Shown here piece by piece: positions 1 to 64,000 of a stretch of 64,000 nucleotides of DNA. The position numbers were made by a program, and so were the translations under genes. The number at the start of each line of letters is the position of its first letter. Position 1 is the first letter of the stretch. Origin of the DNA: Nitratireductor arenosus (GTDB lineage Bacteria > Pseudomonadota > Alphaproteobacteria > Rhizobiales > Rhizobiaceae); the NCBI RefSeq assembly GCF_009742725.1, contig NZ_WPHG01000001.1, positions 532,001 to 596,000 of the forward strand, given 5' to 3'. The notes under the pieces are model-generated. The model did no database searches. It worked only from the letters and a program-made list of their open reading frames with translations, and was not told where the DNA came from.

Positions 1-847
1 GATTCTTGGCTGCGAGGGCCGCACCGGCGGTGATCAGCAGGCAGGCAGCGACGATACGCCATGTCGGCTCGGCGAAACCGAACGTAATCAGCACCAGGGT
101 CGACAACAGCGGCGCGGCATAGCTTGCCGCCCCCAGCACCTGGATATTGCCGCGCTTGACCCCGTGATCCCAGGCGTAGAAGGCGCCGCCGACCGGCATC
201 AGGCCGAGACCCGCGACAGCCAGCCATTGTCCGACGCCCTCGGGCCACACCGTGCGCTCCAGCGCCAGATGGCATACGAGCGACAGCCCGGCGGCGGCCA
301 GGCAGAACCAGGTGACCACGCTGGTCGGCACGGCGGGAAAACGGCGTGACAACAGCGAATAGGACGACCAAGTCAGCGCGCACAGAGCCGCCATGGCGTA
401 GCCGAAACCGTAGCGGGCGTCGAAGCCGAGCCCGCCGCCCTTAGCGACGATCAGCACCGTGCCGGCGAGCCCCATCAGCGCGCCGACGACGTGGTGCCAG
501 CCGAGCCGCTCGCCCGGCATGAGCGCCGAACCGAGCACGATCAGCAGCGGCCACAGATAGGCAATCAGGCTCGCCTCGACCGCGGGCGCGTTTCGCAGGG
601 CGGTGAAGTAAAAGAAATGATAGCCGAACAGGCCACCGATGCCGACCACCCAGGCAAGCGGCGGTATCGGCGCACGCTGTGCGGGCGACAGGCCAGCGCC
701 CCGGGCCACAAAGCCCAGCGCGGCGCCGATTGCGAACGCCATTGCCGCAAGCTGGAACGGCGGCACCCGTCCCGATGCGTCGGTGAACAGCGCCAGCAGC
801 GCCCACATCACCACGGCCGAGAATCCGATCAGGGTCGCCCGCCCCAT
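1..847 (-). CDS. EamA/DMT-family inner-membrane transporter (partial, 3' end outside window)
   Basis: I translated this by hand from an ATG at 847 down to base 1; the reading frame stays open for 282 codons and continues beyond the window. The product is almost entirely hydrophobic helices in the two-times-five arrangement of drug/metabolite exporters. Family-typical stretches are visible: a GLFGYHFFYFTALRNAP segment at the end of the first repeat, followed by a YLWPLLIVL helix, and a WSSYSLLSRR segment opening the second EamA repeat. Such proteins export amino acids or other small metabolites, but the substrate cannot be read from sequence. The start is supported by a GGAGGAG ribosome site seven bases upstream, which lies in a perfect inverted repeat (857-875). 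The relatives are usually about 290-300 residues, so little is missing. Confidence 0.85.
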   Translation of the reverse strand, partial: MGRATLIGFSAVVMWALLALFTDASGRVPPFQLAAMAFAIGAALGFVARGAGLSPAQRAPIPPLAWVVGIGGLFGYHFFYFTALRNAPAVEASLIAYLWPLLIVLGSALMPGERLGWHHVVGALMGLAGTVLIVAKGGGLGFDARYGFGYAMAALCALTWSSYSLLSRRFPAVPTSVVTWFCLAAAGLSLVCHLALERTVWPEGVGQWLAVAGLGLMPVGGAFYAWDHGVKRGNIQVLGAASYAAPLLSTLVLITFGFAEPTWRIVAACLLITAGAALAAKN

Positions 848-856
848 CGCGTGTCT

Positions 857-875
857 CCTCCTGCCCGGCAGGAGG
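857..875 (-). promoter_or_regulatory. Perfect inverted repeat covering the ribosome-binding site of the EamA gene
   Basis: Arms CCTCCTGCC and GGCAGGAGG are separated by one base. Read on the minus strand, the hairpin contains the AGGAGG that serves the ATG at 847, so folding would hide the ribosome site. The repeat is seen directly; a regulatory role is inference. Confidence 0.45.
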
Positions 876-1002
876 TAAGGCTCCCGCGGCGAGACTGGAC
901 CTATCCGCCCCCGAACCCGGATGGCAAGACCAAATCGCACGCTGGCTGTGAGCTTTCAGAAGAGCGTCCATTCGGGCCGGACCGGGGAGGCTGGAGTTAC
1001 CG

Positions 1003-1214
1003 CGCTTCGGCAGCGCTATCCACGCAGGCGCGGTATGGATCAAGACTTGCAAGCAGTTCTCCATCTCCACGCCGTTCGGTGGTGAGAAGGAAAGCGGCAT
1101 GGGCGCGAGAAGGGTTGCAACGGCATCAGGGCCTACATGGCACAGAAATCCTTCTACGCCGATCTTTCGGGCGTGCCGCATCCCTGGGCCGCCGCAGCGG
1201 TGCAAGCGTCATGA
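1003..1214 (+). pseudogene. Aldehyde dehydrogenase C-terminal relic with a frameshift
   Basis: Reading the plus strand from about 1003 gives an ALDH C-terminus: a GAVWIKT stretch, then STPFGGEKESGMG, which is the conserved end-of-catalytic-domain motif. The frame breaks after the codons for SGMG (about 1106-1112) by loss of one base and continues in the next frame as EKG, RAYMAQKSFYADLSG and PHPWA before a TGA at 1212-1214. No N-terminal or catalytic-cysteine region is present upstream. It is therefore a truncated and frameshifted remnant of an NAD(P)-dependent aldehyde dehydrogenase. It lies between the EamA and DUF2390 genes at the edge of the accessory region and is probably debris from earlier gene gain or loss there. 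It is not a piece of the intact ALDH gene at 8485, whose motif is TTPFGGYKKSGIG. Confidence 0.7.
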
Positions 1215-1294
1215 GCGGCGCAGTGGCCTTTGAAGAGGAACCGCATGCAAGGTCGGCACGGGATCGACTGCCCGTAACCCGACAGGTTGGTGCG

Positions 1295-1822
1295 CTACAG
1301 AGGTGGTCCCCTTCTGGCGGCGGTAGCCAGTTCTTCAATCAATACCCGAATATTCGCTGGCGGGACATCCGGCATTTCCTCGCACAGCATGAGAAGCGCC
1401 GTCTCCACGGTCAGACCGTCGGCTGGCATGGTTCTTGAAAGCCAGCGTTCGCCCATCGCCAGCTGGATTTGCTCCGACCGGAGCTCGGCTTTCTTGATTA
1501 GGTTCCGCAGCGCTTCCGTTTCCTCCGCCGGAAACGCGGCGGGTGGGGCTTTCAGCCTCCGACGCAGCCGGCGCAATGGCAGAACGGTCTCATCGCGCCA
1601 GCGCTTCATCTCCGCCTTGAGTAGGTTCACCTGATCGCCGGACAGGCGGCGGTTCAGTTTCGCGTCCGCATAGAGGACGATGATCATGTTGACGACGTCG
1701 ATTCCGGCCTCATCCTGAAGGCGAAGACATGCGTCGGAGCACCCCGGCGCGCCATAAAGACGGAGAGCGAAACGCCAGATGTCACCATCCAAATCAAGCT
1801 GAGAGGTGGGGGCGTCCCGCAT
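1295..1822 (-). CDS. TIGR02444/DUF2390-family protein
   Basis: A 175-residue cytoplasmic protein. The N-terminus (WRFALRLYGAPGCSDACLRLQDEAGIDVVNMIIVLYAD) matches what I know of the DUF2390/TIGR02444 family: a short helical protein of unknown function common in Pseudomonadota. The middle holds a basic, leucine-rich stretch (residues about 65-95, LPLRRLRRRLKAPP) and the C-terminal third is helical. The start is the ATG at 1822. The gene lies 132 bases beyond the end of the oxidoreductase operon in the same direction; I see no reason to link it functionally to that pathway. It may mark the resident chromosome on the left side of the island. Confidence 0.75.
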   Translation of the reverse strand: MRDAPTSQLDLDGDIWRFALRLYGAPGCSDACLRLQDEAGIDVVNMIIVLYADAKLNRRLSGDQVNLLKAEMKRWRDETVLPLRRLRRRLKAPPAAFPAEETEALRNLIKKAELRSEQIQLAMGERWLSRTMPADGLTVETALLMLCEEMPDVPPANIRVLIEELATAARRGPPL

Positions 1823-1954
1823 GTGTGCTAACCTCCAAATTGCTCCCGGTTGCAGGGTGCTACGTCATAGGGCTACGCTGTGCCCGGCGCGGATGTGCGG
1901 TTGTTGAGCGTACCAAACCGAGAGCAATCGTGTCCCCTATCGGAGCTTTCGCAA

Positions 1955-3331
1955 TCACGACTGGCAGAGATCTGCAATCTCTCCGAGCGCGACCGGGCGG
2001 AGTGGCGGACGAATCGTGAGATAGCCGGCTTCGTCCATGGAGAGACCGCGCGTGGCGGCGGCGAGGCCGGTTAGGGTCATGCCGCAAATCCGCCCCTGGC
2101 AGGGCCCCATGCCGCAACGTAGAAACGCTTTCACCTGGTTCGGTCCGGCGCTGTCTGCGCCGAGCGCCTCGCGGATTTCGCCGCAAGTGACCTCTTCACA
2201 GCGGCAGGCGATGACTTCGTCCGGCGGCGACAGCAATGTGGAACGGGGCCGATAAAGCCTGTCGATCAAGGGACGAGCAGCGAGATGGGCGCGCCGCAAG
2301 CGCCGCGTCGTGCTGCGAAGGCGTTCGTCAACCGGACGTCCGAGTTCTTCAAGAATGGACATGGCTGCGAGCCGTCCCTCAAGCAATGCTACGGTGGCTC
2401 CGCCGATACCCCCGGCGTCGCCTGCGATATACACGCGATCGATCGAACTTTGCAGGCGGGTATCGCGCAGCGGATGGAAGGCTACGCCAGCTTCCGACCA
2501 CCCCATCTGACAGCCCAGGGACCGCGCCATGTGGGTTTCGGGAACCACCCCTTCATGGAGGCCTGTATGGTCGGCGGGGAGGCAGTGCCCGTCACCGCCC
2601 TTGCGGAAGCGGACTTCCAGCCTGTCACCCGTCGTCTCAATGCGGAGATCCTGGGGGCATTCGTGGAACCTGATGCCGGCGCGCCGGAGCTTCCATAAAA
2701 GCTTCAGTCCCTTGAGGAGGTAGGAGGGACCGCGCCCGTGCAGGGCTCCAAGGAGATGCGGCAGGGCGCGGATCAATGCACCGCGCTCGGCAGTATCGAC
2801 GAGCGTCAGGTCTTGCTTGCCCGCAGCAAGACATTGCGCGGCGTAAAGATAAACGAGCGGCCCGGTCCCGACCAGAACGAGCTCGCCCTCGGGCAGAAGA
2901 CCCTCGCGTTTGAGCAGTATCTGCAGGCCACCGATCGTGGTAACGCCGGGCAGCGTCCAGCCGGGTAGCGAAACCGGGCGTTCCATCGCCCCGGTGGCGA
3001 TCAGCAGGTGGCGCGCCCGTTCCCGGCGAATGCCCAGCTTGTCCTTCAGCCAGACCGTTCCGTCGGCCTCAACCCGCCAGGCGCCGGTTTCAAAAGCGAG
3101 ATGCGCGCTGCTTGCTCTCAGGCGGGCGGCTTCAGCCTTGCCGGAGAGATAGTCCGGTCCGAGAATGCGCACGCGGCTTTCCGGAACGGTCTCAATTCCG
3201 CGCCATACCTGGCCTCCCGGACCGGGCGCTTCATCGACGACGAGGACCCGGGCGCCGCTCTCGGCCAGAAGACTCGCCCCGCCTATTCCCGCAGGCCCGG
3301 CACCGATGACGATCGCATCCCATTCGTTCAT
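1955..3331 (-). CDS. NAD(P)/FAD-dependent oxidoreductase with C-terminal BFD-like [2Fe-2S] domain (HcnB/OoxA-like subunit)
   Basis: 458 residues. An N-terminal Rossmann motif (VIGAGPAG, about residues 8-15) binds FAD and a second dinucleotide site (LVGTGPLVYLYAA) lies mid-protein. The C-terminal part has the cysteine pattern CRCEEVTC...CGMGPCQGRIC (about residues 376-416) of BFD-like iron-sulfur modules. This is the large flavoprotein subunit of heteromeric amino-acid/opine dehydrogenases such as octopine oxidase, hydrogen cyanide synthase HcnB and D-hydroxyproline dehydrogenase. It passes electrons from the amino-acid-oxidising subunit to the respiratory chain. I chose the ATG at 3331, which overlaps the stop of the preceding [2Fe-2S] gene (ATGA); an upstream extension of 48 codons is rich in Arg/Gly and is not family-like. 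Substrate specificity is unknown. Confidence 0.85.
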   Translation of the reverse strand: MNEWDAIVIGAGPAGIGGASLLAESGARVLVVDEAPGPGGQVWRGIETVPESRVRILGPDYLSGKAEAARLRASSAHLAFETGAWRVEADGTVWLKDKLGIRRERARHLLIATGAMERPVSLPGWTLPGVTTIGGLQILLKREGLLPEGELVLVGTGPLVYLYAAQCLAAGKQDLTLVDTAERGALIRALPHLLGALHGRGPSYLLKGLKLLWKLRRAGIRFHECPQDLRIETTGDRLEVRFRKGGDGHCLPADHTGLHEGVVPETHMARSLGCQMGWSEAGVAFHPLRDTRLQSSIDRVYIAGDAGGIGGATVALLEGRLAAMSILEELGRPVDERLRSTTRRLRRAHLAARPLIDRLYRPRSTLLSPPDEVIACRCEEVTCGEIREALGADSAGPNQVKAFLRCGMGPCQGRICGMTLTGLAAATRGLSMDEAGYLTIRPPLRPVALGEIADLCQS

Positions 3332-3645
3332 CCCCCATCCCCCGCGGCATCGCGGCGCGCCCCGATCTGGCGCTCGACCGTCATTCCCGGTCTTGTATCT
3401 GTCATGCACGCTCTTTGATTGTCGCGTCCGTCGATGCGCAGCAGGCATTCGTAGCAGATACCCATCAGGCACCATGGGCCCCGCACGGTGCCCGAGGTCG
3501 GTGTCTGCCGAAAATCCACAACCCCTGCCACCATGAGCGCGCCAGCGAGAGTTTCGCCAGGGCGGAAAGAGATAGGGCGCCCCTCGAACAGGAACTCTGC
3601 AGCCCCGTGTTCGGAGGAATCATCATCAAGACGTATGAACGGCAA
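3328..3645 (-). CDS. (2Fe-2S)-binding small subunit (HcnA/OoxC-like)
   Basis: About 105 residues. The ferredoxin-like pattern [15 protein letters not shown]...RAC (four cysteines of a plant-type [2Fe-2S] cluster) follows the [14 protein letters not shown] entry strand typical of the small subunit of HcnABC-type dehydrogenases. It relays electrons between the two flavin subunits encoded on either side. No ATG is suitably placed; a TTG at 3645 is preceded by GCGGAG seven bases away and lies inside the end of the upstream gene, so I take TTG as the start. A longer reading up to 3762 is open but the extra residues do not resemble the family. The 3' end overlaps the next gene by four bases, indicating translational coupling. 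Confidence 0.8.
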
Positions 3646-4741
3646 AGCGCTTACTCCGCATCGAACAAGGAGCGGGGCCAAGGTGGCCTTCGACCAGTGC
3701 CGGGCCCAACTCGAGCCCGTGAAGGCTGGCAAGGGTAACACCGCTATGACAGGTGACAACAAAGGCGCCCGGCGTTTCCGGTGCCTCGTCGTAGATCGGC
3801 AAACCGTCGGCGCTCATGATCCGCAGCGCTCCCCAGGCGCGTACCAGCCGAGCAGCGCGCAAGGCCGGAAAAATCCGTGTTCCTGCCCTGCAAAGCTGGG
3901 CGACGGTCTCCATGTCGGTGCCGGTGGAAAAACCCGCATCTTCATGCGAACTCCCGAGCAGCACCGTCCCTTCCCGCGTCTGCCGGATCACGTTGCTGGG
4001 ATGGTGAAGGAAAGGTGCGACACGGTCCGTTACGACAATCTGGCCGCGTTCGGGCCAAAGTCCGAGTTCCAGCCCAAGCTGACTCGCGAGCCGGGTGGTC
4101 CCGAGGCCAGCGGCAATGGCAAGATGCCGTCCGGTGAATTCGTTGCCTTTAGCATCCTTCACGACGAAACCGCGATGCCGGTCATGGCTGATCTGCTCGG
4201 CGGTAAAGTTCACCGCCATCCGGCCGCCATGATGTCGAAACCCGCTTTGCAAGGCACGTAGAGTGAGGAGCGGGCTCACCTCGCCATCGAGGTCGGAAAT
4301 CGATGCGCCGCAGACGTCGGACCCGATTCCGGGGGCGATTTCGCGCAGGGACTCGCGATCGAGAAGGTCGATCCGAATGGCCGCGCCTTGTTCCCGCGAC
4401 CGGGCGATAAGGAACCGGCGTGATTCCATCTCATCCTCGGAGAGGCAGAAATGGAGCCCGCCGCCACCGCGCCAGCCGATATCGATGCCTGTCTCCTCTT
4501 GAAGGACCGCAGAGAATTCAGGCCAGAGCTGTCCCGCCCGTATCGACCAATGCATGTAGTCTGGATGGCCGAGCCCCTTTCCCTGCAGCCAGACGAGACC
4601 GAAATTTCCGCGAGAGGCACGGTAGGCGATATCGCCTTCGTCGAGCAGGATGACCCGTGCGCGCCTGCGTTGTGCGCCCCACGCAAGCGCGGAACCGATC
4701 AGCCCCCCGCCGATGACGATCAGATCGCTGCCGGATGTCAT
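3626..4741 (-). CDS. FAD-dependent amino-acid/imino-acid oxidoreductase, DAO family (HcnC/OoxB-like subunit)
   Basis: 371 residues with an N-terminal FAD-binding motif ([15 protein letters not shown], about residues 6-20) and the DAO fold to the C-terminus, where [21 protein letters not shown] and [10 protein letters not shown] fit the C-terminal FAD contacts of the glycine/D-amino-acid oxidase group. It would oxidise a D- or imino-type amino acid to an imine, delivering electrons to the iron-sulfur and NAD(P)/FAD subunits encoded downstream. The ATG at 4741 overlaps the upstream stop as ATGA; an alternative start 40 codons further upstream lies inside the racemase gene and lacks support. Its position directly after a racemase suggests that the racemase supplies the enantiomer it uses (inference). 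Confidence 0.85.
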
Positions 4742-5460
4742 AAGGGATAATCCGGTGGCGCCAGCGACAGTTGCATCCAGCGGACCAGGGTCACAATGTC
4801 GTAGATGGGCAGGCCGAAACGGCGCGAAACAGCGGCCGAATAAGGCGGCAGGTTGGCGCATTCGAACACCAGCGCGCCCACATCGTCATGGCGAGCCAGC
4901 AGTTCAGCCACCGTGGCGATCACCTCGGCTTCCTGCGCAGCGGCGTCCACCTCCGTCGCTTGCTCGCGCATATTGCGCAGCAGGATCCCGTCCGGAGGCA
5001 GAGCCGTTGTCGGTAGACCGGACATAGCGCCGACGCCGCGAAAATGGCGCTCGCTCAACGCTTGCGAATCGGAAACGATCAACCCGGGCTTTTTCCCAGC
5101 GGGCAGGATGCGTTCCACCATCGGGATCTGCAGCAGGGCTGAGGAAAGAAAGGGCACGGACGAATGACGGGCAAGCTCGTCCTGCACGGCAGCAAGAAAG
5201 CCGCAGCTGGTCGTGATCGCCGTGCAGCCAAGTGCAACGAGATCGTCTATCGCGATGCGAAAGGCGTCGAGCGAATGGCGAGGATCGCCCTCGATCACAT
5301 CGGCCGGACGCACGCCGCTTACAACCCGGAACTGCACGGGAAAGGGCCATGTGCCTGCATGGGCGACATCGCCGGGAAGTCGGCGAAAGCCAGTGTCGAG
5401 CACGATGATGCCGACCATAGTACCGTGGGCCACGCGGCGGCGCGGTGCGTGCGAAGTCAT
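4738..5460 (-). CDS. Aspartate/glutamate-racemase-superfamily protein
   Basis: 240 residues. The two cysteines expected of the cofactor-independent Asp/Glu racemase fold are present in the usual contexts: one in a TTSCGFL stretch (about residue 86) in the first half and one in FECANLPPY (about residue 200) in the second. The superfamily includes amino-acid and hydantoin racemases, maleate isomerase and arylmalonate decarboxylase, so the exact reaction is open. Encoded between UbiX and the DAO-type dehydrogenase subunit with ATGA overlaps on both sides, it most likely interconverts enantiomers of the pathway amino acid. The ATG at 5460 is the only sensible start. Confidence 0.75.
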
Positions 5461-6050
5461 ATGGCCTCTCCGGCAAGGCTGTCTCTCAGCCCGCTCCAGC
5501 GGCGAATGGCGCCGGTGTCGATATCGAAGAGATCGAGGGCGCGGGCCATTGAATGGGTTATCATCTCCTCAATGCTCTGTGGCTTTGCATAAAGGGCAGG
5601 AACCGGCGGCATGATGATGGCGCCCATGCGGGTGAGCGCCGCCATGGTTTCGATATGCCCCAGATGCAGGGGCGTTTCACGCAATATGAGAACAAGGCGC
5701 CGACGCTCCTTCAGCCCCACGTCGGCTGCGCGGCTCATCAGTGTCGAGGTAACGCCCGTCGCGATTTCGGACATGGTCTTCACCGAACATGGCGCGATCA
5801 GCATGCCCAGGGTCTGGAACGAACCGCTGGCGATGGTGGCTCCGATCTCGGCGGGCGAATGGACGACGTCGGCGCGCTTCTCGATATCGGCTTTCCGCAG
5901 ATCGAGTTCCTGCCTGAGTGTGAGGAGCGCCGACCGGCTGACGATCAGGTGCGTTTCCACGTCCGCTGCCTTCGCCAGGTCGAGCGCGCGCAGCCCGTAG
6001 GCCGCACCCGAAGCACCCGATATGCCGATGATCAGCCGCCGTTTGCCCAT
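5457..6050 (-). CDS. ubiX: UbiX-family flavin prenyltransferase
   Basis: 197 residues beginning with the family signature IIGISGASGAAYG, the FMN phosphate-binding loop. Other typical segments are the IASGSFQTLGMLIAPCSVKTMSEIA region and the RETPLHLGHIETM stretch near residues 140-155. UbiX enzymes attach a dimethylallyl unit to FMN to make prenylated FMN, the cofactor of UbiD decarboxylases. The adjacent UbiD gene ends two bases upstream, the classical UbiD/UbiX pairing. The ATG at 6050 is used; a longer open frame upstream is the antisense-like tail of UbiD. Because it is operonic with a pathway UbiD, it probably serves that enzyme, not only ubiquinone synthesis. Confidence 0.9.
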   Translation of the reverse strand: MGKRRLIIGISGASGAAYGLRALDLAKAADVETHLIVSRSALLTLRQELDLRKADIEKRADVVHSPAEIGATIASGSFQTLGMLIAPCSVKTMSEIATGVTSTLMSRAADVGLKERRRLVLILRETPLHLGHIETMAALTRMGAIIMPPVPALYAKPQSIEEMITHSMARALDLFDIDTGAIRRWSGLRDSLAGEAI

Positions 6051-6052
6051 GG

Positions 6053-7378
6053 TCAGACGCCTCCGAACCAGTCGGAAAGACGGATGTCGTTCACCATGCG
6101 CAGCCGCTTGCGCTCGAACTCCTCCTCGCGTCCCCATGGTTTGGTCGCGTCGACCAGAAGCCGGCCCCAATGGTCCTTTGCCTCGTCGCGATAGAAGGAC
6201 GGGGTTTCGGGAATGATCATCATGTCCTTGTCCGGGCGGCAACGGGTCAGGATCGCCCACTGAACATCGTCCATGTCGTAGAGGTTCACGTCGGTATCGA
6301 CGACGGTGATCTGCTTCGCCCAGATCGGCTCGGCGCCGATGGTGGCGAGCATAACCTGTCGGGCATGGCCCTCGAACTGCGGTTCGATCTGCACGATCGC
6401 ATGATTGACGAAGGGCTGGCAGGTGACGTTGACGATGCCAGGAAGTGCAGCGCTGAGCCGTTGATAGATATTGGCCGAAACGGAAAGCTCCAGCGTCAGC
6501 ACCTCTTCGGGAGAGCCGCAGAGGATCGAGTGAAACAGTGCATCCTTGCGCACGGTCACGCCAAGCACTTCGAAAACAGCGTTGGGGCCGACGGGAACGT
6601 AATAGCCCATGAATTCGCCGAACGGCCCTTCCGGGCGGCGTTCATCGGGTAGGAAACGTCCCTCGATCACCACCTCGGTCTCGGCAGGAACCTCAAGATC
6701 GATGTGATTGCACTTGCGCATGGCGATCGGGCGTCCGCGCAGGCGGGCGGCGACTTCCAACTCGTCCACATCATAGGGCAGCGGTGCGGCCGCTGTCAGG
6801 AAGGCCTGGGCGGGCGGGCCGATCAGCATGGCCGCCTCCAGCGGCTTGCCCATCTTCTCGGCCTTTTCGTGATAGATTGTCAGATGATGGCGCGGCGCGA
6901 GACGGCACCTCAACTCGTTGTCGCTGACAAACATGGAACGGTGATAGGAGAGGTTTCCCACACCCGTCTCGGGGTCTTTTGCGATGAACATTGCCGAGGT
7001 GAAGTAGGGCGCGCCGTCGCGATCGGAGTAGGTGATCAGGGGCAGGTCGGAGAGCCTGACTTCTTCGTACTCGGGAAGCTCGTTGGCGGAGACGAGCGGT
7101 TCCTTCATCTCGGCGGTAGCGAGTGAGGCAAGGCGGCTCCACTGGCGACAGAAATCGCTTGCGTCGATTCCGATCACATCGCCCAGTCTTTCACGGGTGC
7201 TGTAGACGTTGGTAACCACCGGAAAACGCGAGCCCTTCACATTGGTGAACATCACAGGCTTCGCCCATTTCTTCTGGGCCAGATGCGTGACGGCGGCCAG
7301 TTCATGCGCGGGATCCACCTCACGCTCGACGACCAGAAGATCGCCCTGTTCCTGCAGTTTCCGGACGAACTCTCTCAT
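6053..7378 (-). CDS. UbiD-family prFMN-dependent decarboxylase
   Basis: 441 residues, somewhat shorter than E. coli UbiD (about 500). The catalytic pieces of the family are visible: an arginine in NLSYHRSM (about residue 147) and two glutamates in RPEGPFGEFMGYY (about residues 250 and 255), matching the R/E/E triad of UbiD/Fdc enzymes. These enzymes reversibly decarboxylate aromatic, heteroaromatic or alpha,beta-unsaturated acids using prenylated FMN made by UbiX. The gene is followed within two bases by ubiX and preceded by the HutC-like regulator, so it belongs to the catabolic operon. The substrate is unknown; the context of amino-acid oxidation and ThDP decarboxylation argues against a plain ubiquinone-synthesis role. 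Confidence 0.88.
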   Translation of the reverse strand: MREFVRKLQEQGDLLVVEREVDPAHELAAVTHLAQKKWAKPVMFTNVKGSRFPVVTNVYSTRERLGDVIGIDASDFCRQWSRLASLATAEMKEPLVSANELPEYEEVRLSDLPLITYSDRDGAPYFTSAMFIAKDPETGVGNLSYHRSMFVSDNELRCRLAPRHHLTIYHEKAEKMGKPLEAAMLIGPPAQAFLTAAAPLPYDVDELEVAARLRGRPIAMRKCNHIDLEVPAETEVVIEGRFLPDERRPEGPFGEFMGYYVPVGPNAVFEVLGVTVRKDALFHSILCGSPEEVLTLELSVSANIYQRLSAALPGIVNVTCQPFVNHAIVQIEPQFEGHARQVMLATIGAEPIWAKQITVVDTDVNLYDMDDVQWAILTRCRPDKDMMIIPETPSFYRDEAKDHWGRLLVDATKPWGREEEFERKRLRMVNDIRLSDWFGGV

Positions 7379-7399
7379 GCTGGGCTCCTTGCGGCGGGC

Positions 7400-8188
7400 T
7401 TATCTGCCCTTGCGGGGGGTGGTTATAATGCGATTGGTGCGCGCTTCATGGGTCGAGCGGAGCCGATAGCGGTCGCCGGGATAGATGAAGCGGCTGCGGG
7501 TGACGGGAATCCCGTCGCGCCAGGTATATCGGTCGAGCAGGAGGCAGGGCTGGCTGCCGTCGATCTGAAGATGCCGGCGGATTTTCTCATCGGCACGGAT
7601 CGCACGGATTGTGTTGTCGACCGATGTGACGACCGTCTCGCGCAGCAGCCAGGCATGCGGCGTGTTCTGGCTGAAATCCTGATCTATGTAGCTCGGCGCC
7701 TCTGCGGCGTTGACGTAGCGTTCTTCGAGCTGGATCGGCGTGCCGTCCTCCAGGTGCAGGAGGCGGGAGTGAAACACCACTTCGCCGGGCGGAAGTTGGA
7801 GCATGTTGCGACCGAGACCGTCCTTGTCGAGAATCCCGTGTTCCAGCACAAGGCAGTTGTGCGCACCGCCAGATAGCGTGATTTCCTCCGAGATGTCGGA
7901 GAGGTTGAAAACGGCGCACTGCATCCGTGGCCCGATGACGAACGTACCCCGGCCCTGGGTTCGAAGGAGCACTCCGTCGGACTGCAATTCACGCAGCGCG
8001 CGGCGCACCGTAAGACGGGAAGCGCCGAATTCTTCCGCCAGTTCGTCCTCGGGAGGAAGTTGGAAGTCGGCAGGCCATTCCTCGGTTTCGATCCGTCGGT
8101 CGATCGCGGTCTTGATCTGCTCATAGAGGGGTAAATCAGGCTGCACTTTTGTATCCAAAATGATATCATTATCCTTCTGCGCATTCAC
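7400..8188 (-). CDS. GntR-family regulator with UTRA domain, HutC-like (copy 1)
   Basis: 262 residues. An N-terminal winged helix-turn-helix (PLYEQIKTAIDRRI...EFGASRLTVRRALRELQSDG, about residues 20-80) is joined to a C-terminal UTRA ligand-binding domain ending in the HutC-like stretch PCLLLDRYTWRDGIPVTRSRFIYPGDRYRL. It starts at a GTG at 8188 with GGAAGGG upstream; no in-frame ATG is available. It heads the minus-strand operon and faces the ALDH operon, so it probably controls both from the 297-bp divergent region, where matching half-sites are present. A second copy (16241-17014) is very similar along its whole length. The inducer is unknown; histidine-pathway genes are absent, so this is not the hut repressor. 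Confidence 0.9.
   Translation of the reverse strand: MNAQKDNDIILDTKVQPDLPLYEQIKTAIDRRIETEEWPADFQLPPEDELAEEFGASRLTVRRALRELQSDGVLLRTQGRGTFVIGPRMQCAVFNLSDISEEITLSGGAHNCLVLEHGILDKDGLGRNMLQLPPGEVVFHSRLLHLEDGTPIQLEERYVNAAEAPSYIDQDFSQNTPHAWLLRETVVTSVDNTIRAIRADEKIRRHLQIDGSQPCLLLDRYTWRDGIPVTRSRFIYPGDRYRLRSTHEARTNRIITTPRKGR
8159..8170. promoter_or_regulatory. 12-bp palindrome AATGATATCATT at the 5' end of the regulator gene
   Basis: A perfect palindrome within codons 7-10 of the GntR gene. It shares the ATATCAT core with sequences at 8190-8196 and 8391-8397. It is a candidate auxiliary operator for autoregulation. Confidence 0.35.
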
Positions 8189-8373
8189 ATATCATATCCC
8201 TTCCAAAATCAAGGCCGTTTTGACGATTTGGCTCTTGGCCGAAATACGCGTGCATTTTCAAAGCCATTTTAGGACTATGCTGCTCGATTTTTAACCGCGA
8301 TTGGCAATCTGGCGCGAAAGAACCATGATTTTTCGGGACGCTTTGATGGCAATGCCGATAATAAATATATCGC

Positions 8374-8403
8374 TTGACACAGATAACACATATCATTTTG
8401 TAT
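8374..8403 (+). promoter_or_regulatory. Candidate sigma-70 promoter for the ALDH/ThDP/ABC operon
   Basis: TTGACA at 8374-8379 is followed after 18 bases by TTGTAT at 8398-8403, about 80 bases before the ALDH start codon. The -10 region lies inside the inverted repeat at 8387-8406, a layout suited to repression. The -35 is a consensus match; the -10 is weak. Confidence 0.5.
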
Positions 8404-8406
8404 GTG
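8387..8406. promoter_or_regulatory. Inverted repeat CACATA-N8-TATGTG, likely HutC-type operator
   Basis: Perfect 6-bp arms separated by eight bases, overlapping the predicted -10 box of the plus-strand operon. The half-site TATGTGAA recurs on the opposite strand at 8184-8191, over the GTG start of the regulator gene. GntR/UTRA dimers bind such repeats, so this is the best candidate operator in the divergent region. Confidence 0.5.
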
Positions 8407-8484
8407 AAAACACATCAGTGATGGCGGGCAGCCTGATACGGCTTTAGGCTCCCACCTGCACCGGCGCTGCGATAGGGAGCGATC

Positions 8485-9975
8485 ATGCCTGCTGAAGACT
8501 TGCAAAAATTGTCCATGTATATCGGCGGTGAATGGGTTCCCCCGGCCTCCGGCAGCTATATCGAGACGGTCGATCCTTTCACGGGCAAGCCCTGGGCTTT
8601 GGTTCCGCGGGGCAACGCCGAGGATGCCGACAGGGCTGTCCGTTCAGCACACAGTGCCTTCACCGAAGGGCCCTGGAGGCAGATGCATCCCACCGAGCGC
8701 GGCCGTATCATTCAGCGCTTTGCGACCCTTATCGAGGAACATGCCGATTCTCTCGCTGAGATCGAGGTGCGCGACAATGGCCGCCTGCTCGAAGAGATGA
8801 AGCATCAGATCCGCTACATCCCGCGGTGGTATCACTATTATGCCGGCTATGCCGACAAGATCGAGGGCACCGTTCATCCCTGTGACAAGCCGGCACTGAG
8901 CTTTTCGCGTCATGAACCGCTTGGAGTATGCGTCGGGATCGTGCCGTGGAATGCGCCTCTTCTCCTGTTCTCGCTCAAGGCGGCGCCGGCGCTTGCAGCG
9001 GGCAATACACTGGTGATGAAACCCGCCGAAGTCACGTCGGCGACAGCACTCAAGCTGATGGAACTGGTCGAAAAGGCCGGCTTCCCGAAGGGTGTCATCA
9101 ACGTAGTAACGGGCTATGGCCCGGAGGTAGGAGAGCCGCTTGTCACGCATCCGCTGACCCGGCATCTCGGCTTCACCGGTTCGACAAAAACTGGCTCCCA
9201 TCTCTATTCGCTCGCGGCGAAGGACATTAAGCGGGTCAGCCTCGAACTCGGCGGCAAGTCCCCGAACATCGTGTTCGCCGATGCCGATCTCGACAATGCT
9301 GTGCGCGGCGTAGTCGGTGGCATTTTCGGTGCGGTGGGGCAGACCTGCATCGCCGGTTCGAGGCTTCTCGTGCACCGGTCGGTTCACGACCGGTTCCTGG
9401 AAAAGCTCGTGGCCTTCACAAAGACGGCCCGCCTCGGCGATCCGCGGAAGATCGAAACCCAGATTGGTCCCATCGCCAACAAGATGCAGTATGACCGCGT
9501 GCTTGGCTACATTGACACCGCCCGCCATGAGGGAGCCGAGCTGATCCTCGGCGGCAAACGTCCCGATCAGGAAGAATGCAAAGACGGCTTTTTTATCGAG
9601 CCGACTATTTTTGCGAGCGTAAACAACGACATGCGTATCGCCCGCGAGGAGGTCTTTGGACCTGTCCTGGCAACCATTCCCTTCGACGAGCCCGAAGAAG
9701 CGCTTGCCATTGCCAATGATAGCGAGTTCGGCCTCGCGGCGGGGGTTTGGACTGCGGACATGCGGCTTGCGCTGAAGATGTCGGAGAGGCTGGAGGCCGG
9801 CAGTGTCTGGGTCAACACATATCGCGACATTTCCTACACCACCCCCTTCGGTGGCTACAAGAAGAGCGGTATCGGCCGGGAGAACGGCGTCGCCGGTATC
9901 TATGAATATCTGCAGACGAAGGCTGTCTGGCTTTCGACCGCCGACGAGATCGCAAACCCCTTTGTCATCGGCTGA
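8485..9975 (+). CDS. NAD(P)-dependent aldehyde dehydrogenase
   Basis: 496 residues, full length for the family. Conserved features are in order: GIVPWNAPLL in the coenzyme domain, LGFTGST, the catalytic glutamate in LELGGKSPN, the catalytic cysteine in GQTCIAG (about residue 295), the EEVFGPVL segment, and the C-terminal TTPFGGYKKSGIGRENG. It oxidises an aldehyde to a carboxylate in the cytoplasm. As first gene of the plus-strand operon, directly before a ThDP-dependent enzyme, its substrate is most simply the aldehyde produced by that enzyme (inference). The start is the ATG at 8485 with AGGGAGC upstream. It differs from the ALDH relic at 1003-1214. Confidence 0.92.
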   Translation: MPAEDLQKLSMYIGGEWVPPASGSYIETVDPFTGKPWALVPRGNAEDADRAVRSAHSAFTEGPWRQMHPTERGRIIQRFATLIEEHADSLAEIEVRDNGRLLEEMKHQIRYIPRWYHYYAGYADKIEGTVHPCDKPALSFSRHEPLGVCVGIVPWNAPLLLFSLKAAPALAAGNTLVMKPAEVTSATALKLMELVEKAGFPKGVINVVTGYGPEVGEPLVTHPLTRHLGFTGSTKTGSHLYSLAAKDIKRVSLELGGKSPNIVFADADLDNAVRGVVGGIFGAVGQTCIAGSRLLVHRSVHDRFLEKLVAFTKTARLGDPRKIETQIGPIANKMQYDRVLGYIDTARHEGAELILGGKRPDQEECKDGFFIEPTIFASVNNDMRIAREEVFGPVLATIPFDEPEEALAIANDSEFGLAAGVWTADMRLALKMSERLEAGSVWVNTYRDISYTTPFGGYKKSGIGRENGVAGIYEYLQTKAVWLSTADEIANPFVIG

Positions 9976-9990
9976 GGCCCAGGTGAAGTG

Positions 9991-11697
9991 ATGAGAACAG
10001 GTGCTGAGATTCTTGCCGACGAGCTTGCTCTGAACGGAGCGGGGATCGTTTATCATGTGCCCGGCGAGAGCTTTCTTGTGGCGCTTGACGCGCTGTCTAC
10101 CCGTCACCCGGACATCCGCACCATCAGCTGTCGCCACGAAAATGGCGCGGCGCAGATGGCGGAAGCGCACGGAAAGCTGACCGGCAGGCCGGGTGTCGCG
10201 TTCGTCACGCGCAGCCCCGGTGCCACCAATGCGGTGAACGGGGTGCACACCGCCTTTCAGGATTCATCCCCGATGGTTCTGATCGTAGGTCAGGTCAAGC
10301 GCTCGATCCTCGAGCGCGAGGCCTTCATGTCCTACGATTTCCGCACGATGTTCGCACCGATGGCGAAATGGGTTGCGCAGATCGACGATGCGGCGCGCAT
10401 TCCCGAATTCGTTCAGCGTGCCTGGGCAACCGCCCTTTCCGGGCGCAAGGGGCCCGTGGTGCTTGTCGTCCCTGAGGATGTCATGGAGGAACGAACTGAA
10501 GTTGCGTCTTCGGTCCGACCGGCCAGGCCTTCGCACGCCGGCACACCGGCAGCAGAAGATCTTGAGCGGATATTTTCCATGCTTGCCGAAGCGGAAAAGC
10601 CTCTGGTGATCGTCGGCGGCTCGGACTGGAGCGAGGCCGCGCGTGAAAGCATTCAGCAGTTTGCCACAGCCCTTGGCCTGCCGGTCGTGACCACATTCCG
10701 GCGGCGCGACATCATCGATCACCGGCTCGACTGTTATGTGGGCGAGATCGGCATCGGCTCCAACCCGGCTTTGCTGGCCAACATCCGCGAGACCGATTTC
10801 ATCCTGACGCTCAACGATGCGCTGAGCGACGTGAACACCATCGGTGCGGGCTACATGGAGGGTTTCACCCTCTTCTCCATTCCGCATCCCAGGCAAAAGA
10901 TTGTTCACGTGATGGCCGACGACGGCGATCTGAATCGGGTGTTCCAGGTCGATCTGGCGCTTGTCGCAGACAACGAGAGCTGTGCGCGGGCCCTGGCCGA
11001 ATATCCGGCCACGCCGCGCAGCAAACACAGGGAATGGAGCGCAAAGCTGCGCGCGACATTGATGGAAGAACGTGTACCGCAGCCCTGCCCAGGCAAGATC
11101 GACCTGCCGGGGGTCATGAATTGGCTGCGGGTTCGGTTGCCCGACGAAGCAATCGTCACAAATGGTGTCGGCGCCTATGCCACATGGAGTCAGCGCTATT
11201 TTCCCCATTATCGCTTGCACACGCAGTTGGGGCCGATCAGCGGTTCGATGGGGTATTCCCTGCCGGCGGCGATCTCGGCCAAGCTCACCCATCCCGAACG
11301 GGTGGTGGTAGATTTCGTCGGCGATGGCTGCTTCCAGATGAGCAGCGAGGAGTTGGCGACCGCCGTTCAATACGGGGCCAACGTCATCATCGTCCTCTAC
11401 AATAACGGGCTTTACGGCACGATCCGCATTCACGAGGAAAACCGGCTGGAGGGGCGTGCCAACGGCACCGATCTGGTGAACCCGGATTTCCTCATGCTTG
11501 CCAGGGCCTATGGCGCCCACGGCGAGCGGGTGACCACGACCGAGGAATTTGCGCCCGCTTTCGAGCGTTGCCTCGCCGCCGGCAAGCCTGCGCTCATTGA
11601 AATGGTGATCGATCCTGAAGCGATCCACTGCCGCTACTCGCTGAGCGACCTTCGAGCAAGGCGCGAAGCGAAGGCGCGTGCAAAGGGAGAAACCTGA
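9991..11697 (+). CDS. Thiamine-diphosphate-dependent enzyme (acetolactate synthase/decarboxylase-like)
   Basis: 568 residues with the three-domain layout of the pyruvate-oxidase/acetolactate-synthase superfamily. The N-terminal ThDP-activating glutamate lies in CRHENGAAQMAEAHGK (Glu about 50). The C-terminal ThDP/Mg motif is complete: VGDGCFQMS followed by LYNNGLYG, i.e. GDG to NN. It is not a housekeeping acetolactate synthase: the context lacks ilvN, and the N-terminus (YHVPGESFLVALDAL) belongs to the uncharacterised decarboxylase/carboligase groups. Placed 15 bases after ALDH, it probably decarboxylates a 2-oxo acid to an aldehyde. I take the ATG at 9991, seven bases after AGGTGA; a GTG at 9988 is possible. 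Confidence 0.85.
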   Translation: MRTGAEILADELALNGAGIVYHVPGESFLVALDALSTRHPDIRTISCRHENGAAQMAEAHGKLTGRPGVAFVTRSPGATNAVNGVHTAFQDSSPMVLIVGQVKRSILEREAFMSYDFRTMFAPMAKWVAQIDDAARIPEFVQRAWATALSGRKGPVVLVVPEDVMEERTEVASSVRPARPSHAGTPAAEDLERIFSMLAEAEKPLVIVGGSDWSEAARESIQQFATALGLPVVTTFRRRDIIDHRLDCYVGEIGIGSNPALLANIRETDFILTLNDALSDVNTIGAGYMEGFTLFSIPHPRQKIVHVMADDGDLNRVFQVDLALVADNESCARALAEYPATPRSKHREWSAKLRATLMEERVPQPCPGKIDLPGVMNWLRVRLPDEAIVTNGVGAYATWSQRYFPHYRLHTQLGPISGSMGYSLPAAISAKLTHPERVVVDFVGDGCFQMSSEELATAVQYGANVIIVLYNNGLYGTIRIHEENRLEGRANGTDLVNPDFLMLARAYGAHGERVTTTEEFAPAFERCLAAGKPALIEMVIDPEAIHCRYSLSDLRARREAKARAKGET

Positions 11698-11803
11698 CGG
11701 CGTCGCCGCGTACCAACCGATTTGCCGAACCCGGCGCAGAAACGGGTCGGCGCGAGATCGGGCGGAAGCCTCCGCTCGATTTATCACCCCAGAGGAGCTA
11801 ACG

Positions 11804-12826
11804 ATGAAAACTAGACATATTCTTGCAACTCTCGCTCTGACAGTCTCCTGGTCCGGAATGGCGGCCGCAGACGATTGCATGCTGCGCGTTACGACGTGGG
11901 GCGGCAGCTATCAGGGCACCTACGAATCCGTAGCGGCGAAGTTCGAGGAACAGTACAACTGCAAGATCGAGTGGGTGGTGGGCGCAAGCCCCGACCATCT
12001 GATCAAGGCCCGTCTCGGCCAGGTTGACGTTGTGACGAACACCCTGCTGAATTCGATTGCGGGTGAAAAGGAGGGGCTATGGCTTCCTCTGGATCCGGCC
12101 AAGATCCCCAACATGGCCAATCTCTATGAGAACGCGATTTATTCTAAGAATACGATCTTCGCGAATGTGGGCGACTACGTTCTGGCCTACAATTCAGACA
12201 AGCTCTCCGAAGCGCCGGCCAGCTGGGAGGACCTCTGGAAACCCGATTACAAAAACAGCGTCGTTATCTATGGCGCCGATCACATCCCCACGCTCAGCCT
12301 GATGGTGATGAAAGCCGAGCAGAACGGCGGCGGCATCGACAACATGGAGCCGGGCATCGACCGCATGGCCGAGTTGATCAAGAGCGGGAATCTGATCGGT
12401 ATGCTCGACGTGGAAAGCCAGATGGTTTCCCTGTTTGAAACCGGGGATGCCGCGCTTGGCATGCTGGCCACCGGCCGCATGAAGGATCTGCTGTCGAAGG
12501 GCGCCAAGAATATTAGTTTCGTGCGTCCGGAAGAAGGCACCTTCCCGTTGATCACCAGTGTCAACATTCACAAGGATGCGACCAATCCGGATATGGCCGC
12601 CAACTTCGTCAACTACATTCTGAGCCCTGAAGTTCAAGTAGCCTTCGCCACGCGCAATCTCTACGCGCCGACCGTGAAGAACGCCGAAGTGCCCGAGGAC
12701 TTCGAGTATCGCGAACTGCTCGTGCGTAACGAGGCCTTCGGCCGCCTGTTCCTGCCGGATCAGGAAAAAATCACCGCCAACAAGGCGGATTGGCAGCAGC
12801 GCCTGAACCAGAAAGCAAAGCGTTGA
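11804..12826 (+). CDS. ABC transporter periplasmic substrate-binding protein (spermidine/putrescine-type)
   Basis: 340 residues with a Sec signal peptide (MKTRHILATLALTVSWSGMAAA, cleavage likely after AAA near residue 22). The mature N-terminus LRVTTWGGSYQGTYES and the C-terminal NFVNYILSPEVQVAF are typical of the PotD/PotF-like family of binding proteins. It delivers its ligand to the ATPase and two permeases encoded next. The ATG at 11804 follows AGAGGAG by six bases; an upstream extension of 42 codons is unlike a signal peptide. The ligand is unknown; family members take polyamines, opines or other amine-containing compounds, consistent with the amine-oxidising operon opposite. Confidence 0.88.
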   Translation: MKTRHILATLALTVSWSGMAAADDCMLRVTTWGGSYQGTYESVAAKFEEQYNCKIEWVVGASPDHLIKARLGQVDVVTNTLLNSIAGEKEGLWLPLDPAKIPNMANLYENAIYSKNTIFANVGDYVLAYNSDKLSEAPASWEDLWKPDYKNSVVIYGADHIPTLSLMVMKAEQNGGGIDNMEPGIDRMAELIKSGNLIGMLDVESQMVSLFETGDAALGMLATGRMKDLLSKGAKNISFVRPEEGTFPLITSVNIHKDATNPDMAANFVNYILSPEVQVAFATRNLYAPTVKNAEVPEDFEYRELLVRNEAFGRLFLPDQEKITANKADWQQRLNQKAKR

Positions 12827-12838
12827 TCGGCTAATGCC

Positions 12839-12863
12839 CGGCGGCCCGCAAGCCGGGCCGCCG
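12839..12863 (+). other. GC-rich hairpin after the binding-protein gene
   Basis: Perfect 10-bp arms (CGGCGGCCCG / CGGGCCGCCG) with a 5-base loop, starting 12 bases after the stop of the binding-protein gene. There is no following T-tract, so it looks like a 3'-protecting or processing hairpin, not a strong terminator. Confidence 0.6.
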
Positions 12864-12923
12864 ACTTCGCACATACGTCACGATAGTCCGCAACGACCAG
12901 GCAGGACCGGGATAAACGCAGCC

Positions 12924-14009
12924 ATGTCTGATGATGCCATTCAAGTCTCCGGGGTCGTGAAGCGCTACGGTGCGGCTACTGCGGTGGACAATGTCTCTTT
13001 CAATGTCGCCCAGGGTGAATTCGTTTCGCTGCTTGGCCCCAGTGGTTGCGGCAAGACCACCACGCTGAGGATGATCGCGGGGTTCGCCGAACCCACCGCC
13101 GGCACTTTCCGCGTCAACGACCGCGATGTTACCCGTCTGCCGCCTGAAAAGCGCGAGTTGGGCTTCGTCTTTCAAAATTATGCGCTCTGGCCGCACATGA
13201 CGGTGGCTGAAAATGTGGGTTTCGGCCTGAAACTGCGAAAGAAGAGCCGTGCGTTCATCGCCGACAAGATTGCTGAGTCTCTCTTCGTAACGGGCCTTTC
13301 GGGCTACGAGGATCGGCTGCCGCGTCAGCTTTCGGGCGGCCAGCAGCAGCGCGTAGCGCTCGCACGCGCCCTCGCACTGGAGCCGCAGGTTTTGCTGATG
13401 GACGAGCCGCTCTCAAATCTGGACCGCGCCCTCCGCGTCACCATGCGCCGCGAACTCAAGGAGCTGCAGGCGCGGATGAAGATGACCACGCTATATGTGA
13501 CCCACGATCAGGAGGAGGCGCTGTCTCTTTCCAACCGTGTCGTGATCATGAACAAAGGCAGGGTCGAGCAGATCGCTGCGCCCTACGAGCTTTATGAAAA
13601 CCCGGCCACAAGCTTCGTCGCCGATTTCGTAGGTATAACCAATTTCCTGGAAGGCTCGGCCGTCGGTGTGGATGGCGGGTCGATGGGGGTCAGGTTGCGT
13701 TCCGGCCAGGTGCTGCGTGCCGCGGCGAAAACTGCCGTCACGCCGGGTGCCGAGGTTCGAGCGCTGATCCGGCCCGAGCGGGTGACGCTGACAACGACGC
13801 CCATCGAAGGAGAAAATATTCTGGCGGGCCAGCTCATCCTGTCGGAATATTTCGGCGCGGTGCTGCGGTACTCCGTGCGGCTCGACGGTGGCGAAATCCT
13901 GCGCGCGGAAGTGCACAATTTCGACAGTTTCGTTGAGACGGGCGCCAAGGTTTGGATATGTGTTCTGCCGCAGCACCTGCGGGTTATTTCGCAGGAAGGG
14001 CAGGGCTGA
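12924..14009 (+). CDS. ABC transporter ATP-binding protein (PotA-like)
   Basis: 361 residues. The ATPase domain has Walker A GPSGCGKTT (about residues 37-45), the Q-loop FQNYALWPHM, the signature [15 protein letters not shown], Walker [12 protein letters not shown], and the switch histidine in VTHDQEEAL. A C-terminal TOBE-type domain (about residues 280-355) follows, as in PotA/MalK-type ATPases of polyamine and related importers. It energises uptake through the two permeases downstream. The start at the ATG 12924 is chosen because the protein begins with the usual IQVSGVVKRYG strand; codons from 12834 are out of character and run through the hairpin. Confidence 0.92.
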   Translation: MSDDAIQVSGVVKRYGAATAVDNVSFNVAQGEFVSLLGPSGCGKTTTLRMIAGFAEPTAGTFRVNDRDVTRLPPEKRELGFVFQNYALWPHMTVAENVGFGLKLRKKSRAFIADKIAESLFVTGLSGYEDRLPRQLSGGQQQRVALARALALEPQVLLMDEPLSNLDRALRVTMRRELKELQARMKMTTLYVTHDQEEALSLSNRVVIMNKGRVEQIAAPYELYENPATSFVADFVGITNFLEGSAVGVDGGSMGVRLRSGQVLRAAAKTAVTPGAEVRALIRPERVTLTTTPIEGENILAGQLILSEYFGAVLRYSVRLDGGEILRAEVHNFDSFVETGAKVWICVLPQHLRVISQEGQG

Positions 14010-14013
14010 CAAG

Positions 14014-14871
14014 ATGCGCCGCGTTCTTCCTCCTCTCGCACCGGCCTTGATCGCGCTGCTGATCTTCGTTGCCTTTCCGATGCTGTGGGTGCTGCGCACC
14101 AGTTTCAACGAACTGGAGGCAGGAGCCTATATCGTCGATGCGATGACACTCGACAACTACACGCGTTTCCTTGGGGACAGCTGGTATCTTATCAACACGC
14201 TGTGGTTCTCGATACGGATCGCCCTCATTGCCACGCTGATCTCGGTGGTTTGTGCCTATCCGGTGGCGCTCTATGTCACCCGGACCTCGGGCCTCCAGCG
14301 CAATATCCTTCTGGCGCTGATCATGGCGCCTCTGCTGATTGGCCTGGTGACCCTGGTCTATGGCTGGATCGTCATTTTTCGAGGCGGCGGACTTTTGAAT
14401 TCGCTGATGATCACGCTGCGGGTCTACGACCAGCCCGTTCGCTACATGTGGGACATCAAGGGGGTGGTGATCCTCCTCGTATACATCGGCGCGCCCTATG
14501 TGGTGCTTTCTCTGCTCGATTCCATCGAGCGCATCAGTCCCTTCCTGGTGGAAGCCGCGCGCAATGTCGGCGCCAGCCGCTGGACGGCCTTCTGGAAGAT
14601 CGTCTTCCCCCTGACTATGCCCGGGCTCTATGCCGGAGTCGTCATCGTGTTCGCCTTGAATTTCTCGGCCTTCGCGGTGCCGCTGATGATCGGCGACAGC
14701 AATACGCAGATGATCGGCTTGATCGTTTATCGCGAGGCGCTGCTCAACAACGACCTGCCGTTTGCTTCAGCGCTGTCGGTGATCATGGTAGTCGTGAACG
14801 CGCTGATCCTCATGGGAATGGCAGTGCTCTTCGGTCGCCTTATCCTCAATCGACTGGAGGTAAAACGGTGA
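14014..14871 (+). CDS. ABC transporter permease (PotB-like)
   Basis: 285 residues with about six membrane helices. The EAA cytoplasmic loop (VEAARNVGASRWTAFWKIVFPLTMPG, about residues 180-205) that docks to the ATPase is clear. With the following gene it forms the heterodimeric membrane channel of the polyamine-type importer. The ATG at 14014 lies four bases after the ATPase stop; a longer frame begins inside the ATPase gene and lacks a membrane character. It ends by overlapping the next gene (GTGA), so the two permeases are translationally coupled. Confidence 0.9.
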   Translation: MRRVLPPLAPALIALLIFVAFPMLWVLRTSFNELEAGAYIVDAMTLDNYTRFLGDSWYLINTLWFSIRIALIATLISVVCAYPVALYVTRTSGLQRNILLALIMAPLLIGLVTLVYGWIVIFRGGGLLNSLMITLRVYDQPVRYMWDIKGVVILLVYIGAPYVVLSLLDSIERISPFLVEAARNVGASRWTAFWKIVFPLTMPGLYAGVVIVFALNFSAFAVPLMIGDSNTQMIGLIVYREALLNNDLPFASALSVIMVVVNALILMGMAVLFGRLILNRLEVKR

Positions 14872-15662
14872 CCCGTTTCGACTTCGGTACGGTCGCGCTG
14901 CGGCTGATCACGCTCCTCATGATGACGTTCCTGGTTTTTCCGATCGCGGTGACCCTCATCGTGGCGGTCAATCCGCGGGAATTCATCCTTCCGCCGAACG
15001 GATTCACGCTCGATTGGTTCAAAGCCGCGTGGAGTTCGAAAACCTTCCTACGTGGCATGGGGGTGAGTCTCGTTCTCGGGATCGCGGCGGCCTTCCTAGC
15101 GAATGTGCTCGCGTTGCCGGCCGCCATGGCGCTGGTGCGCAACAATTTTTTCGGTAAGGCGGCGATCAATATCGTCCTGATGTCGCCGCTGCTTATTCCA
15201 ACTACGATCTTCAGTCTCGCGCTCTATATCTATTTCGTGCGTATCGGCTACGGTTCAGGCCTTCTGCCGCTGCTGGTGGGCCACACGGTACATATCATGC
15301 CTTATGCCCTGCGCATTCTGACCGCGAGCCTACACAATCTGGACCCTTCCTATGAAGAGGCGGCGCGCATTGTTGGGGCCGGGCGCATACGAACGCTGTT
15401 CTCCGTAACGCTTCCGGTCATCCGCACGGGGCTGATCTCAAGCTTTGCCCTCTGCTTCATTCTCTCTTGGAACGACTTCCCGATTTCGGTCTTCCTCGCC
15501 CCACCCGGCTGGACGCCTCTGCCGGTGGAACTCTTCTCCTACATCAAGTTCCAATACGATGCCGTCGCGGCAGCGCTTGCAGGCTCGTTGATCCTGCTGT
15601 CGGCCCTGGCGATCGTGATCATTGACCGGTTGGCGGGGTTGCGACGCGTGCTGCGCTCCTGA
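14868..15662 (+). CDS. ABC transporter permease (PotC-like)
   Basis: 264 residues, about six membrane helices, EAA loop YEEAARIVGAGRIRTLFSVTLPVIRTG near residues 160-185. It is the second permease of the importer. It starts at GTG 14868, overlapping the previous stop, with GGAGG seven bases upstream. The much longer open frame that contains it begins far upstream in the wrong frame of the first permease and should not be used. The substrate follows that of the binding protein and is unknown. Confidence 0.9.
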   Translation: MTRFDFGTVALRLITLLMMTFLVFPIAVTLIVAVNPREFILPPNGFTLDWFKAAWSSKTFLRGMGVSLVLGIAAAFLANVLALPAAMALVRNNFFGKAAINIVLMSPLLIPTTIFSLALYIYFVRIGYGSGLLPLLVGHTVHIMPYALRILTASLHNLDPSYEEAARIVGAGRIRTLFSVTLPVIRTGLISSFALCFILSWNDFPISVFLAPPGWTPLPVELFSYIKFQYDAVAAALAGSLILLSALAIVIIDRLAGLRRVLRS

Positions 15663-15750
15663 ATGGAGTTATGAAGCAGGGCCGCTGGACAGATATCTCG
15701 AACTCTCACGCAGCACGCGCCCATAAGTGGCTGCGACAAAGGAGGTTTTT

Positions 15751-16131
15751 TTGAAGAACCGCATATTTGCCGGCGTTCCCTCTGAAGAACTTGCTGGCTA
15801 CGCCAATGCTGTGGTCGACGGTACCACGATCCATGTTTCCGGCACCACAGGCCGCGACCCAGTTTCGGGTGTTTTTCCTGAGGATGCGGTCGAACAGGCG
15901 AGGAACTGTCTCGCGGCGATCGACTCTTCGTTGCAGCGGGCAGGTGCGAGCCTTGCGAACGCGGTAGTCTGCCGTGTGTATGTCGTCGATCTGGCCAGTG
16001 CGGCGGCGGTGACGCCCGTATTGGGCGAGGTCTTTCGCGAAATCCGACCGACGAACACGTTGCTGATCTGCCAGATTCCGGCCGCAGGCGCGAAGGTGGA
16101 GATCGAGATTACGGCCTCAACCGCTTCGTGA
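15751..16131 (+). CDS. RidA/YjgF-family enamine/imine deaminase
   Basis: About 126 residues. Characteristic RidA features are present: VVDGTTIHVSGTTGRDP near the N-terminus, a conserved arginine in VCRVYVVDL, and the C-terminal GAKVEIEITA strand. RidA proteins hydrolyse reactive imines/enamines to 2-oxo acids plus ammonia. As last gene of the importer operon, opposite a flavin amino-acid dehydrogenase operon, it fits hydrolysis of the imine made by that enzyme. A perfect AAAGGAGG (15738-15745) stands five bases before a TTG at 15751, which I take as the start; the GTG at 15727 would put the Shine-Dalgarno sequence inside the gene. Confidence 0.85.
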   Translation: MKNRIFAGVPSEELAGYANAVVDGTTIHVSGTTGRDPVSGVFPEDAVEQARNCLAAIDSSLQRAGASLANAVVCRVYVVDLASAAAVTPVLGEVFREIRPTNTLLICQIPAAGAKVEIEITASTAS

Positions 16132-16240
16132 CCGGCAAGGTGCGGCGGTTTGGGTCGCCGTCGGCTTCGCGACGCCGGGCGGCAACCTCGTTGTTCGTCC
16201 GCATTGCGGGTCGATGGCCCAGGGTATGAAGTATGGCCTC

Positions 16241-17014
16241 TTAGCGGATTCTTCTCGACGAGTTCGATGGCGTGACGGCGGGGCGCAGTGAGCCTTGGGG
16301 CGCGCTTGCCTCGTGGGCGCTGCGCAGTCGATAGCGATCCCCGGGATAAAGAAAGCGACTGCGCGTGACGGGAACGTCCCCATACCATGTGCGCCGATCT
16401 AGAAGCAGGCACGGCTGGTTGGAATCGATCTGCAGAAGTGCGCGTGCTTCCTCGTCCGGACGAACGGCGCGGATCGTGTTGTCGACGAAAGTGACTTCGG
16501 TTGTGCCCAGCAAATACGCATGCGGCGTGACGCGCGTGAAGTCCTGCTTGAGGTAGTCAGGTGCCATCGCTGCGTTGACGAAGCGGTCCTCGAGTTGGAT
16601 CGGGGTGCCGTCCTCCAGGTGCAGCAGGCGTGAATGAAAGACGTCGAGGCCAGTTCTTGTGGGTAGAAGGTTGGCGAGTGAACTATCGGAGGGGAGCACC
16701 CCCAGGGACACCACCTTGCTCAGGTGAACGCCGCCGCCTTCCTCGATTTCCTCGGATACGTCCTGGAGGTTGAAGATTGCGCATTGCATGCGCGGGCCGA
16801 TCACGAAAGTGCCCCTTCCCTGGATGCGGACCAGCATGCCTTCGGTCTGGAGTTCACGCAAAGCCCGCCGGACCGTCAGCCGTGAAGCGCCGAACTCTTT
16901 TGCCAGCATCTCTTCTCCCGGGAGTTGAAAATCTGCGGGCCATTCCTGTTGCTGGATGCGCTTCTCAATCACCGTTTTGATCTGCTCGTAAAGCGGCTGA
17001 CCAGGTTGGCTCAC
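16241..17014 (-). CDS. GntR-family regulator with UTRA domain, HutC-like (copy 2)
   Basis: 257 residues, convergent with ridA. The winged helix-turn-helix (EFGASRLTVRRALRELQTEG, about residues 40-60) and the UTRA domain match copy 1 (7400-8188) over their whole length, with more than half of the residues the same by eye, including GRGTFVIGPRMQC and FHSRLLHLEDGTPIQLE. Divergence is strongest in residues about 95-120 of the UTRA domain, which may reflect a different effector. The start is a GTG at 17014 with GGAG seven bases upstream. Only about 36 bases separate it from an IS3-family terminal repeat, so its native promoter region has probably been cut off. Confidence 0.88.
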   Translation of the reverse strand: MSQPGQPLYEQIKTVIEKRIQQQEWPADFQLPGEEMLAKEFGASRLTVRRALRELQTEGMLVRIQGRGTFVIGPRMQCAIFNLQDVSEEIEEGGGVHLSKVVSLGVLPSDSSLANLLPTRTGLDVFHSRLLHLEDGTPIQLEDRFVNAAMAPDYLKQDFTRVTPHAYLLGTTEVTFVDNTIRAVRPDEEARALLQIDSNQPCLLLDRRTWYGDVPVTRSRFLYPGDRYRLRSAHEASAPQGSLRPAVTPSNSSRRIR

Positions 17015-17050
17015 GTCGTTACTCCGTAGAAATCATGTTCCCAAAGGGCT

Positions 17051-17206
17051 TGAACCGCGCCGGATTTGCCGGAGGCTGTTTGGTTTAAGTTATGCTGCCA
17101 CGGCCGGTTGATCCAGCGTGGCGTAATAGCGTTCCTCGGCTTCGGCCGACGGGATGTTGCCGATGGGCGCGAGCAGCCGGCGATATCCGCCGGGATAACG
17201 CACGCA
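17051..17206 (-). mobile_element. IS3-family insertion sequence relic: transposase C-terminus and terminal repeat
   Basis: On the minus strand codons 17206-17090 read RYPGGYRRLLAPIGNIPS, then AEAEERYYATLDQPAVAA and stop, which is the end of an IS3-family OrfB integrase (the C-terminal NIPPAEAE-YY motif). An in-frame TAG precedes it at 17207-17209 and no DDE core is present, so only about 38 codons survive. Beyond the stop, 17051-17077 (TGAACCGCGCCGGATTTGCC then GGAGGCT) resembles the terminal inverted repeat of such elements. The insertion end points at the start of the second HutC-like regulator. Confidence 0.65.
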
Positions 17207-17227
17207 CTAGAACGCTGGGCGTGCCGT

Positions 17228-17371
17228 TCAATCGCTGCTCGACGTGAGCGCCGCAATCTCCGGCTTCAGACACAATCCCAGGAATCTCTTTGCATTTTCC
17301 TTGTTGGACGCGCTTTCGAGAACGCGGACACCCCCTGTTGCATCGTCGCCGTGGAGCCGCAACAATTTGTC
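17228..17371 (-). pseudogene. Possible fragment of a substrate-binding-protein gene
   Basis: An open stretch on the minus strand ends with a TGA at 17228-17230 and encodes a run with LESASNKENAKRFLGLCL and KPEIAAL. The NKENAxxFL...PE pattern is typical of the C-terminal helix of PotD/Fe-type binding proteins. There is no start or N-terminal part, and the similarity is short. It may be debris of a transporter gene cut by the neighbouring insertion element. No other support is visible in 17206-17388. Confidence 0.3.
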
Positions 17372-17388
17372 CCGGTGAGGCTCCACAT

Positions 17389-18186
17389 TTAGTCCAGGAG
17401 CTCGAAGCGCTTCGTTTCAAGAGTGAGCGTGCCCACCTTGGTCTGCGCCGTCACGCCGACGGGCGCATAGACGCCGGTGGCACCGATCTGCGCGAAGGCG
17501 ATCCGGATCTGGCTGTTGTCGCGAATGTAGCGCAGCGAACGATTGTCGCGACGATAGCCGGACACCGGAACGAACTGCGCCCGGCACACCACGGTGTCGC
17601 CCTGATACCCCTTTGCCGACAGCGTACCGCGCCCGGCGGGCGAAAGGCGCAGATCTGCCCGCAGCGCGCCGTCGAAAACGCTGATGGTGCGGTTGCACAC
17701 ATCGGCCTCGCGATCCGCCGGCACGAGCGTGGCCGACAGCGGGTCGGCGACGTCGACCAGATCGGTCGCGCCATGCGGTACCCAGTCGTCGCGCTTGGTG
17801 TTGACCGGCGGCGCGTTCACCGCCTTGTAGACCCGCCCGTCGGCAAACGAAATCTGGGTGCGTTTCTTCTTCTTGCCGCTTTCATAGTCGGCGACATACC
17901 CTTTCGGACGCGCTCTGTCGTTGTCGAAGCGGCCCACCGCCGTGATCGTGCCCCGCGTGTCGTCGAAAATCCTGGCCAGCCCGGCGCTCGACACGCGCCC
18001 CTCGACCTTGAAACTGTCCCGACTGACCGAGGACGAAAAACTCGAACGCGCGATCACGACGCCATAGATCGTCACGATCTGCTCGACGCGCATCGAATGC
18101 GGTTTTTCGGCGCGCGCGGTCGCCGCGCTGAAAAGTGCGGCGAAAACGATCGGCAACAGCCAGGTCTGGGGACGCAAATGACCCAC
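17389..18186 (-). CDS. DUF3108-domain protein, probably exported
   Basis: 265 residues with a Sec signal peptide (LLPIVFAALFSAATARA, cleavage near residue 26). The mature part, beginning YGVVIARSSFSSSVSRDSFKVEGRVSSAGLARIF, is the beta-rich DUF3108 pattern found next to rpmB in many Hyphomicrobiales. DUF3108 proteins are periplasmic and of unknown function; the KGYQGDTVVCRAQFVPVSGY segment carries one of two cysteines (the other at DVCNRT) that could form a disulfide. The start is the ATG at 18186. It is transcribed divergently from rpmB. Confidence 0.8.
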   Translation of the reverse strand: MGHLRPQTWLLPIVFAALFSAATARAEKPHSMRVEQIVTIYGVVIARSSFSSSVSRDSFKVEGRVSSAGLARIFDDTRGTITAVGRFDNDRARPKGYVADYESGKKKKRTQISFADGRVYKAVNAPPVNTKRDDWVPHGATDLVDVADPLSATLVPADREADVCNRTISVFDGALRADLRLSPAGRGTLSAKGYQGDTVVCRAQFVPVSGYRRDNRSLRYIRDNSQIRIAFAQIGATGVYAPVGVTAQTKVGTLTLETKRFELLD

Positions 18187-18319
18187 TCCGCAATTCGGCC
18201 GGGACGAACGGCCCGCATCCCCCTCAATGTCCTAACACCACGAATCGGGCCTATCTGTGAACGGGCCGCGTGGGTATTGGGTAAACGGACCGGTAATTGC
18301 CTCATATGCGCGCTGGCGC

Positions 18320-18348
18320 TTGACGGTCAGCGCAAATCCCACTATGGG
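18320..18348 (+). promoter_or_regulatory. Candidate sigma-70 promoter of rpmB
   Basis: TTGACG (18320-18325), 17-base spacer and TATGGG (18343-18348), leaving a leader of roughly 90 bases before the rpmB ATG. The rest of the 260-base gap between the DUF3108 gene and rpmB shows nothing further that I recognise. Confidence 0.45.
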
Positions 18349-18446
18349 AGGCCGACTTTTCCGAGAGGCCGCCTTGAAACGTCCGCGCGCCACATGTTGA
18401 TGGTGCGGTTCGGACTTTGGCCGGTGTCGAACCGAAGGTACGAATT

Positions 18447-18746
18447 ATGTCCCGCGCTTGCGAACTGACCACCAAGTCCGTGCTTTACGGCAACAATGTA
18501 AGCCACGCCAACAACAGGACGCGGCGTCGCTTCCTGCCCAATCTCGTCAATGTGACGCTGATGTCGGAGACGCTGAACCGCAATGTGCGCCTGCGCGTGT
18601 CGGCGAGCGCGCTGCGCACCGTCGAACATCGCGGCGGCCTCGATGCCTTCCTGCTCAAGGCTGATTCCGGCGAGTTGTCGCCCAAGGCGCGCCTGCTGAA
18701 AAAGCAGATCGTCAAGAAGCTCGACGAAACGCCCGTACCGGCCTGA
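18447..18746 (+). CDS. rpmB: 50S ribosomal protein L28
   Basis: 99 residues, the usual alphaproteobacterial length. The N-terminus [20 protein letters not shown] and the stretch [12 protein letters not shown] are diagnostic of bL28, which binds 23S rRNA in the large subunit. The ATG at 18447 is chosen; ten more codons are open upstream but lack similarity. L28 is often near these DUF3108 and cobalamin genes in Hyphomicrobiales, so this marks the start of resident core chromosome right of the island. Confidence 0.97.
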
Positions 18747-18758
18747 CATAGTCTTTCG

Positions 18759-18777
18759 AGGCGGGGGACAACCGCCT
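18759..18777 (+). terminator. Weak stem-loop after rpmB
   Basis: Arms AGGCGG and CCGCCT with a 7-base loop, 12 bases after the rpmB stop, followed by only two T residues. It is at best a weak terminator separating rpmB from the riboswitch leader. Confidence 0.3.
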
Positions 18778-18814
18778 TACCCGGGCGCCGTGACGCAAGC
18801 CGCCGCGGCGCCCA

Positions 18815-18843
18815 CTGGTTCCATCACCCAGGCTAAAAAAATG
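18815..18843 (+). promoter_or_regulatory. Probable preQ1-I riboswitch at the yhhQ start codon
   Basis: CTGGTTC (18815-18821), CACCCAG (18825-18831) and a run of seven A residues (18835-18841) reproduce the preQ1-I core: stem P1 CTGG/CCAG, loop entry UUC, and an A-rich tail that packs into the minor groove. The loop triplet CAT (18822-18824) can pair with the ATG start codon (18841-18843) as pseudoknot helix P2. Ligand binding would therefore hide the initiation site. Downstream is a queuosine-precursor transporter, the expected regulon member. The only Shine-Dalgarno-like bases (AGG, 18830-18832) lie in P1. Confidence 0.72.
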
Positions 18844-19461
18844 ACACGCTTTGCCTCCATTGCCCCGTTCGTGCTCGCGATGACCGCCGTCGTCGCGGCC
18901 TCCAACTATCTGGTCCAGTTTCCCTTCGCCCATTTCGGGCTCGCGGATATCCTGACCTGGGGCGCCTTCACCTACCCCGTCGCCTTCCTGGTCAACGATC
19001 TGACCAATCGCCGCTTCGGCCCGGTCGCCGCGCGCAAGGTGGTGCTTGCGGGCTTCGTGCTCGCCGTCGCCCTGTCGGTCTGGCTCGCAACGCCCCGCAT
19101 CGCGATCGCCTCAGGCAGCGCCTTCCTGGCCGCCCAGTTCCTCGATGTGGCGATCTTCGACCGGCTACGCAAAAATGCCTGGTGGCAGGCGCCGTTCGTC
19201 TCCACCGTGCTCGGCTCGGTGCTCGACACGCTGCTGTTTTTCTCGATCGCCTTTGCCGGGGTCTTCGCCGGCCTCGACGCCGTGTTCGGCATGGAGGACG
19301 GTTCGCTGGCCTTTCCCGTCGCCTTTCTGGGCGCGCAGGTGCCGCTATGGGTGTCGCTGGCGGTCGGCGATTTCGGCGTGAAGATCGGCGTCGGGCTTGT
19401 CATGCTGGCGCCCTACGGCGCACTGCTTTCGGTGCTGAAGCCCGCCCCCGCCACACGATAG
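18841..19461 (+). CDS. yhhQ: Queuosine precursor transporter, VUT/YhhQ family
   Basis: 206 residues, about six membrane helices. ADILTWGAFTYPVAFLVNDLTNRRFG (residues about 37-62) is the signature of the VUT (DUF165/COG1738) family, which imports 7-deazaguanine queuosine precursors such as preQ0/preQ1. LGSVLDTLLFFSIAFAG and the C-terminal AVGDFGVKIGVG helix are also typical. I start at the ATG 18841 because the predicted riboswitch ends in that codon; a GTG 17 codons upstream would place the RNA inside the gene. It is convergent with, and 13 bases from, the next gene on the minus strand. Confidence 0.92.
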   Translation: MTRFASIAPFVLAMTAVVAASNYLVQFPFAHFGLADILTWGAFTYPVAFLVNDLTNRRFGPVAARKVVLAGFVLAVALSVWLATPRIAIASGSAFLAAQFLDVAIFDRLRKNAWWQAPFVSTVLGSVLDTLLFFSIAFAGVFAGLDAVFGMEDGSLAFPVAFLGAQVPLWVSLAVGDFGVKIGVGLVMLAPYGALLSVLKPAPATR

Positions 19462-19474
19462 GGACACCCCGCCC

Positions 19475-20497
19475 TCATTTGTCGTGCAGGCGGAACTCCA
19501 GATAGAGATTGCGCTGCAAGATGGAGTGGTTGTCGTCGGAAATCAGCGACACCATGACGGCGCCGTCGGCGCGGCGCCACACGTCGAGCCCTTCCATATT
19601 GTCGATCTGATAGCCCATATCGGCTTCCAAGAGCACCGGCCCGTCGGCCACCCTGCCCTTGCGGATGCTGTCGCCGTCGATGCGCTTCAGCCGGATCGCC
19701 ACGCCTTTGGCGACCGAGTAGCTGCGCTCCAACAGCAACAGATCGCCATCCGGCAGGAAGGCGCCGTCGGTGATGTCGAAATCGCCGCTGCGCCGGACAG
19801 TGAAAATGCCGCTGGTCGGCCCTTCGAGGATCGCGGCGAAGATGTCGCCGTTCCGGTCGAGGCTCTTTTCGGAAATGACGATGCGCGCGCCCGCATGCGG
19901 CCCTTCGGCCGGCGCGTAAAGCACGGTCTCGAAACCGCGATTGCGCCTCAATTCGTGGGCCGGCACCAGAAAATCGAGGTCGCCCAGCGGTCCCGTCATA
20001 TCCCTCGGGGTCAGGCGGAACTGCGAAATCCGGTGCGCCCGTTCGAAGCCGACCGTCGCCTCGTCGCCCTTTACCGCCAGCCCCTCGGCGTCGGTGGTCC
20101 ATTTGCGGCCGATGACATCGCCCTTGTCGTCGACCATCTGCTGCAGGGTGAAATCGGCGAAGCCGGAGGGCCGGCCCGCCTCGTCGCGCATGACACGGCC
20201 GAAATACCAAAAGCCGGTATCGGTAACGCCCGCGAACCGCTGGCCCGCGTCGAGGAAACGGATCGCCGACATGGCGCCGAAATTCCAGGAGTCCGAACCG
20301 AGTTCCAGCCCGCCGACGAATTCGAGCGGGCCGAAACGGGTTTCGCTCGAACCGAGCTTGAATTGATGGATCGGCCGTGCGCTGATCTCGGCCTGTTCCA
20401 CCGGCGCCGGCTGCGCCTGGGCGTCGGTGGAAAGCGTCAATCCGGCGACCGCGACGCCGACCGCAAACCGGACCGTCCGAAGCCAGCGTCTGGCCAA
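19475..20497 (-). CDS. Esterase-like/phytase-like beta-propeller protein, exported
   Basis: 340 residues. An Arg-rich start, a hydrophobic segment (FAVGVAVAGLTLS) and DAQAQ make a signal peptide. The mature part matches the esterase-like-activity-of-phytase family (DUF4403-neighbouring beta-propeller): FVGGLELGSDSWNFGAMSAIRF, FAGVTDTGFWYFGR, GAFLPDGDLLLLERSYS and NMEGLDVWRRADG. These periplasmic proteins are thought to hydrolyse phosphate or other esters but are poorly characterised. The only usable start is a TTG at 20497, five bases after the cobT stop, so expression probably follows cobT. Confidence 0.75.
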   Translation of the reverse strand: MARRWLRTVRFAVGVAVAGLTLSTDAQAQPAPVEQAEISARPIHQFKLGSSETRFGPLEFVGGLELGSDSWNFGAMSAIRFLDAGQRFAGVTDTGFWYFGRVMRDEAGRPSGFADFTLQQMVDDKGDVIGRKWTTDAEGLAVKGDEATVGFERAHRISQFRLTPRDMTGPLGDLDFLVPAHELRRNRGFETVLYAPAEGPHAGARIVISEKSLDRNGDIFAAILEGPTSGIFTVRRSGDFDITDGAFLPDGDLLLLERSYSVAKGVAIRLKRIDGDSIRKGRVADGPVLLEADMGYQIDNMEGLDVWRRADGAVMVSLISDDNHSILQRNLYLEFRLHDK

Positions 20498-20502
20498 CGC
20501 GG

Positions 20503-22398
20503 TCAGCCCGCCCGCCGCATCGCGGCCCCGCCACGGCGATCACCCTGGCCGGTCTCTTCCTCGAACAGCGAGGCAAGCTGTTCGGTCATTGCGCCGGCGA
20601 GTTCCTCGGCATCGACGATGGTGACGGCGCGGCGGTAGTAGCGCGTGACGTCGTGCCCGATGCCGATCGCGATCAGCTCGACGGGCGAGCGCGTCTCGAT
20701 CATCTCGATCACGCCGCGCAGATGCCGTTCGAGATAATTGCCCGGATTGACCGACAGCGTGGAATCATCGACCGGCGCGCCATCGGAGATCATCATCAGA
20801 ATGCGGCGCTGCTCGCGCCGGCCAATCAGGCGGTTATGCGCCCACAACAGCGCCTCGCCGTCGATGTTTTCCTTCAGCAGGCCCTCGCGCATCATCAGGC
20901 CGAGATTGCGGCGCGCGCGCCGCCACGGCGCGTCGGCGGATTTGTAGATGATATGGCGCAGATCGTTGAGCCGGCCCGGATTGGCCGGCTTGCTGTCCTT
21001 CAGCCACTTCTCGCGCGCCTGCCCGCCTTTCCAGGCCCGCGTGGTAAAGCCGAGGATCTCGACCGAAACGCCGCACCGCTCCAGTGTGCGTGCGAGAATG
21101 TCGGCACAGGTCGCCGCAACCGTGATCGGCCGCCCGCGCATGGACCCGGAATTGTCCAGAAGCAGCGTGACGACCGTGTCGCGGAAATTGGTGTCGCGCT
21201 CCTGCTTGAACGACAGCGGCTGCATCGGATCGATCACCACGCGCATCAGCCGCGCCGTGTCGAGATAACCTTCCTCCAGGTCGAAATCCCAGGAGCGGTT
21301 CTGCTGTGCCATCAGCCGCCGCTGCAGGCGGTTGGCAAGCCGGCCGACCACGCCCTGCAGATTGGCGAGTTGCTTGTCGAGAAAGGCCCGCAGCCGCTCC
21401 AATTCCTCTTCGTCGCACAGATCCTCCGCGCCGATCGTCTCGTCGAAGGCGGTGGTGAACACCTTGTAGTCGAAATCGGGCGGAAGCGACGTATAGGGCA
21501 GATCCGGCCGCTTCGCCTCACCGGGCGTTTCGGCGTCGTCGACATCTTCGTCAGACAGGTCGTCTGAGGACGCGTCGGTCGATTCGCTCTCGCCGGCCTC
21601 TTGATCCTCCTCGGATGCCTCGCTGTCGTCGGACTGCGAATCCTCGCTGCCCTGGTCCTGGTCGTCGCCCTCGTCGCTCTGATCCTCGCCCTCTGGCGGG
21701 TCCTCATTGTCCTCGCTGTCCTGGGTTTCCTCCTCGTCGCCCAGTTCCTCGGCCATTTCCATCGACACCAGCATGTCGCGCACCGTGCGGGCGAACGCCG
21801 TCTGGTCTTCCAGATCGCCGGCGAGCCGCTCGATATCCGCGCCGGCCTTGTCCTCGATCCAATCGCGCCATAGATCGACGAGGCGTTCGCCGCTCTGCGG
21901 CGTCACGCGACCGGTCAGTTTCTCGCGCACCACCAGCGCGATCGCCTCCTCGATCGGCGCATCGGCCTGCTCGACGACCGCACCCAGATTGGCCTTGGAA
22001 TATTTGTCTTCCAGCATCAGCGCCAGATTGTCGGCCACGCCGGTCATGGCGCGCGCGCCGATCGCCTCGACCCGGGCCTGCTCGACCGCGTCGAACACCG
22101 CGCGCGCCTGCTTGCCCTCGGGCGCCAGGCGGGAGTGCACGGCATTATCGTGGCAGGCGCGCCTGAGCGCCATCGAATCGCCGATACCCCGCGTCACCGA
22201 CAGCTCGTTCGCCGTCGGCCGCTTGGTGAGGTCGGGCAACCGCGCCCTGTGGCCGGCCAGCGCCGGCTTATCCTTTGCGAACGCGATCTCGAGCTCGCCA
22301 TCGCCCGAAATCGCGCGCATGCACACCGAAACGGCGCGCTTGAACGGATCAAGCGACGCTGTGTGGGGCTGTCCTGGCTTACGGTTCGATTGGCTCAC
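20503..22398 (-). CDS. cobT: Cobaltochelatase subunit CobT
   Basis: 631 residues, normal length. The N-terminal domain (to about residue 215) is followed by a long Asp/Glu/Ser-rich acidic linker (about 220-300) and a C-terminal VWA/MIDAS domain with [11 protein letters not shown]. With CobS and CobN (not in this window) it forms the ATP-dependent complex that inserts cobalt into hydrogenobyrinate a,c-diamide in aerobic cobalamin synthesis. It starts at a GTG at 22398. A GFA-domain gene lies between it and cobS. Confidence 0.97.
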
Positions 22399-22418
22399 AG
22401 GCGTGTTTTTCTGGCCAT

Positions 22419-22766
22419 TCAGAGCGAACGGCCATCGACTTCATGAATGTTGATCGCCCCCACATCAACCCCGTCGAGGCAACGCACATTGACCGCCACC
22501 ATCCGCGTTCCGTCGGGCATCGCGCCGCGACCGAAGGATTGCATACCGCAGGTGGAGCAGAACAGATGCTCGATCTTCTTCGCGTTGAAGCGATATTCCG
22601 TCAGGTTGTCGGCGCCCTTCTCGATCGTGAAATTGTCTGCCGGCGTGAAAGCGAGGACGCTGCCGCGCTTGCTGCAATAGGAACAATTGCAGGTGATCGG
22701 GCTGGAGAGATCGACCTCGACCTCGTAGCGCACCGCGCCACAATGGCATCCACCCTGATAACGCAT
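22419..22766 (-). CDS. GFA (glutathione-dependent formaldehyde-activating-like) domain protein
   Basis: 115 residues. The zinc-binding cysteines of the family are present: [11 protein letters not shown] at the start, [10 protein letters not shown] in the middle and [13 protein letters not shown] towards the end. Members of the family bind zinc with these CxC/CxxC pairs; the name derives from glutathione-dependent formaldehyde activation, but most relatives are uncharacterised. The start is the ATG at 22766, just after the cobS stop; a longer frame reads into cobS. The gene is 11 bases downstream of cobS and 20 bases upstream of cobT, so it is co-transcribed, although no role in cobalamin synthesis is known to me. 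Confidence 0.88.
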
Positions 22767-22777
22767 CGGTTTCTCCT

Positions 22778-23767
22778 TTAGCCCAAAACCACGTTGGCGG
22801 CCGATTCCTTCAACTCCTCTCCGAAGGCGCGCTGGTAGAACTCGGCCACGAGAGCCCGTTCCAACTCGTCGCATTTGTTGAGGAAGGTGAGCCGGAAAGC
22901 GTGACCGACATCGCCGAAAATCTCGGCGTTCTCGGCCCAGGTGATCACCGTACGCGGGCTCATCACCGTTGCCAGGTCGCCATTCATGAAGGCCGAGCGC
23001 GTCATGTCGGCCACCCGCACCATCTTGTTGACGATGTCGCGGCCCTTGTCATTGCGATAGTGCTTGGCCTTGGCGAGCACGATCTCGACCTCGTTGTCGT
23101 GCGGCAGATAGTTGAGCGTGGTGACGATCGACCAGCGGTCCATCTGCGCCTGGTTGATCTGCTGCGTGCCGTGATAGAGTCCGGTCGTGTCGCCAAGGCC
23201 GACCGTGTTCGCGGTCGCGAACAGGCGGAAGGCCGGGTGCGGGCGGATAACGCGGCTCTGGTCGAGCAGGGTCAGGCGTCCGGACGATTCCAGCACGCGC
23301 TGGATCACGAACATAACGTCCGGGCGGCCGGCATCGTATTCGTCGAAACACAGCGCGACATTGTGCTGGTAGGCCCAGGGCAGGATACCGTCGCGGAACT
23401 CCGTCACCTGCTTGCCGTCCTTGAGCACGATCGCGTCCTTGCCGACGAGGTCGATACGGCTGACATGGCTGTCGAGGTTGACCCGCACGCACGGCCAGTT
23501 GAGCCGGGCCGCGACCTGTTCGATATGGGTCGACTTGCCGGTACCGTGATAGCCCGAGATCATGACGCGGCGGTTGAAGGCGAATCCGGCCAGGATGGCG
23601 AGCGTGGTGTCCCGGTCGAAGAGATAATCGGGATCCACGTCCGGGACGTGCTGATCGGCGGCCGAATAGGCCGGCACGACCATGTCCGAGGAGAAGCCGA
23701 ACATATCCTTCACCGAAACGGTCGTGTCGGGAAGATTGGCGATGTCGCGATCGATCTTGTTCATCAT
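22778..23767 (-). CDS. cobS: Cobaltochelatase subunit CobS (AAA+ ATPase)
   Basis: 329 residues. Walker A is GYHGTGKST (about residues 69-77), Walker B-like [14 protein letters not shown] (about 143-156) follows, and the sensor region [13 protein letters not shown] is clear. The conserved N-terminus ([22 protein letters not shown]) confirms CobS and not a general MoxR ATPase. It is the ATPase ring component that works with CobT in cobalt insertion. Two ATG codons at 23767 and 23764 can serve; I use the first, which follows GGAGGC. Confidence 0.97.
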
Positions 23768-23847
23768 GCCTCCAGCGCGCCGGAACCCTTCGGGCGTCGC
23801 CGTTTGTTTCTTACGAATTCGGGGGCAGTGCTTACCAGACCTTGGCT

Positions 23848-24462
23848 TCAACAGAAACCGGATTGTTTGAGCACCCGGTAGGCCTGGATCACGTCGCGGA
23901 ACCGGTCTTCCGAACCCCGGTCGCCGCCATTCGCATCCGGATGGTGGCGCTTTACGAGTTCCTTATAGCGCGCCTTGATGTCCGCGCCAGTCGCTTTCTC
24001 GTCAAGCCCAAGCGTTTCCAGCGCCTTGGCCTCAAGCGGCTTGGCCTTGCGCGCACGCGGACGAGACGGCTCGGCGTCGCCGAAAAGGTTGAACGGATCG
24101 CGCACCCGACGATAATAGCCCGCCCGGCCGGAGCGCTTGTCCGCGATGTCGGGGCTGGACCGGGTCGCGGACTTGGCGCCCATGGCCCAGGTCGGGCGAT
24201 GGCCGGTCAAAGCCTCTTTTTGATAACGCGCGACCTCGCTGTCGGCGAGGCCGGAGAAATAATTGTAACCCTTGTTGTATTGGCGCACGTGATCCAGGCA
24301 GAAGCAGAAATACTCGCCCTCGCGCAAACGCCCGACCGGCGCGCGATGCAGGCCGGCCTCGCCGCACCCGTCCCACTGGCAGTCCGGCGCACCCGACTTC
24401 ACCTTCGCCTGGGGATCGGGGCGAACGCGAATGCGGTCAAAGAGTTTCGAATCCAGTTTCAT
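23848..24462 (-). CDS. J-domain-containing protein
   Basis: 204 residues. The C-terminal 60 residues form a J domain ([42 protein letters not shown]) with the essential HPD motif that stimulates DnaK ATPase. The N-terminal half has cysteines ([23 protein letters not shown]) that could bind a metal. Proteins of this architecture stand directly before cobS in many Hyphomicrobiales, suggesting a chaperone role in assembly of the chelatase or an incidental operon link. The start is the ATG at 24462; the gene is divergent from bolA. Confidence 0.9.
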
Positions 24463-24580
24463 GCCCGACCGATTATGGGGGCTTCCGCCCCGGAAACAAG
24501 AATTGACATTTGCACAACGTTCCCCCTACCCCGGTGATTTGCGCATTCCGGCCCGAAACAGGTCGCACAGGAGACCCCGC

Positions 24581-24883
24581 ATGAGCCTTCAATCCGCGAT
24601 CGAAACCAAGCTGCGCGCCCGCTTTTCGCCCGAAAGCCTGACCGTAATCAACGAAAGCCATCTTCATGCCGGCCATCATCACGTCGACGGCGGCCACGAG
24701 GCGGTTTTCGACGGCAGCGGCGAAACTCATTTCCGGGTCCGCATCGTGTCGGATTTTTTTGCCGGCATGAGCCGGGTCGAGCGCCACCGCGCCGTCAACC
24801 AGGCGCTGGCCGACGAACTGAGCGCCGGCCTGCATGCGCTCGCCATCGAGCCGACAGCGCCGGGCGAAAACACACGGCGCTAA
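24581..24883 (+). CDS. bolA: BolA-family protein
   Basis: 100 residues. The BolA fold is recognisable: N-terminal amphipathic helix SAIETKLRARF, the ESHLHAGHH segment, GETHFRVRIVSDFFAGMSRVERHRAVNQAL, and the C-terminal HALAIE strand. BolA proteins bind [2Fe-2S] clusters with monothiol glutaredoxins; the histidines in HLHAGHHHVDGGH include likely ligands. The ATG at 24581 follows CAGGAG; earlier in-frame codons overlap the divergent promoter region. The 3' end lies 12 bases from the convergent CorB-type gene. Confidence 0.93.
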   Translation: MSLQSAIETKLRARFSPESLTVINESHLHAGHHHVDGGHEAVFDGSGETHFRVRIVSDFFAGMSRVERHRAVNQALADELSAGLHALAIEPTAPGENTRR

Positions 24884-24895
24884 AACCCAGGCGCG

Positions 24896-26164
24896 CTATT
24901 TCTCCGCGTCGCGTACCCTCAGCTTCACGATCCGGTTCTTGTTGCGTTTCATGACGATGAAGCGCTTGCCGTGGAAGGTGAATGCCTGCTTTTCCTCGGG
25001 GATCGACTGCGCCTCGTGGATCACCAGCCCGGCGATCGTCGTCGCCTCCTCGTCCGGCAGGTTCCAGTCGAGCGCGCGGTTCAAATCGCGGATCGGCACG
25101 GAACCGTCGACCACGACCGAGCCGTCCGCTTCCTGCTTGACGCCCTGAACGTCGACATCGTGCTCGTCGGCGATCTCGCCGACGATCTCCTCGATGATGT
25201 CCTCCAGCGTCACCAGCCCTTCGACCTCGCCATACTCGTCGACCACGATTGCCACATGCGCCTTCTTGCGCAGGAAGGCGTTGAGCTGATCGTGCAGCGT
25301 CGTGGTGTCGGGCACGAACCACGGCTTGCTCGCCACTTTGAGGATGTCGACGCGCCGCGGGTCGTTGTCGACTTCGTGCAGGGCGCGCAACAGATCCTTG
25401 GCGTGGACCACGCCGACGATATTGTCGGTCGATTGCCGGTAGACCGGGATGCGGGTGTAGGGGCTTTGCAGGATTTCGCGCACGACCACGTCCGGCGGAT
25501 CGTCGGCATTGGCGAGCCGCATGCCGGTGCGGTGGATCATGACATCGGAGACTTCCAGTTCGGCGAGATCCAGAAGGCCGCCGACGCGGTCGCGCTCCTG
25601 CTTGATAAAGGCGCCCTCGCGATGCAGCACCTCCACCGTGCCGCGCAGTTCGTCATGCGCCGACACCATCGGCGCGTCGCGAGCCAGATTGATGCCGAAC
25701 AACACCAGAATACCGCGCACGACGACATTGGCCGCCGAGGAAACCGGGCCGAACAGGAACACGATCGCGCGGGCGAAAGGCGAAACCTTCAGCGCGAACT
25801 GCTCCGGACGAAAAAGCGCTAGCGATTTGGGCAGGATCTCCGAAAAAATCACCAGCATCACCGTCATGACGAGCGTGGCGTAGACCACCCCGGCATCGCC
25901 GAACAGCCTGAGAAAAAGGCTGGTCGTGAGCGCCGAGGCAAGGATGTTGACCAGATTGTTGCCGATCAGCAGCGCGCCCACCAGGCGATCCTTGCGCTCG
26001 ATCAGCTTTTCGACGACGCCCGCGCGGACGTCACCTCCGGCCGCAAGCGAGTGCAGCCGGGCCTTGGAAGCCGCCGTCATGCCGGTTTCGCTGCCCGAAA
26101 ACAGGAAGGACAGCATGATCAGGAAAAGGATGACGGCACCGGTCACCCACAGTTCGAACATCAT
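24896..26164 (-). CDS. CNNM/CorB-CorC-family transporter protein (hemolysin-domain)
   Basis: 422 residues. An N-terminal DUF21/CNNM membrane domain (ILFLIMLSFLFSGSETGMTAASKARL, then LIGNNLVNILASALTT and IFSEILPKSLAL) is followed by paired CBS domains (about residues 205-325) and a C-terminal CorC-HlyC domain (ATTIAGLVIHEAQSIPEEKQAF). Family members bind Mg-ATP through the CBS pair and transport or regulate magnesium. It overlaps aroB by four bases and so belongs to the aroK-aroB operon, an arrangement frequent in Hyphomicrobiales. Confidence 0.93.
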   Translation of the reverse strand: MMFELWVTGAVILFLIMLSFLFSGSETGMTAASKARLHSLAAGGDVRAGVVEKLIERKDRLVGALLIGNNLVNILASALTTSLFLRLFGDAGVVYATLVMTVMLVIFSEILPKSLALFRPEQFALKVSPFARAIVFLFGPVSSAANVVVRGILVLFGINLARDAPMVSAHDELRGTVEVLHREGAFIKQERDRVGGLLDLAELEVSDVMIHRTGMRLANADDPPDVVVREILQSPYTRIPVYRQSTDNIVGVVHAKDLLRALHEVDNDPRRVDILKVASKPWFVPDTTTLHDQLNAFLRKKAHVAIVVDEYGEVEGLVTLEDIIEEIVGEIADEHDVDVQGVKQEADGSVVVDGSVPIRDLNRALDWNLPDEEATTIAGLVIHEAQSIPEEKQAFTFHGKRFIVMKRNKNRIVKLRVRDAEK

Positions 26165-27294
26165 CCGGGATGATTCTCCCTAAGAAAGGACAGAACCTCC
26201 GCGGCCGGCAGGTCCTTGGCGATGTAGGACCGGCCGATGCCGCGGGTCAGGATGAAGGTCAGCGCGCCGCGCGAGACCTTCTTGTCCTGCATAATATAGG
26301 TGAGCAATGCCTCGGCGCCCGGAAGCTGCCCGGAAATATCGGCCATGCGCGTCGGCAGGCCGACCCCTGCCAGATGCGCCTCCACCTTCTCGGCGTCGTC
26401 GGCGCTACACTGGTTGAGCCGCACCGAAAAGCGATGCGCCAGCGTCATGCCGATCGCGACCCCTTCGCCATGCACCAGCCTTCGGCCGTCATAACCGGTG
26501 GCGGCCTCCAGCGCATGACCGAAAGTGTGACCGAGATTGAGCAGCGCCCGCTCGCCGGCCTCGGTCTCGTCGCGCGCCACGATCGCCGCCTTGGCCCGGC
26601 ATGATTCGGCGATCGCCTCGACGCGCGCCGCCCCGCCCGCGAAGACGTCGCGCCAGTTCCGCTCCAGCCAGTCGAAGAAGCCCGGCCGGTCGATCAGCCC
26701 GTATTTGACCATCTCGGCATAGCCGGCACGGAATTCGCGCGCCGGCAGCGTGTCGAGCGCGGCCGTGTCGGCAAGCACCAGTCGCGGCTGGTGAAACACG
26801 CCGACCAGGTTCTTGCCGTGGGTGGTGTTGATACCGGTTTTGCCGCCGACAGAGGAATCGACCTGCGCCAGCAGCGAGGTCGGCACTTGGACAAACCCCA
26901 TTCCACGCCGCACGACGCCGGCGGCAAAACCGGCCAGGTCGCCGATCACACCGCCGCCAAGCGCGATCACCAGGTCGCCGCGCTCGAGGCGGGCGCCGAG
27001 CAAGGCGTCAACGACCCGCTCGAACGGCCCGAAACTCTTGGTTTTTTCGCCCGGGTCGAGCGTGATCGCGCTATGTTCGACCCCAGCCCGGCCCAGGCTA
27101 TCGGCAAGCGCATCGAGATGAACGGCAGCGACGTTTTCGTCGGTGACCACCGCGCAGCGCACCCCCGCCATCCTGCGCGCGATCTCGTCACCGGCCCGCG
27201 CGACCAGCCCCGGCCCGATCAGGATGTCGTAGGCGCGCGCGCCGAGGCCGACCTCAACGCGCGTAACCGGCATGTCCGCGGCGTCCTGCATCAT
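26161..27294 (-). CDS. aroB: 3-dehydroquinate synthase
   Basis: 377 residues. Typical AroB motifs are visible: [11 protein letters not shown], the NAD-binding [14 protein letters not shown] (about residues 112-125), [28 protein letters not shown], and the metal ligands in [13 protein letters not shown] and [12 protein letters not shown]. It converts DAHP to 3-dehydroquinate, the second step of the shikimate pathway. Start codons at 27294 and 27291 are in tandem; the first overlaps the aroK stop as ATGA, giving translational coupling. Confidence 0.97.
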
Positions 27295-27881
27295 TGCGCA
27301 CCCTCACTGTCCTTTCCGGCTTCGAGATGACGCACGAGCGCCTCGAGCGCTTCCTGCGCGATCACCTCCTTCGGCTCATCGCGCGACCGGACGGTGAGGT
27401 CGGCCAGGGCGTAGACCGGATGACGCTCGGCCATCAGCCGTTCCATCACCGCCCTCGGGTCGGGGTTTTTTAGTAGCGGCCGGTTCCTGTTTTTCATAAC
27501 CCGTTCCATCAACACGTCGATATCCGCCTTGAGCCAGACCGAGATCGCGCGTTCCGCGATCGCCTGTCGCGTCTGTTCGTTCATGAAGGCGCCGCCGCCG
27601 GTGGACACGACCCGCCCGCCCCCGTCGAGCAGCCGCGCGATCACCCTGCGTTCGAGTGAGCGGAATTCGTTTTCACCGTAAAGCGTAAACAGATCGGCCA
27701 CCGACAGACGCGAAACGGCTTCGATCTCGTGGTCGCTGTCGATGAAGGGCAGATCGAGCATCTGCGCGACCTTTCGCCCGATAGCCGTTTTGCCCGCCCC
27801 CATCAGTCCTATGAAAACGATCGTCTTCTTGCCGAGCAGTTCGCGCAGCTTGGTTTCGACGGCATTCGGCGCGGTCGTCAT
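27291..27881 (-). CDS. aroK: Shikimate kinase
   Basis: 196 residues. The P-loop [15 protein letters not shown] (about residues 25-39), the DSD shikimate-binding motif in FIDSDHEIE, and [13 protein letters not shown] are diagnostic. The C-terminal [12 protein letters not shown] closes the lid region. It phosphorylates shikimate with ATP. As first gene of the aroK-aroB-CorB operon it starts at the ATG 27881, with a 144-base divergent gap to the small membrane-protein gene upstream. Confidence 0.97.
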
Positions 27882-28025
27882 GAAACAGTTCCTTCGCCGC
27901 GCGTATGCACATGAAAATCACGAGGGCGTCAAGCGCTTGCACACCGCCCGGTCGGGGTTGAATTCGCCCCCTCGCCAACGCATAAGTAGGCGAGCGGGCG
28001 CAGTTTTTGGGGAATTTCAAGGCGA

Positions 28026-28169
28026 ATGCCGACCCTTTTCCGGTTCTTGGTGACCATCGCGGTACTGGTTGGCATCGCGTATGGAGCGATGTTTGCGCTG
28101 GCCACGTTCGTGGAGCCCAGGAAGGGCGAGATGTCGGTCAGGATTCCGCCCGAAAAGCTCAACCCCTAG
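28026..28169 (+). CDS. Small single-pass membrane protein (47 aa)
   Basis: Hand translation gives 47 residues: a short cytoplasmic start, one hydrophobic helix (FLVTIAVLVGIAYGAMFALA), a charged segment with EPRKGEM and an end in IPPEKLNP. The ATG is at 28026 and the TAG ends at 28169. The start is plausible although GGAATTTCAAGGCG upstream gives only a fair ribosome site. A protein of this type upstream of xerD is, as I recall, conserved in the order, with unknown function. Codon usage is like that of neighbouring genes. Confidence 0.65.
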   Translation: MPTLFRFLVTIAVLVGIAYGAMFALATFVEPRKGEMSVRIPPEKLNP

Positions 28170-28314
28170 GGCCTGCGGACGGCGATGGCGTTTTGCTGGT
28201 TGGCTGGCCTGATCTGTGTTCTTGTCGCAGCGTGATCTCTTTTGAGGACCGGCAACCGCATTTCGGGATCATGCTCTGGGGCCGGAACTTGGCGATCTCC
28301 CGGGACGAAAGGCG

Positions 28315-29235
28315 ATGAACAGCCAGACCGCGATCGAGACATTCCTGGAAATGATGAGTGCGGAACGCGGAGCGAGCGCCAACACGCTCGACGCCTATCG
28401 GCGCGACCTTCAGGAAGCCCATGACGAGATGACGGCCACCGGCGGCCTCGCCGGCGCGGATGCCGGCGCCATTCATACCTATCTGGAATCGGTCGCGGCC
28501 CGGGGGTTCGCGTCCTCGACCCAGGCCCGCAAGCTTTCGGCGCTGCGTCAGTTCTTCCGCTTCCTCTATGGTGAGGGATGGCGCGCTGACGATCCGACCG
28601 GAACCGCGAGCGCACCGCGCAGGACCACGGCCCTGCCCAAAATCCTCAGCGAGACCGAGACCGGACAGCTGCTCGATCTCGCCGCATCCGAGGCGGCAAG
28701 CCCGCCGCCCGGTATCGCACCTGTCGCCGCGATCCGCCTGCATGCCCTCGTCGAGACACTCTACGCGACCGGCCTGCGGGTTTCGGAGCTGGTCGCGCTG
28801 CCGGTCAGCGTGGCACTGCGCGACGACCGGCTCTTCATGGTTCGCGGCAAGGGCGGCAGGCAGCGCATGGTGCCGCTGACCGACGGCGCGCGCCAAGCGA
28901 TGAAAGCCTGGCTCGACGCGCGCGCTGCCAGCCAAAGCACGGCCGAAAGCGCGTTTTTGTTTCCGGCCGCCTCCGCCACGGGATATCTCCCCCGACAGGC
29001 ATTCGCCCGCGAGTTGAAGGCGTTGGCCGCGCGCGCCGGCATCGCTCCGTCGAAAGTATCGCCGCATGTGATCCGCCACGCCTTCGCGAGCCATCTGCTA
29101 CAGAACGGCGCCGATCTGCGCGCGGTCCAGCAATTGCTCGGCCATGCCGACATTTCAACGACCCAAATCTATACCCATGTGCTGGAAGAGCGACTGGTGC
29201 GGCTGGTCAACGACCATCACCCGCTTGCCGATTAG
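28315..29235 (+). CDS. xerD: Tyrosine recombinase XerD
   Basis: 306 residues. An N-terminal SAM-like core-binding domain (residues about 1-90) precedes the catalytic domain with the complete active-site set: Arg in [10 protein letters not shown], Lys in VRGKGGRQR, His/Arg in [12 protein letters not shown], His in [10 protein letters not shown] and the nucleophile Tyr in QIYTHV. It resolves chromosome dimers at dif together with XerC. The ATG at 28315 follows GAAAGGCG. Position just before accA is a core chromosomal arrangement, so this is not an integrase of a mobile element. Confidence 0.93.
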
Positions 29236-29340
29236 GACGGCGAACGTTATGTGAGGGCACTGTCCGGCGCCCGGAGGCGGTCGACGACGACCGGTCCGGC
29301 GCCCTTTTCGCGTATCGTGAACACGGCTGATCCACAGCGA

Positions 29341-30291
29341 ATGTACAATTATCTCGACTTCGAAAAACCCGTCGCGGATCTCGAGGGCAAGATCCTCGAA
29401 CTGAAAAAGCTGAACGACGGCGGCGAGGCCGTCGACGTGGCCGACGAGATCGCACGCCTGGAAAAGCGCGCCACCGAGGCTTTGAACGATGCCTACCGCG
29501 CCCTGACGCCCTGGCAGAAGACCCAAGTCGCGCGCCATCCCGACCGGCCGCATTGCCTGGACTACGTCAAGCACCTGTTCACCGATTTCACGGCGCTGGC
29601 CGGCGACCGCAGCTTCGGCGAGGACAACGCCATCATCGGCGGATTCGCCCGCTTCAATGGCCAGCCGGTGGCGATCCTCGGCCAGGAAAAGGGCGCCGAC
29701 ACCAAAAGCAGGCTGAAGCACAATTTCGGCTCGGCGCGGCCGGAAGGCTACCGCAAGGCGGTGCGTATCATGAAACTCGCCGACCGCTTCGACGTGCCCC
29801 TGGTAACGCTGGTCGACACGGCCGGCGCCTATCCGGGCGTCGGCGCGGAGGAGCGCGGCCAGGCCGAGGCGATCGCACGTTCGATTTCCGCCTCGCTGGC
29901 GCTGCGTGTGCCGGTCGTGTCGGTCGTGATCGGCGAAGGCGGGTCGGGCGGCGCGATCGCGATCGCGACGGCCAACAAGGTCTACATGCTGGAGCATTCG
30001 ATCTATTCTGTGATCTCGCCCGAGGGCGCGGCCTCGATCCTGTGGCACGATTCCACTCGCGCCAAGGATGCGGCCACCTCGATGAAGATCACCGCGCAGA
30101 ACCTACTCGAAATGAAGATCATCGACGGTATCATCCAAGAGCCGGTGGGCGGCGCGCATCGCGGCCCCGAGACCGTCATCGCAGCGGCCGGAAAGCAGAT
30201 CGCCGCCGCGCTGGAGGAACTGGCAGGCGCCAATATGGACTGCCGCGAACACCGGCGCGAAAAGTTCCTGGCCATCGGCCGGTCGATCTGA
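29341..30291 (+). CDS. accA: Acetyl-CoA carboxylase carboxyltransferase subunit alpha
   Basis: 316 residues, typical length. Diagnostic segments: YLDFEKPVADLEGKI at the N-terminus, RPHCLDYV, DRSFGEDNAIIGGFARF, GQEKGADTKSRLKHNFG, VDTAGAYPGVGAEERGQAEAIA, VIGEGGSGGAIAI, and SVISPEGAASILW. With AccD it transfers the carboxyl group from biotin to acetyl-CoA, the committed step of fatty-acid synthesis. I choose the ATG at 29341; the 30 upstream codons in frame are Arg/Thr-rich and not conserved. Confidence 0.97.
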   Translation: MYNYLDFEKPVADLEGKILELKKLNDGGEAVDVADEIARLEKRATEALNDAYRALTPWQKTQVARHPDRPHCLDYVKHLFTDFTALAGDRSFGEDNAIIGGFARFNGQPVAILGQEKGADTKSRLKHNFGSARPEGYRKAVRIMKLADRFDVPLVTLVDTAGAYPGVGAEERGQAEAIARSISASLALRVPVVSVVIGEGGSGGAIAIATANKVYMLEHSIYSVISPEGAASILWHDSTRAKDAATSMKITAQNLLEMKIIDGIIQEPVGGAHRGPETVIAAAGKQIAAALEELAGANMDCREHRREKFLAIGRSI

Positions 30292-30434
30292 CCGTTGGTC
30301 GGCGGCAAGCCGAGACCGCGGACGGACCGGCAATCGGGCCATCCGGAACCGCCAACGACGCGATTTGGACCTCGTTCGCCACAAAATCGCCAAGTCTTGG
30401 CCGTCAATGACAAGCGCGTGAGGCAAGCGGGACG

Positions 30435-30455
30435 AACCTTGTGGTAAGGTTTTTT
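30435..30455 (+). terminator. Short stem-loop with T-tract after accA
   Basis: Arms AACCTT and AAGGTT with a 5-base loop, then further T residues to 30455. It lies about 145 bases after the accA stop and about 90 bases before the next start, a plausible factor-independent terminator, although the stem is short. The remainder of 30292-30544 shows nothing else I can support. Confidence 0.4.
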
Positions 30456-30544
30456 CAAGGTTAACGACCATAACGTACGCCGAATGCGGAGCCGCGCCGG
30501 GCGCGGCCACACCCGAAGCGATGCTTGTAGGTAGCCGAACACCG

Positions 30545-31804
30545 ATGATCTCGAACCTGATGCGTGGGGGACTGCTGGTCGCGGCGATGGCGCTGGCCTT
30601 GGCCGGCTGCACGGAATCGACCCTGCAATCGGCGAGCGGCAAGGCCGAAAGACCGGTGCCGGCCCGCCTCGTCTCCGAAATGAGGACCAAGGGCATGAAC
30701 CGCAATTCGCCGGTCATGGCCCGCGTCTTCAAGGAAGAAGGCGAGCTCGAGGTCTGGAAGCAGAAATCCAACGGCCGCTACGATCTGCTCGCCACCTACG
30801 AGATCTGCAAATGGTCCGGCAAGCTCGGGCCGAAATTCACCGAGGGCGACCGGCAGGCGCCGGAAGGGTTCTACACCGTCAAGCCGGCGCAGATGAACCC
30901 GCGCTCGAACTATCATCTCGCCTTCAACATGGGCTACCCGAACACCTATGACCGCGCCAATGGCCGCACCGGGTCGCATTTGATGGTGCACGGCGCCTGT
31001 TCGTCGGCTGGCTGCTATTCGATGAACGACAAGGAGATGGAGGAGATCTATGCGCTCGCACGGGACGCCTTCCGTGGCGGACAGCGCGAATTCCAGATCC
31101 AGGCTTTCCCGTTCCGCATGACCGCCCGCAACATGGCGCGCTATCGCGACGACCCGAACTACGCGTTCTGGAAGATGCTGAAGGAAGGTTACGATCATTT
31201 CGAGATCACCAAGGTGCCGCCCAAGGTCGACGTGTGCGAGAAGCGTTACGTATTCAACCGCACCACCGAGGATGGCGCCGCCTTCTCGCCCACCGGCTCG
31301 TGCCCGCCGAGCGCCCAGCCAGAAGCGCTGATGACGGCTTTTCAGAGCTATCGTTCGGATTTCGACGCCGCGTTCGCCACCCATGCCGCCCGCGGCGGCG
31401 GCGAAGCGCCGAAACCCTCGATCGCCGGTCTCAAGGAGGCCGATCTCGTTGCCGACTGGACCCGTCGCCGCGCCCGCGGCGAACGCGTACCGGTCGAGCC
31501 GCCATCGCTGTCGCAAGACGGCACGGTCGTCAGCACCTCGGTGATGGGACGCATCGATTCGCCCGCCGGGCGTCGCCAGGCCGCGATCGACGCCGAAAAG
31601 GCCGCCAAGCGCAAGGCCGAAGAGGATAAGGCCGCCGCCGTGCGCCGCGCCGCCGAGGCCAAGGTCGCCGCCGAAGCCGCCAAGAAGGCGGAGGAAGAAG
31701 CGGCCACGCGCGCCGCCGAAGCCCCGGTCGAGGTCAAGCCCGAGGACGACCCCGGCATGCTCGGCTCGGTGCGCAAGCGCTTCACCAATCTTTTCGGAAG
31801 CTGA
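30545..31804 (+). CDS. L,D-transpeptidase family lipoprotein (YkuD-type)
   Basis: 419 residues. A lipoprotein signal (LLVAAMALALAGC, lipobox LAGC at about residues 19-22) is followed by a catalytic YkuD domain with the cysteine motif SHLMVHGACSSAGCYSM. Such enzymes make 3-3 or protein-peptidoglycan links in the periplasm. After about residue 335 the protein turns into an Ala/Lys/Glu-rich, probably coiled-coil stretch of about 65 residues and ends in a short amphipathic FTNLFGS tail, an unusual addition. I prefer the ATG at 30545 for a compact signal; an ATG at 30521 adds eight residues. Confidence 0.87.
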   Translation: MISNLMRGGLLVAAMALALAGCTESTLQSASGKAERPVPARLVSEMRTKGMNRNSPVMARVFKEEGELEVWKQKSNGRYDLLATYEICKWSGKLGPKFTEGDRQAPEGFYTVKPAQMNPRSNYHLAFNMGYPNTYDRANGRTGSHLMVHGACSSAGCYSMNDKEMEEIYALARDAFRGGQREFQIQAFPFRMTARNMARYRDDPNYAFWKMLKEGYDHFEITKVPPKVDVCEKRYVFNRTTEDGAAFSPTGSCPPSAQPEALMTAFQSYRSDFDAAFATHAARGGGEAPKPSIAGLKEADLVADWTRRRARGERVPVEPPSLSQDGTVVSTSVMGRIDSPAGRRQAAIDAEKAAKRKAEEDKAAAVRRAAEAKVAAEAAKKAEEEAATRAAEAPVEVKPEDDPGMLGSVRKRFTNLFGS

Positions 31805-31814
31805 TACCGCGGCC

Positions 31815-32051
31815 ATGCCCGCCACCACGGACCTCTACGATTTGAGGGGGTTGCAATGCCCCCTGCCCGTTCTGCGCACCCGCAAGCGGCTGGAGGCAAT
31901 GCACCCCGGCGCGCATCTGTGGGTCGAGACGACCGACCCGCTCGCCGTGATCGACATTCCCGCCTTCTGCGCCGAGGTCGGCCACCGGTTAATGTCGAGC
32001 GAGGCGGCCGAAGGCGGCGGCCATCGTTTCCTGATCGAACGGCGACGATAA
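31815..32051 (+). CDS. TusA-family sulfurtransferase
   Basis: 78 residues. YDLRGLQCPLPVLRTRKRL carries the CPxP motif with the reactive cysteine that forms a persulfide in TusA proteins. The PLAVIDIPAFCAEVGHRLM segment matches the second half. It relays sulfur in tRNA thiolation or cofactor synthesis; which acceptor it serves here is unclear. The gene begins 10 bases after the L,D-transpeptidase stop and is convergent with the CobW gene. Confidence 0.9.
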   Translation: MPATTDLYDLRGLQCPLPVLRTRKRLEAMHPGAHLWVETTDPLAVIDIPAFCAEVGHRLMSSEAAEGGGHRFLIERRR

Positions 32052-32082
32052 GACGGGGCGCCGGTGACGGCCGCCGTTCGGC

Positions 32083-33195
32083 TCAGGGCCGGTATCCGCC
32101 GATCGCAAGCGGATTGTCCTCCAGCGCGGTGCGATCGGGCGTATCGATCCCCGGCCGGCCCGCGAACGCGTCGAACAGGCGGCGGACATAATCCTGCGGC
32201 ACATCCTTGGTGATCAGCACCAGCCGCGTCCCACGCCTGCCGTCGGGCCAGGCGGCAAGTCGCACCGGCGGATGCAGAAAACGCCGCACGCCGTGGATCA
32301 CCAAAGGCCGTTCCGGCTCCTCGACCGTCTCGACGATGCCCTTCATGCGCAGCAGGCCCTCGCCATGCGTTGAGCGCAGAAGGTCGAGAAAATTCGCCAC
32401 CGCCGCGAAGGCGATCGGCCGGTCCAACGTCAGCGAAAACGTCTCGAAACGATGGTCATGCCGGTGCCCGTGGTTGGCATGATCGTGGTCGTGGTGGTGG
32501 TGATCATCTGCCGCGACCGCGCGCAGCCATCGTTCGACATCGACGCTCTTGGTCGACGGATCGTAGAGCCCGCAATCAAACAATGACCCGACATCCGCCT
32601 TCCCGCCAGCCGCATCAAGGATCGGCGCGCCGGGATTGAGCCGCGCCAGACGCGCGCGCAAGGACGCCACCGCTTCGGCGGAAGCCAGATCCGACTTGGT
32701 CAGCACGATCCGGTCAGCCACGGCGATCTGGCGCACCGCCTCCTCATGCGCGTCGAGCGTGGCCTCGCCGTTGAGGGCGTCGGCGACCGCGATCACGCCG
32801 TCCAGCCGATAGGCGGCCAACAGCGCCGGGTGCGCCATGATCGACTGCAGCACCGGACAGGGGTCGGCCAGACCGGTGGTCTCGACGACGACCCGGGCCA
32901 GCGGGGCGAGCCGGCCGGTCTGCACCCGGTCGGCGAGATCGGCCAGCGTGTCGACCAGTTCCCCGCGCACAGTGCAGCACAGGCAGCCGTCGGACAGCTC
33001 GATAATGCCGTCGGAGGCCTGCTCGACCAGAAGATGGTCGATCGGCACGTCGCCGAACTCGTTGATGATGACAGCGGTTCCTGCCATGTCCGGCGCCTTC
33101 AGGAGCCGGTTGAGCAACGTCGTCTTGCCCGCACCGAGAAATCCGGTGAGAACGCTGACCGGAACGGGCTGGCGGGGAGCGGTCTGAAAGGCCAT
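32083..33195 (-). CDS. CobW/COG0523-family GTP-binding metallochaperone
   Basis: 370 residues. Walker A TGFLGAGKTTLLNRLL (about residues 17-32), the metal-binding GCLCCTVRGE motif (CxCC, about 71-80), and the guanine motif LTKSDLA identify the G3E family. A His/Asp-rich linker (DDHHHHDHDHANHGHRHDHR, about residues 233-252) precedes the CobW C-terminal domain; such linkers usually point to zinc handling. Although the family name comes from cobalamin operons, this gene is not in the cobS/cobT operon. It starts at the ATG 33195; an upstream TTG is also in frame. Confidence 0.92.
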   Translation of the reverse strand: MAFQTAPRQPVPVSVLTGFLGAGKTTLLNRLLKAPDMAGTAVIINEFGDVPIDHLLVEQASDGIIELSDGCLCCTVRGELVDTLADLADRVQTGRLAPLARVVVETTGLADPCPVLQSIMAHPALLAAYRLDGVIAVADALNGEATLDAHEEAVRQIAVADRIVLTKSDLASAEAVASLRARLARLNPGAPILDAAGGKADVGSLFDCGLYDPSTKSVDVERWLRAVAADDHHHHDHDHANHGHRHDHRFETFSLTLDRPIAFAAVANFLDLLRSTHGEGLLRMKGIVETVEEPERPLVIHGVRRFLHPPVRLAAWPDGRRGTRLVLITKDVPQDYVRRLFDAFAGRPGIDTPDRTALEDNPLAIGGYRP

Positions 33196-33205
33196 GTCCA
33201 AGCCG

Positions 33206-34327
33206 CTATTGCACCGCCGTCTGCTTGGCCGGCCTGTAATCCGGACGCGGCGTCGGAATGGGCACGTTGGCGTATTCGACCGCCGCCGCCGGCGATTTCG
33301 GCCCCGTCGCGCCGCCGAGGCCGACGGTGACCAGACGCGGCTCGCGATCGAGATCGCGGATGTGGGGCGAACGGATGATCATGCGGCCGTCCTCGTCGCG
33401 GTTTTCGGCCCGTTCCTTGCGCGCTTCCTCGTTGCAGATCACCGGGCGCATATTCGTCGCCTCGGCGAGCATGCCGCCACCGACCGGCAGCATGGCGAGC
33501 GAGGAGGCGAAGGACTGATTGCGTTGGAACCCGTCCTCCAGCAACTGCGCGGCCTTTTCGGCCCGTTGCGAGACGGACGGTTCGCCCACCAGCACGGCGA
33601 TAATCGTGCGTCCCTTGCGGGTGGCGGAGGCCACGAGATTGAAGCCGGCCGGGCAGGTAAAGCCGGTCTTCATGCCGTCGGCGCCGTCGAACCGGCCGAT
33701 CAGCGTATTATGGTTGGGCAGTTTCACCTTGCCGGCCGCCAGGCCCTCGATCCCGAAATAACCGACATGTTCGGGAAACTCTCCGCGGATCGTCATCGCC
33801 AGCAGCGCCATGTCGCGCGCCGTCGTGTACTGCTCGTCGTCGTGCAGTCCGTGCGCGTTGACCCAGTGCGAGCCGCTCATGCCCAGGCGCCGCGATTCCG
33901 CGTTCATGCGCGCCGCGAACGCCTTTTCGGACCCGGCGATGCTTTCGGCGATCGCCGTGGCGACATCGTTGGCCGACTTGACCATGATGATCTTGATCGC
34001 ATTGTCCAGGGTCAGCACCGAGCCGGGCTTGTAGCCCATCTTGCTCGGCGGCTCCTTGGCCGCGTTCCTGGAGATCGTCACCGGCGATTTCAACGTCACT
34101 TCGCCGGCCTTGAGGGCGCGAAAGGCGACATAGGCCGTCATCAGCTTCGACAGCGATGCCGGATACCAGCGCCGGAACGCCTCCTCCTGGGACAGAACCT
34201 TGCCGGATTTCAGGTCGACGACGATCGACGGGCCGGCCTCCGCCGGCGATACCGCACACACGATCGCCACCGCCACCAGCCACGCCGGCTTCCAGAGACG
34301 CATCGCCCAGTTCCGTGTCGATTTCAC
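33206..34327 (-). CDS. D-alanyl-D-alanine carboxypeptidase (penicillin-binding protein 5/6 family)
   Basis: 373 residues. A signal sequence (WLVAVAIVCAVSPAEAG, cleavage near residue 31) precedes the peptidase S11 domain with all three catalytic motifs: SLSK in WYPASLSKLMTAY, the SxN motif in VKSANDVATAIAE, and KTG in DGMKTGFT. It trims the terminal D-Ala of peptidoglycan pentapeptides. The C-terminal 100 residues are Pro/Arg-rich and lack an obvious amphipathic anchor. The GTG at 34327 has GGAGAGG five bases upstream and is preferred to the ATG at 34303. Confidence 0.92.
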   Translation of the reverse strand: MKSTRNWAMRLWKPAWLVAVAIVCAVSPAEAGPSIVVDLKSGKVLSQEEAFRRWYPASLSKLMTAYVAFRALKAGEVTLKSPVTISRNAAKEPPSKMGYKPGSVLTLDNAIKIIMVKSANDVATAIAESIAGSEKAFAARMNAESRRLGMSGSHWVNAHGLHDDEQYTTARDMALLAMTIRGEFPEHVGYFGIEGLAAGKVKLPNHNTLIGRFDGADGMKTGFTCPAGFNLVASATRKGRTIIAVLVGEPSVSQRAEKAAQLLEDGFQRNQSFASSLAMLPVGGGMLAEATNMRPVICNEEARKERAENRDEDGRMIIRSPHIRDLDREPRLVTVGLGGATGPKSPAAAVEYANVPIPTPRPDYRPAKQTAVQ

Positions 34328-34511
34328 TATGGCCTCTCCAGGGATTTGCGCTACCTTCGCCCGGCCCCAACTGGCCCGGAAGGCGGATCGGGGCGCCTGG
34401 CCGAGCGTCGGCGGGTTTTATTTAGCGCATGTGACGCCATGATGGCAAAGCCGACCGAAACCGGCGCGACAGAGCGGATTTGCGCCTTGATGTGGAGTGG
34501 GAGCCAAAGGA

Positions 34512-35675
34512 ATGCCAATTCTCAATCGGGCGGCCGAACTGCAGGAGGAAGTGAGTGGGTGGCGCCGCCATCTGCATCGCAAGCCCGAACTGAACTTCGA
34601 CCTGTTCGAAACATCGACCTTCGTCGCCGACAAGCTGCGTGAGTTCGGTTGCGACGAGGTCGCCACCGGGATCGCCAAGACCGGCGTCGTCGGCCTCATC
34701 CGCGGGCGGCTGGGCGACGGGCCGACGATCGGGCTGCGCTCCGACATGGACGCGCTGCCGATCAACGAGGCGAGCGGCGTTCCGCATGCGTCGGAAAATC
34801 CCGGCAAGATGCACGCCTGCGGCCATGACGGCCACACCGCCATGTTGCTCGGCGCGGCCAAATATCTGACCGAGACCCGTAATTTCCACGGCACCGTGGC
34901 GGTCATCTTCCAGCCGGCGGAGGAAGGCGGCGGCGGCGGCCGCGTCATGGTCAAGGAAGGGCTGATGGAGCGCTTCGGTATCGAGCGCGTCTTCGGCATG
35001 CACAATGCGCCCGGCCTGCCGGTCGGCCAGTTCGCGACCCGGCCCGGCGCGATCATGGCCTCGACCGCCGAATTCACCATCACGATCAAGGGCAAGGGCG
35101 GGCACGCGGCCTTTCCGCACCAGACGGTGGACCCGATCGTCATCACCAGCCGGATCGTCGGCGCCATGCAGTCGATCGCCTCGCGCAGCGCCGACCCGGT
35201 CGACCCGCTGGTCGTGTCGGTGACGAAATTCCACGCCGGCGACGCCTATAACGTCATTCCCGAGACGGCCGAGATCGCCGGCACGGTGCGCACGCTGCGC
35301 CGCGAGACCGCGGACCTGGCCGAGGAGCGCATCCGCGCGCTGGTGACCGGCATCGCGGTGGCGAGCGGGGCGGAGGCGAATATCCACTACGACCGCAACT
35401 ATCCCGTCACCTTCAACCATGCCGAAGAGACCGATTTCGCCGTCGACGTGGCGCGCGACATCGCCGGCGACGCCAAGGTCGATCCGCAGATGCCCGCAAT
35501 GATGGGCGGCGAGGATTTTTCCTACATGCTGGAGGCCCGTCCCGGATCGTTCGTCTTCGTCGGCAATGGCGACACCGCCAATCTTCACCACCCCGCCTAC
35601 GACTTCAACGACGAGGCGATCCCGCACGGCATTTCCTATTGGGTGCGGCTGACGGAAAAGGCGCTCGCCGCCTGA
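34512..35675 (+). CDS. M20-family amidohydrolase (N-acyl-amino-acid/hippurate hydrolase-like)
   Basis: 387 residues. The metal-binding set is present: RRHLHRKPEL, MHACGHDGHTAM (the Cys and His ligands), FQPAEEGGGGG with the catalytic glutamate pair, the dimerisation-domain GKGGHAAFPHQT, and MMGGEDFSYML near the C-terminus. Relatives hydrolyse N-acyl amino acids, hippurate or IAA conjugates in the cytoplasm; the substrate is undetermined. The ATG at 34512 follows AAAGGA; a start five codons earlier would overlap that site. It lies divergently from the carboxypeptidase gene. Confidence 0.92.
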   Translation: MPILNRAAELQEEVSGWRRHLHRKPELNFDLFETSTFVADKLREFGCDEVATGIAKTGVVGLIRGRLGDGPTIGLRSDMDALPINEASGVPHASENPGKMHACGHDGHTAMLLGAAKYLTETRNFHGTVAVIFQPAEEGGGGGRVMVKEGLMERFGIERVFGMHNAPGLPVGQFATRPGAIMASTAEFTITIKGKGGHAAFPHQTVDPIVITSRIVGAMQSIASRSADPVDPLVVSVTKFHAGDAYNVIPETAEIAGTVRTLRRETADLAEERIRALVTGIAVASGAEANIHYDRNYPVTFNHAEETDFAVDVARDIAGDAKVDPQMPAMMGGEDFSYMLEARPGSFVFVGNGDTANLHHPAYDFNDEAIPHGISYWVRLTEKALAA

Positions 35676-35855
35676 ACCGGGATCCGCGCCGGCCGGCGCG
35701 GGCTGCCGCTGACGCCACGGCGCATACGTCGACGCCGCCGGCTCCATCGCAAAACCGGAAGCCCGGCAGCGGCGATGACGGCGACGCTATGGCCGATGCC
35801 GGCATGGCCAAAACGCGGTTGGCGAAGCGGCGCGAAACCGCTATGAGGGCGACGG

Positions 35856-35932
35856 GGTCCCGTAGCTCAGCAGGATAGAGCATCAGATTCCTAATCTGAG
35901 GGTCGCAGGTTCGAATCCTGCCGGGATCACCA
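35856..35932 (+). tRNA. tRNA-Arg (anticodon CCT)
   Basis: A complete 77-nt cloverleaf with encoded CCA end (35930-35932). The acceptor arm GGTCCCG pairs with CGGGATC, the anticodon stem TCAGA/TCTGA closes the loop TTCCTAA with anticodon CCT, and the T-arm GCAGG-TTCGAAT-CCTGC is perfect. It reads AGG codons, rare in this GC-rich genome. tRNA genes of this kind are frequent integration sites, but no integrase or repeated 3' end is seen in the following sequence. Confidence 0.97.
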
Positions 35933-36011
35933 TTTTCTCAAGGTCCATTCCAGGATCATGCCGGATCCGGAACGGCGCGACAGCGCCGCTAGTCTTGGGG
36001 GGTCATCGCGC

Positions 36012-36203
36012 TCAGTTGATCGTCATGACGACAGCGTCATCGTCGTCGTCTTCGGTCGCTCGCGCGACCGGGTCAAAATCCAGATGCCATGCCGCCGGAA
36101 GCCGCTTGTTTTCCAGGAAGCGCTTGATCTCGCCCGGCCGTTCGCAGGCCGCCTTGGCGGCCAGAAAGGCGCTGTAGGGAATATTCCGAGACTGGGCCTG
36201 CAT
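36012..36203 (-). CDS. Small unknown protein with acidic tail (63 aa)
   Basis: 63 residues starting at the ATG 36203, which follows a strong GGAGGAGG ribosome site. The N-terminal 45 residues look like one or two helices (AFLAAKAACERPGEIKRFLE), followed by WHLDFDPVARATEDDDDDAVVMTIN. I do not recognise a family. The good ribosome site and the GC-rich third codon positions support a real gene; a longer open frame to 36422 reads through the region upstream of ugpB and has no support. The 234 bases up to ugpB hold the presumed divergent promoters; only a single CTGTCAT half-site (36365-36371) stands out. Confidence 0.55.
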   Translation of the reverse strand: MQAQSRNIPYSAFLAAKAACERPGEIKRFLENKRLPAAWHLDFDPVARATEDDDDDAVVMTIN

Positions 36204-36437
36204 CGAAACCTCCTCCTTGCCCGGCATTGAAGACCCAGAAATTGGCCGAAATCTGACAGACACTAATTTTTCGTGAACACGGGCTCGGCAGGCGTCCTTT
36301 CGGCACCAACGTCCTGCCGCGTCGACGGTGGATTTCATCACGCCGCAACAAAACCGTAGCCGGACTGTCATGCGCTGCCGATAGGCGATTGGCTGAAAGT
36401 GCAGGAACTTTCGCCAACCCAATCCAGGGAGAGCATC

Positions 36438-37748
36438 ATGAAGCCCTATGGTATAGCAGCCGGTCTCGCGGCCGGACTGTCGCTCCTTTCCGTCAATTCA
36501 GCCTTCGCCGTCACCGAGATTTCGTGGTGGCACGCGATGGGCGGCGCGCTCGGCGAGACCGTCAACGAGATCGCCACCAATTTCAACGCCTCGCAGGACG
36601 AGATCGTCCTGACCCCGGTCTTCAAGGGCACCTACGAGGAAACGCTGACCGCGGGCATCGCCGCCTTCCGCGCCGGCGAACAGCCCAACATCCTTCAGGT
36701 CTTCGACGCCGGCGCGGCCACCGTCATCGGCGCCAAGGGCGCGGTCAAGCCGGTGCAGGATCTGCTCGAGGACGCCGGCGCGTCCTTCGATATCGAGGAC
36801 TACATCTCCGGCGTGCGCTATTTCTACGCCGACAGCCACGGCAAGATGATCGGCATGCCGTTCAATTCGTCCGCGCCGATCATGTATTACAACGAAGAGG
36901 CCCTCGAAAAGGCCGGCGTCGAAGCGCCCAAGACCTGGGAAGAGTTCGAGCAGATCGCGCCAAAGCTCAAGCAAGCCGGCTACATCCCGCTGGTGCAGTC
37001 GCATCTGACATGGGAATTCACCGAGAATTTCTTCTCCCGCCACAATTTGCCGTTCGCCACCAACAATAACGGCTATGACGGCGCCGAAGGCACCAAGCTG
37101 CTCGTCAACACCGACGGGCTGAAGATGATGTTCGCCAAGCTCGCCGCGTGGAAAGAGGACGGCCATTTCGAATGGTACGGCACCGGCTGGGGCGACAACC
37201 AGACCCCGTTCGAGCAGGGCAAGGTCGCGCTCTGGGTCGGTTCGTCGGGTTCCTTCGGCGGCCTGACCAAATCGGCCACCATGCCCTTCGGCGCCGTGCC
37301 CTTGCCCTACTGGGAAGCGATCGCCGGCGAGGACGGCTACCAGTCCTTCATCGGCGGCGCGGCGCTGTTTGCCATGGCCGGAAAATCCGAGGAGGAAAAC
37401 AAGGCCACCGCCAAGTTCTTCGAATACCTGACATCGCCGGACGTGCAGTTGATGTGGCACAAGAGCACCGGCTACGTGCCGGTCACCAACGCCGCCTATG
37501 AGCTCGCCAAGCAGCAGGGCTACTACGAGGAGACGCCGCAGGCCGAAATCGGCATCCAGCAGCTCAACATGAAAGCCGGCGAGTGGACCAGGGGCTACCG
37601 CATGGGTTTCTACGTCCAGATCCGCGACGTGATGAACCGCGAGTACGGCAAGCTGTTCACCGGCGAGACCACCGTGGACGAGGCGTTCAAGACGATTGAG
37701 GCCGAAGGCAACCAGCTTCTCGAGCGTTTCGCCAAGACCGGCAGCTAG
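36438..37748 (+). CDS. ugpB: sn-Glycerol-3-phosphate ABC transporter, substrate-binding protein
   Basis: 436 residues. A signal peptide (GIAAGLAAGLSLLSVNSAFA, cleavage near residue 24) precedes VTEISWWHAMGGALGETVNEIATNFNAS, the UgpB start; PVFKGTYEETLTAGIAAFRAGEQPNILQVFDAGAATVI, MPFNSSAPIMYYNEEAL and YVPVTNAAYELAKQQGYY are typical UgpB segments. It captures glycerol-3-phosphate or glycerophosphodiesters in the periplasm. The ATG at 36438 follows AGGGAGAG. It heads the ugpBAEC operon and is followed by a GC-rich hairpin. Confidence 0.93.
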   Translation: MKPYGIAAGLAAGLSLLSVNSAFAVTEISWWHAMGGALGETVNEIATNFNASQDEIVLTPVFKGTYEETLTAGIAAFRAGEQPNILQVFDAGAATVIGAKGAVKPVQDLLEDAGASFDIEDYISGVRYFYADSHGKMIGMPFNSSAPIMYYNEEALEKAGVEAPKTWEEFEQIAPKLKQAGYIPLVQSHLTWEFTENFFSRHNLPFATNNNGYDGAEGTKLLVNTDGLKMMFAKLAAWKEDGHFEWYGTGWGDNQTPFEQGKVALWVGSSGSFGGLTKSATMPFGAVPLPYWEAIAGEDGYQSFIGGAALFAMAGKSEEENKATAKFFEYLTSPDVQLMWHKSTGYVPVTNAAYELAKQQGYYEETPQAEIGIQQLNMKAGEWTRGYRMGFYVQIRDVMNREYGKLFTGETTVDEAFKTIEAEGNQLLERFAKTGS

Positions 37749-37770
37749 GCACGGTTTCCTTCCCGACAGC

Positions 37771-37798
37771 GGGGCGCATCCGGCAACGGCTGCGCCCC
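37771..37798 (+). other. GC-rich hairpin after ugpB
   Basis: Perfect arms GGGGCGCA and TGCGCCCC with a 12-base loop, 22 bases after the ugpB stop. There is no T-tract, so transcription probably continues into ugpA while the ugpB message end is protected. Confidence 0.55.
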
Positions 37799-37827
37799 TA
37801 CCCTTCCCGGCAACGGAGCCCCGCGCC

Positions 37828-38709
37828 ATGGACAAGGTCCGGTTCGGCCATTCGATCGTCCCCTATCTGTTTCTGCTGCCGCAGATGGCCGTCGTTGCGG
37901 TGTTTTTCTACCTGCCCGCCGGCGAGGCGGTGCGCTCGTCCTTCTTCCTGGAGGATCCGTTCGGGTTCAGCTCCACCTTTGTCGGTCTGGACAACTACGC
38001 CGATGTGCTGTCGAGCACGGAGTATCGCCGTGTGGCGATCTTCACCGTCTGGTTCACCGTTCTGGTCGCCTTGTTCGCGCTCGCCATCGCGCTGCTGCTC
38101 GCCGTCAAGGCCGACACGGTGCTGCGCGGCGCCAAGACCTACCGAACGCTGTTGATGTGGGTCTACGCCATCGCGCCCCCGGTGGCCGGGCTGCTCGGCA
38201 TCTTGTTGTTCGACCAGCATGTCGGCCCGTTCGTCGACATCGCGTCCTGGTTCGGCTGGAACCTGCGCATCGGCGTCAACTATTACGACACCGCCTTCGC
38301 CATGATCGCGACCGCGGTCTGGTACCAGGTGGCGGTCAACTTCATCTTCTTCCTGTCCGGCCTGCAGTCGATCCCGCGCGCGGTGCGCGAGGCCGCCCTG
38401 ATCGACTGTCGGTCCGGCCTGCGGCGGTTTTTCACCGTGACGCTGCCGCTACTGACCCCGACCGCCTTTTTCCTTCTGGTGATCAACGTCACCTACGCGC
38501 TGTTCGACACGTTCGGGCTGATCGACCTGATGACCAAGAACGAGCCGGGCAACAACCCCGTAACACTGGTCTACAAGGTGTTCCTGGACGGGTTCCGCGG
38601 CAACGATCTCGGCGGCTCCTCGGCGCAGTCCGTCATTTTGATGATCGTCGTCTTCGCACTCACCCTCGTGCAGTTCCGCTTCATGGAACGCCGCGTGCAT
38701 TATGCGTGA
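37828..38709 (+). CDS. ugpA: sn-Glycerol-3-phosphate ABC transporter, permease UgpA
   Basis: 293 residues, six membrane helices. The N-terminus IVPYLFLLPQMAVVAVFFYLPAGEAVRSSF and DPFGFSSTFVGLDNY are characteristic of UgpA, and the EAA loop (VREAALIDCRSGLRRFFTVTLPLLTP, about residues 188-213) contacts UgpC. It forms the channel with UgpE. The ATG at 37828 is used; open codons upstream run through the hairpin and encode Pro/Ala-rich residues. The stop overlaps the region just before ugpE. Confidence 0.93.
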   Translation: MDKVRFGHSIVPYLFLLPQMAVVAVFFYLPAGEAVRSSFFLEDPFGFSSTFVGLDNYADVLSSTEYRRVAIFTVWFTVLVALFALAIALLLAVKADTVLRGAKTYRTLLMWVYAIAPPVAGLLGILLFDQHVGPFVDIASWFGWNLRIGVNYYDTAFAMIATAVWYQVAVNFIFFLSGLQSIPRAVREAALIDCRSGLRRFFTVTLPLLTPTAFFLLVINVTYALFDTFGLIDLMTKNEPGNNPVTLVYKVFLDGFRGNDLGGSSAQSVILMIVVFALTLVQFRFMERRVHYA

Positions 38710-38716
38710 GGCCCAG

Positions 38717-39616
38717 ATGAGCAACGCCGTCTCCGCCGCCCGACCGCTTGCGCCAGTCACCCGCAGGCCGACCTTCAAATGGGGCCCGGTCTTCGACCAC
38801 GCCATCCTGATCGCCGGTTCGGCCTTCATGCTCGTGCCGGTCTACCTCGCCTTCATGACCTCGACCCACGACGCCGTGACGGTTCACACCGGCGGCGTCC
38901 AGGCGTTGCCCGGCGGCAGTCTGGTCGACAATTACGCGACCGTGATGTTCGACGGTCTCGGCTTTTCCGGCGCAGTCAACGGCACCACGATGATGCTCAA
39001 CTCGCTGATCCTCGGCCTGGGTTTCGCCGTCGGCAAGATCGTGCTCTCGATGATGGCCGCCTACGCGATCGTCTATTTCCGTTTCCCCCTGGCCGAATTC
39101 GCCTTCTGGGCGATCTTCGTCACCCTGCTCCTGCCGCTCGAGGTGCGCATCCTGCCCTCCTACGAGATCGTGCAGTCGATGGGGCTGATCAACACCTATA
39201 CCGGCCTGATCGTGCCGCTGGTGGCCTCGGCGACCGGAACGTTCTTTTTTCGCCAGTTCTTCAAATCCGTGCCCGACGAGCTGATCGAGGCGGCGCGCAT
39301 CGACGGCGCGGGACCGCTGAAGTTCTTCCTCGACATTCTGCTTCCGCTCAGCCGCACGATGATCGCCGCCATCTTCATCATCATGTTCGTCTACGGCTGG
39401 AACCAATATCTGTGGCCGACCCTGATCACCACCAACGAGGATTATTTCACCCTCGTGCGCGGCATCAAGCAGATCATCCAGGTCTGGGTCGGATCGCAAA
39501 TTCCCGAATACGGTCAGGCGATGGCGCTCGCCGTCCTCGCCATGCTGCCACCCGTCATCGTCGTGGTGGTGTTTCAAAGCTGGTTCATCAAGGGCCTGAC
39601 CGAGAGCGACAAATAG
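38717..39616 (+). CDS. ugpE: sn-Glycerol-3-phosphate ABC transporter, permease UgpE
   Basis: 299 residues, six membrane helices. The EAA loop is [26 protein letters not shown] (about residues 190-215); [30 protein letters not shown] is a UgpE signature. It is the second permease subunit. I start at the ATG 38717, eight bases after the ugpA stop; an ATG at 38702 overlapping ugpA would add five residues and cannot be excluded. Confidence 0.93.
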
Positions 39617-39627
39617 GAGCAACACAG

Positions 39628-40734
39628 ATGGCCCGGCTGCATATCGACCAGGTTTCCAAGATCTATACCGGCACACAACGCGCCGTCGACGCGGTATCGA
39701 TCGACGTCGACGACGGCGAATTCCTCGTGCTCGTCGGTCCGTCCGGCTGCGGCAAGTCCACGCTTTTGCGCATGATCGCCGGGCTCGAGGCGATCACCGA
39801 GGGGGCGATCACCATCGGCGAGCGCGTCGTCAACGACCTCGACCCGGCCGCGCGCGACATCGCCATGGTGTTCCAGAACTATGCGCTCTACCCGCATATG
39901 AAGGTCTACGACAACATGGCCTACGGGCTGCGCAACCGCGGCATCGCCAGGGACGAGATCGACAGGCGCGTGCGCGAGGCCGCGACCACGCTCGAACTGG
40001 GCCCGCTCCTGGAACGCAAGCCGCGCGAATTGTCGGGCGGACAGCGCCAGCGCGTGGCCATGGGCCGGGCGATCGTGCGCAACCCGGCCGCCTTCCTGTT
40101 CGACGAGCCGCTGTCCAATCTCGACGCCAAGCTGCGCAGCCACATGCGCGTCGAGATCAAGCATCTGCAGCGCTCGCTCGGCATCACCTCGGTCTACGTC
40201 ACCCACGACCAGCTCGAGGCGATGACGCTGGCCGACAAGCTGGTGGTCATGAACGCCGGCAAGGTCGAGCAGATCGGCGCGCCGCTCGACGTCTATGAAC
40301 GCCCGGCCAGCACGTTCGTGGCCAGCTTCATCGGCGCGCCGGCGATGAACCTCATCCCCTTCTCAGCCCTCGGCGACGACGGCCGGCTGGGCCTGCGCGA
40401 CGCCACGGTCGCAACGATCGGCTTTCGCCCGCAGGACATCATCGAGGTCGCCAACGACAATGAGGACGGCGACGGCCTGTCGTTGCGCTTTGTCGTCGAT
40501 GCCGTCGAGCCGGTCGGCTCGGAAAGCTATCTGCACGGCAAGGTTGGCGCCGAACGCGTTGTCGTGCGCATCGACGGCCGGGCGCCGCATCGCGAAGGCG
40601 ACAGGATCGGCATCGCCGTGCCGTCCGAACGGCTGCACGCCTTCGACGCCGACGGCCGCCGGCTGGAAGGCTGGCGCACGCCGGACGCAGTCGGCGACGC
40701 CGGCACCGCCATGCGCAAGACCCGCGCCACATGA
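39628..40734 (+). CDS. ugpC: sn-Glycerol-3-phosphate ABC transporter, ATP-binding protein UgpC
   Basis: 368 residues. Walker [12 protein letters not shown]-loop [10 protein letters not shown], signature [19 protein letters not shown], Walker [12 protein letters not shown] and the H-loop VTHDQLEAM are all intact. The C-terminal TOBE/MalK-like regulatory domain (about residues 235-350) is complete. It energises UgpAE. The ATG at 39628 follows TAGGAGCAA. The gene ends 76 bases before the malonyl-CoA synthetase gene, with a hairpin in between. Confidence 0.94.
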
Positions 40735-40767
40735 GAGGGGTCGCGGAAGCGGCGCGCATAAGGTAGG

Positions 40768-40801
40768 GAAACGGAAGGATCCGTCAGACTCCTTCCGTTT
40801 C
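40768..40801 (+). other. Hairpin between ugpC and the malonyl-CoA synthetase gene
   Basis: Perfect 11-bp arms GAAACGGAAGG and CCTTCCGTTTC with a 12-base loop, ending nine bases before the next ATG. There is no T-tract on either strand after the stem. It could attenuate, protect or separate the two messages. Confidence 0.5.
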
Positions 40802-40810
40802 GAGACCGCC

Positions 40811-42325
40811 ATGCCCAACCCGCTCTACGACGCTCTCCTCCACCCGCATCAGGGCAGCGACCGGCCGTTCCTGATCCTCAAGACCGGCGAGCGGTTGAGC
40901 TACGGCGATTTTCTGGCAATGACGGCACGCTTCGCCCATGCGCTGCGCGCGGCCGGCATCGAGGTCGGCGACCGCGTCGCGCTGCAAGCGGCGAAATCAC
41001 CACAGGCGCTCGCGATCTATGCCGCCTGTGTGGCTGCCGGCGCGGTCTTCCTGCCGCTCAACACCGCCTACACGGCGTCCGAGGTGGAGTATTTCGTCAC
41101 CGACGCGCAGGCAAAGCTCCTGATCTGCGACCCGGTGGCCGCGGCAACGCTGGCGCCGGTCGCCAAAGCCGCCGGCGCGGCACTGGCGACGCTCGATGCC
41201 GCCGGAGGCGGCAGCTTCGCGGCCGCCGCCGACGGCAAGCCCGGGCACTTCGATCCAGCCGAGCGCGGGCCGGACGATCTGGCCGCCTTTCTCTATACGT
41301 CAGGCACCACCGGCCGCTCCAAGGGGGCGATGCTGACCCAGGACAATCTATTGTCCAACGCACAGGTCCTGGTCGACTATTGGCGCTTTTCGGCCGACGA
41401 CGTGCTGCTGCACGCTTTGCCGATCTTTCACACCCACGGCCTGTTCGTTGCCACCAACGTCATGCTTCTTTCGGGCGGCGCGATGATCTTTTTGCCCCGG
41501 CTCGACGTCGACGACCTGATCGCCGGCCTGCCGGGCGCGACGGCGATGATGGGCGTGCCGACATTCTACACCCGCCTGCTCGCCGATCCGCGCCTGACGC
41601 GGGATCTGGTCGCCCATATGCGGCTGTTCATCTCCGGCAGCGCGCCGCTCCTTGCCGAAACCCATACCGCGTTCGAGGCCCGCACCGGCAAGCGCATTCT
41701 CGAACGCTACGGCATGACCGAAATCAATATGGGCACCTCCAACCCCTATGACGGCGAGCGCCGCGCCGGCACGGTCGGGTTTCCCTTGCCCGGCACGCAA
41801 CTGCGCGTCTGTGATCCGGAAACCGGCAAGGCGCTGGCGCAAGGCGAGATCGGCGTCATCGAGGTGCGCGGACCCAATGTCTTCAAGGGCTATTGGAACA
41901 TGCCGGAAAAGACCCGCGCGGAATTCCGCGACGACGGCTTCTTCATCACCGGCGATCTCGGAACGATCGACGCCGACGGCTACGTCACCATTGTCGGGCG
42001 CGCCAAGGACCTGATCATCTCCGGCGGCTACAACATCTATCCGAAGGAAATCGAGCTTGTGCTCGACGAGCAGAAGGGCGTGGCCGAATCGGCCGTGATC
42101 GGCGTGCCGCATCCCGATCTCGGCGAAGGCGTCGTCGGCGTCGTCACCGCCAGGGCGGGTATCGCCATAGACGAGCAAGCCCTGCTTGCCGGCCTGGGCG
42201 ACAGGCTTGCCCGCTTCAAGCAGCCGCGCCGGATCGTCATCGTCGACGAACTGCCGCGCAACACCATGGGCAAGGTTCAAAAGAACGTGCTGCGCGAGCG
42301 TTACGCGACGATTTTCGCGGTCTGA
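40811..42325 (+). CDS. matB: Malonyl-CoA synthetase (malonate-CoA ligase)
   Basis: 504 residues, typical MatB length. The AMP-binding P-loop is YTSGTTGRSKGAM (about residues 158-170), followed by the aromatic-gate segment LPIFHTHGLFVATNVML, ERYGMTEINMGTSNPY (A5 motif; the MTEI/MGTSNPYDGERRAGTVG run is specific to malonyl-CoA synthetases), FFITGDLG and GGYNIYPKEIE, with the catalytic lysine in NTMGKVQKN. It activates malonate with ATP and CoA. No malonyl-CoA decarboxylase or malonate carrier gene is nearby. The ATG at 40811 is the start. Confidence 0.9.
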   Translation: MPNPLYDALLHPHQGSDRPFLILKTGERLSYGDFLAMTARFAHALRAAGIEVGDRVALQAAKSPQALAIYAACVAAGAVFLPLNTAYTASEVEYFVTDAQAKLLICDPVAAATLAPVAKAAGAALATLDAAGGGSFAAAADGKPGHFDPAERGPDDLAAFLYTSGTTGRSKGAMLTQDNLLSNAQVLVDYWRFSADDVLLHALPIFHTHGLFVATNVMLLSGGAMIFLPRLDVDDLIAGLPGATAMMGVPTFYTRLLADPRLTRDLVAHMRLFISGSAPLLAETHTAFEARTGKRILERYGMTEINMGTSNPYDGERRAGTVGFPLPGTQLRVCDPETGKALAQGEIGVIEVRGPNVFKGYWNMPEKTRAEFRDDGFFITGDLGTIDADGYVTIVGRAKDLIISGGYNIYPKEIELVLDEQKGVAESAVIGVPHPDLGEGVVGVVTARAGIAIDEQALLAGLGDRLARFKQPRRIVIVDELPRNTMGKVQKNVLRERYATIFAV

Positions 42326-42359
42326 TCCGGGTACGGAACCACGGCGCCCTGCGTCGCCG

Positions 42360-42662
42360 TTACCGGGCCAGAACGTCGTCCCAATCGGGTTGATGGCGCT
42401 TGAACTCGTCGGCAACGAACCAGCAGCTCGGCACGATCGTCCGGCCCGCCGCCCGCGCGTCGGCGACCAGCCGTTCGACCAGCGCCTCGGCGATGCCCTG
42501 CTCGCGATAGGGAACCGGGACGAAGGTGTGGTTGGCCTCGATCACCCCGTCGCCGAGATGACGCCAGGTCAGGCGCGAGTCCTCGCCATTGGGCATGGCG
42601 ACGACATAGTGTCCGCCAGCCTGCGTTTCCGCCTCGCGGATTTGCGGTTGTGTTTCGCCCAT
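42360..42662 (-). CDS. GNAT-family N-acetyltransferase, short YjdJ type
   Basis: 100 residues. The acetyl-CoA-binding stretch VPVPYREQGIAEALVERLVADARAAGRTIVPSCWFVADEFKRHQ follows the short GNAT pattern of the COG2388 (YjdJ/GTLF3B-like) group; substrates are unknown. The ATG at 42662 overlaps the stop of the upstream paralogue (ATGA). The two adjacent genes are clearly related but diverged, evidence of an old tandem duplication. It converges with matB, 34 bases away. Confidence 0.85.
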   Translation of the reverse strand: MGETQPQIREAETQAGGHYVVAMPNGEDSRLTWRHLGDGVIEANHTFVPVPYREQGIAEALVERLVADARAAGRTIVPSCWFVADEFKRHQPDWDDVLAR

Positions 42663-42967
42663 CACTTGGCCTTTTTCAAAACATCCGCCCATTCCGGGTG
42701 CCGGCGAAACTGCGACGCGGCGAACGGGCACAACGGAATGATCGTCTTGCCCGCGGCGCGCGCGTCCTCAACCGCCCGCGCAACGAGGCGCGCGCCCGCG
42801 CCCTGGCCGCGAAAACTGTCGGGAACGCCGGTATGATCAATGATGATCTGGCGCGTCCCGATCTTGGAGAAGGTCAGTTCCGCCTCGTCCCCGCTCTCAC
42901 CGCGCAGGACATAGCGCCCTTTTGAGTCCGTCTCCTCGATTTCGATGTCTTGCGACGGCTCGGTCAT
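42662..42967 (-). CDS. GNAT-family N-acetyltransferase, short YjdJ type (tandem paralogue)
   Basis: 101 residues. DHTGVPDSFRGQGAGARLVARAVEDARAAGKTIIPLCPFAASQFRRHPEWADVL aligns with the downstream copy and carries the Q/RxxGxG/A acetyl-CoA loop (RGQGAG). The N-terminal part (SKGRYVLRGESGDEAELTF) forms the first beta strands. The ATG at 42967 lies within a four-base overlap with the small gene upstream. The acyl acceptor is unknown. Confidence 0.88.
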   Translation of the reverse strand: MTEPSQDIEIEETDSKGRYVLRGESGDEAELTFSKIGTRQIIIDHTGVPDSFRGQGAGARLVARAVEDARAAGKTIIPLCPFAASQFRRHPEWADVLKKAK

Positions 42968-43167
42968 GAACGGGGCTCCCTGGCAACGAATGGGCTGGTT
43001 AACAGGCTTTCTGGTCTCAAGCTCCAAAGGACGGACTGATAGCCGCCCTCACGGCGATACATGGTGACATCACCGCAGGCCGTCTGCAAACGGCTTTCCG
43101 ATCGGTTGATCCGCACCGGCAGACAGAGCGGGTTGGAACGTCGAAACGGATCGAATCGGCTTGACAT
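42964..43167 (-). CDS. Small unknown protein (67 aa) upstream of the GNAT pair
   Basis: 67 residues from an ATG at 43167; the TGA overlaps the GNAT start by four bases, as between the two GNAT genes. The sequence has LPVRINRSESRLQTACGDVTMYRREGGYQSVLWSLRPES, compositionally like a folded beta-rich domain, but I recognise no family. The ribosome site is weak. The coupling and the protein-like composition argue for a real gene; an alternative is an untranslated leader of the GNAT operon. Confidence 0.45.
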   Translation of the reverse strand: MSSRFDPFRRSNPLCLPVRINRSESRLQTACGDVTMYRREGGYQSVLWSLRPESLLTSPFVAREPRS

Positions 43168-43211
43168 GCGTTTGCCGTTCTCTTCTCTGGTTTCACCGGC
43201 ATCGGACGATC

Positions 43212-44129
43212 ATGCGCATATTAGCCCTCCTGAACCGTGGCGGCGGCACGCTCCGCACCGCCGACCTCGACGCGCTGGAGGCTCATCTGCGCGAAACGAT
43301 GCGGGCGGCCGGACACACGATCGACATTCGCTTCATCGACGGCGAGGCGGTCGGCCGCGAACTCGAAGCGGCCGCCGGGAGCCCGGACCATGACGCGGTT
43401 CTGGCCGGCGGCGGGGACGGCACGGTATCGGCCGCGGCCGCGGCGCTGATGGGGTCCGGCAAGACCCTGCTGGTGCTGCCGGCCGGCACGATGAATCTCT
43501 TCGCCCGCGCGCTCGGCCTGCCGATGGACCTCCACAAGGCCGTTGACGCGCTGTCGGGCGGCGTCGAGCGAGAGGTCGATATCGCCACCGCCGACGGACG
43601 GCCTTTCGTTCACCAGTTCTCGGTCGGTCTGCACGCGCGCATGGTACTGATGCGCTCGCGCTTCGAATACACCTCCCGACTGGGAAAGATGCTTGCCTCG
43701 CTGCGCGCGGCATTCGCCGCGCTCGCCAAACCCTCGACCATCGAGGCCGAACTGGTCATGGGCGAGACGGTGGTGCGCGCCAGGACGCCGGGCATCGGCA
43801 TTTCCAACAATCTGTTCGGCGACGGTCCGCTGCCGATCGCCGAAAAACCGGACGGCGGGCTGCTCGGCATCTATGTCTTCCGCACCGCGCGGCGCCTGGA
43901 GATCGCCATTCTGTTTCTGGCCATGACGCTCGGCCGCTGGAAGGAGTTCGAAACCGTCGACATCCACCAGTCAAAAGAGGTGGTGCTGCGCATCCGTTCG
44001 CGTCGCCGCAACCAGGCCTGCGTGATCGACGGCGAACTGGTGCCCGTCGGCAACGAAACCACCCTGCGCATCCACCCGAAGGCGCTGCGTGTCATGGTGC
44101 CCGCAGCAGCGGCCGGCAGCAAAAGCTGA
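43212..44129 (+). CDS. Diacylglycerol/lipid kinase family protein
   Basis: 305 residues. The DAGK catalytic domain has the nucleotide motif AVLAGGGDGTVSAAAAAL (about residues 60-77) and LPAGTMNLFARALGLP, followed by the beta-sandwich second domain with GISNNLFGDGPLPIAEKPDGGLLGIYVF and CVIDGELVPVG. Members phosphorylate diacylglycerol, sphingosine-like lipids or related compounds at the membrane; the substrate here is unknown. The ATG at 43212 is used; a longer frame into the upstream gap is not conserved-looking. Confidence 0.88.
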   Translation: MRILALLNRGGGTLRTADLDALEAHLRETMRAAGHTIDIRFIDGEAVGRELEAAAGSPDHDAVLAGGGDGTVSAAAAALMGSGKTLLVLPAGTMNLFARALGLPMDLHKAVDALSGGVEREVDIATADGRPFVHQFSVGLHARMVLMRSRFEYTSRLGKMLASLRAAFAALAKPSTIEAELVMGETVVRARTPGIGISNNLFGDGPLPIAEKPDGGLLGIYVFRTARRLEIAILFLAMTLGRWKEFETVDIHQSKEVVLRIRSRRRNQACVIDGELVPVGNETTLRIHPKALRVMVPAAAAGSKS

Positions 44130-44176
44130 CGACCGACACAGCCGGGACGCTTCGCCCAAGCAGGTCCCCTGAATAC

Positions 44177-44353
44177 TCAGTCGGTTTGCTCGATCCGAGC
44201 ACCGGTGTCGACGTCTGCGTCGGTAATCTCGCCCCACCATTCCGCACCGATCCATACGGCGCTGGCCAGGATGAGGGCGACGACGAGAACGATCAGCACC
44301 GGAAGGCCGCGACGGCCCTGACGAGCCTTTTCGGGATCAAGCGGAGTGGGCAT
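44177..44353 (-). CDS. Small single-pass membrane protein (58 aa)
   Basis: Hand translation from the ATG at 44353 to TGA at 44177-44179. A basic cytoplasmic start (LDPEKARQGRRG) leads into one helix (LPVLIVLVVALILASAVWIG), then EWWGEITDADVD and a short acidic tail. No family is recognised. Length, the clean basic-helix-acidic layout and the codon usage argue for a genuine small gene. It converges with the lipid-kinase gene. The remaining 129 bases to the next gene show nothing else. Confidence 0.6.
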   Translation of the reverse strand: MPTPLDPEKARQGRRGLPVLIVLVVALILASAVWIGAEWWGEITDADVDTGARIEQTD

Positions 44354-44482
44354 GGGCTCGAACGCTGTCCTTCAGGAATTTTGTCACGTTTGGCGGCGAC
44401 GGCATCTGCACTCACAGCAACCGCGCTCCCGAGCCTAACGGCTCCGAACCGGCATCGTTCCAAAAAGCACCTGTTCGTGACG

Positions 44483-44941
44483 CTATAACTCGTCGTCGGA
44501 AAGCGGCTCGTCGTCGTCATCGAGGTTTTCGCGATAGATCGCATAGGCTGCGATCGCCGCTAGCGGAATGGCGATCTGTCCAACGAGGCTACGCGACCGA
44601 ATGATCGACGGCAGCGCTGCAAGCGCTGCAGTCACGGCGAAAGACTTGACCTGTTCGGCCCGTTTTTCTTCCGCACGCCGCCGTATCCGCAACCCCACGA
44701 TCATGCGATGCACGATCAGGATCAGCCCGGCGAGCACGATGAAGCCGACGCCGAAAGCGGTCGTGGTGTAGAGCGCGCCGTAGCGCTCGGACACGAAGAT
44801 GAAGGCGGCGGCGACCAGAAAGCCCAGGCCGAGCAGCAGCGCCGCGCCGGCAAGCGCGAAATCGATCACGGCCCGGCGAAACCGCCGCGCCGCCCGCTTG
44901 GCATCGAGGCCGGCGAGCAGTTCGATTGCCGATTTGAGCAT
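44483..44941 (-). CDS. Membrane protein of the phage-holin-like/DUF1469 type
   Basis: 152 residues. Two hydrophobic segments (LAGAALLLGLGFLVAAAFIFVS and FGVGFIVLAGLILIVHRMIVGL) are preceded by a basic helix, with a third weaker one near residues 118-135 (LVGQIAIPLAAIAAYAIY) and an acidic tail (DDDDEPLSDDEL). The layout recalls small envelope-stress proteins encoded next to DUF883 genes, as here: the DUF883 gene ends 17 bases upstream in the same direction. Function is unknown. Confidence 0.65.
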   Translation of the reverse strand: MLKSAIELLAGLDAKRAARRFRRAVIDFALAGAALLLGLGFLVAAAFIFVSERYGALYTTTAFGVGFIVLAGLILIVHRMIVGLRIRRRAEEKRAEQVKSFAVTAALAALPSIIRSRSLVGQIAIPLAAIAAYAIYRENLDDDDEPLSDDEL

Positions 44942-44958
44942 GTGATGCAGCCCGAACC

Positions 44959-45300
44959 TTAGCGTCGTGCGATCAGGGCGAACAGGAAACCGACGCCGGC
45001 GGCGATCGCCAGCGACGTAACCGGCTTGCGGCGGACATTCTCCACCAGCTGGGTTTCGATATCCTTGGCGTTGGCGCGCAATTCCTCGAGCGCGGCCTCG
45101 CCCTGCTCGCGCAGATGATCACGGCCGCTAGCCGCCGCCTTGCGTGCCGCTTTCGCCGAGCGCTCGCCCGAGCCGGCAAGCTGTGCCTTGACGGCCGCCA
45201 GTTCCTCTTTCAGCGCCTCGATCTGCGCCTCGAATTCCGCCTGTGCCTCAGTCTTCCCGGCGGCGGCCGATTTGGCGGTTGCGGTCCGTGCAGCGTTCAT
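44959..45300 (-). CDS. DUF883/ElaB-like membrane-anchored protein
   Basis: 113 residues. A long helical, coiled-coil-prone region (EAQAEFEAQIEALKEELAAVKAQLAG, and RDHLREQGEAALEELRANAKDIETQLVENVRRKP) ends in a C-terminal membrane anchor (LAIAAGVGFLFALIARR). This is the DUF883 (ElaB/YqjD/YgaM) plan: a tail-anchored inner-membrane protein, some of which bind ribosomes in stationary phase. The ATG at 45300 is chosen; about 52 upstream codons are open but not family-like. It is co-transcribed with the following membrane-protein gene. The 259-base gap to the next gene holds no feature I can support. Confidence 0.8.
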   Translation of the reverse strand: MNAARTATAKSAAAGKTEAQAEFEAQIEALKEELAAVKAQLAGSGERSAKAARKAAASGRDHLREQGEAALEELRANAKDIETQLVENVRRKPVTSLAIAAGVGFLFALIARR

Positions 45301-45559
45301 GTTTGGCTCCCTGTCTTGTTCATGCATGGCATGGACCGAACGCATACAGCCGACGGTCGTTCCCCAAAATCGTGAGAGCCATGAAAATCGGTTTCGCCGG
45401 CCGAGTCCAGCCGCAATCTCGTCGCCATGACGCCGACCGGCAACGCACCCGTCCAACGGGCACCGGAACCGCGATGCGGTGCCGGCCTGAGTGCGCTATT
45501 TGACATATGTCGGAACTGAAGGGCGCTAGCATCGTTTCCATAGGCGAAAGGAACGCACC

Positions 45560-45892
45560 ATGGAACACATTGCCGCCTTACTTCTCGTTATCGGATGTTC
45601 CGGTGATCTTGGCGACTGCCGTGAAATCCCGGTGGACGTACCGATTTTCGAAACGCGGGAGGAATGCCGTGATGCTTTGCGCGAGGTTCCCGAAGAGGGC
45701 AATCAGGAAACGCCTCGGATCATGGCGACATGCGTGAATGTCGATCCCGCCCTGGTTTACGACGACGCAGAGCTGGTCTGGCATGTTGCTGCCGACGGCC
45801 GCCTCGAAGCCGCCCTGGAGCGAGCCGACGTCCTGACGGCGTTTAATACCCATCGCGCGAGCGAGGGGCTTGCAATCGCAAAGGAATTCTGA
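45560..45892 (+). CDS. Uncharacterised cysteine-containing protein, possibly exported
   Basis: 110 residues. A short hydrophobic start (HIAALLLVIGCSG) might act as an uncleaved or weak signal; four cysteines (about residues 13, 20, 36 and 58) could form disulfides. The segment DVPIFETREECRDALREVPEEG recalls small hypothetical proteins of Hyphomicrobiales, but I can assign no function. The ATG at 45560 follows GAAAGGAA. It is separated by 76 bases from the next lipoprotein gene in the same direction. Confidence 0.65.
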   Translation: MEHIAALLLVIGCSGDLGDCREIPVDVPIFETREECRDALREVPEEGNQETPRIMATCVNVDPALVYDDAELVWHVAADGRLEAALERADVLTAFNTHRASEGLAIAKEF

Positions 45893-45968
45893 AGCAATCG
45901 CGCTGGCATCGCCCCCGATGCGAGGGTAAGGGTTTGAAGGGACTTCACCGAAGAATGGAGAGAATGGA

Positions 45969-46226
45969 ATGAGGAAATTGTTGCTAGTCGCGGCGGCTGT
46001 CGTGACGCTTGCCGGCTGCACCACGGCCGAGCGCGACGCCACGCTGGGCGGGGCGGCGGGTGCCGCGATCGGCGGACTGGCCTCTGGAACTGCGTCCGGT
46101 GCGGTCATCGGCGGTGTCGTCGGAGCGGCGAGCGGCGTGTTGATCGGCAAGGCGACGCGGCGCGGCTGGTGCGTCTATCGCGATCGTCGCGGCCGTCTCT
46201 ACGAAGCCCGCTGTCGCGGCCTCTAA
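45969..46226 (+). CDS. Glycine-zipper lipoprotein (85 aa)
   Basis: 85 residues. A lipoprotein signal peptide ends in the lipobox LAGC (about residues 14-17). A glycine-zipper segment (GGAAGAAIGGLASGTASGAVIGGVVGAASGVLIG) follows, of the kind seen in outer-membrane SlyB/OsmB-like proteins, and a basic tail with two cysteines (WCVYRDRRGRLYEARCRGL) that may form a disulfide. It probably sits at the outer membrane. The ATG at 45969 is preceded by GGAGAGAATGGA. A strong terminator follows 25 bases after the stop. Confidence 0.82.
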   Translation: MRKLLLVAAAVVTLAGCTTAERDATLGGAAGAAIGGLASGTASGAVIGGVVGAASGVLIGKATRRGWCVYRDRRGRLYEARCRGL

Positions 46227-46250
46227 GACCTACCCGGCACAACATTCGCG

Positions 46251-46284
46251 AACCGGCCGCGTGGTGACGCGCGGCCGGTTTTTT
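46251..46284 (+). terminator. Factor-independent terminator after the glycine-zipper lipoprotein gene
   Basis: Perfect 11-bp arms AACCGGCCGCG and CGCGGCCGGTT around an 8-base loop, followed by four more T residues (46281-46284). It is the clearest intrinsic terminator in the window and lies between two convergent genes. Confidence 0.9.
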
Positions 46285-46323
46285 CGTCCATAAACCGCCT
46301 TTCAACACCATAGCCCGAACGGT

Positions 46324-47112
46324 TCAGGCCACAGCGCTCAGCGCACCGGGTCCCGGCGTGGCGCCGGCCGGGCATTTTCCCAGGATGATCATGCCCAGCA
46401 CCTCGTCCTCGGTGACATCGCCGGTGCCGGCGGTCCCCACGACTTGTCCGTTCTTCATCACGCAGACGCGGTCGGCGAGATCGAACACGTCATGGATGTC
46501 GTGGCTGATCAGGAAAATGCCGATCCCCTCGGATTTGAGCTGTTTGACCAGTTCGGCCACCTGGGCAGTTTCCTGCGGGCCGAGTGCTGCGGTCGGCTCG
46601 TCCATGATCAGGATGCGCGCGTTGAACAGGATCGCCCGCGCGATGGCGACCGACTGGCGCTGACCGCCCGAGAGCGCCTTGACCGGGTCCTTGAACCGTT
46701 CGAAACGCGGATTGAGCCGTCCCATCACCTCGCGCGCTTCCGCCTCCATGGCGACATCGTCGAGCGTGCCCCAAGGCGTCAGGCGCTCGCGACCCAGAAA
46801 CAGGTTGGCGGCGGCGTCGACATTGTCGGCCAGCGCCAGCGTCTGGTAGATCGTTTCGATGCCGTAATGCTTGGCATCGCGCGGATTGTTGATCGCGACC
46901 GGCTTGCCGTCGACGCGGATCTCGCCCGCGTCGCGCTTGTAGGCACCGGACAGGATCTTGATCAGCGTCGACTTACCCGCGCCGTTGTGCCCGAGCAGCG
47001 CCATCACCTCGCCCGGATAGAGATCGACCGACGCGTCGTCGACGGCGCGGATGCCACCGAAGGCAATCGAGACATTGTTCATCTCGACCAGCGGCGTTTG
47101 CGTAACGCTCAT
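46324..47112 (-). CDS. xylG: Xylose-type sugar ABC transporter, ATP-binding protein (single-domain)
   Basis: 262 residues, half the size of E. coli XylG, as is usual in Hyphomicrobiales FrcA/XylG-like ATPases with one nucleotide-binding domain. Walker [17 protein letters not shown], signature [15 protein letters not shown], Walker [12 protein letters not shown] and the switch histidine [10 protein letters not shown] are intact. It powers uptake by the XylH permease, whose gene ends 10 bases upstream. The ATG at 47112 follows GGAGACG. Sugar identity is inferred from XylF and the ROK neighbour. Confidence 0.88.
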
Positions 47113-47122
47113 CGTCTCCTCC

Positions 47123-48433
47123 CTACTGAACCCGGCGGCGATAGATCGTGTCGACCCACACCGCGACGACCAGCACGAGCCCGACCACGATGTTCTGCAG
47201 TGGGGTGTCGACGCCGAGCAGCACCATGCCGGACTGGAGCGACTGCATCAAAACCGCGCCGAGCATGGCGCCGGCCACCGTGCCGGCCCCACCGGCGAGC
47301 GACGTGCCGCCGATCACCGCCGCCGCGATCACCAGGAGTTCGTCGAGCGTGCCCTGGGCGTTGGTCGCGGCGTTGAGGCGTGCGGTCGAGATAGCCGAGC
47401 CGACCGCGGCCAGAGCGCCCATCAGGATGAAGATCTTCATCACAACCCAGCGCGTATTGATGCCCGCCAGTTCCGCCGCCTCGGGATTGCCGCCAATGGC
47501 GAAGACATAGCGGCCGAAGCGGGTTCGCGTCGCGATGAAGGTCATAGCCAGTCCGGCGCCGAGCGCGATCAGCACCGGTATGGCGATACCGTGGGCGATG
47601 AAGACGTCCTCGGGAACCGGCAGACCCAGCCCCTCGAAATGGCGGCGCACGATACCGATCGGCCACGGGTAGGAATTGACGATCCAGACCGCGCCGAGGA
47701 TCAGCGCCGAGGCGACGACACCGAGGAAAATCTCGGCCCAGACCGGACGCAGCGGAAACGCGAAACGTTTGCGCTGGATACGGCCGTTGACCAGCACAAG
47801 CATCACGGCGACACAGCCAACTATGCCGATGATCCAGCTCCAGGTCGCCCCGATCGAACCGGCCGGACCGCCGCCCATCAGCCGGAACGTGGCGTCCATC
47901 GGCGCGACGGTGCGTCCGCTCGTGACCCACCAGGCCGCGCCGCGCCAGACAAGCAGACCGCCGAGCGTGACGATGAAGGCCGGAACCCCCAGATAGGCGA
48001 TGACGTAGCCCTGCAGGCCGCCGATCATCGCGCCGACGCCGATACCGACGACGAGCGCGATCACCCAGATCCAGGGATTGCCGAAATCGAGGCTTTGCGG
48101 CAGCAGCTCCGCCTGTACGACGCCCATCACCATGCCGACGAATCCAAGGATCGAACCGACCGACAGGTCGATATTGCGGGTGACGATCACCAGCACCATC
48201 CCGGTCGCCATCACCGCGATCGACGACGATTGGACCGACAGGTTCCAAAGATTGCGCGGCGTCAGGAACAGGCCGCCCGACAGGAGATGAAAGCCGGCCC
48301 AGATCAGCACCAGCGCGCCGATCATGCCGAGCATGCGCGTATCGAGTTCGGTCGCCTTCAAAAAGCTCGCCACCGGACCGGCCGCGGTCGTGCGTGCCCG
48401 ATCGGCCGGTACCGCCGAAGTCGCTTCCGACAT
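47123..48433 (-). CDS. xylH: Xylose-type sugar ABC transporter permease
   Basis: 436 residues, about ten or more membrane helices of the BPD_transp_2 type. Diagnostic stretches include [70 protein letters not shown] and [26 protein letters not shown]. The length (over 400) and central insertion fit XylH rather than the roughly 330-residue ribose permease. It forms the sugar channel with XylG. The start is the ATG at 48433. Confidence 0.9.
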
Positions 48434-48553
48434 CGTTTCCTCCCCCCTTTGTCCTCGGGGCCGTCACCGTCTGCGCGGTGCTATGTTCTGGAGACTAAAG
48501 CAAAGCCGGGTCGGATTGAACCATTCCGTCCGGTCCGGTCGTGCCTTGGAGCA

Positions 48554-48584
48554 CGCGCCGCGATGTGCGTCATACCGCGGCGCG
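48554..48584 (-). other. GC-rich hairpin after xylF
   Basis: Perfect arms CGCGCCGCG and CGCGGCGCG with a 13-base loop, 16 bases after the xylF stop on the minus strand, with no T-tract. It lies in the 167-base gap before xylH. Confidence 0.55.
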
Positions 48585-48600
48585 CGGGTAAGCAGCCGTG

Positions 48601-49641
48601 TCAGCCGCAAACCTCGGCCTGACCGGCGGGAACGCCTTGACAGACCACATCTTTTTCCACCCAACCCGCGTCGATGACGAGATTGAGCGTGTCCGTGGTG
48701 ATCGGAATCGGCGCCAGGAAGACGGCGTTCATCTCGACGCCGTTCGGTCCGCCGGACCATTTTTGCGCGTCGGGGATGTCCGCCATCGCGGTGCCTTCGG
48801 CCATCATCGAGGCGATTTCGGCTGCGGCCTTGCCGAGCTCGCGCGCGTCTTTCCACACCGAGACGGTTTGCGTGCCCAGGGCCACGCGGTTCAGGGCGGC
48901 ATGGTCGCCGTCCTGACCGGACACCGGCACCGAGCCGGCCAAACCCTGCGCGTCGAGCGCCGCGACGACGCCACCGGCCGTCCCGTCGTTGGAAGCCACC
49001 ACCGCGTCGACCGCGTTGTCGTTGGCGGTCAGGATCTGCTCCATGTTCTTCTGCGCGTTGGCCGGCAGCCAGCCGTCGGTATAGGCTTCGCCGACATTCT
49101 TGATCTTGCCGGCGTCGATCGCCTCCTTCAGCACTTCCATCTGGCCGGAGAACAGGAAATCCGCGTTCGGGTCCGACGAAGAGCCCTTGATGAAGGCGTA
49201 GTTGCCTTCGGGCTTCACCTTGAAGACCTCTCGGGCCTGCATGCGACCGACTTCCTTATTGTCGAAGGTCAGATAGAAGGCTTCCGGATTTTCGATCAGG
49301 CGGTCGTAGCCCACAACCGGGATGCCTTCCGCGACCGCCTTTTCGACCGCCGGGCCGATGGCGGAGGCGTCCTGCGCCAGGATGATCAGTGCATTGGCGC
49401 CTTGCGCGATTAGCGCTTCGACGTCGGTCAGCTGTTTGGCGGCGGACGATTGCGCATCGGCCGAGATATAGGTGTCGCCGGCCGCCTCGATCGCCGCCTT
49501 CATGGCCGCTTCGTCGGTTTTCCAGCGTTCTTCCTGAAAATTCGACCAGGACACGCCGATGGTCTTGTCCTTGGCGAAGGCGGCGCCGGAAATCGGCAGG
49601 GCGAATACGGCGCAGCTCAGCGCCAGAGCCAGTCTGTTCAT
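48601..49641 (-). CDS. xylF: D-xylose ABC transporter, substrate-binding protein
   Basis: 346 residues. A signal peptide ([20 protein letters not shown], cleavage near residue 23) precedes the type-1 periplasmic fold. [64 protein letters not shown] and the C-terminal [15 protein letters not shown] match XylF. It captures xylose in the periplasm. The ATG at 49641 follows GGAGGAAAAC; an upstream in-frame codon at 49659 is unlikely. It is divergent from a ROK regulator, the common layout for xylose uptake in Hyphomicrobiales. Confidence 0.9.
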
Positions 49642-49712
49642 GTTTTCCTCCCGGTACATCGTGCACTCAATGGCCGGAGCGGTGCGAGCGGACCGGCCGC
49701 CGCCTCTATTAA

Positions 49713-49725
49713 TTCGAGGCTCGAA
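49713..49725. promoter_or_regulatory. Palindrome TTCGAG-G-CTCGAA in the xylF-ROK divergent region
   Basis: Perfect 6-bp arms with a one-base centre, flanked by A/T-rich DNA, about 70 bases upstream of xylF. It is a candidate operator for the adjacent ROK repressor. Confidence 0.45.
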
Positions 49726-49781
49726 AAAAATAGTGACTCACCCGGAAAGCTGTGTCAAGATGATTTTCGGGCGCCCTAACG

Positions 49782-49796
49782 TGTTGCAATGCAACA
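49782..49796. promoter_or_regulatory. Palindrome TGTTGCA-A-TGCAACA in the xylF-ROK divergent region
   Basis: Perfect 7-bp arms with a one-base centre, 49 bases upstream of the ROK start codon. It may be the operator through which the ROK protein represses its own gene and xylF. Confidence 0.5.
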
Positions 49797-49844
49797 TACA
49801 ATTCCTGCAAAGCTGCCGGGACGCTCTAGGGAGGAAGACGCCGC

Positions 49845-51092
49845 ATGACGGCGATCGCACGTTCGGACGATGTACGCCGGCAGAACCGGCGCCTGGTGCT
49901 TTCGGTGCTCCGGCGCAGCGAGAAACTCTCGCGCACCGAGATCACGGCCCGCACCGGCCTGAGCCCTTCCACCGTCTCCGCCATCACCTCCGACCTCCTG
50001 TCGGACGGCATCCTGCGCGAACTCCGCGACGGCGACGCGACGGCGACGCGACGCGGCCGGCCCCAAGTCGCGCTCGGCCTCAACCCCGATGCGGCGGCGG
50101 TGATTGCCGTCGTGTTGTCGCTCAACGCGCTGTCGGCCGCCCTGATCGATTACGCGGGCGATGTCATTGTCAGCGAACAGTCCCGCCTCGACACGCTGGC
50201 CATGTCGGGTGACGAGATCGCAGCCAGCGTCCGTGCCATGGTCGGCACCTTGGTCGACGAGGCCACCTATCGCGACATGCGCGTGCCGCGGATCGCGGTC
50301 GCCTTCCAAGGTATCACCGATGCCGGCGCGCGCACGCTGTTATGGTCGCCGATCACGCGCGAGATCGACATTCCGCTCGGTGACGCGCTCGAAGGCGCCT
50401 TCGGCATTCCCGTTACCGTGGAAAACGACTGCAACATGATCGCCGTTGCGCTCAAGGCGAAGGACCCCGGGCATTACGGCGAAAACTTCATCGCCGTCCT
50501 GCTGTCGCACGGCCTCGGCATGGGGATGATGGTGCGCGGCGAACTATTCACCGGCACCAAATCCTCCGGCGGCGAGTTCGGCCACATGAACCACGTTCCC
50601 GATGGAGCGCTGTGCCGCTGCGGACGGCGCGGCTGCATTGAGGCCTATGCGGGCAATTATGCGATCTGGCGCGCGGCGCGCAATCTGGGCGATGACACGC
50701 CGCCCGCCGCCGATATCGCCGACGCCGACATGGCCGCGCTGGCGGCCGCGGCGCGCGCCGCCGACGGGCCGGAACGCCGGGCCTTCCATGCGGCCGGCCG
50801 GGCGATCGGCTTCGGCCTCGGCAGCCTGTTTGCCATCCTCGACCCGGCGCCGGTGGCGATCGTCGGCCAGGGCGCCCTCGCCTTCGACCTGATCGAGGGA
50901 CCGTTGCTGGAGGCGCTGGCAAAAACCGCCGGCGGCCAGCACCATCCCATCCCAAGCTTCCACACCGACCCTGACGAGATGCCGCTGATCCGCGCCGGCT
51001 GCGCCATGCGCGCACTGACCTTCGTCGATCGGGAAATCTTCGCACGCGGCGCTGTCTCGCCCGTGGCCGGTTCGGGTCGGGCGGTCGCATGA
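49845..51092 (+). CDS. ROK-family transcriptional repressor, XylR-like
   Basis: 415 residues. An N-terminal winged helix (SEKLSRTEITARTGLSPSTVSAITSDLLSDGIL, about residues 26-58) is joined to a ROK sugar-kinase-like domain with ENDCNMIAVA, GTKSSGGEFGHMNH and the zinc motif CRCGRRGCIEAY (about residues 264-275). It would bind operators in the divergent region and release them on sugar binding, controlling xylFHG. The ATG at 49845 follows GGGAGGAAG. Unusually, its stop overlaps the start of a di-heme oxidoreductase gene (ATGA), so both are one transcript. Confidence 0.9.
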   Translation: MTAIARSDDVRRQNRRLVLSVLRRSEKLSRTEITARTGLSPSTVSAITSDLLSDGILRELRDGDATATRRGRPQVALGLNPDAAAVIAVVLSLNALSAALIDYAGDVIVSEQSRLDTLAMSGDEIAASVRAMVGTLVDEATYRDMRVPRIAVAFQGITDAGARTLLWSPITREIDIPLGDALEGAFGIPVTVENDCNMIAVALKAKDPGHYGENFIAVLLSHGLGMGMMVRGELFTGTKSSGGEFGHMNHVPDGALCRCGRRGCIEAYAGNYAIWRAARNLGDDTPPAADIADADMAALAAAARAADGPERRAFHAAGRAIGFGLGSLFAILDPAPVAIVGQGALAFDLIEGPLLEALAKTAGGQHHPIPSFHTDPDEMPLIRAGCAMRALTFVDREIFARGAVSPVAGSGRAVA

Positions 51093-52528
51093 AACGCCAC
51101 GCTATCAATATCCTCGCCGCTGCCGTGGTCGCCGGCTTTCTTGCCGTACGCCCGGCGGCCGGCGCGGAGCCCTGGGCCGAACGCGTCGTCACCCGTCACG
51201 TCGATCAGTCGCGGCTCGGCGGGCGACTCGACCGCGACGCGCTCGCCGAATTGCGCGCGGCGGGCGAGCACCTGTTCACCGGCCGTTTCACCGCGCTTGA
51301 CGGCGTCGGCCGGCCACTCGCCACCCAGGCCATCATCCCCACCAAACGCAAGCGGCCGCCCGAAACCGCGTTCAGCCGGACGTCGGGCATGGATTCCAAC
51401 GCCTGCTCGTCCTGCCACAACCAGCCGCTTGCCGGCGGCGCCGGCGATTTCGTCGCCAATGTATTCGTCTCGGAAGGTTTCGAGAGTTTCGACTTCGATT
51501 CCACCGATCCGCAATTCTCCAACGAACGCGGCACCAACCATTTGTTCGGCGCCGGGCTGATCGAGCTTCTGGGGCGCGAGATCACCGCCGAGCTGAAGAC
51601 GATCCGCAAGGCCGCGCTGGCCGAGGCGCGGGCAACCGGCGCGCCGGCGACCCGCGCGCTTGCCGCCAAGGGCATCGATTACGGCACGATCACCGCCCAT
51701 CCAGACGGCGTGCTCGACATGGCGGGCATCACCGGCGTCGACGCGGATCTGACGGTCAGGCCGTTCAGCCAGAAGGGCGTCATGACGTCGCTGCGCCAAT
51801 TCACCGTCAACGCGCTCAACCACCATCACGGCATGCAGCCGCAAGAGCGTTTCGGCGCACGCTGGACCGGCGAGCGCGACCATGACGGCGACGGCCATGA
51901 CGACGAGATCAGCGCCGGCGACGTGTCGGCGCTCGTCGCCTGGCAGGCCGGCCTGCCGGCACCGGTGCGCGCCGTGCCCGACGAGGCCGCATGGCGCGCG
52001 GCCGCCGCCCGCGGAGAGACGACTTTCGCCGCCATCGGCTGCGAGACCTGCCACAAGCCGTTCCTGCCGCTGGCCTCGCTCGAATTCGCCGATCCCGGCC
52101 CCCACGACATGGCCGGCACGCTGCGCGCGGGCGATGTCGAGAAAGGCGCGATCTACGACCTTGCCCTGCTCGAATGGACCAAACGCCTGCCGCGCAACGC
52201 CAAGGGCGAGGTCATGGTCCCGCTGTTCGGGGACCTGAAGCGCCACCGGATCGCCGACCGCCAGGTCGCCGTGCTCGGCAACGAGCTGCTCGCCCAGCGT
52301 TTCGTGGAACGCAACGTCTTCATGACGGCCGAGCTGTGGGGCGTCGGCTCGACCGATCCTTACGGCCATCGCAACGACCTGCCTTCGCTCGACAGCGTGA
52401 TCCGCGCCCATGGCGGCGACGCACGCCGGGCGCGCGACAATTACCTCGCGCTAGCCGAAACCGAGCGCAGCGCCCTGATCGCCTTTCTGAAGACCCTGGT
52501 GATCGAGCCGGAGCGGGTAACGCCATGA
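51089..52528 (+). CDS. Di-heme oxidoreductase (DHOR/DUF1111 family), periplasmic
   Basis: 479 residues with a signal peptide (NILAAAVVAGFLAVRPAAGA, cleavage near residue 26). Two c-type heme sites are present: CSSCH (about residue 107) and CETCH (about residue 320), with LFTGRFTALDGVGRP and VMTSLRQFTVNALNHHHGMQP in between. The family is putative di-heme peroxidases or thiol oxidoreductases acting in the periplasm; substrates are largely unknown. A calcium-binding-like DHDGDGHDDE lies at about residue 270. The start overlaps the ROK gene, and the stop overlaps the FG-GAP gene downstream, giving a tightly coupled trio. Confidence 0.87.
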   Translation: MKRHAINILAAAVVAGFLAVRPAAGAEPWAERVVTRHVDQSRLGGRLDRDALAELRAAGEHLFTGRFTALDGVGRPLATQAIIPTKRKRPPETAFSRTSGMDSNACSSCHNQPLAGGAGDFVANVFVSEGFESFDFDSTDPQFSNERGTNHLFGAGLIELLGREITAELKTIRKAALAEARATGAPATRALAAKGIDYGTITAHPDGVLDMAGITGVDADLTVRPFSQKGVMTSLRQFTVNALNHHHGMQPQERFGARWTGERDHDGDGHDDEISAGDVSALVAWQAGLPAPVRAVPDEAAWRAAAARGETTFAAIGCETCHKPFLPLASLEFADPGPHDMAGTLRAGDVEKGAIYDLALLEWTKRLPRNAKGEVMVPLFGDLKRHRIADRQVAVLGNELLAQRFVERNVFMTAELWGVGSTDPYGHRNDLPSLDSVIRAHGGDARRARDNYLALAETERSALIAFLKTLVIEPERVTP

Positions 52529-54231
52529 CCGCCTGCTCGCGCGCCCTCCCGCGTCTTGCGTGCTGGATCGCGGCCGCCGCGACGCTTTTGTCGACGCCGC
52601 TCGCCGCCGATGAAGCGCTGCCCGATCCGTCGGGCGACGTGCCGGTGATGGAGGAGCAGGCGCGCGCGGCGGGGCTCGTCCACGCCTATCGCGGCCCGTG
52701 GGAATTCTTCGTCGGCGGCGGCGCGGCTGCCCTCGACTGCGACGGCGATCGCCTGCCCGATTTGTTCGTGGCCGGCGGGCGCGAGCCGGCCCGGCTCTAC
52801 CGCAACCGCAGCACGGCCGGCGGCGCGCTACGTTTCGACGAGGTCCCGCTCGGCCTCGACCCGGACGATCTCGACAAGGTGCTCGGCGCCTATCCGCTCG
52901 ATGTCGACGACGACGGCCACCAAGATCTCGTCTTACTGCGGCTCGGCGAGAACCTGATCCTGAAGGGCGGACCGGACTGCGCTTTCGAAAAGGCCAATCG
53001 CGCCTTCGCCTTCGATGGGGGGCGCGCCTGGACGACGGCCTTCGCGGCAAGCTGGGAGGCCGGCCGGCGCTTTCCCACGCTCGCCTTCGGCAATTATGTC
53101 GACCGCAACGCGCCCGGCTCGCCCTGGGGCACCTGCCACGACAACCGGCTCTACCGGCCCGGCGCCGGCCCCCGGCCAGACTATGCCGCCGCCAGCGCGC
53201 TCAGGCCGGGCTATTGCGCGCTGTCGATGCTGTTCACCGACTGGAACCGCTCGGGAACGCCGGCGCTGCGCATCACCAATGACCGGCATTATTATCGCGG
53301 CGGCCAGGAACAGCTCTGGCGCGTCGAGCCCGGCCGGCCGCCGCGTGCCTATCGCAAGTCCGAAGGCTGGCAGCACCTGACGATCTGGGGCATGGGCATC
53401 GCCGAGGGCGACCTCGACGGCGACGGCTTTCCCGAATACGCGCTGACCTCGATGGGCGACACCAAGCTGCAAAAACTCTCCGAAGAGGCCGCCGAGGACG
53501 AGCCCGCCTATGTCGACATCGCCTTCGAAAAGGGCGCGACCGCGCACCGCCCCTACGCCAGCGACGACCTGAAACCGTCGACCGGCTGGCATTCCGAGTT
53601 CGCCGACCTCAACAATGACGGCCTGCTCGATCTCTTTATCGCCAAGGGCAATGTCGAGCGCATGCCCGATTTCGCCGCGGTCGATCCCGACAATCTGCTG
53701 CTCGGTCAATGGGACGGCACCTTCGTGGAGGCCGGTCACCTTGCCGGCATCGACCGGCCGACCAAGGGGCGCGGCGCGATCGTGACCGACTTTAACGCGG
53801 ACGGCATGCTGGACTTGGCCGTCGTCAACCGCGAGCAGAACCTGTCGCTGTTTCGCAATCGCGGCGCCAGGACGGCGTTCGGCACAAGGCCGATGGGCAA
53901 TTTCCTGGCCGTGGAGCTCAGCCAGCCGGCACCCAACCGCCACGCTGTTGGCGCGCTCATTTCGGTCAAGGCCGGCAACAATACCTATAACCGCACGGTA
54001 CAAGTCGGCGGCGGCCACGCCTCCGGCCATGCCGGTTTCGTCCATGTCGGGCTGGGCACCGCCGAACGCGCCCAGGTGCGCATCAAGTGGCCGGACGGCG
54101 AATGGAGCGCGCCCTACCGGGTGTTCGCCAACAATTTTGTGCTGATTGCGCGCGAAACCGACGCGGCGCGCTACTGGTATCCGCCCGAGACACCGGACCC
54201 CGACAGCTGGAAAGCCAGCGGCGCACAATAA
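52525..54231 (+). CDS. FG-GAP/VCBS-repeat protein with ASPIC/UnbV domain (CRTAC1-like), exported
   Basis: 568 residues. After a signal peptide (LACWIAAAATLLSTPLAA) come several FG-GAP repeats with calcium-binding DxDxDG loops: ALDCDGDRLPDLFVAGG, DVDDDGHQDLVLLR, EGDLDGDGFPEYALTS, DLNNDGLLDLFIAKG and DFNADGMLDLAVVN, arranged as a beta propeller. The C-terminal ASPIC/UnbV region (SVKAGNNTYNRTVQVGGGHASGHAG...IKWPDGEW) is clear. Proteins of this type often accompany the di-heme family encoded upstream and are probably its periplasmic partner. The ATG at 52525 overlaps the previous stop. Confidence 0.88.
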   Translation: MTACSRALPRLACWIAAAATLLSTPLAADEALPDPSGDVPVMEEQARAAGLVHAYRGPWEFFVGGGAAALDCDGDRLPDLFVAGGREPARLYRNRSTAGGALRFDEVPLGLDPDDLDKVLGAYPLDVDDDGHQDLVLLRLGENLILKGGPDCAFEKANRAFAFDGGRAWTTAFAASWEAGRRFPTLAFGNYVDRNAPGSPWGTCHDNRLYRPGAGPRPDYAAASALRPGYCALSMLFTDWNRSGTPALRITNDRHYYRGGQEQLWRVEPGRPPRAYRKSEGWQHLTIWGMGIAEGDLDGDGFPEYALTSMGDTKLQKLSEEAAEDEPAYVDIAFEKGATAHRPYASDDLKPSTGWHSEFADLNNDGLLDLFIAKGNVERMPDFAAVDPDNLLLGQWDGTFVEAGHLAGIDRPTKGRGAIVTDFNADGMLDLAVVNREQNLSLFRNRGARTAFGTRPMGNFLAVELSQPAPNRHAVGALISVKAGNNTYNRTVQVGGGHASGHAGFVHVGLGTAERAQVRIKWPDGEWSAPYRVFANNFVLIARETDAARYWYPPETPDPDSWKASGAQ

Positions 54232-54249
54232 CGCCGCGATCCATCGGTT

Positions 54250-54939
54250 CTAACCGTCCTTGATCGCGTAACCCGCCCCGCGAATGGTGCGGATGACATC
54301 GGGCAGCCGGCCGACATTGACCGCCTTGCGCAACCGACCGACATGCACGTCGACGGTGCGTTCGTCGATATAGATCGTCTCGCCCCACACATTGTCGAGC
54401 AACTGGCTGCGCGAGAACACGCGGCCGGGATGCTGCATCAAGAATTCCAGCAGCCGGAACTCCGTCGGGCCGAGACGGATCTCGCTCTTGCCGCGATAGA
54501 CGCGGTGCGCCTCACGGTCGAGCATGATGTCGCCGACCTTCAAGACGCTCGACAGCACTTCGGGCTTGGCGCGTCGCAGCAACGCGCGCACGCGCGCGAT
54601 GAACTCCGGCGTCGAGAACGGCTTGACGAGATAGTCGTCGGCGCCGGTCGACAGGCCGCGCACGCGGTCGCTTTCCTCGCCCCGCGCCGTCAGCATGATC
54701 ACCGGCAGGCGCTCGGTCTCGGGCCGCATGCGCAGCCGCCGGCACAGTTCGATGCCCGATACCGCCGGGACCATCCAGTCGAGCACCAGAAGATCGGGCA
54801 CGCTTTCCTGCAGGCGCAGTTCCGCCTCGTCGCCGCGGGTGATCACCTCGACCTGATAGCCCTCCGCCTCAAGATTGTATTTGAGCAGCACGCATAGCGG
54901 CTCCTCGTCCTCTACGACCATGATCTTCGCAGCGTTCAT
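54250..54939 (-). CDS. phoB: Phosphate regulon response regulator PhoB
   Basis: 229 residues, standard length. The receiver domain has the acidic pair in VVEDEEPL, the phospho-acceptor Asp in LLVLDWMVPAVSG (about residue 53) and the Lys in DDYLVKPFSTPE. The C-terminal winged helix (IRLGPTEFRLLEFLMQHPGRVFSRSQLLDNVWGE, and IDERTVDVHVGRLRKAVN) is OmpR/PhoB type. It activates Pho-box promoters when phosphate is scarce. I choose the ATG at 54939. It is last in the pst operon; the partner kinase phoR is not in the window. Confidence 0.95.
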   Translation of the reverse strand: MNAAKIMVVEDEEPLCVLLKYNLEAEGYQVEVITRGDEAELRLQESVPDLLVLDWMVPAVSGIELCRRLRMRPETERLPVIMLTARGEESDRVRGLSTGADDYLVKPFSTPEFIARVRALLRRAKPEVLSSVLKVGDIMLDREAHRVYRGKSEIRLGPTEFRLLEFLMQHPGRVFSRSQLLDNVWGETIYIDERTVDVHVGRLRKAVNVGRLPDVIRTIRGAGYAIKDG

Positions 54940-54957
54940 CGCCAAGTCAGCACCCCG

Positions 54958-55671
54958 TCAGGATTCGGAAGCCGCGCCCGAAACGGCTGTTTCGTCGAGC
55001 TTCGGCCGGTTGATGGGGAGTTGTTCGCCGGTCATCACATAATAGGCGTTCTCGGCGATATTGGTCGCATGATCGCCGATGCGCTCGAGGTTCTTGGCAC
55101 AGAACAAAAGATGCGTGCAGGCGGTGATGTTGCGCGGGTCTTCCATCATATAGGTCAGCAATTCGCGGAAGATGGCGGTGTATTTGATGTCGATCTTCTC
55201 GTCCCCGGCCCTGAGATCCTTGAGCGCCGCGGCGTCGCGCGCGACATAGCGGTCGACGATGCCCGAAGTCTGGGCATGCACCATCTCCGCCATCGATTCG
55301 ATCGACTGCGACAGGCTTTTCGGCGTGGTCGTCTGGCCGACAGCCCCGACACGCTTGGCAATGTTCTTGGCAAGATCGCCGATCCGTTCCAGGTCGCCCG
55401 CCATGCGGATCGCGCCGATCACTGCGCGCAGATCCTGCGCCATCGGCTGGCGCCGGGCGATCAGCGTGATCGCCCGCTCATCGAGCTCGCGCTGTTTGGC
55501 GTCCATGATCGTATCGTCGGACACGACCCGCTGCGCCAGCGGATTGTCCGACGACAACAGCGCCCGCGTGGCGTCGGCGACCATCGTCCCGGCCAGGTCG
55601 CCCATCTCGCGGATCAGACGGTCGACGCCCTCCAACTCCTCGCCGAAAGAAGTGACAATATGTTCGCCCAT
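54958..55671 (-). CDS. phoU: Phosphate-specific transport accessory protein PhoU
   Basis: 237 residues, all helical. The two PhoU repeats are visible with their E/DxxxD metal motifs: DRLIREMGDLAGTMVADATRAL and AGDLERIGDLAKNIAKRV in the first half, and AKNLERIGDHATNIAENAYYVMTG in the second. PhoU links the Pst importer to PhoR/PhoB signalling and restrains the regulon when phosphate is plentiful. The gene follows pstB by 40 bases and precedes phoB by 18, so all are co-transcribed. Confidence 0.96.
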   Translation of the reverse strand: MGEHIVTSFGEELEGVDRLIREMGDLAGTMVADATRALLSSDNPLAQRVVSDDTIMDAKQRELDERAITLIARRQPMAQDLRAVIGAIRMAGDLERIGDLAKNIAKRVGAVGQTTTPKSLSQSIESMAEMVHAQTSGIVDRYVARDAAALKDLRAGDEKIDIKYTAIFRELLTYMMEDPRNITACTHLLFCAKNLERIGDHATNIAENAYYVMTGEQLPINRPKLDETAVSGAASES

Positions 55672-55711
55672 CGGTTCATCCTTGCATTCAAAAAAACGCG
55701 CAAGCGCCGGG

Positions 55712-56527
55712 TCAGCCGAACCGGCCGGTGATGTAGTCCTGGGTGCGCTTGTCGTCGGGGTTGGTGAACATCTTGTCGGTGGCCCCTTCCTCGACCAGAT
55801 AGCCGAGATGGAACATCGCCGTGCGCTGCGAGACGCGGGCGGCCTGCTGCATGGAATGGGTCACGATCACGATCGTGTAGTTCTGCCTGAGTTCGTCGAT
55901 CAGCTCCTCGACCTTGGCCGTGGCGATCGGATCGAGCGCCGAACACGGTTCGTCCATCAGGATAACCTCGGGCGACACGGCGATGGCGCGGGCGATGCAC
56001 AGGCGCTGCTGCTGGCCGCCGGAAAGCCCGGTGCCCGGTTCTTGCAGCCTGTCCTTGACCTCGTCCCAGAGCGCAGCCTTGCGCAGGCTCGATTCCACCA
56101 CCTGGTCGAGCTCCGCCTTGTTCCTGGTCAGGCCGTGAATGCGCGGGCCGTAGGCGACGTTTTCGTAGATCGACTTGGGAAACGGGTTCGGTTTCTGAAA
56201 CACCATGCCGACGCGGGCGCGCAGTTCGACGACGTCGATTCTGGGGTCGTAGATGTCCTCGCCGTCGAGCGTAATATCGCCGCCGACGCGGCAGATCGCG
56301 ATCGTGTCGTTCATGCGGTTGAGACAGCGCAGAAAGGTGGACTTGCCGCAGCCGGACGGGCCGATCAGCGCCGTCACCTGCTTTTCGGGAACGTCGAGAT
56401 CGACCCCGAACAACGCCTGCTTGTCGCCGTAGTGAACGGTCACGCCCTTGCCGCGCATCTTGATGGCCGCGATGTCCGCCTGGTCGGCGATTTGCTGTTC
56501 AACACCGGCTTCGGTCAGCATGTTCAT
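55712..56527 (-). CDS. pstB: Phosphate ABC transporter ATP-binding protein PstB
   Basis: 271 residues. Walker [21 protein letters not shown]-loop [23 protein letters not shown], signature [19 protein letters not shown], Walker [16 protein letters not shown] and the H-loop [12 protein letters not shown] are fully conserved and specific for PstB. It powers phosphate import through PstCA. The ATG at 56527 with GAGG upstream is preferred to a GTG three codons earlier. pstA ends 14 bases upstream. Confidence 0.96.
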
Positions 56528-56540
56528 CGTCCTCACTCCG

Positions 56541-58145
56541 TTACCACCGCCGCTCGAAGCGCTTGCGCAGCACGACGGCGATGGCGTTCATGATCACAAG
56601 AAATCCGAGCAGGATCAAAATCGCGGCGGACGTCTTTTGCTGAAAGGCGGGTTCCGGAAAATCGGCCCACATGAAAATCTGCACCGGCAGTACGGTCGCC
56701 GCGTCGGTGAACCCGCCGGGTATGTCGACGATGAAGGCGACCATGCCGATCATCAGGAGCGGCGCCGTTTCGCCCAGCGCCTGGGCCATGCCGATGATCG
56801 TCCCGGTCATGATGCCGGGCATGGCCAGCGGCAAGACGTGATGAAAGACGGTCTGGACTTTGGAGGCCCCGATCCCTAGCGCCGCCTCGCGGATCGACGG
56901 CGGCACCGCCCTTAGCGCCGCGCGCGCGGCGATGATGATCGTGGGCAGCGTCATCAGGGCAAGCACCATGCCGCCGACAAGCGGGGCCGATCGCGGCAGG
57001 CTGAACCAGTTGAGAAACACCGCCAGACCGAGCAGGCCGAAGACGATCGACGGGACCGCGGCAAGGTTGTTGATATTGACCTCGATGAGATTGGTAAGCC
57101 GGTTCCTGGTCGCGAATTCCTCAAGATAGATCGCCGCGGCAACCCCGATCGGAAAGGACAGCGCCAAGGTGACGACCATCGTCAGTGCCGAGCCGACCAC
57201 CGCGCCCCAGATGCCGGCGAGTTCCGGTTCGCGACTGGCGCCGGTGAAGAAAAACAGCGTATTCCAGCGGTTCTCGATCTTTCCCGCGCCGGCAAGCCGG
57301 TCGAGCCAGACGATTTCGCGGTCCGTGATCTTGCGATCGGCCTCCGCCGTCTCGATGGTGCGGAGCGTGGCGTCGGCCGGCGTCTCCACACTGCGCTCCA
57401 ACAGCTCCAGCACCGTACCTTTGCCGACGGCGCCACCCGCCTCCCTCGACGACAACTCGGTGATCTTGACCGTGCCGCCGGCGATCCTGAGCAGGAAGGA
57501 TTGCGATCCGCTGGTCAGGCGCAGACCGCCGCCCTCGCCTTCCACCGCACCCGCGCCGCGCGCCATTGCCATGATGGCGTCGTCGGCAAAGCCGAGCGCG
57601 ACCTCGTCGCCCGCCCCCGAAACCCTTACATCTGCGATCCGCTGCGACGGCCCGGATTTCGCCAGCAGGCCTTTCAGATAAAGATCGGCAAAATCGTCGA
57701 GCGGCACGGCGATCCGGTGCGTCCCCCCGAGCATGGCCGGGTCCGCCTCGATCTCCTCGCGCAGCACCACGCCCGCCCCCGTCGAGACGAGCCCGCGCAG
57801 AAGCCGCCGCTCCTGCCGGCCGGAGACCTGCGGGAATTCGTTGCCCAGCCCGTCATGAACAAGGCCGAGAAAGTTTGCCGCGCGCGGGTCCGCCGGGTCG
57901 ATCTTGTCCGCCGACAGATCGACCTCCAGCATGACGTAGTGCTGCTGGAAGGCCGGCAGCGCCTTGGTGACGATGGTCGAAAGCAGCAAAAGCAGGAAAA
58001 AGCCCGCCAGCGCCACCGCGCCAGCGCCCAACCACTTGAAACGCGCCTCGGCAGCGTAGCGCGCGCGCAGGCGCATCTTCGCGGCATCGCCGGTATGGAG
58101 GCCGTCGGGCGAGGCAGGCCCGGTCGATAGGGTGGTATCAGTCAT
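56541..58145 (-). CDS. pstA: Phosphate ABC transporter permease PstA (long form)
   Basis: 534 residues, much longer than E. coli PstA (about 300). After the first membrane helix ([20 protein letters not shown]) there is a large periplasmic insertion of about 240 residues (DUF3333-like), then the usual permease core with [36 protein letters not shown] and the EAA-like loop [23 protein letters not shown]. The long form is normal in Hyphomicrobiales. The ATG at 58145 overlaps the pstC stop; a GTG three codons earlier is also possible. Confidence 0.94.
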
Positions 58146-59526
58146 ATTGCTCACGATATTTCTGGACCACGCGCAGCGCGATCACATTGAGAGCCAGCGT
58201 GATGACGAACAAGAGCAGGCCGAGCGCGAACGCCGCGCGCGTCTTGGCGCTGTCGAATTCCTGGTCGCCGACCAGCAGCGTCACGATCTGAACCGTCACG
58301 GTCGTCACCGCCTCGAGCGGATTGAAGGTGAGATTTGCCGCCAGCCCCGCCGCCATCACCACGATCATGGTTTCGCCGACCGCCCGGCTGACGGCCAAAA
58401 GCAGCGCCGACACGATGCCCGGCAGTGCCGCCGGCAGCACCACGCGCCGGATCGTCTCCGAGCGCGTCGCACCCAGCCCGGCCGAGCCGTCGCGCAAGGA
58501 TTGCGGCACCGCGTTGATGACGTCATCCGACAGCGACGACACGAACGGGATGATCATGATGCCCATGACCACGCCGGCGGCGAGCGCGGATTCGGAGGCG
58601 ACGTCAAGGCCTATGCTCTCGCCGACGCCACGGAAGAAAGGAGCGACCGTCAGCGCGGCGAAGAAGCCGTAGACGACGGTGGGAATGCCGGCCAGGATCT
58701 CCAGTACAGGCTTCGCCACCGCCCGCACGCGCTGGGTGGCGTAGTCGGACAGGTAGATCGCCGCCATCAGCCCGACCGGCGCGGCGATCAGCATGGCGAT
58801 GAAGGTGATCAGCAACGTGCCCGCCAGCAGCGGCACGGCGCCGAAGATTTCGGTGTTGACGTCGCCCACCTCGCCGCCGGCGCCGGTAAAGGCGCTCTGC
58901 GGGGACCAGTGCAGGCCGAACAGGAAATTGAAGATCGGAATTTCCGAAAAAAACAGGATCGATTCGAAGATCAACGACAGCACGATCCCGATCGTCGTCA
59001 GGATGGCGATCATCGAGCACAGAATGAGAAACCACTTCACCACCCGTTCGACGACGTGGCGGGCGCGATAGGCCGGCGCGATCCGCGAATAGCCGAAAAG
59101 GCTGCCGCCGGCCGCCAGGATCAGCGCCAGGGCGGTGATGAGCCCGATGCTGGTCTGGTGGAGTGAGCGAAAGACCACGGCCGCGGCTTCCTTGGTTTCG
59201 TCGGGAAACGAAACGATGCCGCCAAACGCGATCGCCCGCGCATCGCGCAGGAAAGCCTGGAGCTGGGGTACGCCGAATTCGGCCAGCTCCGCAGCGAAGC
59301 GTGCCTGCACGATGGAATCTTCGATGCCCGGCGTAGCGATGCGCCAGATCAGCACAGCCAGCAGCGCCGGTCCGGCGGCGATCATGGCCAGAAACAGCCC
59401 GTGCTGGCCGGGAAGGGAATGAAGTCGCGACACCTCGCCACCGACGGATGCGACAGCCCGCGAGCGGCCGACGAAATAGGCCGCGACAGCGAGGGCAACC
59501 ATCAACAGGACGAGATAATTAACCAT
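58138..59526 (-). CDS. pstC: Phosphate ABC transporter permease PstC (long form)
   Basis: 462 residues with an extra N-terminal part (about 130 residues with two helices and a periplasmic loop, FLAMIAAGPALLAVLIW...) before the standard core. The core contains APVGLMAAIYLSDYA, PVLEILAGIPTVVYGFFAAL, SLRDGSAGLGATRSETIRRVVLPAALPGIVSAL (EAA loop) and AVGETMIVVMAAG. It pairs with PstA as the phosphate channel. The start is the ATG at 59526. A GC-rich hairpin lies in the 115-base gap between pstS and this gene. Confidence 0.94.
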   Translation of the reverse strand: MVNYLVLLMVALAVAAYFVGRSRAVASVGGEVSRLHSLPGQHGLFLAMIAAGPALLAVLIWRIATPGIEDSIVQARFAAELAEFGVPQLQAFLRDARAIAFGGIVSFPDETKEAAAVVFRSLHQTSIGLITALALILAAGGSLFGYSRIAPAYRARHVVERVVKWFLILCSMIAILTTIGIVLSLIFESILFFSEIPIFNFLFGLHWSPQSAFTGAGGEVGDVNTEIFGAVPLLAGTLLITFIAMLIAAPVGLMAAIYLSDYATQRVRAVAKPVLEILAGIPTVVYGFFAALTVAPFFRGVGESIGLDVASESALAAGVVMGIMIIPFVSSLSDDVINAVPQSLRDGSAGLGATRSETIRRVVLPAALPGIVSALLLAVSRAVGETMIVVMAAGLAANLTFNPLEAVTTVTVQIVTLLVGDQEFDSAKTRAAFALGLLLFVITLALNVIALRVVQKYREQYD

Positions 59527-59595
59527 CGGCGACGACCCACCCCAAACAGTGTCTCGAAGTCCCAGGCGCTCTCACGCACCGGTCTTGCGGGTTTC

Positions 59596-59632
59596 GTATG
59601 GCGCGGCCGGCCGATGACCGCCCGCGCCATAC
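59596..59632 (-). other. GC-rich hairpin after pstS
   Basis: Perfect 11-bp arms GTATGGCGCGG and CCGCGCCATAC with a 15-base loop, nine bases after the pstS stop on the minus strand, without a T-tract. It probably stabilises the pstS message relative to the rest of the operon. Confidence 0.6.
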
Positions 59633-59641
59633 CGAATGATG

Positions 59642-60646
59642 TCAGGAACCCATGCCCTTAAGCGCCTTGGCTTCGTCGGCCTGTGTGGCACGGTCGGCCT
59701 CCGGCAGCGGAATCAGACCCTTGTCGGCGAGATAGCCCTCGGGGCCCCAGGCCGCCTCGGAGGTGTATTCGGCGATGAACTCTTCCATGCCAGGAATGAC
59801 GCCGACATGTTCCTTCTTGGCGTAGATGAACAACGAGCGCGACACGCCATAGTCGCCCGACGCGATATTTTCGAAGGTCGGCTCGACGCCCTCGACCGTC
59901 GCGCCCTGCAGCTTGTCGGCGTTCTGGTCCAGGAAGGAGAAACCGAAAACGCCGAACGCCTTCGGGTTGGCTTCCAGCTTCTGCACGATCAGATTGTCGT
60001 TCTCGCCGGCTTCCACATAGACGCCGTCCTCGCGGATTTCCGCGCAGGCCTTCTCATTGGCCGCCTCGACCGCTTCCTGGCAGGCCTCTTCCATCACCAG
60101 TTCGACGAACGCGTCGCGCGTGCCGGATGTGGGTGGCGGGCCCAGCACTTCGATCTTGTCGGCCGGCAGCGCCGAATCGATGTCGGCCCACGTCATATAG
60201 GGATTGGCAACGACCTTGCCGTCGACCTCGACATTCTTGGCCAGAGCCTTGAAAATCTGTTCCTTGGTCAGTTCCACCGTCGTGCCGGCCTTGGAATTGG
60301 CGAGCACTATCCCGTCGAAACCGACCTTGATCTGCACCGGTGTTACGCCGGCTTCCTTGCAGCTCGCAAGTTCCTTGTCCTTGATGGCGCGCGAGGCGTT
60401 GGTGAAGTCAGGCGTGCCTTCGCCGACGCCGGCGCAAAACAGCTTCATGCCGCCGCCGGTGCCGGTCGATTCCACGACCGGCGTCTTGAACGCGCCGCTC
60501 TGGCCGAGCTTTTCGGCAACGGCCGTGGTGAACGGAAATACCGTCGACGAGCCAACGATCTGGATCTGGTCGCGCGCGGCCGCCACACCGGCGGAGGCGG
60601 CAACGGCGAGGGCCGCTGCCGACGCCGTGAGGAGAACTTTCTTCAT
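59642..60646 (-). CDS. pstS: Phosphate ABC transporter substrate-binding protein PstS
   Basis: 334 residues. A signal peptide (VLLTASAAALAVAASAGVAAA, cleavage near residue 24) precedes the PstS fold: IQIVGSSTVFPFTTAVAEKLG, VESTGTGGGMKLFCAGVGEGTPDFTNASRAI (phosphate-binding loops), and GPPPTSGTRDAFVELVMEEAC. It captures inorganic phosphate. The start is the ATG at 60646, preceded by AGGAGTAGGCCTC. A Pho-box-like direct repeat lies 71 bases upstream. It heads the pstSCAB-phoU-phoB operon; the usual upstream gene phoR is absent. Confidence 0.95.
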   Translation of the reverse strand: MKKVLLTASAAALAVAASAGVAAARDQIQIVGSSTVFPFTTAVAEKLGQSGAFKTPVVESTGTGGGMKLFCAGVGEGTPDFTNASRAIKDKELASCKEAGVTPVQIKVGFDGIVLANSKAGTTVELTKEQIFKALAKNVEVDGKVVANPYMTWADIDSALPADKIEVLGPPPTSGTRDAFVELVMEEACQEAVEAANEKACAEIREDGVYVEAGENDNLIVQKLEANPKAFGVFGFSFLDQNADKLQGATVEGVEPTFENIASGDYGVSRSLFIYAKKEHVGVIPGMEEFIAEYTSEAAWGPEGYLADKGLIPLPEADRATQADEAKALKGMGS

Positions 60647-60716
60647 GAGGCCTACTCCTGTTCGGAATTCTCTTCGCCGCACCCGAGCGGCGACGGGGTC
60701 CGAGTAGCCGGCCTGT

Positions 60717-60734
60717 GTTACAGTTCGATGACGG
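60717..60734 (-). promoter_or_regulatory. Pho box upstream of pstS
   Basis: Read on the minus strand, CCGTCAT-N4-CTGTAAC is two 7-base direct repeats spaced by four bases, each one mismatch from the CTGTCAT/C half-site of PhoB. It lies 71 bases before the pstS start codon. The remaining gap to 61157 (about 420 bases) contains no gene I can support. Confidence 0.65.
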
Positions 60735-61157
60735 TTTTGTGTCGCGCCGATTACGTCGTCAGCAGGCGCCGCGCGGCCGCAACGCCGGCGAGGCGGCGAC
60801 GTTGCCGATGATCCGCCTATATCAGGGGCTTGGATTCGCGCATCATTCCCGCCCGCACCGGAGGGAGCCGGCGCGGCTGCGGGAGAATTTTGTGAGGCGT
60901 CCCGGTTTTCAGACTTCGAAATAAAAAGCCGGGCAGGTGAGCATTGCGTGCACCGTCTGGAGCACATACGGCGGACTTGGTGGGAACCGGATCGGTTGGA
61001 GCTTGCGATTGCCGTGTTCGATCCGCCGCCGCTCATCCTGCCCGGAAACCATATCCGGCCTGAATATGGGGATGATCGTAGCGGTTAACCATAGGGGGTC
61101 CGCTATGGCGTGATCGCACCATGGTTTCATTTATCGCAGGCAAACGCAAACCGGGCG

Positions 61158-64000
61158 TCAAATACCCCGGTCGCGACGCAGGGCCGCGGTTTCGTGCCAT
61201 TTGTAGACCTTGGCCAGCAGCGCGTTCGGGCTGATGGGCTTGGGCAGATAGTCGTCCATGCCGGCCGCGATGCAGCGCGCGCGATCGTCCTTGAGCGCAT
61301 GCGCGGTCACTCCGACGATCGGCGTGCGGACAGCTCCTCCCTCCTCGGCACTGCGGATCGCCTCGGTCGCCTCGAGGCCGTTCATCTCCGGCATGGAGAC
61401 ATCCATAAGGATCATTGCCGGCTGCATTTCGGCATGTGCCTCGACCGCCAGCCTGCCGTTGCGGACAATCTCGTAGGTGAACGGCGTTTCGCCTAGGATC
61501 TGCGCGAACACGAGCTGGTTGACCTCGTTGTCCTCAGCCACGAGAATATCAAGTCGAGACGGTTGCGCGCGCGCCGTACGCGCCTTGTTTTCGCCGGACG
61601 TGTCCCCGCCCGACGACCGAACGACAGCGCACTGACGCGACGACGGCGGCGATAGCCCGGGGCCGCGGCTCTCGGGTGGCACGGTGCGGCCAGGATCGTC
61701 AGCCGGCGTGGCGCGTGCCGTGGACAAAGCGCCATTTCGCCCGCGCATATGCTGTATCTGTTCGACCAGAACATCCAGCAAGGCCGAGGAGCGCACGGGT
61801 TTGGTGAGTTGCGCGTCGATACCGTACTCGGCGAATTCCGCGCTCGTCAGGGCATGATCGACGGATGTCAGAAGAATGATCGCCGTCCCGGCGATGTCGG
61901 CGGTGTTGCGGATCGCCGCCGCCACCTCAAGCCCGCTCATGCCCGGCATCTGATAGTCGAGGACCACGCATTCGACCCCGACACCCAGTTCGGCCGCGGC
62001 TTGCAGGACCGCCAGTCCCTCGCCACCGTTCTCGGCCGCGCAGGCGTCGAAGTGCCAGGAATTCATCTGTTCGAGCAGAATGGCACGGTTGACCTCGTTG
62101 TCATCCACCACGAGCACGCGCGCGCCGGAGACGTCGACTGCAACGGGTTTCTTGCGCGCGCTTTCGTCGGCGACGGGCAATTCGACGGTGAACCAGAATG
62201 CCGATCCCTTACCAACCACACTTTCGACACCGATCTCGCCGCCCATCAGCGCCACCAGCCGCGCCGTGATCGCCAGTCCCAACCCGGTCCCTTCATGCCG
62301 ACGCGTCGAGCTGGTATCGACCTGGCTGAATTTTTCGAAGACCGTCGGCAGCTTTTCCCGCGGTATCCCAATGCCGGTATCGGATATTTCGAAGCGCAGT
62401 GAAACCCGCCCCTCGCGCATCCTGCCGGACACGTCGGCCAGAACGTGTCCGGAATCGGTGAATTTCACAGCGTTGCCAAGCAGGTTGGTAACAGCCTGGC
62501 GCAGACGACCGACATCGCCACTCACCGTACGCGGCAAATCGGGATCGACCCGCACGATCAACTCCAGATCCTTTTCCTTCGCCCGCGTCGACATCAGCGT
62601 GGCAACGTCCTCGACCGCCTCGGCGAGATTGAAAGGCACCGGGTCGAGGACAAGCTGACCGGCGTCGATCTTGGAAAAGTCGAGAATATCGTTGATGATC
62701 GTCAAAAGCGCGTTGCCCGACTTCAAGATGATGTCGGTGAAGGTTGTCTGTTTCTGGTCGAGATCGCTTTTCGCCAGCAATTCGGCCATGCCGAGCACCC
62801 CGTTCATCGGGGTCCGGATCTCATGGCTCATATTGGCCAGGAATTCGGATTTGGCCCGGTCGGCAAGCACTGCGCGCTGCTCGGCCGCGCGCAGTTCCTC
62901 TTCACGCTTCTTGAGTTCCGTGACATCCGTGGTCGAACCGATCAAATAGAGCGAACCATCGGAGGCGATCATCGTGCTCTTACGGGCGATTCGGTAGCTC
63001 GGCGCTCCGTCGGGACCGGTGCCGGTTTCCTCGACAACCCGCATCTCGCCGGTGTTCAGGACCACCCGGTCGGCCGCCATATAGGCTTCACCGTCGGACC
63101 CGAACACCTCCACATCGGTGCGCCCGGTGGCGGCGTCCTTGGAAAGGCCGGTCAGGTCGCACCAGCCCTGATTGACATAGGCGATGCGCAAATCCGGATG
63201 CTTGGCGTAGATGGCAACCGGCACATTGTCGATCAGCGTGCGGAAAAGCTCGTTCTCGCGCGTCGTTTCCTGCAGAGACGCCTCGCGTTGCTTCATGTCG
63301 GTGATATCGACCCGAACACCGACGAACAGCCCGTCTTCGGTGCGCGTATCGTAGACCCGAAACCAGCGGCCGTCGGGATTTCGGCGTTCGGATACCGAAT
63401 GCTCGACATGATAGCGCTTGAGTGTCTGCTCGACCCAGGTCTCGCGATCCGTGTCGTAAAGGGCATCCACCTCTGGATCGCCGGAATGGCGGAAATAGCC
63501 GGCATCGTGCGCGGTTTCGATCGCAAGCCGCAGCGACTGCCCCGGGTCGGTGAACGGCAGCAAGGCCGGTAGCGAATCCTTGATGCGCTGGTTGGATAGC
63601 ACCAGCCGGTCGTCTTTGTCGTAAATGATGACGCCGGCCGGCAGGGTCTCGATGACACGCGCCAGAAGGGTGCGCGCCTCATCGGCCTCGCGCTCGCGCC
63701 GCCGAATATCGGTGACATCGAAAACGAGGCCGGCGACATAGACGGTCCCGGTCGCGGTTTGCAGGCGGGTCTTGCGCACCAGATGCGAACGCACGGCGCC
63801 GGCGTGTTCGAAATCCTCCTCGATCTCGTAGATCTGTCCACTGGCGAGCACCCGACGCTCGCTCTCCTCAAACTGCGCCGCGTCGGCCGTACCGACAATG
63901 TCGACGGCGCGCTTGCCGAGTATCGCCGGAACGGTCGTGCCATTCAGTCTTGCGAAGGCCTCGTTGACGAAAACGAACCGCAACTCGGCATCCTTGACGA
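61158..64000 (-). CDS. Multi-PAS hybrid sensor histidine kinase (partial, 5' end outside window)
   Basis: About 946 residues are visible; the frame stays open through the right edge, where the codons before the first TTG still encode PAS-like VKDAELRFVFVNEAFARL. Domains in order: three PAS domains (about 1-100, 110-230 and 245-365), HisKA with the H-box FLANMSHEIRTPMNGVLGMAELL, the HATPase core with LLGNAVKFTDSG and DTGIGIPREKL, then two receiver domains, one around VDDNEVN...LDYQMPGMSG and one around AEDNEVN...LMDVSMPEMNG...LPKPIS. The soluble, multi-sensor layout suggests intracellular redox or ligand sensing. It is not PhoR, which has a membrane segment and no receivers. Confidence 0.88.
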   Translation of the reverse strand, partial: VKDAELRFVFVNEAFARLNGTTVPAILGKRAVDIVGTADAAQFEESERRVLASGQIYEIEEDFEHAGAVRSHLVRKTRLQTATGTVYVAGLVFDVTDIRRREREADEARTLLARVIETLPAGVIIYDKDDRLVLSNQRIKDSLPALLPFTDPGQSLRLAIETAHDAGYFRHSGDPEVDALYDTDRETWVEQTLKRYHVEHSVSERRNPDGRWFRVYDTRTEDGLFVGVRVDITDMKQREASLQETTRENELFRTLIDNVPVAIYAKHPDLRIAYVNQGWCDLTGLSKDAATGRTDVEVFGSDGEAYMAADRVVLNTGEMRVVEETGTGPDGAPSYRIARKSTMIASDGSLYLIGSTTDVTELKKREEELRAAEQRAVLADRAKSEFLANMSHEIRTPMNGVLGMAELLAKSDLDQKQTTFTDIILKSGNALLTIINDILDFSKIDAGQLVLDPVPFNLAEAVEDVATLMSTRAKEKDLELIVRVDPDLPRTVSGDVGRLRQAVTNLLGNAVKFTDSGHVLADVSGRMREGRVSLRFEISDTGIGIPREKLPTVFEKFSQVDTSSTRRHEGTGLGLAITARLVALMGGEIGVESVVGKGSAFWFTVELPVADESARKKPVAVDVSGARVLVVDDNEVNRAILLEQMNSWHFDACAAENGGEGLAVLQAAAELGVGVECVVLDYQMPGMSGLEVAAAIRNTADIAGTAIILLTSVDHALTSAEFAEYGIDAQLTKPVRSSALLDVLVEQIQHMRGRNGALSTARATPADDPGRTVPPESRGPGLSPPSSRQCAVVRSSGGDTSGENKARTARAQPSRLDILVAEDNEVNQLVFAQILGETPFTYEIVRNGRLAVEAHAEMQPAMILMDVSMPEMNGLEATEAIRSAEEGGAVRTPIVGVTAHALKDDRARCIAAGMDDYLPKPISPNALLAKVYKWHETAALRRDRGI

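Follow-up and report, generated by a model that had tools for sequence, protein, structure and literature searches.

A conserved UbiD/UbiX gene island of Nitratireductor arenosus with largely alternative entry modules and a possible imidazole substrate

Among solved UbiD decarboxylases, the substrate is furan dicarboxylate for HmfF and indole-3-carboxylate for AnInD, according to the passages of PMC8988006 that concern them. LpdD, a small protein whose gene lies beside that of a UbiX homologue, has been given an accessory role in UbiD activation in the relevant parts of PMC10865409. Spinacine is the spontaneous product of histidine and formaldehyde and has been detected in cells and mice (relevant passages of PMC9814826). 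In Sinorhizobium meliloti, SMa2195-97 were named satABC, a symbiotic arginine transporter, and SMa2203-9 were named potABCD4, for putrescine, in the sections of PMC7268258 that treat them. Here we compare with these systems a gene island of Nitratireductor arenosus, located in a window of 64,000 nucleotides (GCF_009742725.1, contig NZ_WPHG01000001.1, positions 532,001 to 596,000).

Gene content and catalytic residues

The genes at 1955–17014 of the window are genuine and constitute a single linked unit (Table 1), and domain and profile searches confirmed the gene set and order that an earlier note, made from the sequence alone, had described. The FAD-oxidase alternative module, the shared operator, the histidine utilization (hut) linkage and the DUF2390 gene were absent from that note.

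Table 1. Features of the island and its flank, with positions in the window
Feature	Position	Strand	Evidence
TIGR02444/DUF2390 protein	1295..1822	-	Outside 1955–17014, downstream of HcnB-like gene; TIGR02444 76.1 bits (cut-off 48.3), PF09523 92.4 bits
HcnB-like FAD/NAD(P) oxidoreductase, BFD-type [2Fe-2S] region	1955..3331	-	PF07992, PF17806 above cut-off; Fer2_BFD slightly under; start ATG 3331
HcnA-like small [2Fe-2S] protein	3328..3645	-	PF13510 Fer2_4 75.2 bits; four Cys; probable TTG start
HcnC-like DAO-family FAD oxidoreductase	3626..4741	-	PF01266 186.8 bits
Asp/Glu-racemase family protein	4738..5460	-	PF01177; PRK07475 290.7 bits (cut-off 231); two candidate catalytic Cys
UbiX flavin prenyltransferase	5457..6050	-	TIGR00421 215 bits (cut-off 108.9)
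UbiD decarboxylase	6053..7378	-	TIGR00148 323 bits
GntR/HutC-like repressor 1	7400..8188	-	TIGR02018 254.6 bits (cut-off 220); probable start GTG 8146
Operator-like palindrome AATGATATCATT	8159..8170		Directly upstream of probable repressor 1 start
ALDH promoter TTGACA and degenerate operator copy ACATATCATTT at 8388	8374..8410	+	Conserved in alignment
Aldehyde dehydrogenase (ALDH)	8485..9975	+	PF00171 598.8 bits
ThDP-dependent enzyme, PRK08199 family	9988..11697	+	790.8 bits (cut-off 539)
ABC solute-binding protein, polyamine/aminoethylphosphonate superfamily	about 11804..12826	+	SBP_bac_6; 8/8 NCBIfam matches under cut-off
ABC ATPase, PotA/PhnT type	12924..14009	+	Best 383.6 bits (cut-off 457.7)
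ABC permease 1	14014..14871	+	PF00528
ABC permease 2	14868..15662	+	PF00528
Rid-family protein without RidA catalytic Arg	15727..16131	+	PF01042; alignment
GntR/HutC-like repressor 2	16241..17014	-	TIGR02018 260 bits (cut-off 220)

The UbiD contained all three UbiD domains and the R...E...E network; R147 and E239 were kept in 56 of 56 aligned rows, and E255 in 55. Sequence inspection located E254 and C288 in the ALDH, and E51 and GDG-NN were present in the ThDP enzyme, C86 and C201 in the racemase, and C58, C63, C66, and C79 in the HcnA-like protein; we take these to be the catalytic residues of the five proteins. The residues claimed in the earlier note were thus found for UbiD, ThDP enzyme, ALDH, and the [2Fe-2S] protein, but the claim failed for the RidA arginine. 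In an alignment with human RIDA, the Rid protein had Asn at the position of the catalytic Arg, presumably Arg105, and Asn or Ser occupied this position in all 17 readable relatives (18 rows, one truncated row dropped). Because this conserved Arg was missing, neither membership in the RidA imine deaminases nor the imine hydrolase role proposed earlier was borne out.

The DAO, Fer2_4, and Pyr_redox/SO_alpha_A3 subunits encoded in a single operon identified an HcnABC-type dehydrogenase, and the closest solved relatives of the ThDP enzyme were acetolactate synthases. Among the 25 of 42 NCBIfam matches shown, the ALDH was under every cut-off, including those of betaine-aldehyde, phenylacetaldehyde, and other named equivalogs (best, 528.9 vs. 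668.6 bits). The importer did not classify as a polyamine system, with its binding protein far under the PotD/PotF cut-offs (47.6 bits vs. 582, and 35.9 vs. 636). By phmmer, the closest solved UbiDs were 6h6v (1.5e-70), which we take to be HmfF, and 7p9q (2e-55); these best matches place the island UbiD, as far as sequence can indicate, with the HmfF/AnInD clade.

Copies of the island are often accompanied by the small TIGR02444/DUF2390 protein. UbiD was present in 19 of 20 Rhizobiaceae genomes with a TIGR02444/DUF2390 protein and in 5 of 38 without one. This co-occurrence makes the DUF2390 protein a candidate UbiD/prFMN accessory protein, which may help to load the rare cofactor. Its AF2 model was all-helical (pLDDT 91), and a fold search of the model against the PDB gave 39 matches at E<=10 and none at E<=0.001; the best was 14-3-3 (E=0.47, TM 0.25), from which no homologue was inferred.

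Linkage, entry modules and regulation

The gene set was shared by alphaproteobacteria of the genera Nitratireductor, Chelativorans, Paracoccus, and Chelatococcus and by S. meliloti pSymA, with a fused form in Paraburkholderia xenovorans LB400, and recurrence across genera contradicted the earlier view that these enzymes are rarely seen together. The carriers were soil and marine bacteria. We compared 79 loci, and in the 37 with UbiD at least 70% identical, UbiX was found in 36, a HutC-like repressor in 31, ALDH in 30, an FAD oxidase (c6) in 22, racemase and HcnC in 13 each, and ThDP enzyme in 11. The core is ALDH, HutC-like repressor, UbiD, and UbiX, and it is joined to two largely alternative entry modules: racemase/HcnABC/ThDP, as in N. 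arenosus (module A), or a sarcosine-oxidase-like FAD enzyme (module B). Within these 37 loci, c6 and ThDP enzyme occurred together solely in that of P. xenovorans LB400 (L047), which was one of three loci with deviating gene order (L040, L047, and L052); on S. meliloti pSymA, both entry modules adjoined.

The claim that the two operons form a single catabolic unit was upheld, as the ThDP enzyme was accompanied by racemase/Hcn in every one of the 11 loci where it occurred with a UbiD at least 70% identical. Likewise, island-type ThDP enzyme was encoded in 23 plasmid records from few species (18 S. meliloti and 5 Paracoccus), and each of these records also had UbiD and racemase. Contrary cases to this linkage, which the earlier note had expected in most carrier genomes if its proposal were wrong, were L056 and L064 (UbiD 67%), which had ThDP enzyme (61%) and ALDH with the racemase/Hcn match missing from their flanks. 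The distribution was patchy, with UbiD at least 88% identical in 5 of 297 Rhizobiaceae genomes, including that of N. arenosus. The racemase had solely 37–45% identical relatives, in 13 other Rhizobiaceae genomes. Since 184 of the 297 genomes (N. arenosus included) had a ThDP match at E<=1e-150, the others listed being about 45–50% identical, this enzyme was worthless as an island marker below about 60% identity.

Repressors 1 and 2 were 69% identical to each other and both exceeded the TIGR02018 (HutC) cut-off, but they were only 32% identical to HutC of the hut operon in the same genome; neither close kinship to this HutC nor a shared operator was found. The palindrome RRTGATATCAYY was present in 20 of 31 distinct divergent regions (window included), against a mean of 0.03 in shuffles, and the HutC-like repressors would bind it between the divergent operons. 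The exact 10-mer ATGATATCAT occurred at one other place in the N. arenosus genome, within an open frame. With up to one mismatch it had 39 genome sites, compared with 2 for the reversed control pattern, and the two of these sites examined outside the island both lay within long open frames. No copy of the island palindrome was found in the hut region of this genome. The sequence TTGTATATACAA, which we take to be the canonical hut operator, had no site in the window at up to two mismatches, and its 10-base form TGTATATACA gave a single two-mismatch match in the hut region. The low identity to the real HutC and the hut region lacking the palindrome indicated that the effector need not be urocanate.

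Genes of hut were found in the fetched flanks of 13 of 49 loci with UbiD at least 60% identical and in 0 of 30 below 60% (Fisher p=0.0013, for loci that are not phylogenetically independent); one of the 13 had a weak HutD match alone, and the flanks of the other 36 had no hut gene. UbiDs of 61–69% identity adjoined HutU, HutI, or HutG and otherwise had very different neighbours. HutH exceeded its cut-off in 28 of 28 searched genomes with UbiD at least 60% identical, the baseline being 108 of 387 Alphaproteobacteria genomes, not matched for genome size or phylogeny. HutH, HutU, HutI, and HutG were all absent from within the island and adjacent in some genomes only; in N. arenosus, the hut genes were about 740 kb away. 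Elsewhere in this genome, genes for ErtD, ErtE, thiohydantoin desulfurase, and thiourocanate hydratase were directly followed by another UbiD-UbiX pair. An ergothioneine pathway was considered because of this adjacency and was rejected for the island, which had no such enzymes.

Proposed route and competing explanations

On the basis of the observed gene content, linkage, and shared operator-like palindrome, we tentatively read the island, with a probability of roughly 35%, as one regulon with an ALDH-to-UbiD route for the catabolism of a nitrogenous compound, probably an imidazole derived from histidine. The core and two exchangeable modules suggest the sequence amine, (2-oxo acid,) aldehyde, acid, and UbiD decarboxylation. 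The amine would be imported by the ABC importer. In module A, the racemase would set its chirality, the HcnABC-type complex would oxidize a secondary or arylglycine-type amine, Ar-CH(COOH)-NHR, to a 2-oxo acid, and the ThDP enzyme would decarboxylate this acid to Ar-CHO. In other genomes, the one FAD enzyme of module B would convert Ar-CH2-NHR directly to Ar-CHO. The ALDH would then form Ar-COOH, and the prFMN-dependent UbiD, probably acting last with cofactor from UbiX and perhaps with help from the DUF2390 protein, would remove CO2 to give Ar-H. These assignments agree with the racemase and HcnABC entry, the ThDP and ALDH steps to an acid, and the UbiD reaction on a (hetero)aromatic acid put forward in the earlier note, as putative chemistry. 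As that note had also supposed, a search of open-licence literature yielded no characterized homologous cluster whose substrate is assigned.

The hut linkage suggests histidine, or a different hut substrate, as the identity of Ar-H. Economy would favour histidine adducts at C5 as the substrates of the island, namely spinacine for module B and a carboxylated, glyoxylate-derived spinacine analogue for module A; removal of such a C1/C2 adduct from the imidazole ring is an unproven guess. Our search of the open-licence literature gave no account of bacteria using spinacine, and no evidence for a glyoxylate adduct of histidine in nature. The imidazole reading is further weakened by the 36 loci whose flanks had no hut gene, the low identity of the repressors to HutC, the missing Arg of the Rid protein, the acetolactate synthases closest to the ThDP enzyme, and the gene content of L056 and L064. 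It is unlikely that the island represents a previously undescribed repair-and-salvage pathway, in which formaldehyde/glyoxylate Pictet-Spengler adducts would be stripped from the histidine imidazole carbon, prFMN-dependent imidazole-carboxylate decarboxylation would return histidine to hut, and DUF2390 would define a new prFMN/UbiD maturation class. If true, UbiD action on an imidazole carboxylate would be a new substrate class in prFMN chemistry.

The earlier proposal of a glycine, amine, or opine that bears another aromatic or heteroaromatic ring (furan, pyrrole, indole, or phenyl), processed in the same enzyme order, is possible though doubtful. It suits the furan and indole acids used by HmfF and AnInD, and Burkholderiaceae loci (UbiD about 48–50%) repeat ThDP enzyme, FAD oxidoreductase, racemase, and ALDH in a stretch without a hut gene; however, the hut linkage is restricted to the group of at least 60% UbiD identity, which includes the island, and HutH was found in every genome of this group searched. 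Gene order does not give step order, and UbiDs of L053, L062 (4 kb only), L063, and L066 have hut genes as neighbours and no island-type ALDH match, so that UbiD might instead act first, on an imported compound already ring-carboxylated, or on a side branch, with ALDH after or beside it. This arrangement seems improbable given the ALDH in 30 of the 37 loci and the palindrome that it shares with the repressor-UbiD operon where the two are divergent, while the amine modules vary.

Uptake and catabolism of arginine or putrescine, as the names of the neighbouring S. meliloti transporters imply, is a decidedly poor candidate. Both satABC and potABCD4 belonged to a TnSeq symbiosis set and satABC deletion cut nitrogenase activity by 55.45%, but the sections treating them call the systems putative, and "transport assay" had 0 matches and "uptake" 6 in the text of PMC7268258 available to the search. 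The island binding protein was also under each NCBIfam polyamine cut-off. We know of no UbiD chemistry on arginine or putrescine. Two unrelated operons lying side by side and spread by horizontal transfer would fit the patchy distribution and plasmid carriage, but linkage in all 11 loci and all 23 plasmid records, a palindrome close to both promoters, and a core retained with two different entry modules make this extremely unlikely. Chance co-location is similarly disfavoured by the linkage, palindrome, and module exchange.

Comparison with known systems

The S. meliloti satABC/potABCD4 region (SMa2195 to SMa2211 and beyond) had the same genes in the same order, 68–92% identical (DUF2390, 47%). 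Its published names, in contrast, rest on annotation as arginine/putrescine systems, the sections of the publication dealing with them make no mention of the UbiD context, and the portions of the open-licence literature giving these locus tags assign no substrate. Transporters of the S. meliloti island have been implicated in nitrogen fixation, and the arginine and putrescine substrates assumed for them may be wrong.

The island resembles the hut pathway in the hut genes flanking some copies and in repressors passing the TIGR02018 cut-off, but differs in their 32% identity to true HutC, the missing palindrome in the hut region, and the absence of hut enzymes inside the island. PhdC reportedly has an accessory role in activating a UbiD enzyme, and the roles of LpdD and PhdC resemble that proposed for DUF2390. 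LpdD, however, is a beta-sandwich as described in the relevant part of its source, whereas the TIGR02444 protein was predicted to consist entirely of helices, and its model matched no PDB entry at E<=0.001. HmfF, an FDCA decarboxylase of the UbiD type with UbiX, and AnInD share full-length homology (6h6v/7p9q) and the R/E/E residues with the island UbiD, and their substrates are five-membered heteroaryl acids; no furan or indole pathway genes were seen around the island UbiD, whose neighbours are instead genes for predicted amine oxidation and for ALDH, joined in some genomes by hut genes. A similar HcnABC-type trio was observed close to racemases on Bosea and Chelatococcus plasmids. HcnABC-type/opine and D-amino-acid dehydrogenase complexes have the same DAO, small [2Fe-2S], and FAD/NAD plus BFD-like subunits with a racemase alongside, but the island set differs from them in being coupled to ThDP enzyme, ALDH, and UbiD.

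Gene content and linkage of the island

The island was a conserved, coherent catabolic regulon of known enzyme families, and no substrate assignment for it was found in the literature searched. Every gene that the earlier note had named was found where it had been placed, and further features are listed in the table. The catalytic residues expected there were present in UbiD, ALDH, the ThDP enzyme and the racemase, and the Arg attributed to Rid was not: the alignment had Asn or Ser at the position of the human RIDA catalytic Arg in all 17 readable relatives, one truncated row being dropped. Rid groups without this Arg are not known to have imine-hydrolase activity.

Features in and around the island (positions in the window)
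Feature	Position	Strand	Remark
YddG-type aromatic amino acid exporter	1-940	minus	adjoins island; 406 bits (cut-off 300); positions 11954-12940 in L139
TIGR02444/DUF2390 gene	1295-1822	minus	model match; after the operon, beyond the span of the earlier note
Small [2Fe-2S] subunit	3328-3645		own gene; Fer2_4
Repressor 1	7400-8188	minus	GntR/HutC-like
Palindrome copy AATGATATCATT	8159-8170		ahead of repressor-UbiD operon
Degenerate palindrome copy	behind ALDH TTGACA at 8374
Repressor 2	16241-17014	minus	GntR/HutC-like
Queuosine-precursor transporter	18790-19461	plus	TIGR00697, 93.3 bits (cut-off 50.95)
tRNA-Arg (CCT)	35856-35932	plus	sole tRNA in window by ARAGORN

When the species-genome collection was searched with UbiD, 152 stretches were confirmed and the 80 best kept, which yielded 79 distinct loci; in 37 of these, UbiD was at least 70% identical to that of the window. 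UbiX was found in 36 of these 37, a HutC-like repressor in 31, ALDH in 30, DUF2390 in 28, the sarcosine-oxidase-like FAD oxidase c6 in 22, the racemase and HcnC in 13 each, Rid in 12 and ThDP in 11; one genome gave two loci (L037 and L079), and since some loci were short contigs, the gene absences are upper bounds. All 11 ThDP loci carried Hcn/racemase, two others (L038 and L044) had Hcn/racemase with no ThDP in the flanks, and Paraburkholderia xenovorans LB400 (L047) was the one case of c6 together with ThDP. The departures in gene order were an insertion in L040, the lack of a Pot-type ABC match in L047 and a turned Hcn block in L052. Two loci with UbiD at 67% (L056 and L064) had ThDP at 61% and ALDH with no Hcn/racemase match, the L056 flank being short on that side. 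On S. meliloti plasmids, module A (racemase, HcnABC and ThDP) and module B (c6) were adjacent. By eye, all 23 plasmid records with ThDP of at least 76% (18 S. meliloti and 5 Paracoccus) also had UbiD of at least 75% and racemase of at least 77%. UbiD of at least 88% was found in 5 of 297 genomes of the family, the window's own included; the island is therefore patchy. A parallel cluster on an Agrobacterium CFBP6625 plasmid (L143) had a related racemase (45%) near an aminotransferase, a ThDP enzyme, ALDH, an FAD oxidoreductase, an FAD monooxygenase and an amino-acid ABC importer; the stretch displayed had no UbiD.

Judged from gene order and tag numbering, SMa2203-9 (potABCD4) and SMa2195-97 (satABC) of S. 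meliloti appear to correspond to the two island transporters; SMa2211 is described as the ThDP gene in the part of PMC12542648 available. In the available part of PMC7268258, both transporters are among the TnSeq symbiosis genes, satABC deletion lowered nitrogenase activity by 55.45%, the arginine/putrescine assignments are termed putative and no uptake data were seen. The island offers an alternative reading of their role to arginine/putrescine transport. In pSymA (L097/L098), satABC and potABCD4, named as arginine and putrescine transporters, appeared to be part of the two entry modules of the island.

Histidine linkage and proposed chemistry

Of 49 loci with UbiD of at least 60%, 13 had hut-pathway genes in the flanks retrieved, vs 0 of 30 with UbiD below 60% (Fisher p=0.0013, the loci not being independent); one of the 13 had HutD only. 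HutH, HutI, HutG and HutU adjoined the island in Chelativorans (L019) with scores above curated cut-offs, and HutD there, below the cut-off of the named model, was assigned by position. UbiDs of 61-69% identity had various hut genes alongside with differing partners, as in L062 (UbiD-M20 hydrolase-HutU), L053 (CoA-transferase-M20-HutU-ABC-UbiD-UbiX), L063 (HutI-dehydrogenase-UbiD) and L066 (HutG and UbiD about 8 kb apart). HutH scored above its cut-off in 28 of 28 genomes with UbiD of at least 70% (from 29 of the 37 loci, L055 left out) vs 108 of the 387 genomes of the class with a completeness of 90% or more; this baseline was unmatched for genome size and phylogeny, so that the Fisher p of 3e-15 overstates the case. 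The pointer to histidine chemistry is real though not decisive.

L053, L062, L063, L066 and L104 were further imidazole-looking UbiD contexts, some with CoA-transferase or M20 hydrolases, and a histidinol-phosphate-aminotransferase-like gene lay beside UbiD in L066 and L104. In the window's own genome, an ergothioneine-type cluster (L136, C9:724001-744000, about 6712-19640) contained ErtD, ErtE, thiohydantoin desulfurase and thiourocanate hydratase. About 15 bases past the thiourocanate hydratase gene came a further UbiD and a UbiX, and after these TRAP transporter, CoA-transferase and acyl-CoA dehydrogenase genes.

Because ALDH, UbiD and UbiX stayed constant while the amine-oxidising module was swapped, a common aldehyde is pointed to. 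Module B would give it in one step, and module A from a substrate carrying an additional carboxyl; c6 belonged to the DAO family, its best named relatives being N-methyltryptophan and sarcosine oxidases, all below cut-off. ALDH would convert the aldehyde to an acid, from which UbiD would take the carboxyl off. The nearest solved UbiD relatives were AnInD and 6h6v, a database entry for a UbiD-like decarboxylase, which we take to be HmfF. HmfF and AnInD act on five-membered heteroaryl acids, according to the part of PMC8988006 available. Given the hut neighbours, the UbiD substrate would most simply be an imidazole carboxylate. The island substrate would then bear CH2-N or CH(COOH)-N on an imidazole carbon, a feature of histidine Pictet-Spengler adducts, and we infer that it may be such an adduct of the spinacine (histidine plus formaldehyde) type; a glyoxylate adduct would be proposed by chemical analogy only. 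In the portions available, PMC9814826 documents spinacine in cells and in mice, and PMC3116161 describes it as an analogue of histidine; no report of spinacine catabolism was found in the literature searched for it.

Operator-like palindrome and repressors

Among 31 distinct repressor 1-ALDH regions (the intergenic sequence plus 45 bases; 37 before identical ones were dropped), the palindrome RRTGATATCAYY was present in 20, the window included, and the core TGATATCA in 25, with means of 0.03 and 0.38, respectively, and a maximum of 2 for each in 200 shuffles. The probable start of repressor 1 is GTG 8146, since the palindrome falls within the 5' extension listed for it. The exact 10-mer ATGATATCAT occurred at two places in the 4.8-Mb genome, the island site and one inside an open frame. 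With up to one mismatch, ATGATATCAT matched 39 sites in the own genome and its reversed form 2; of the sites outside the island, two were inspected. Repressors 1 and 2 shared 69% identity with one another and 32% with HutC of the genome's own hut operon, which lay about 740 kb from the island on the same contig; they are therefore called HutC-like here rather than HutC orthologues.

Association of DUF2390 with UbiD

The association of DUF2390 with UbiD was unexpected. Of the 297 family genomes, 20 had TIGR02444, and UbiD was present in 19 of these 20 (12 by the window-UbiD search at E<=1e-60, with 34-100% identity, and 7 more by PF01977; the exception was G290) vs 5 of 38 genomes lacking it (Fisher p=8e-10); G049, outside this 38-genome set, had UbiD without TIGR02444. 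The two genes lay on the same contig within about 10.5 kb in 15 of the 20 (distances by eye), about 30 kb apart in G074 and G177, and on different contigs in G008 and G241. In the 79 loci from the best 80 of 152 stretches, DUF2390 was 0-8.2 kb from UbiD or UbiX in 29 and at most 1 kb in 17, and it was lacking in all 30 with UbiD below 60%; in other genomes it stood beside UbiDs of 49% (L011) and 34% (L015). Two Neorhizobium plasmids had it in clusters that also held xanthine-dehydrogenase genes, at a distance from UbiX of about 35 bases in the first stretch, where UbiD was annotated, and of about 23 bases in the second, where it was not. DUF2390 tracked UbiD/UbiX across pathways in the window, L011, L015, L018-L060, L157 and L158.

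DUF2390 is thus a candidate prFMN/UbiD accessory protein. Against a general role, the control genome of E. coli had UbiD without TIGR02444, and the window's own genome had three UbiDs and one TIGR02444. Judged by title, neither of the papers found to mention DUF2390 concerned its function, and Foldseek with the predicted model gave no PDB match at E<=0.001. This model was all-helical (pLDDT 91), in contrast to LpdD, which the available part of PMC10865409 describes as a beta-sandwich.
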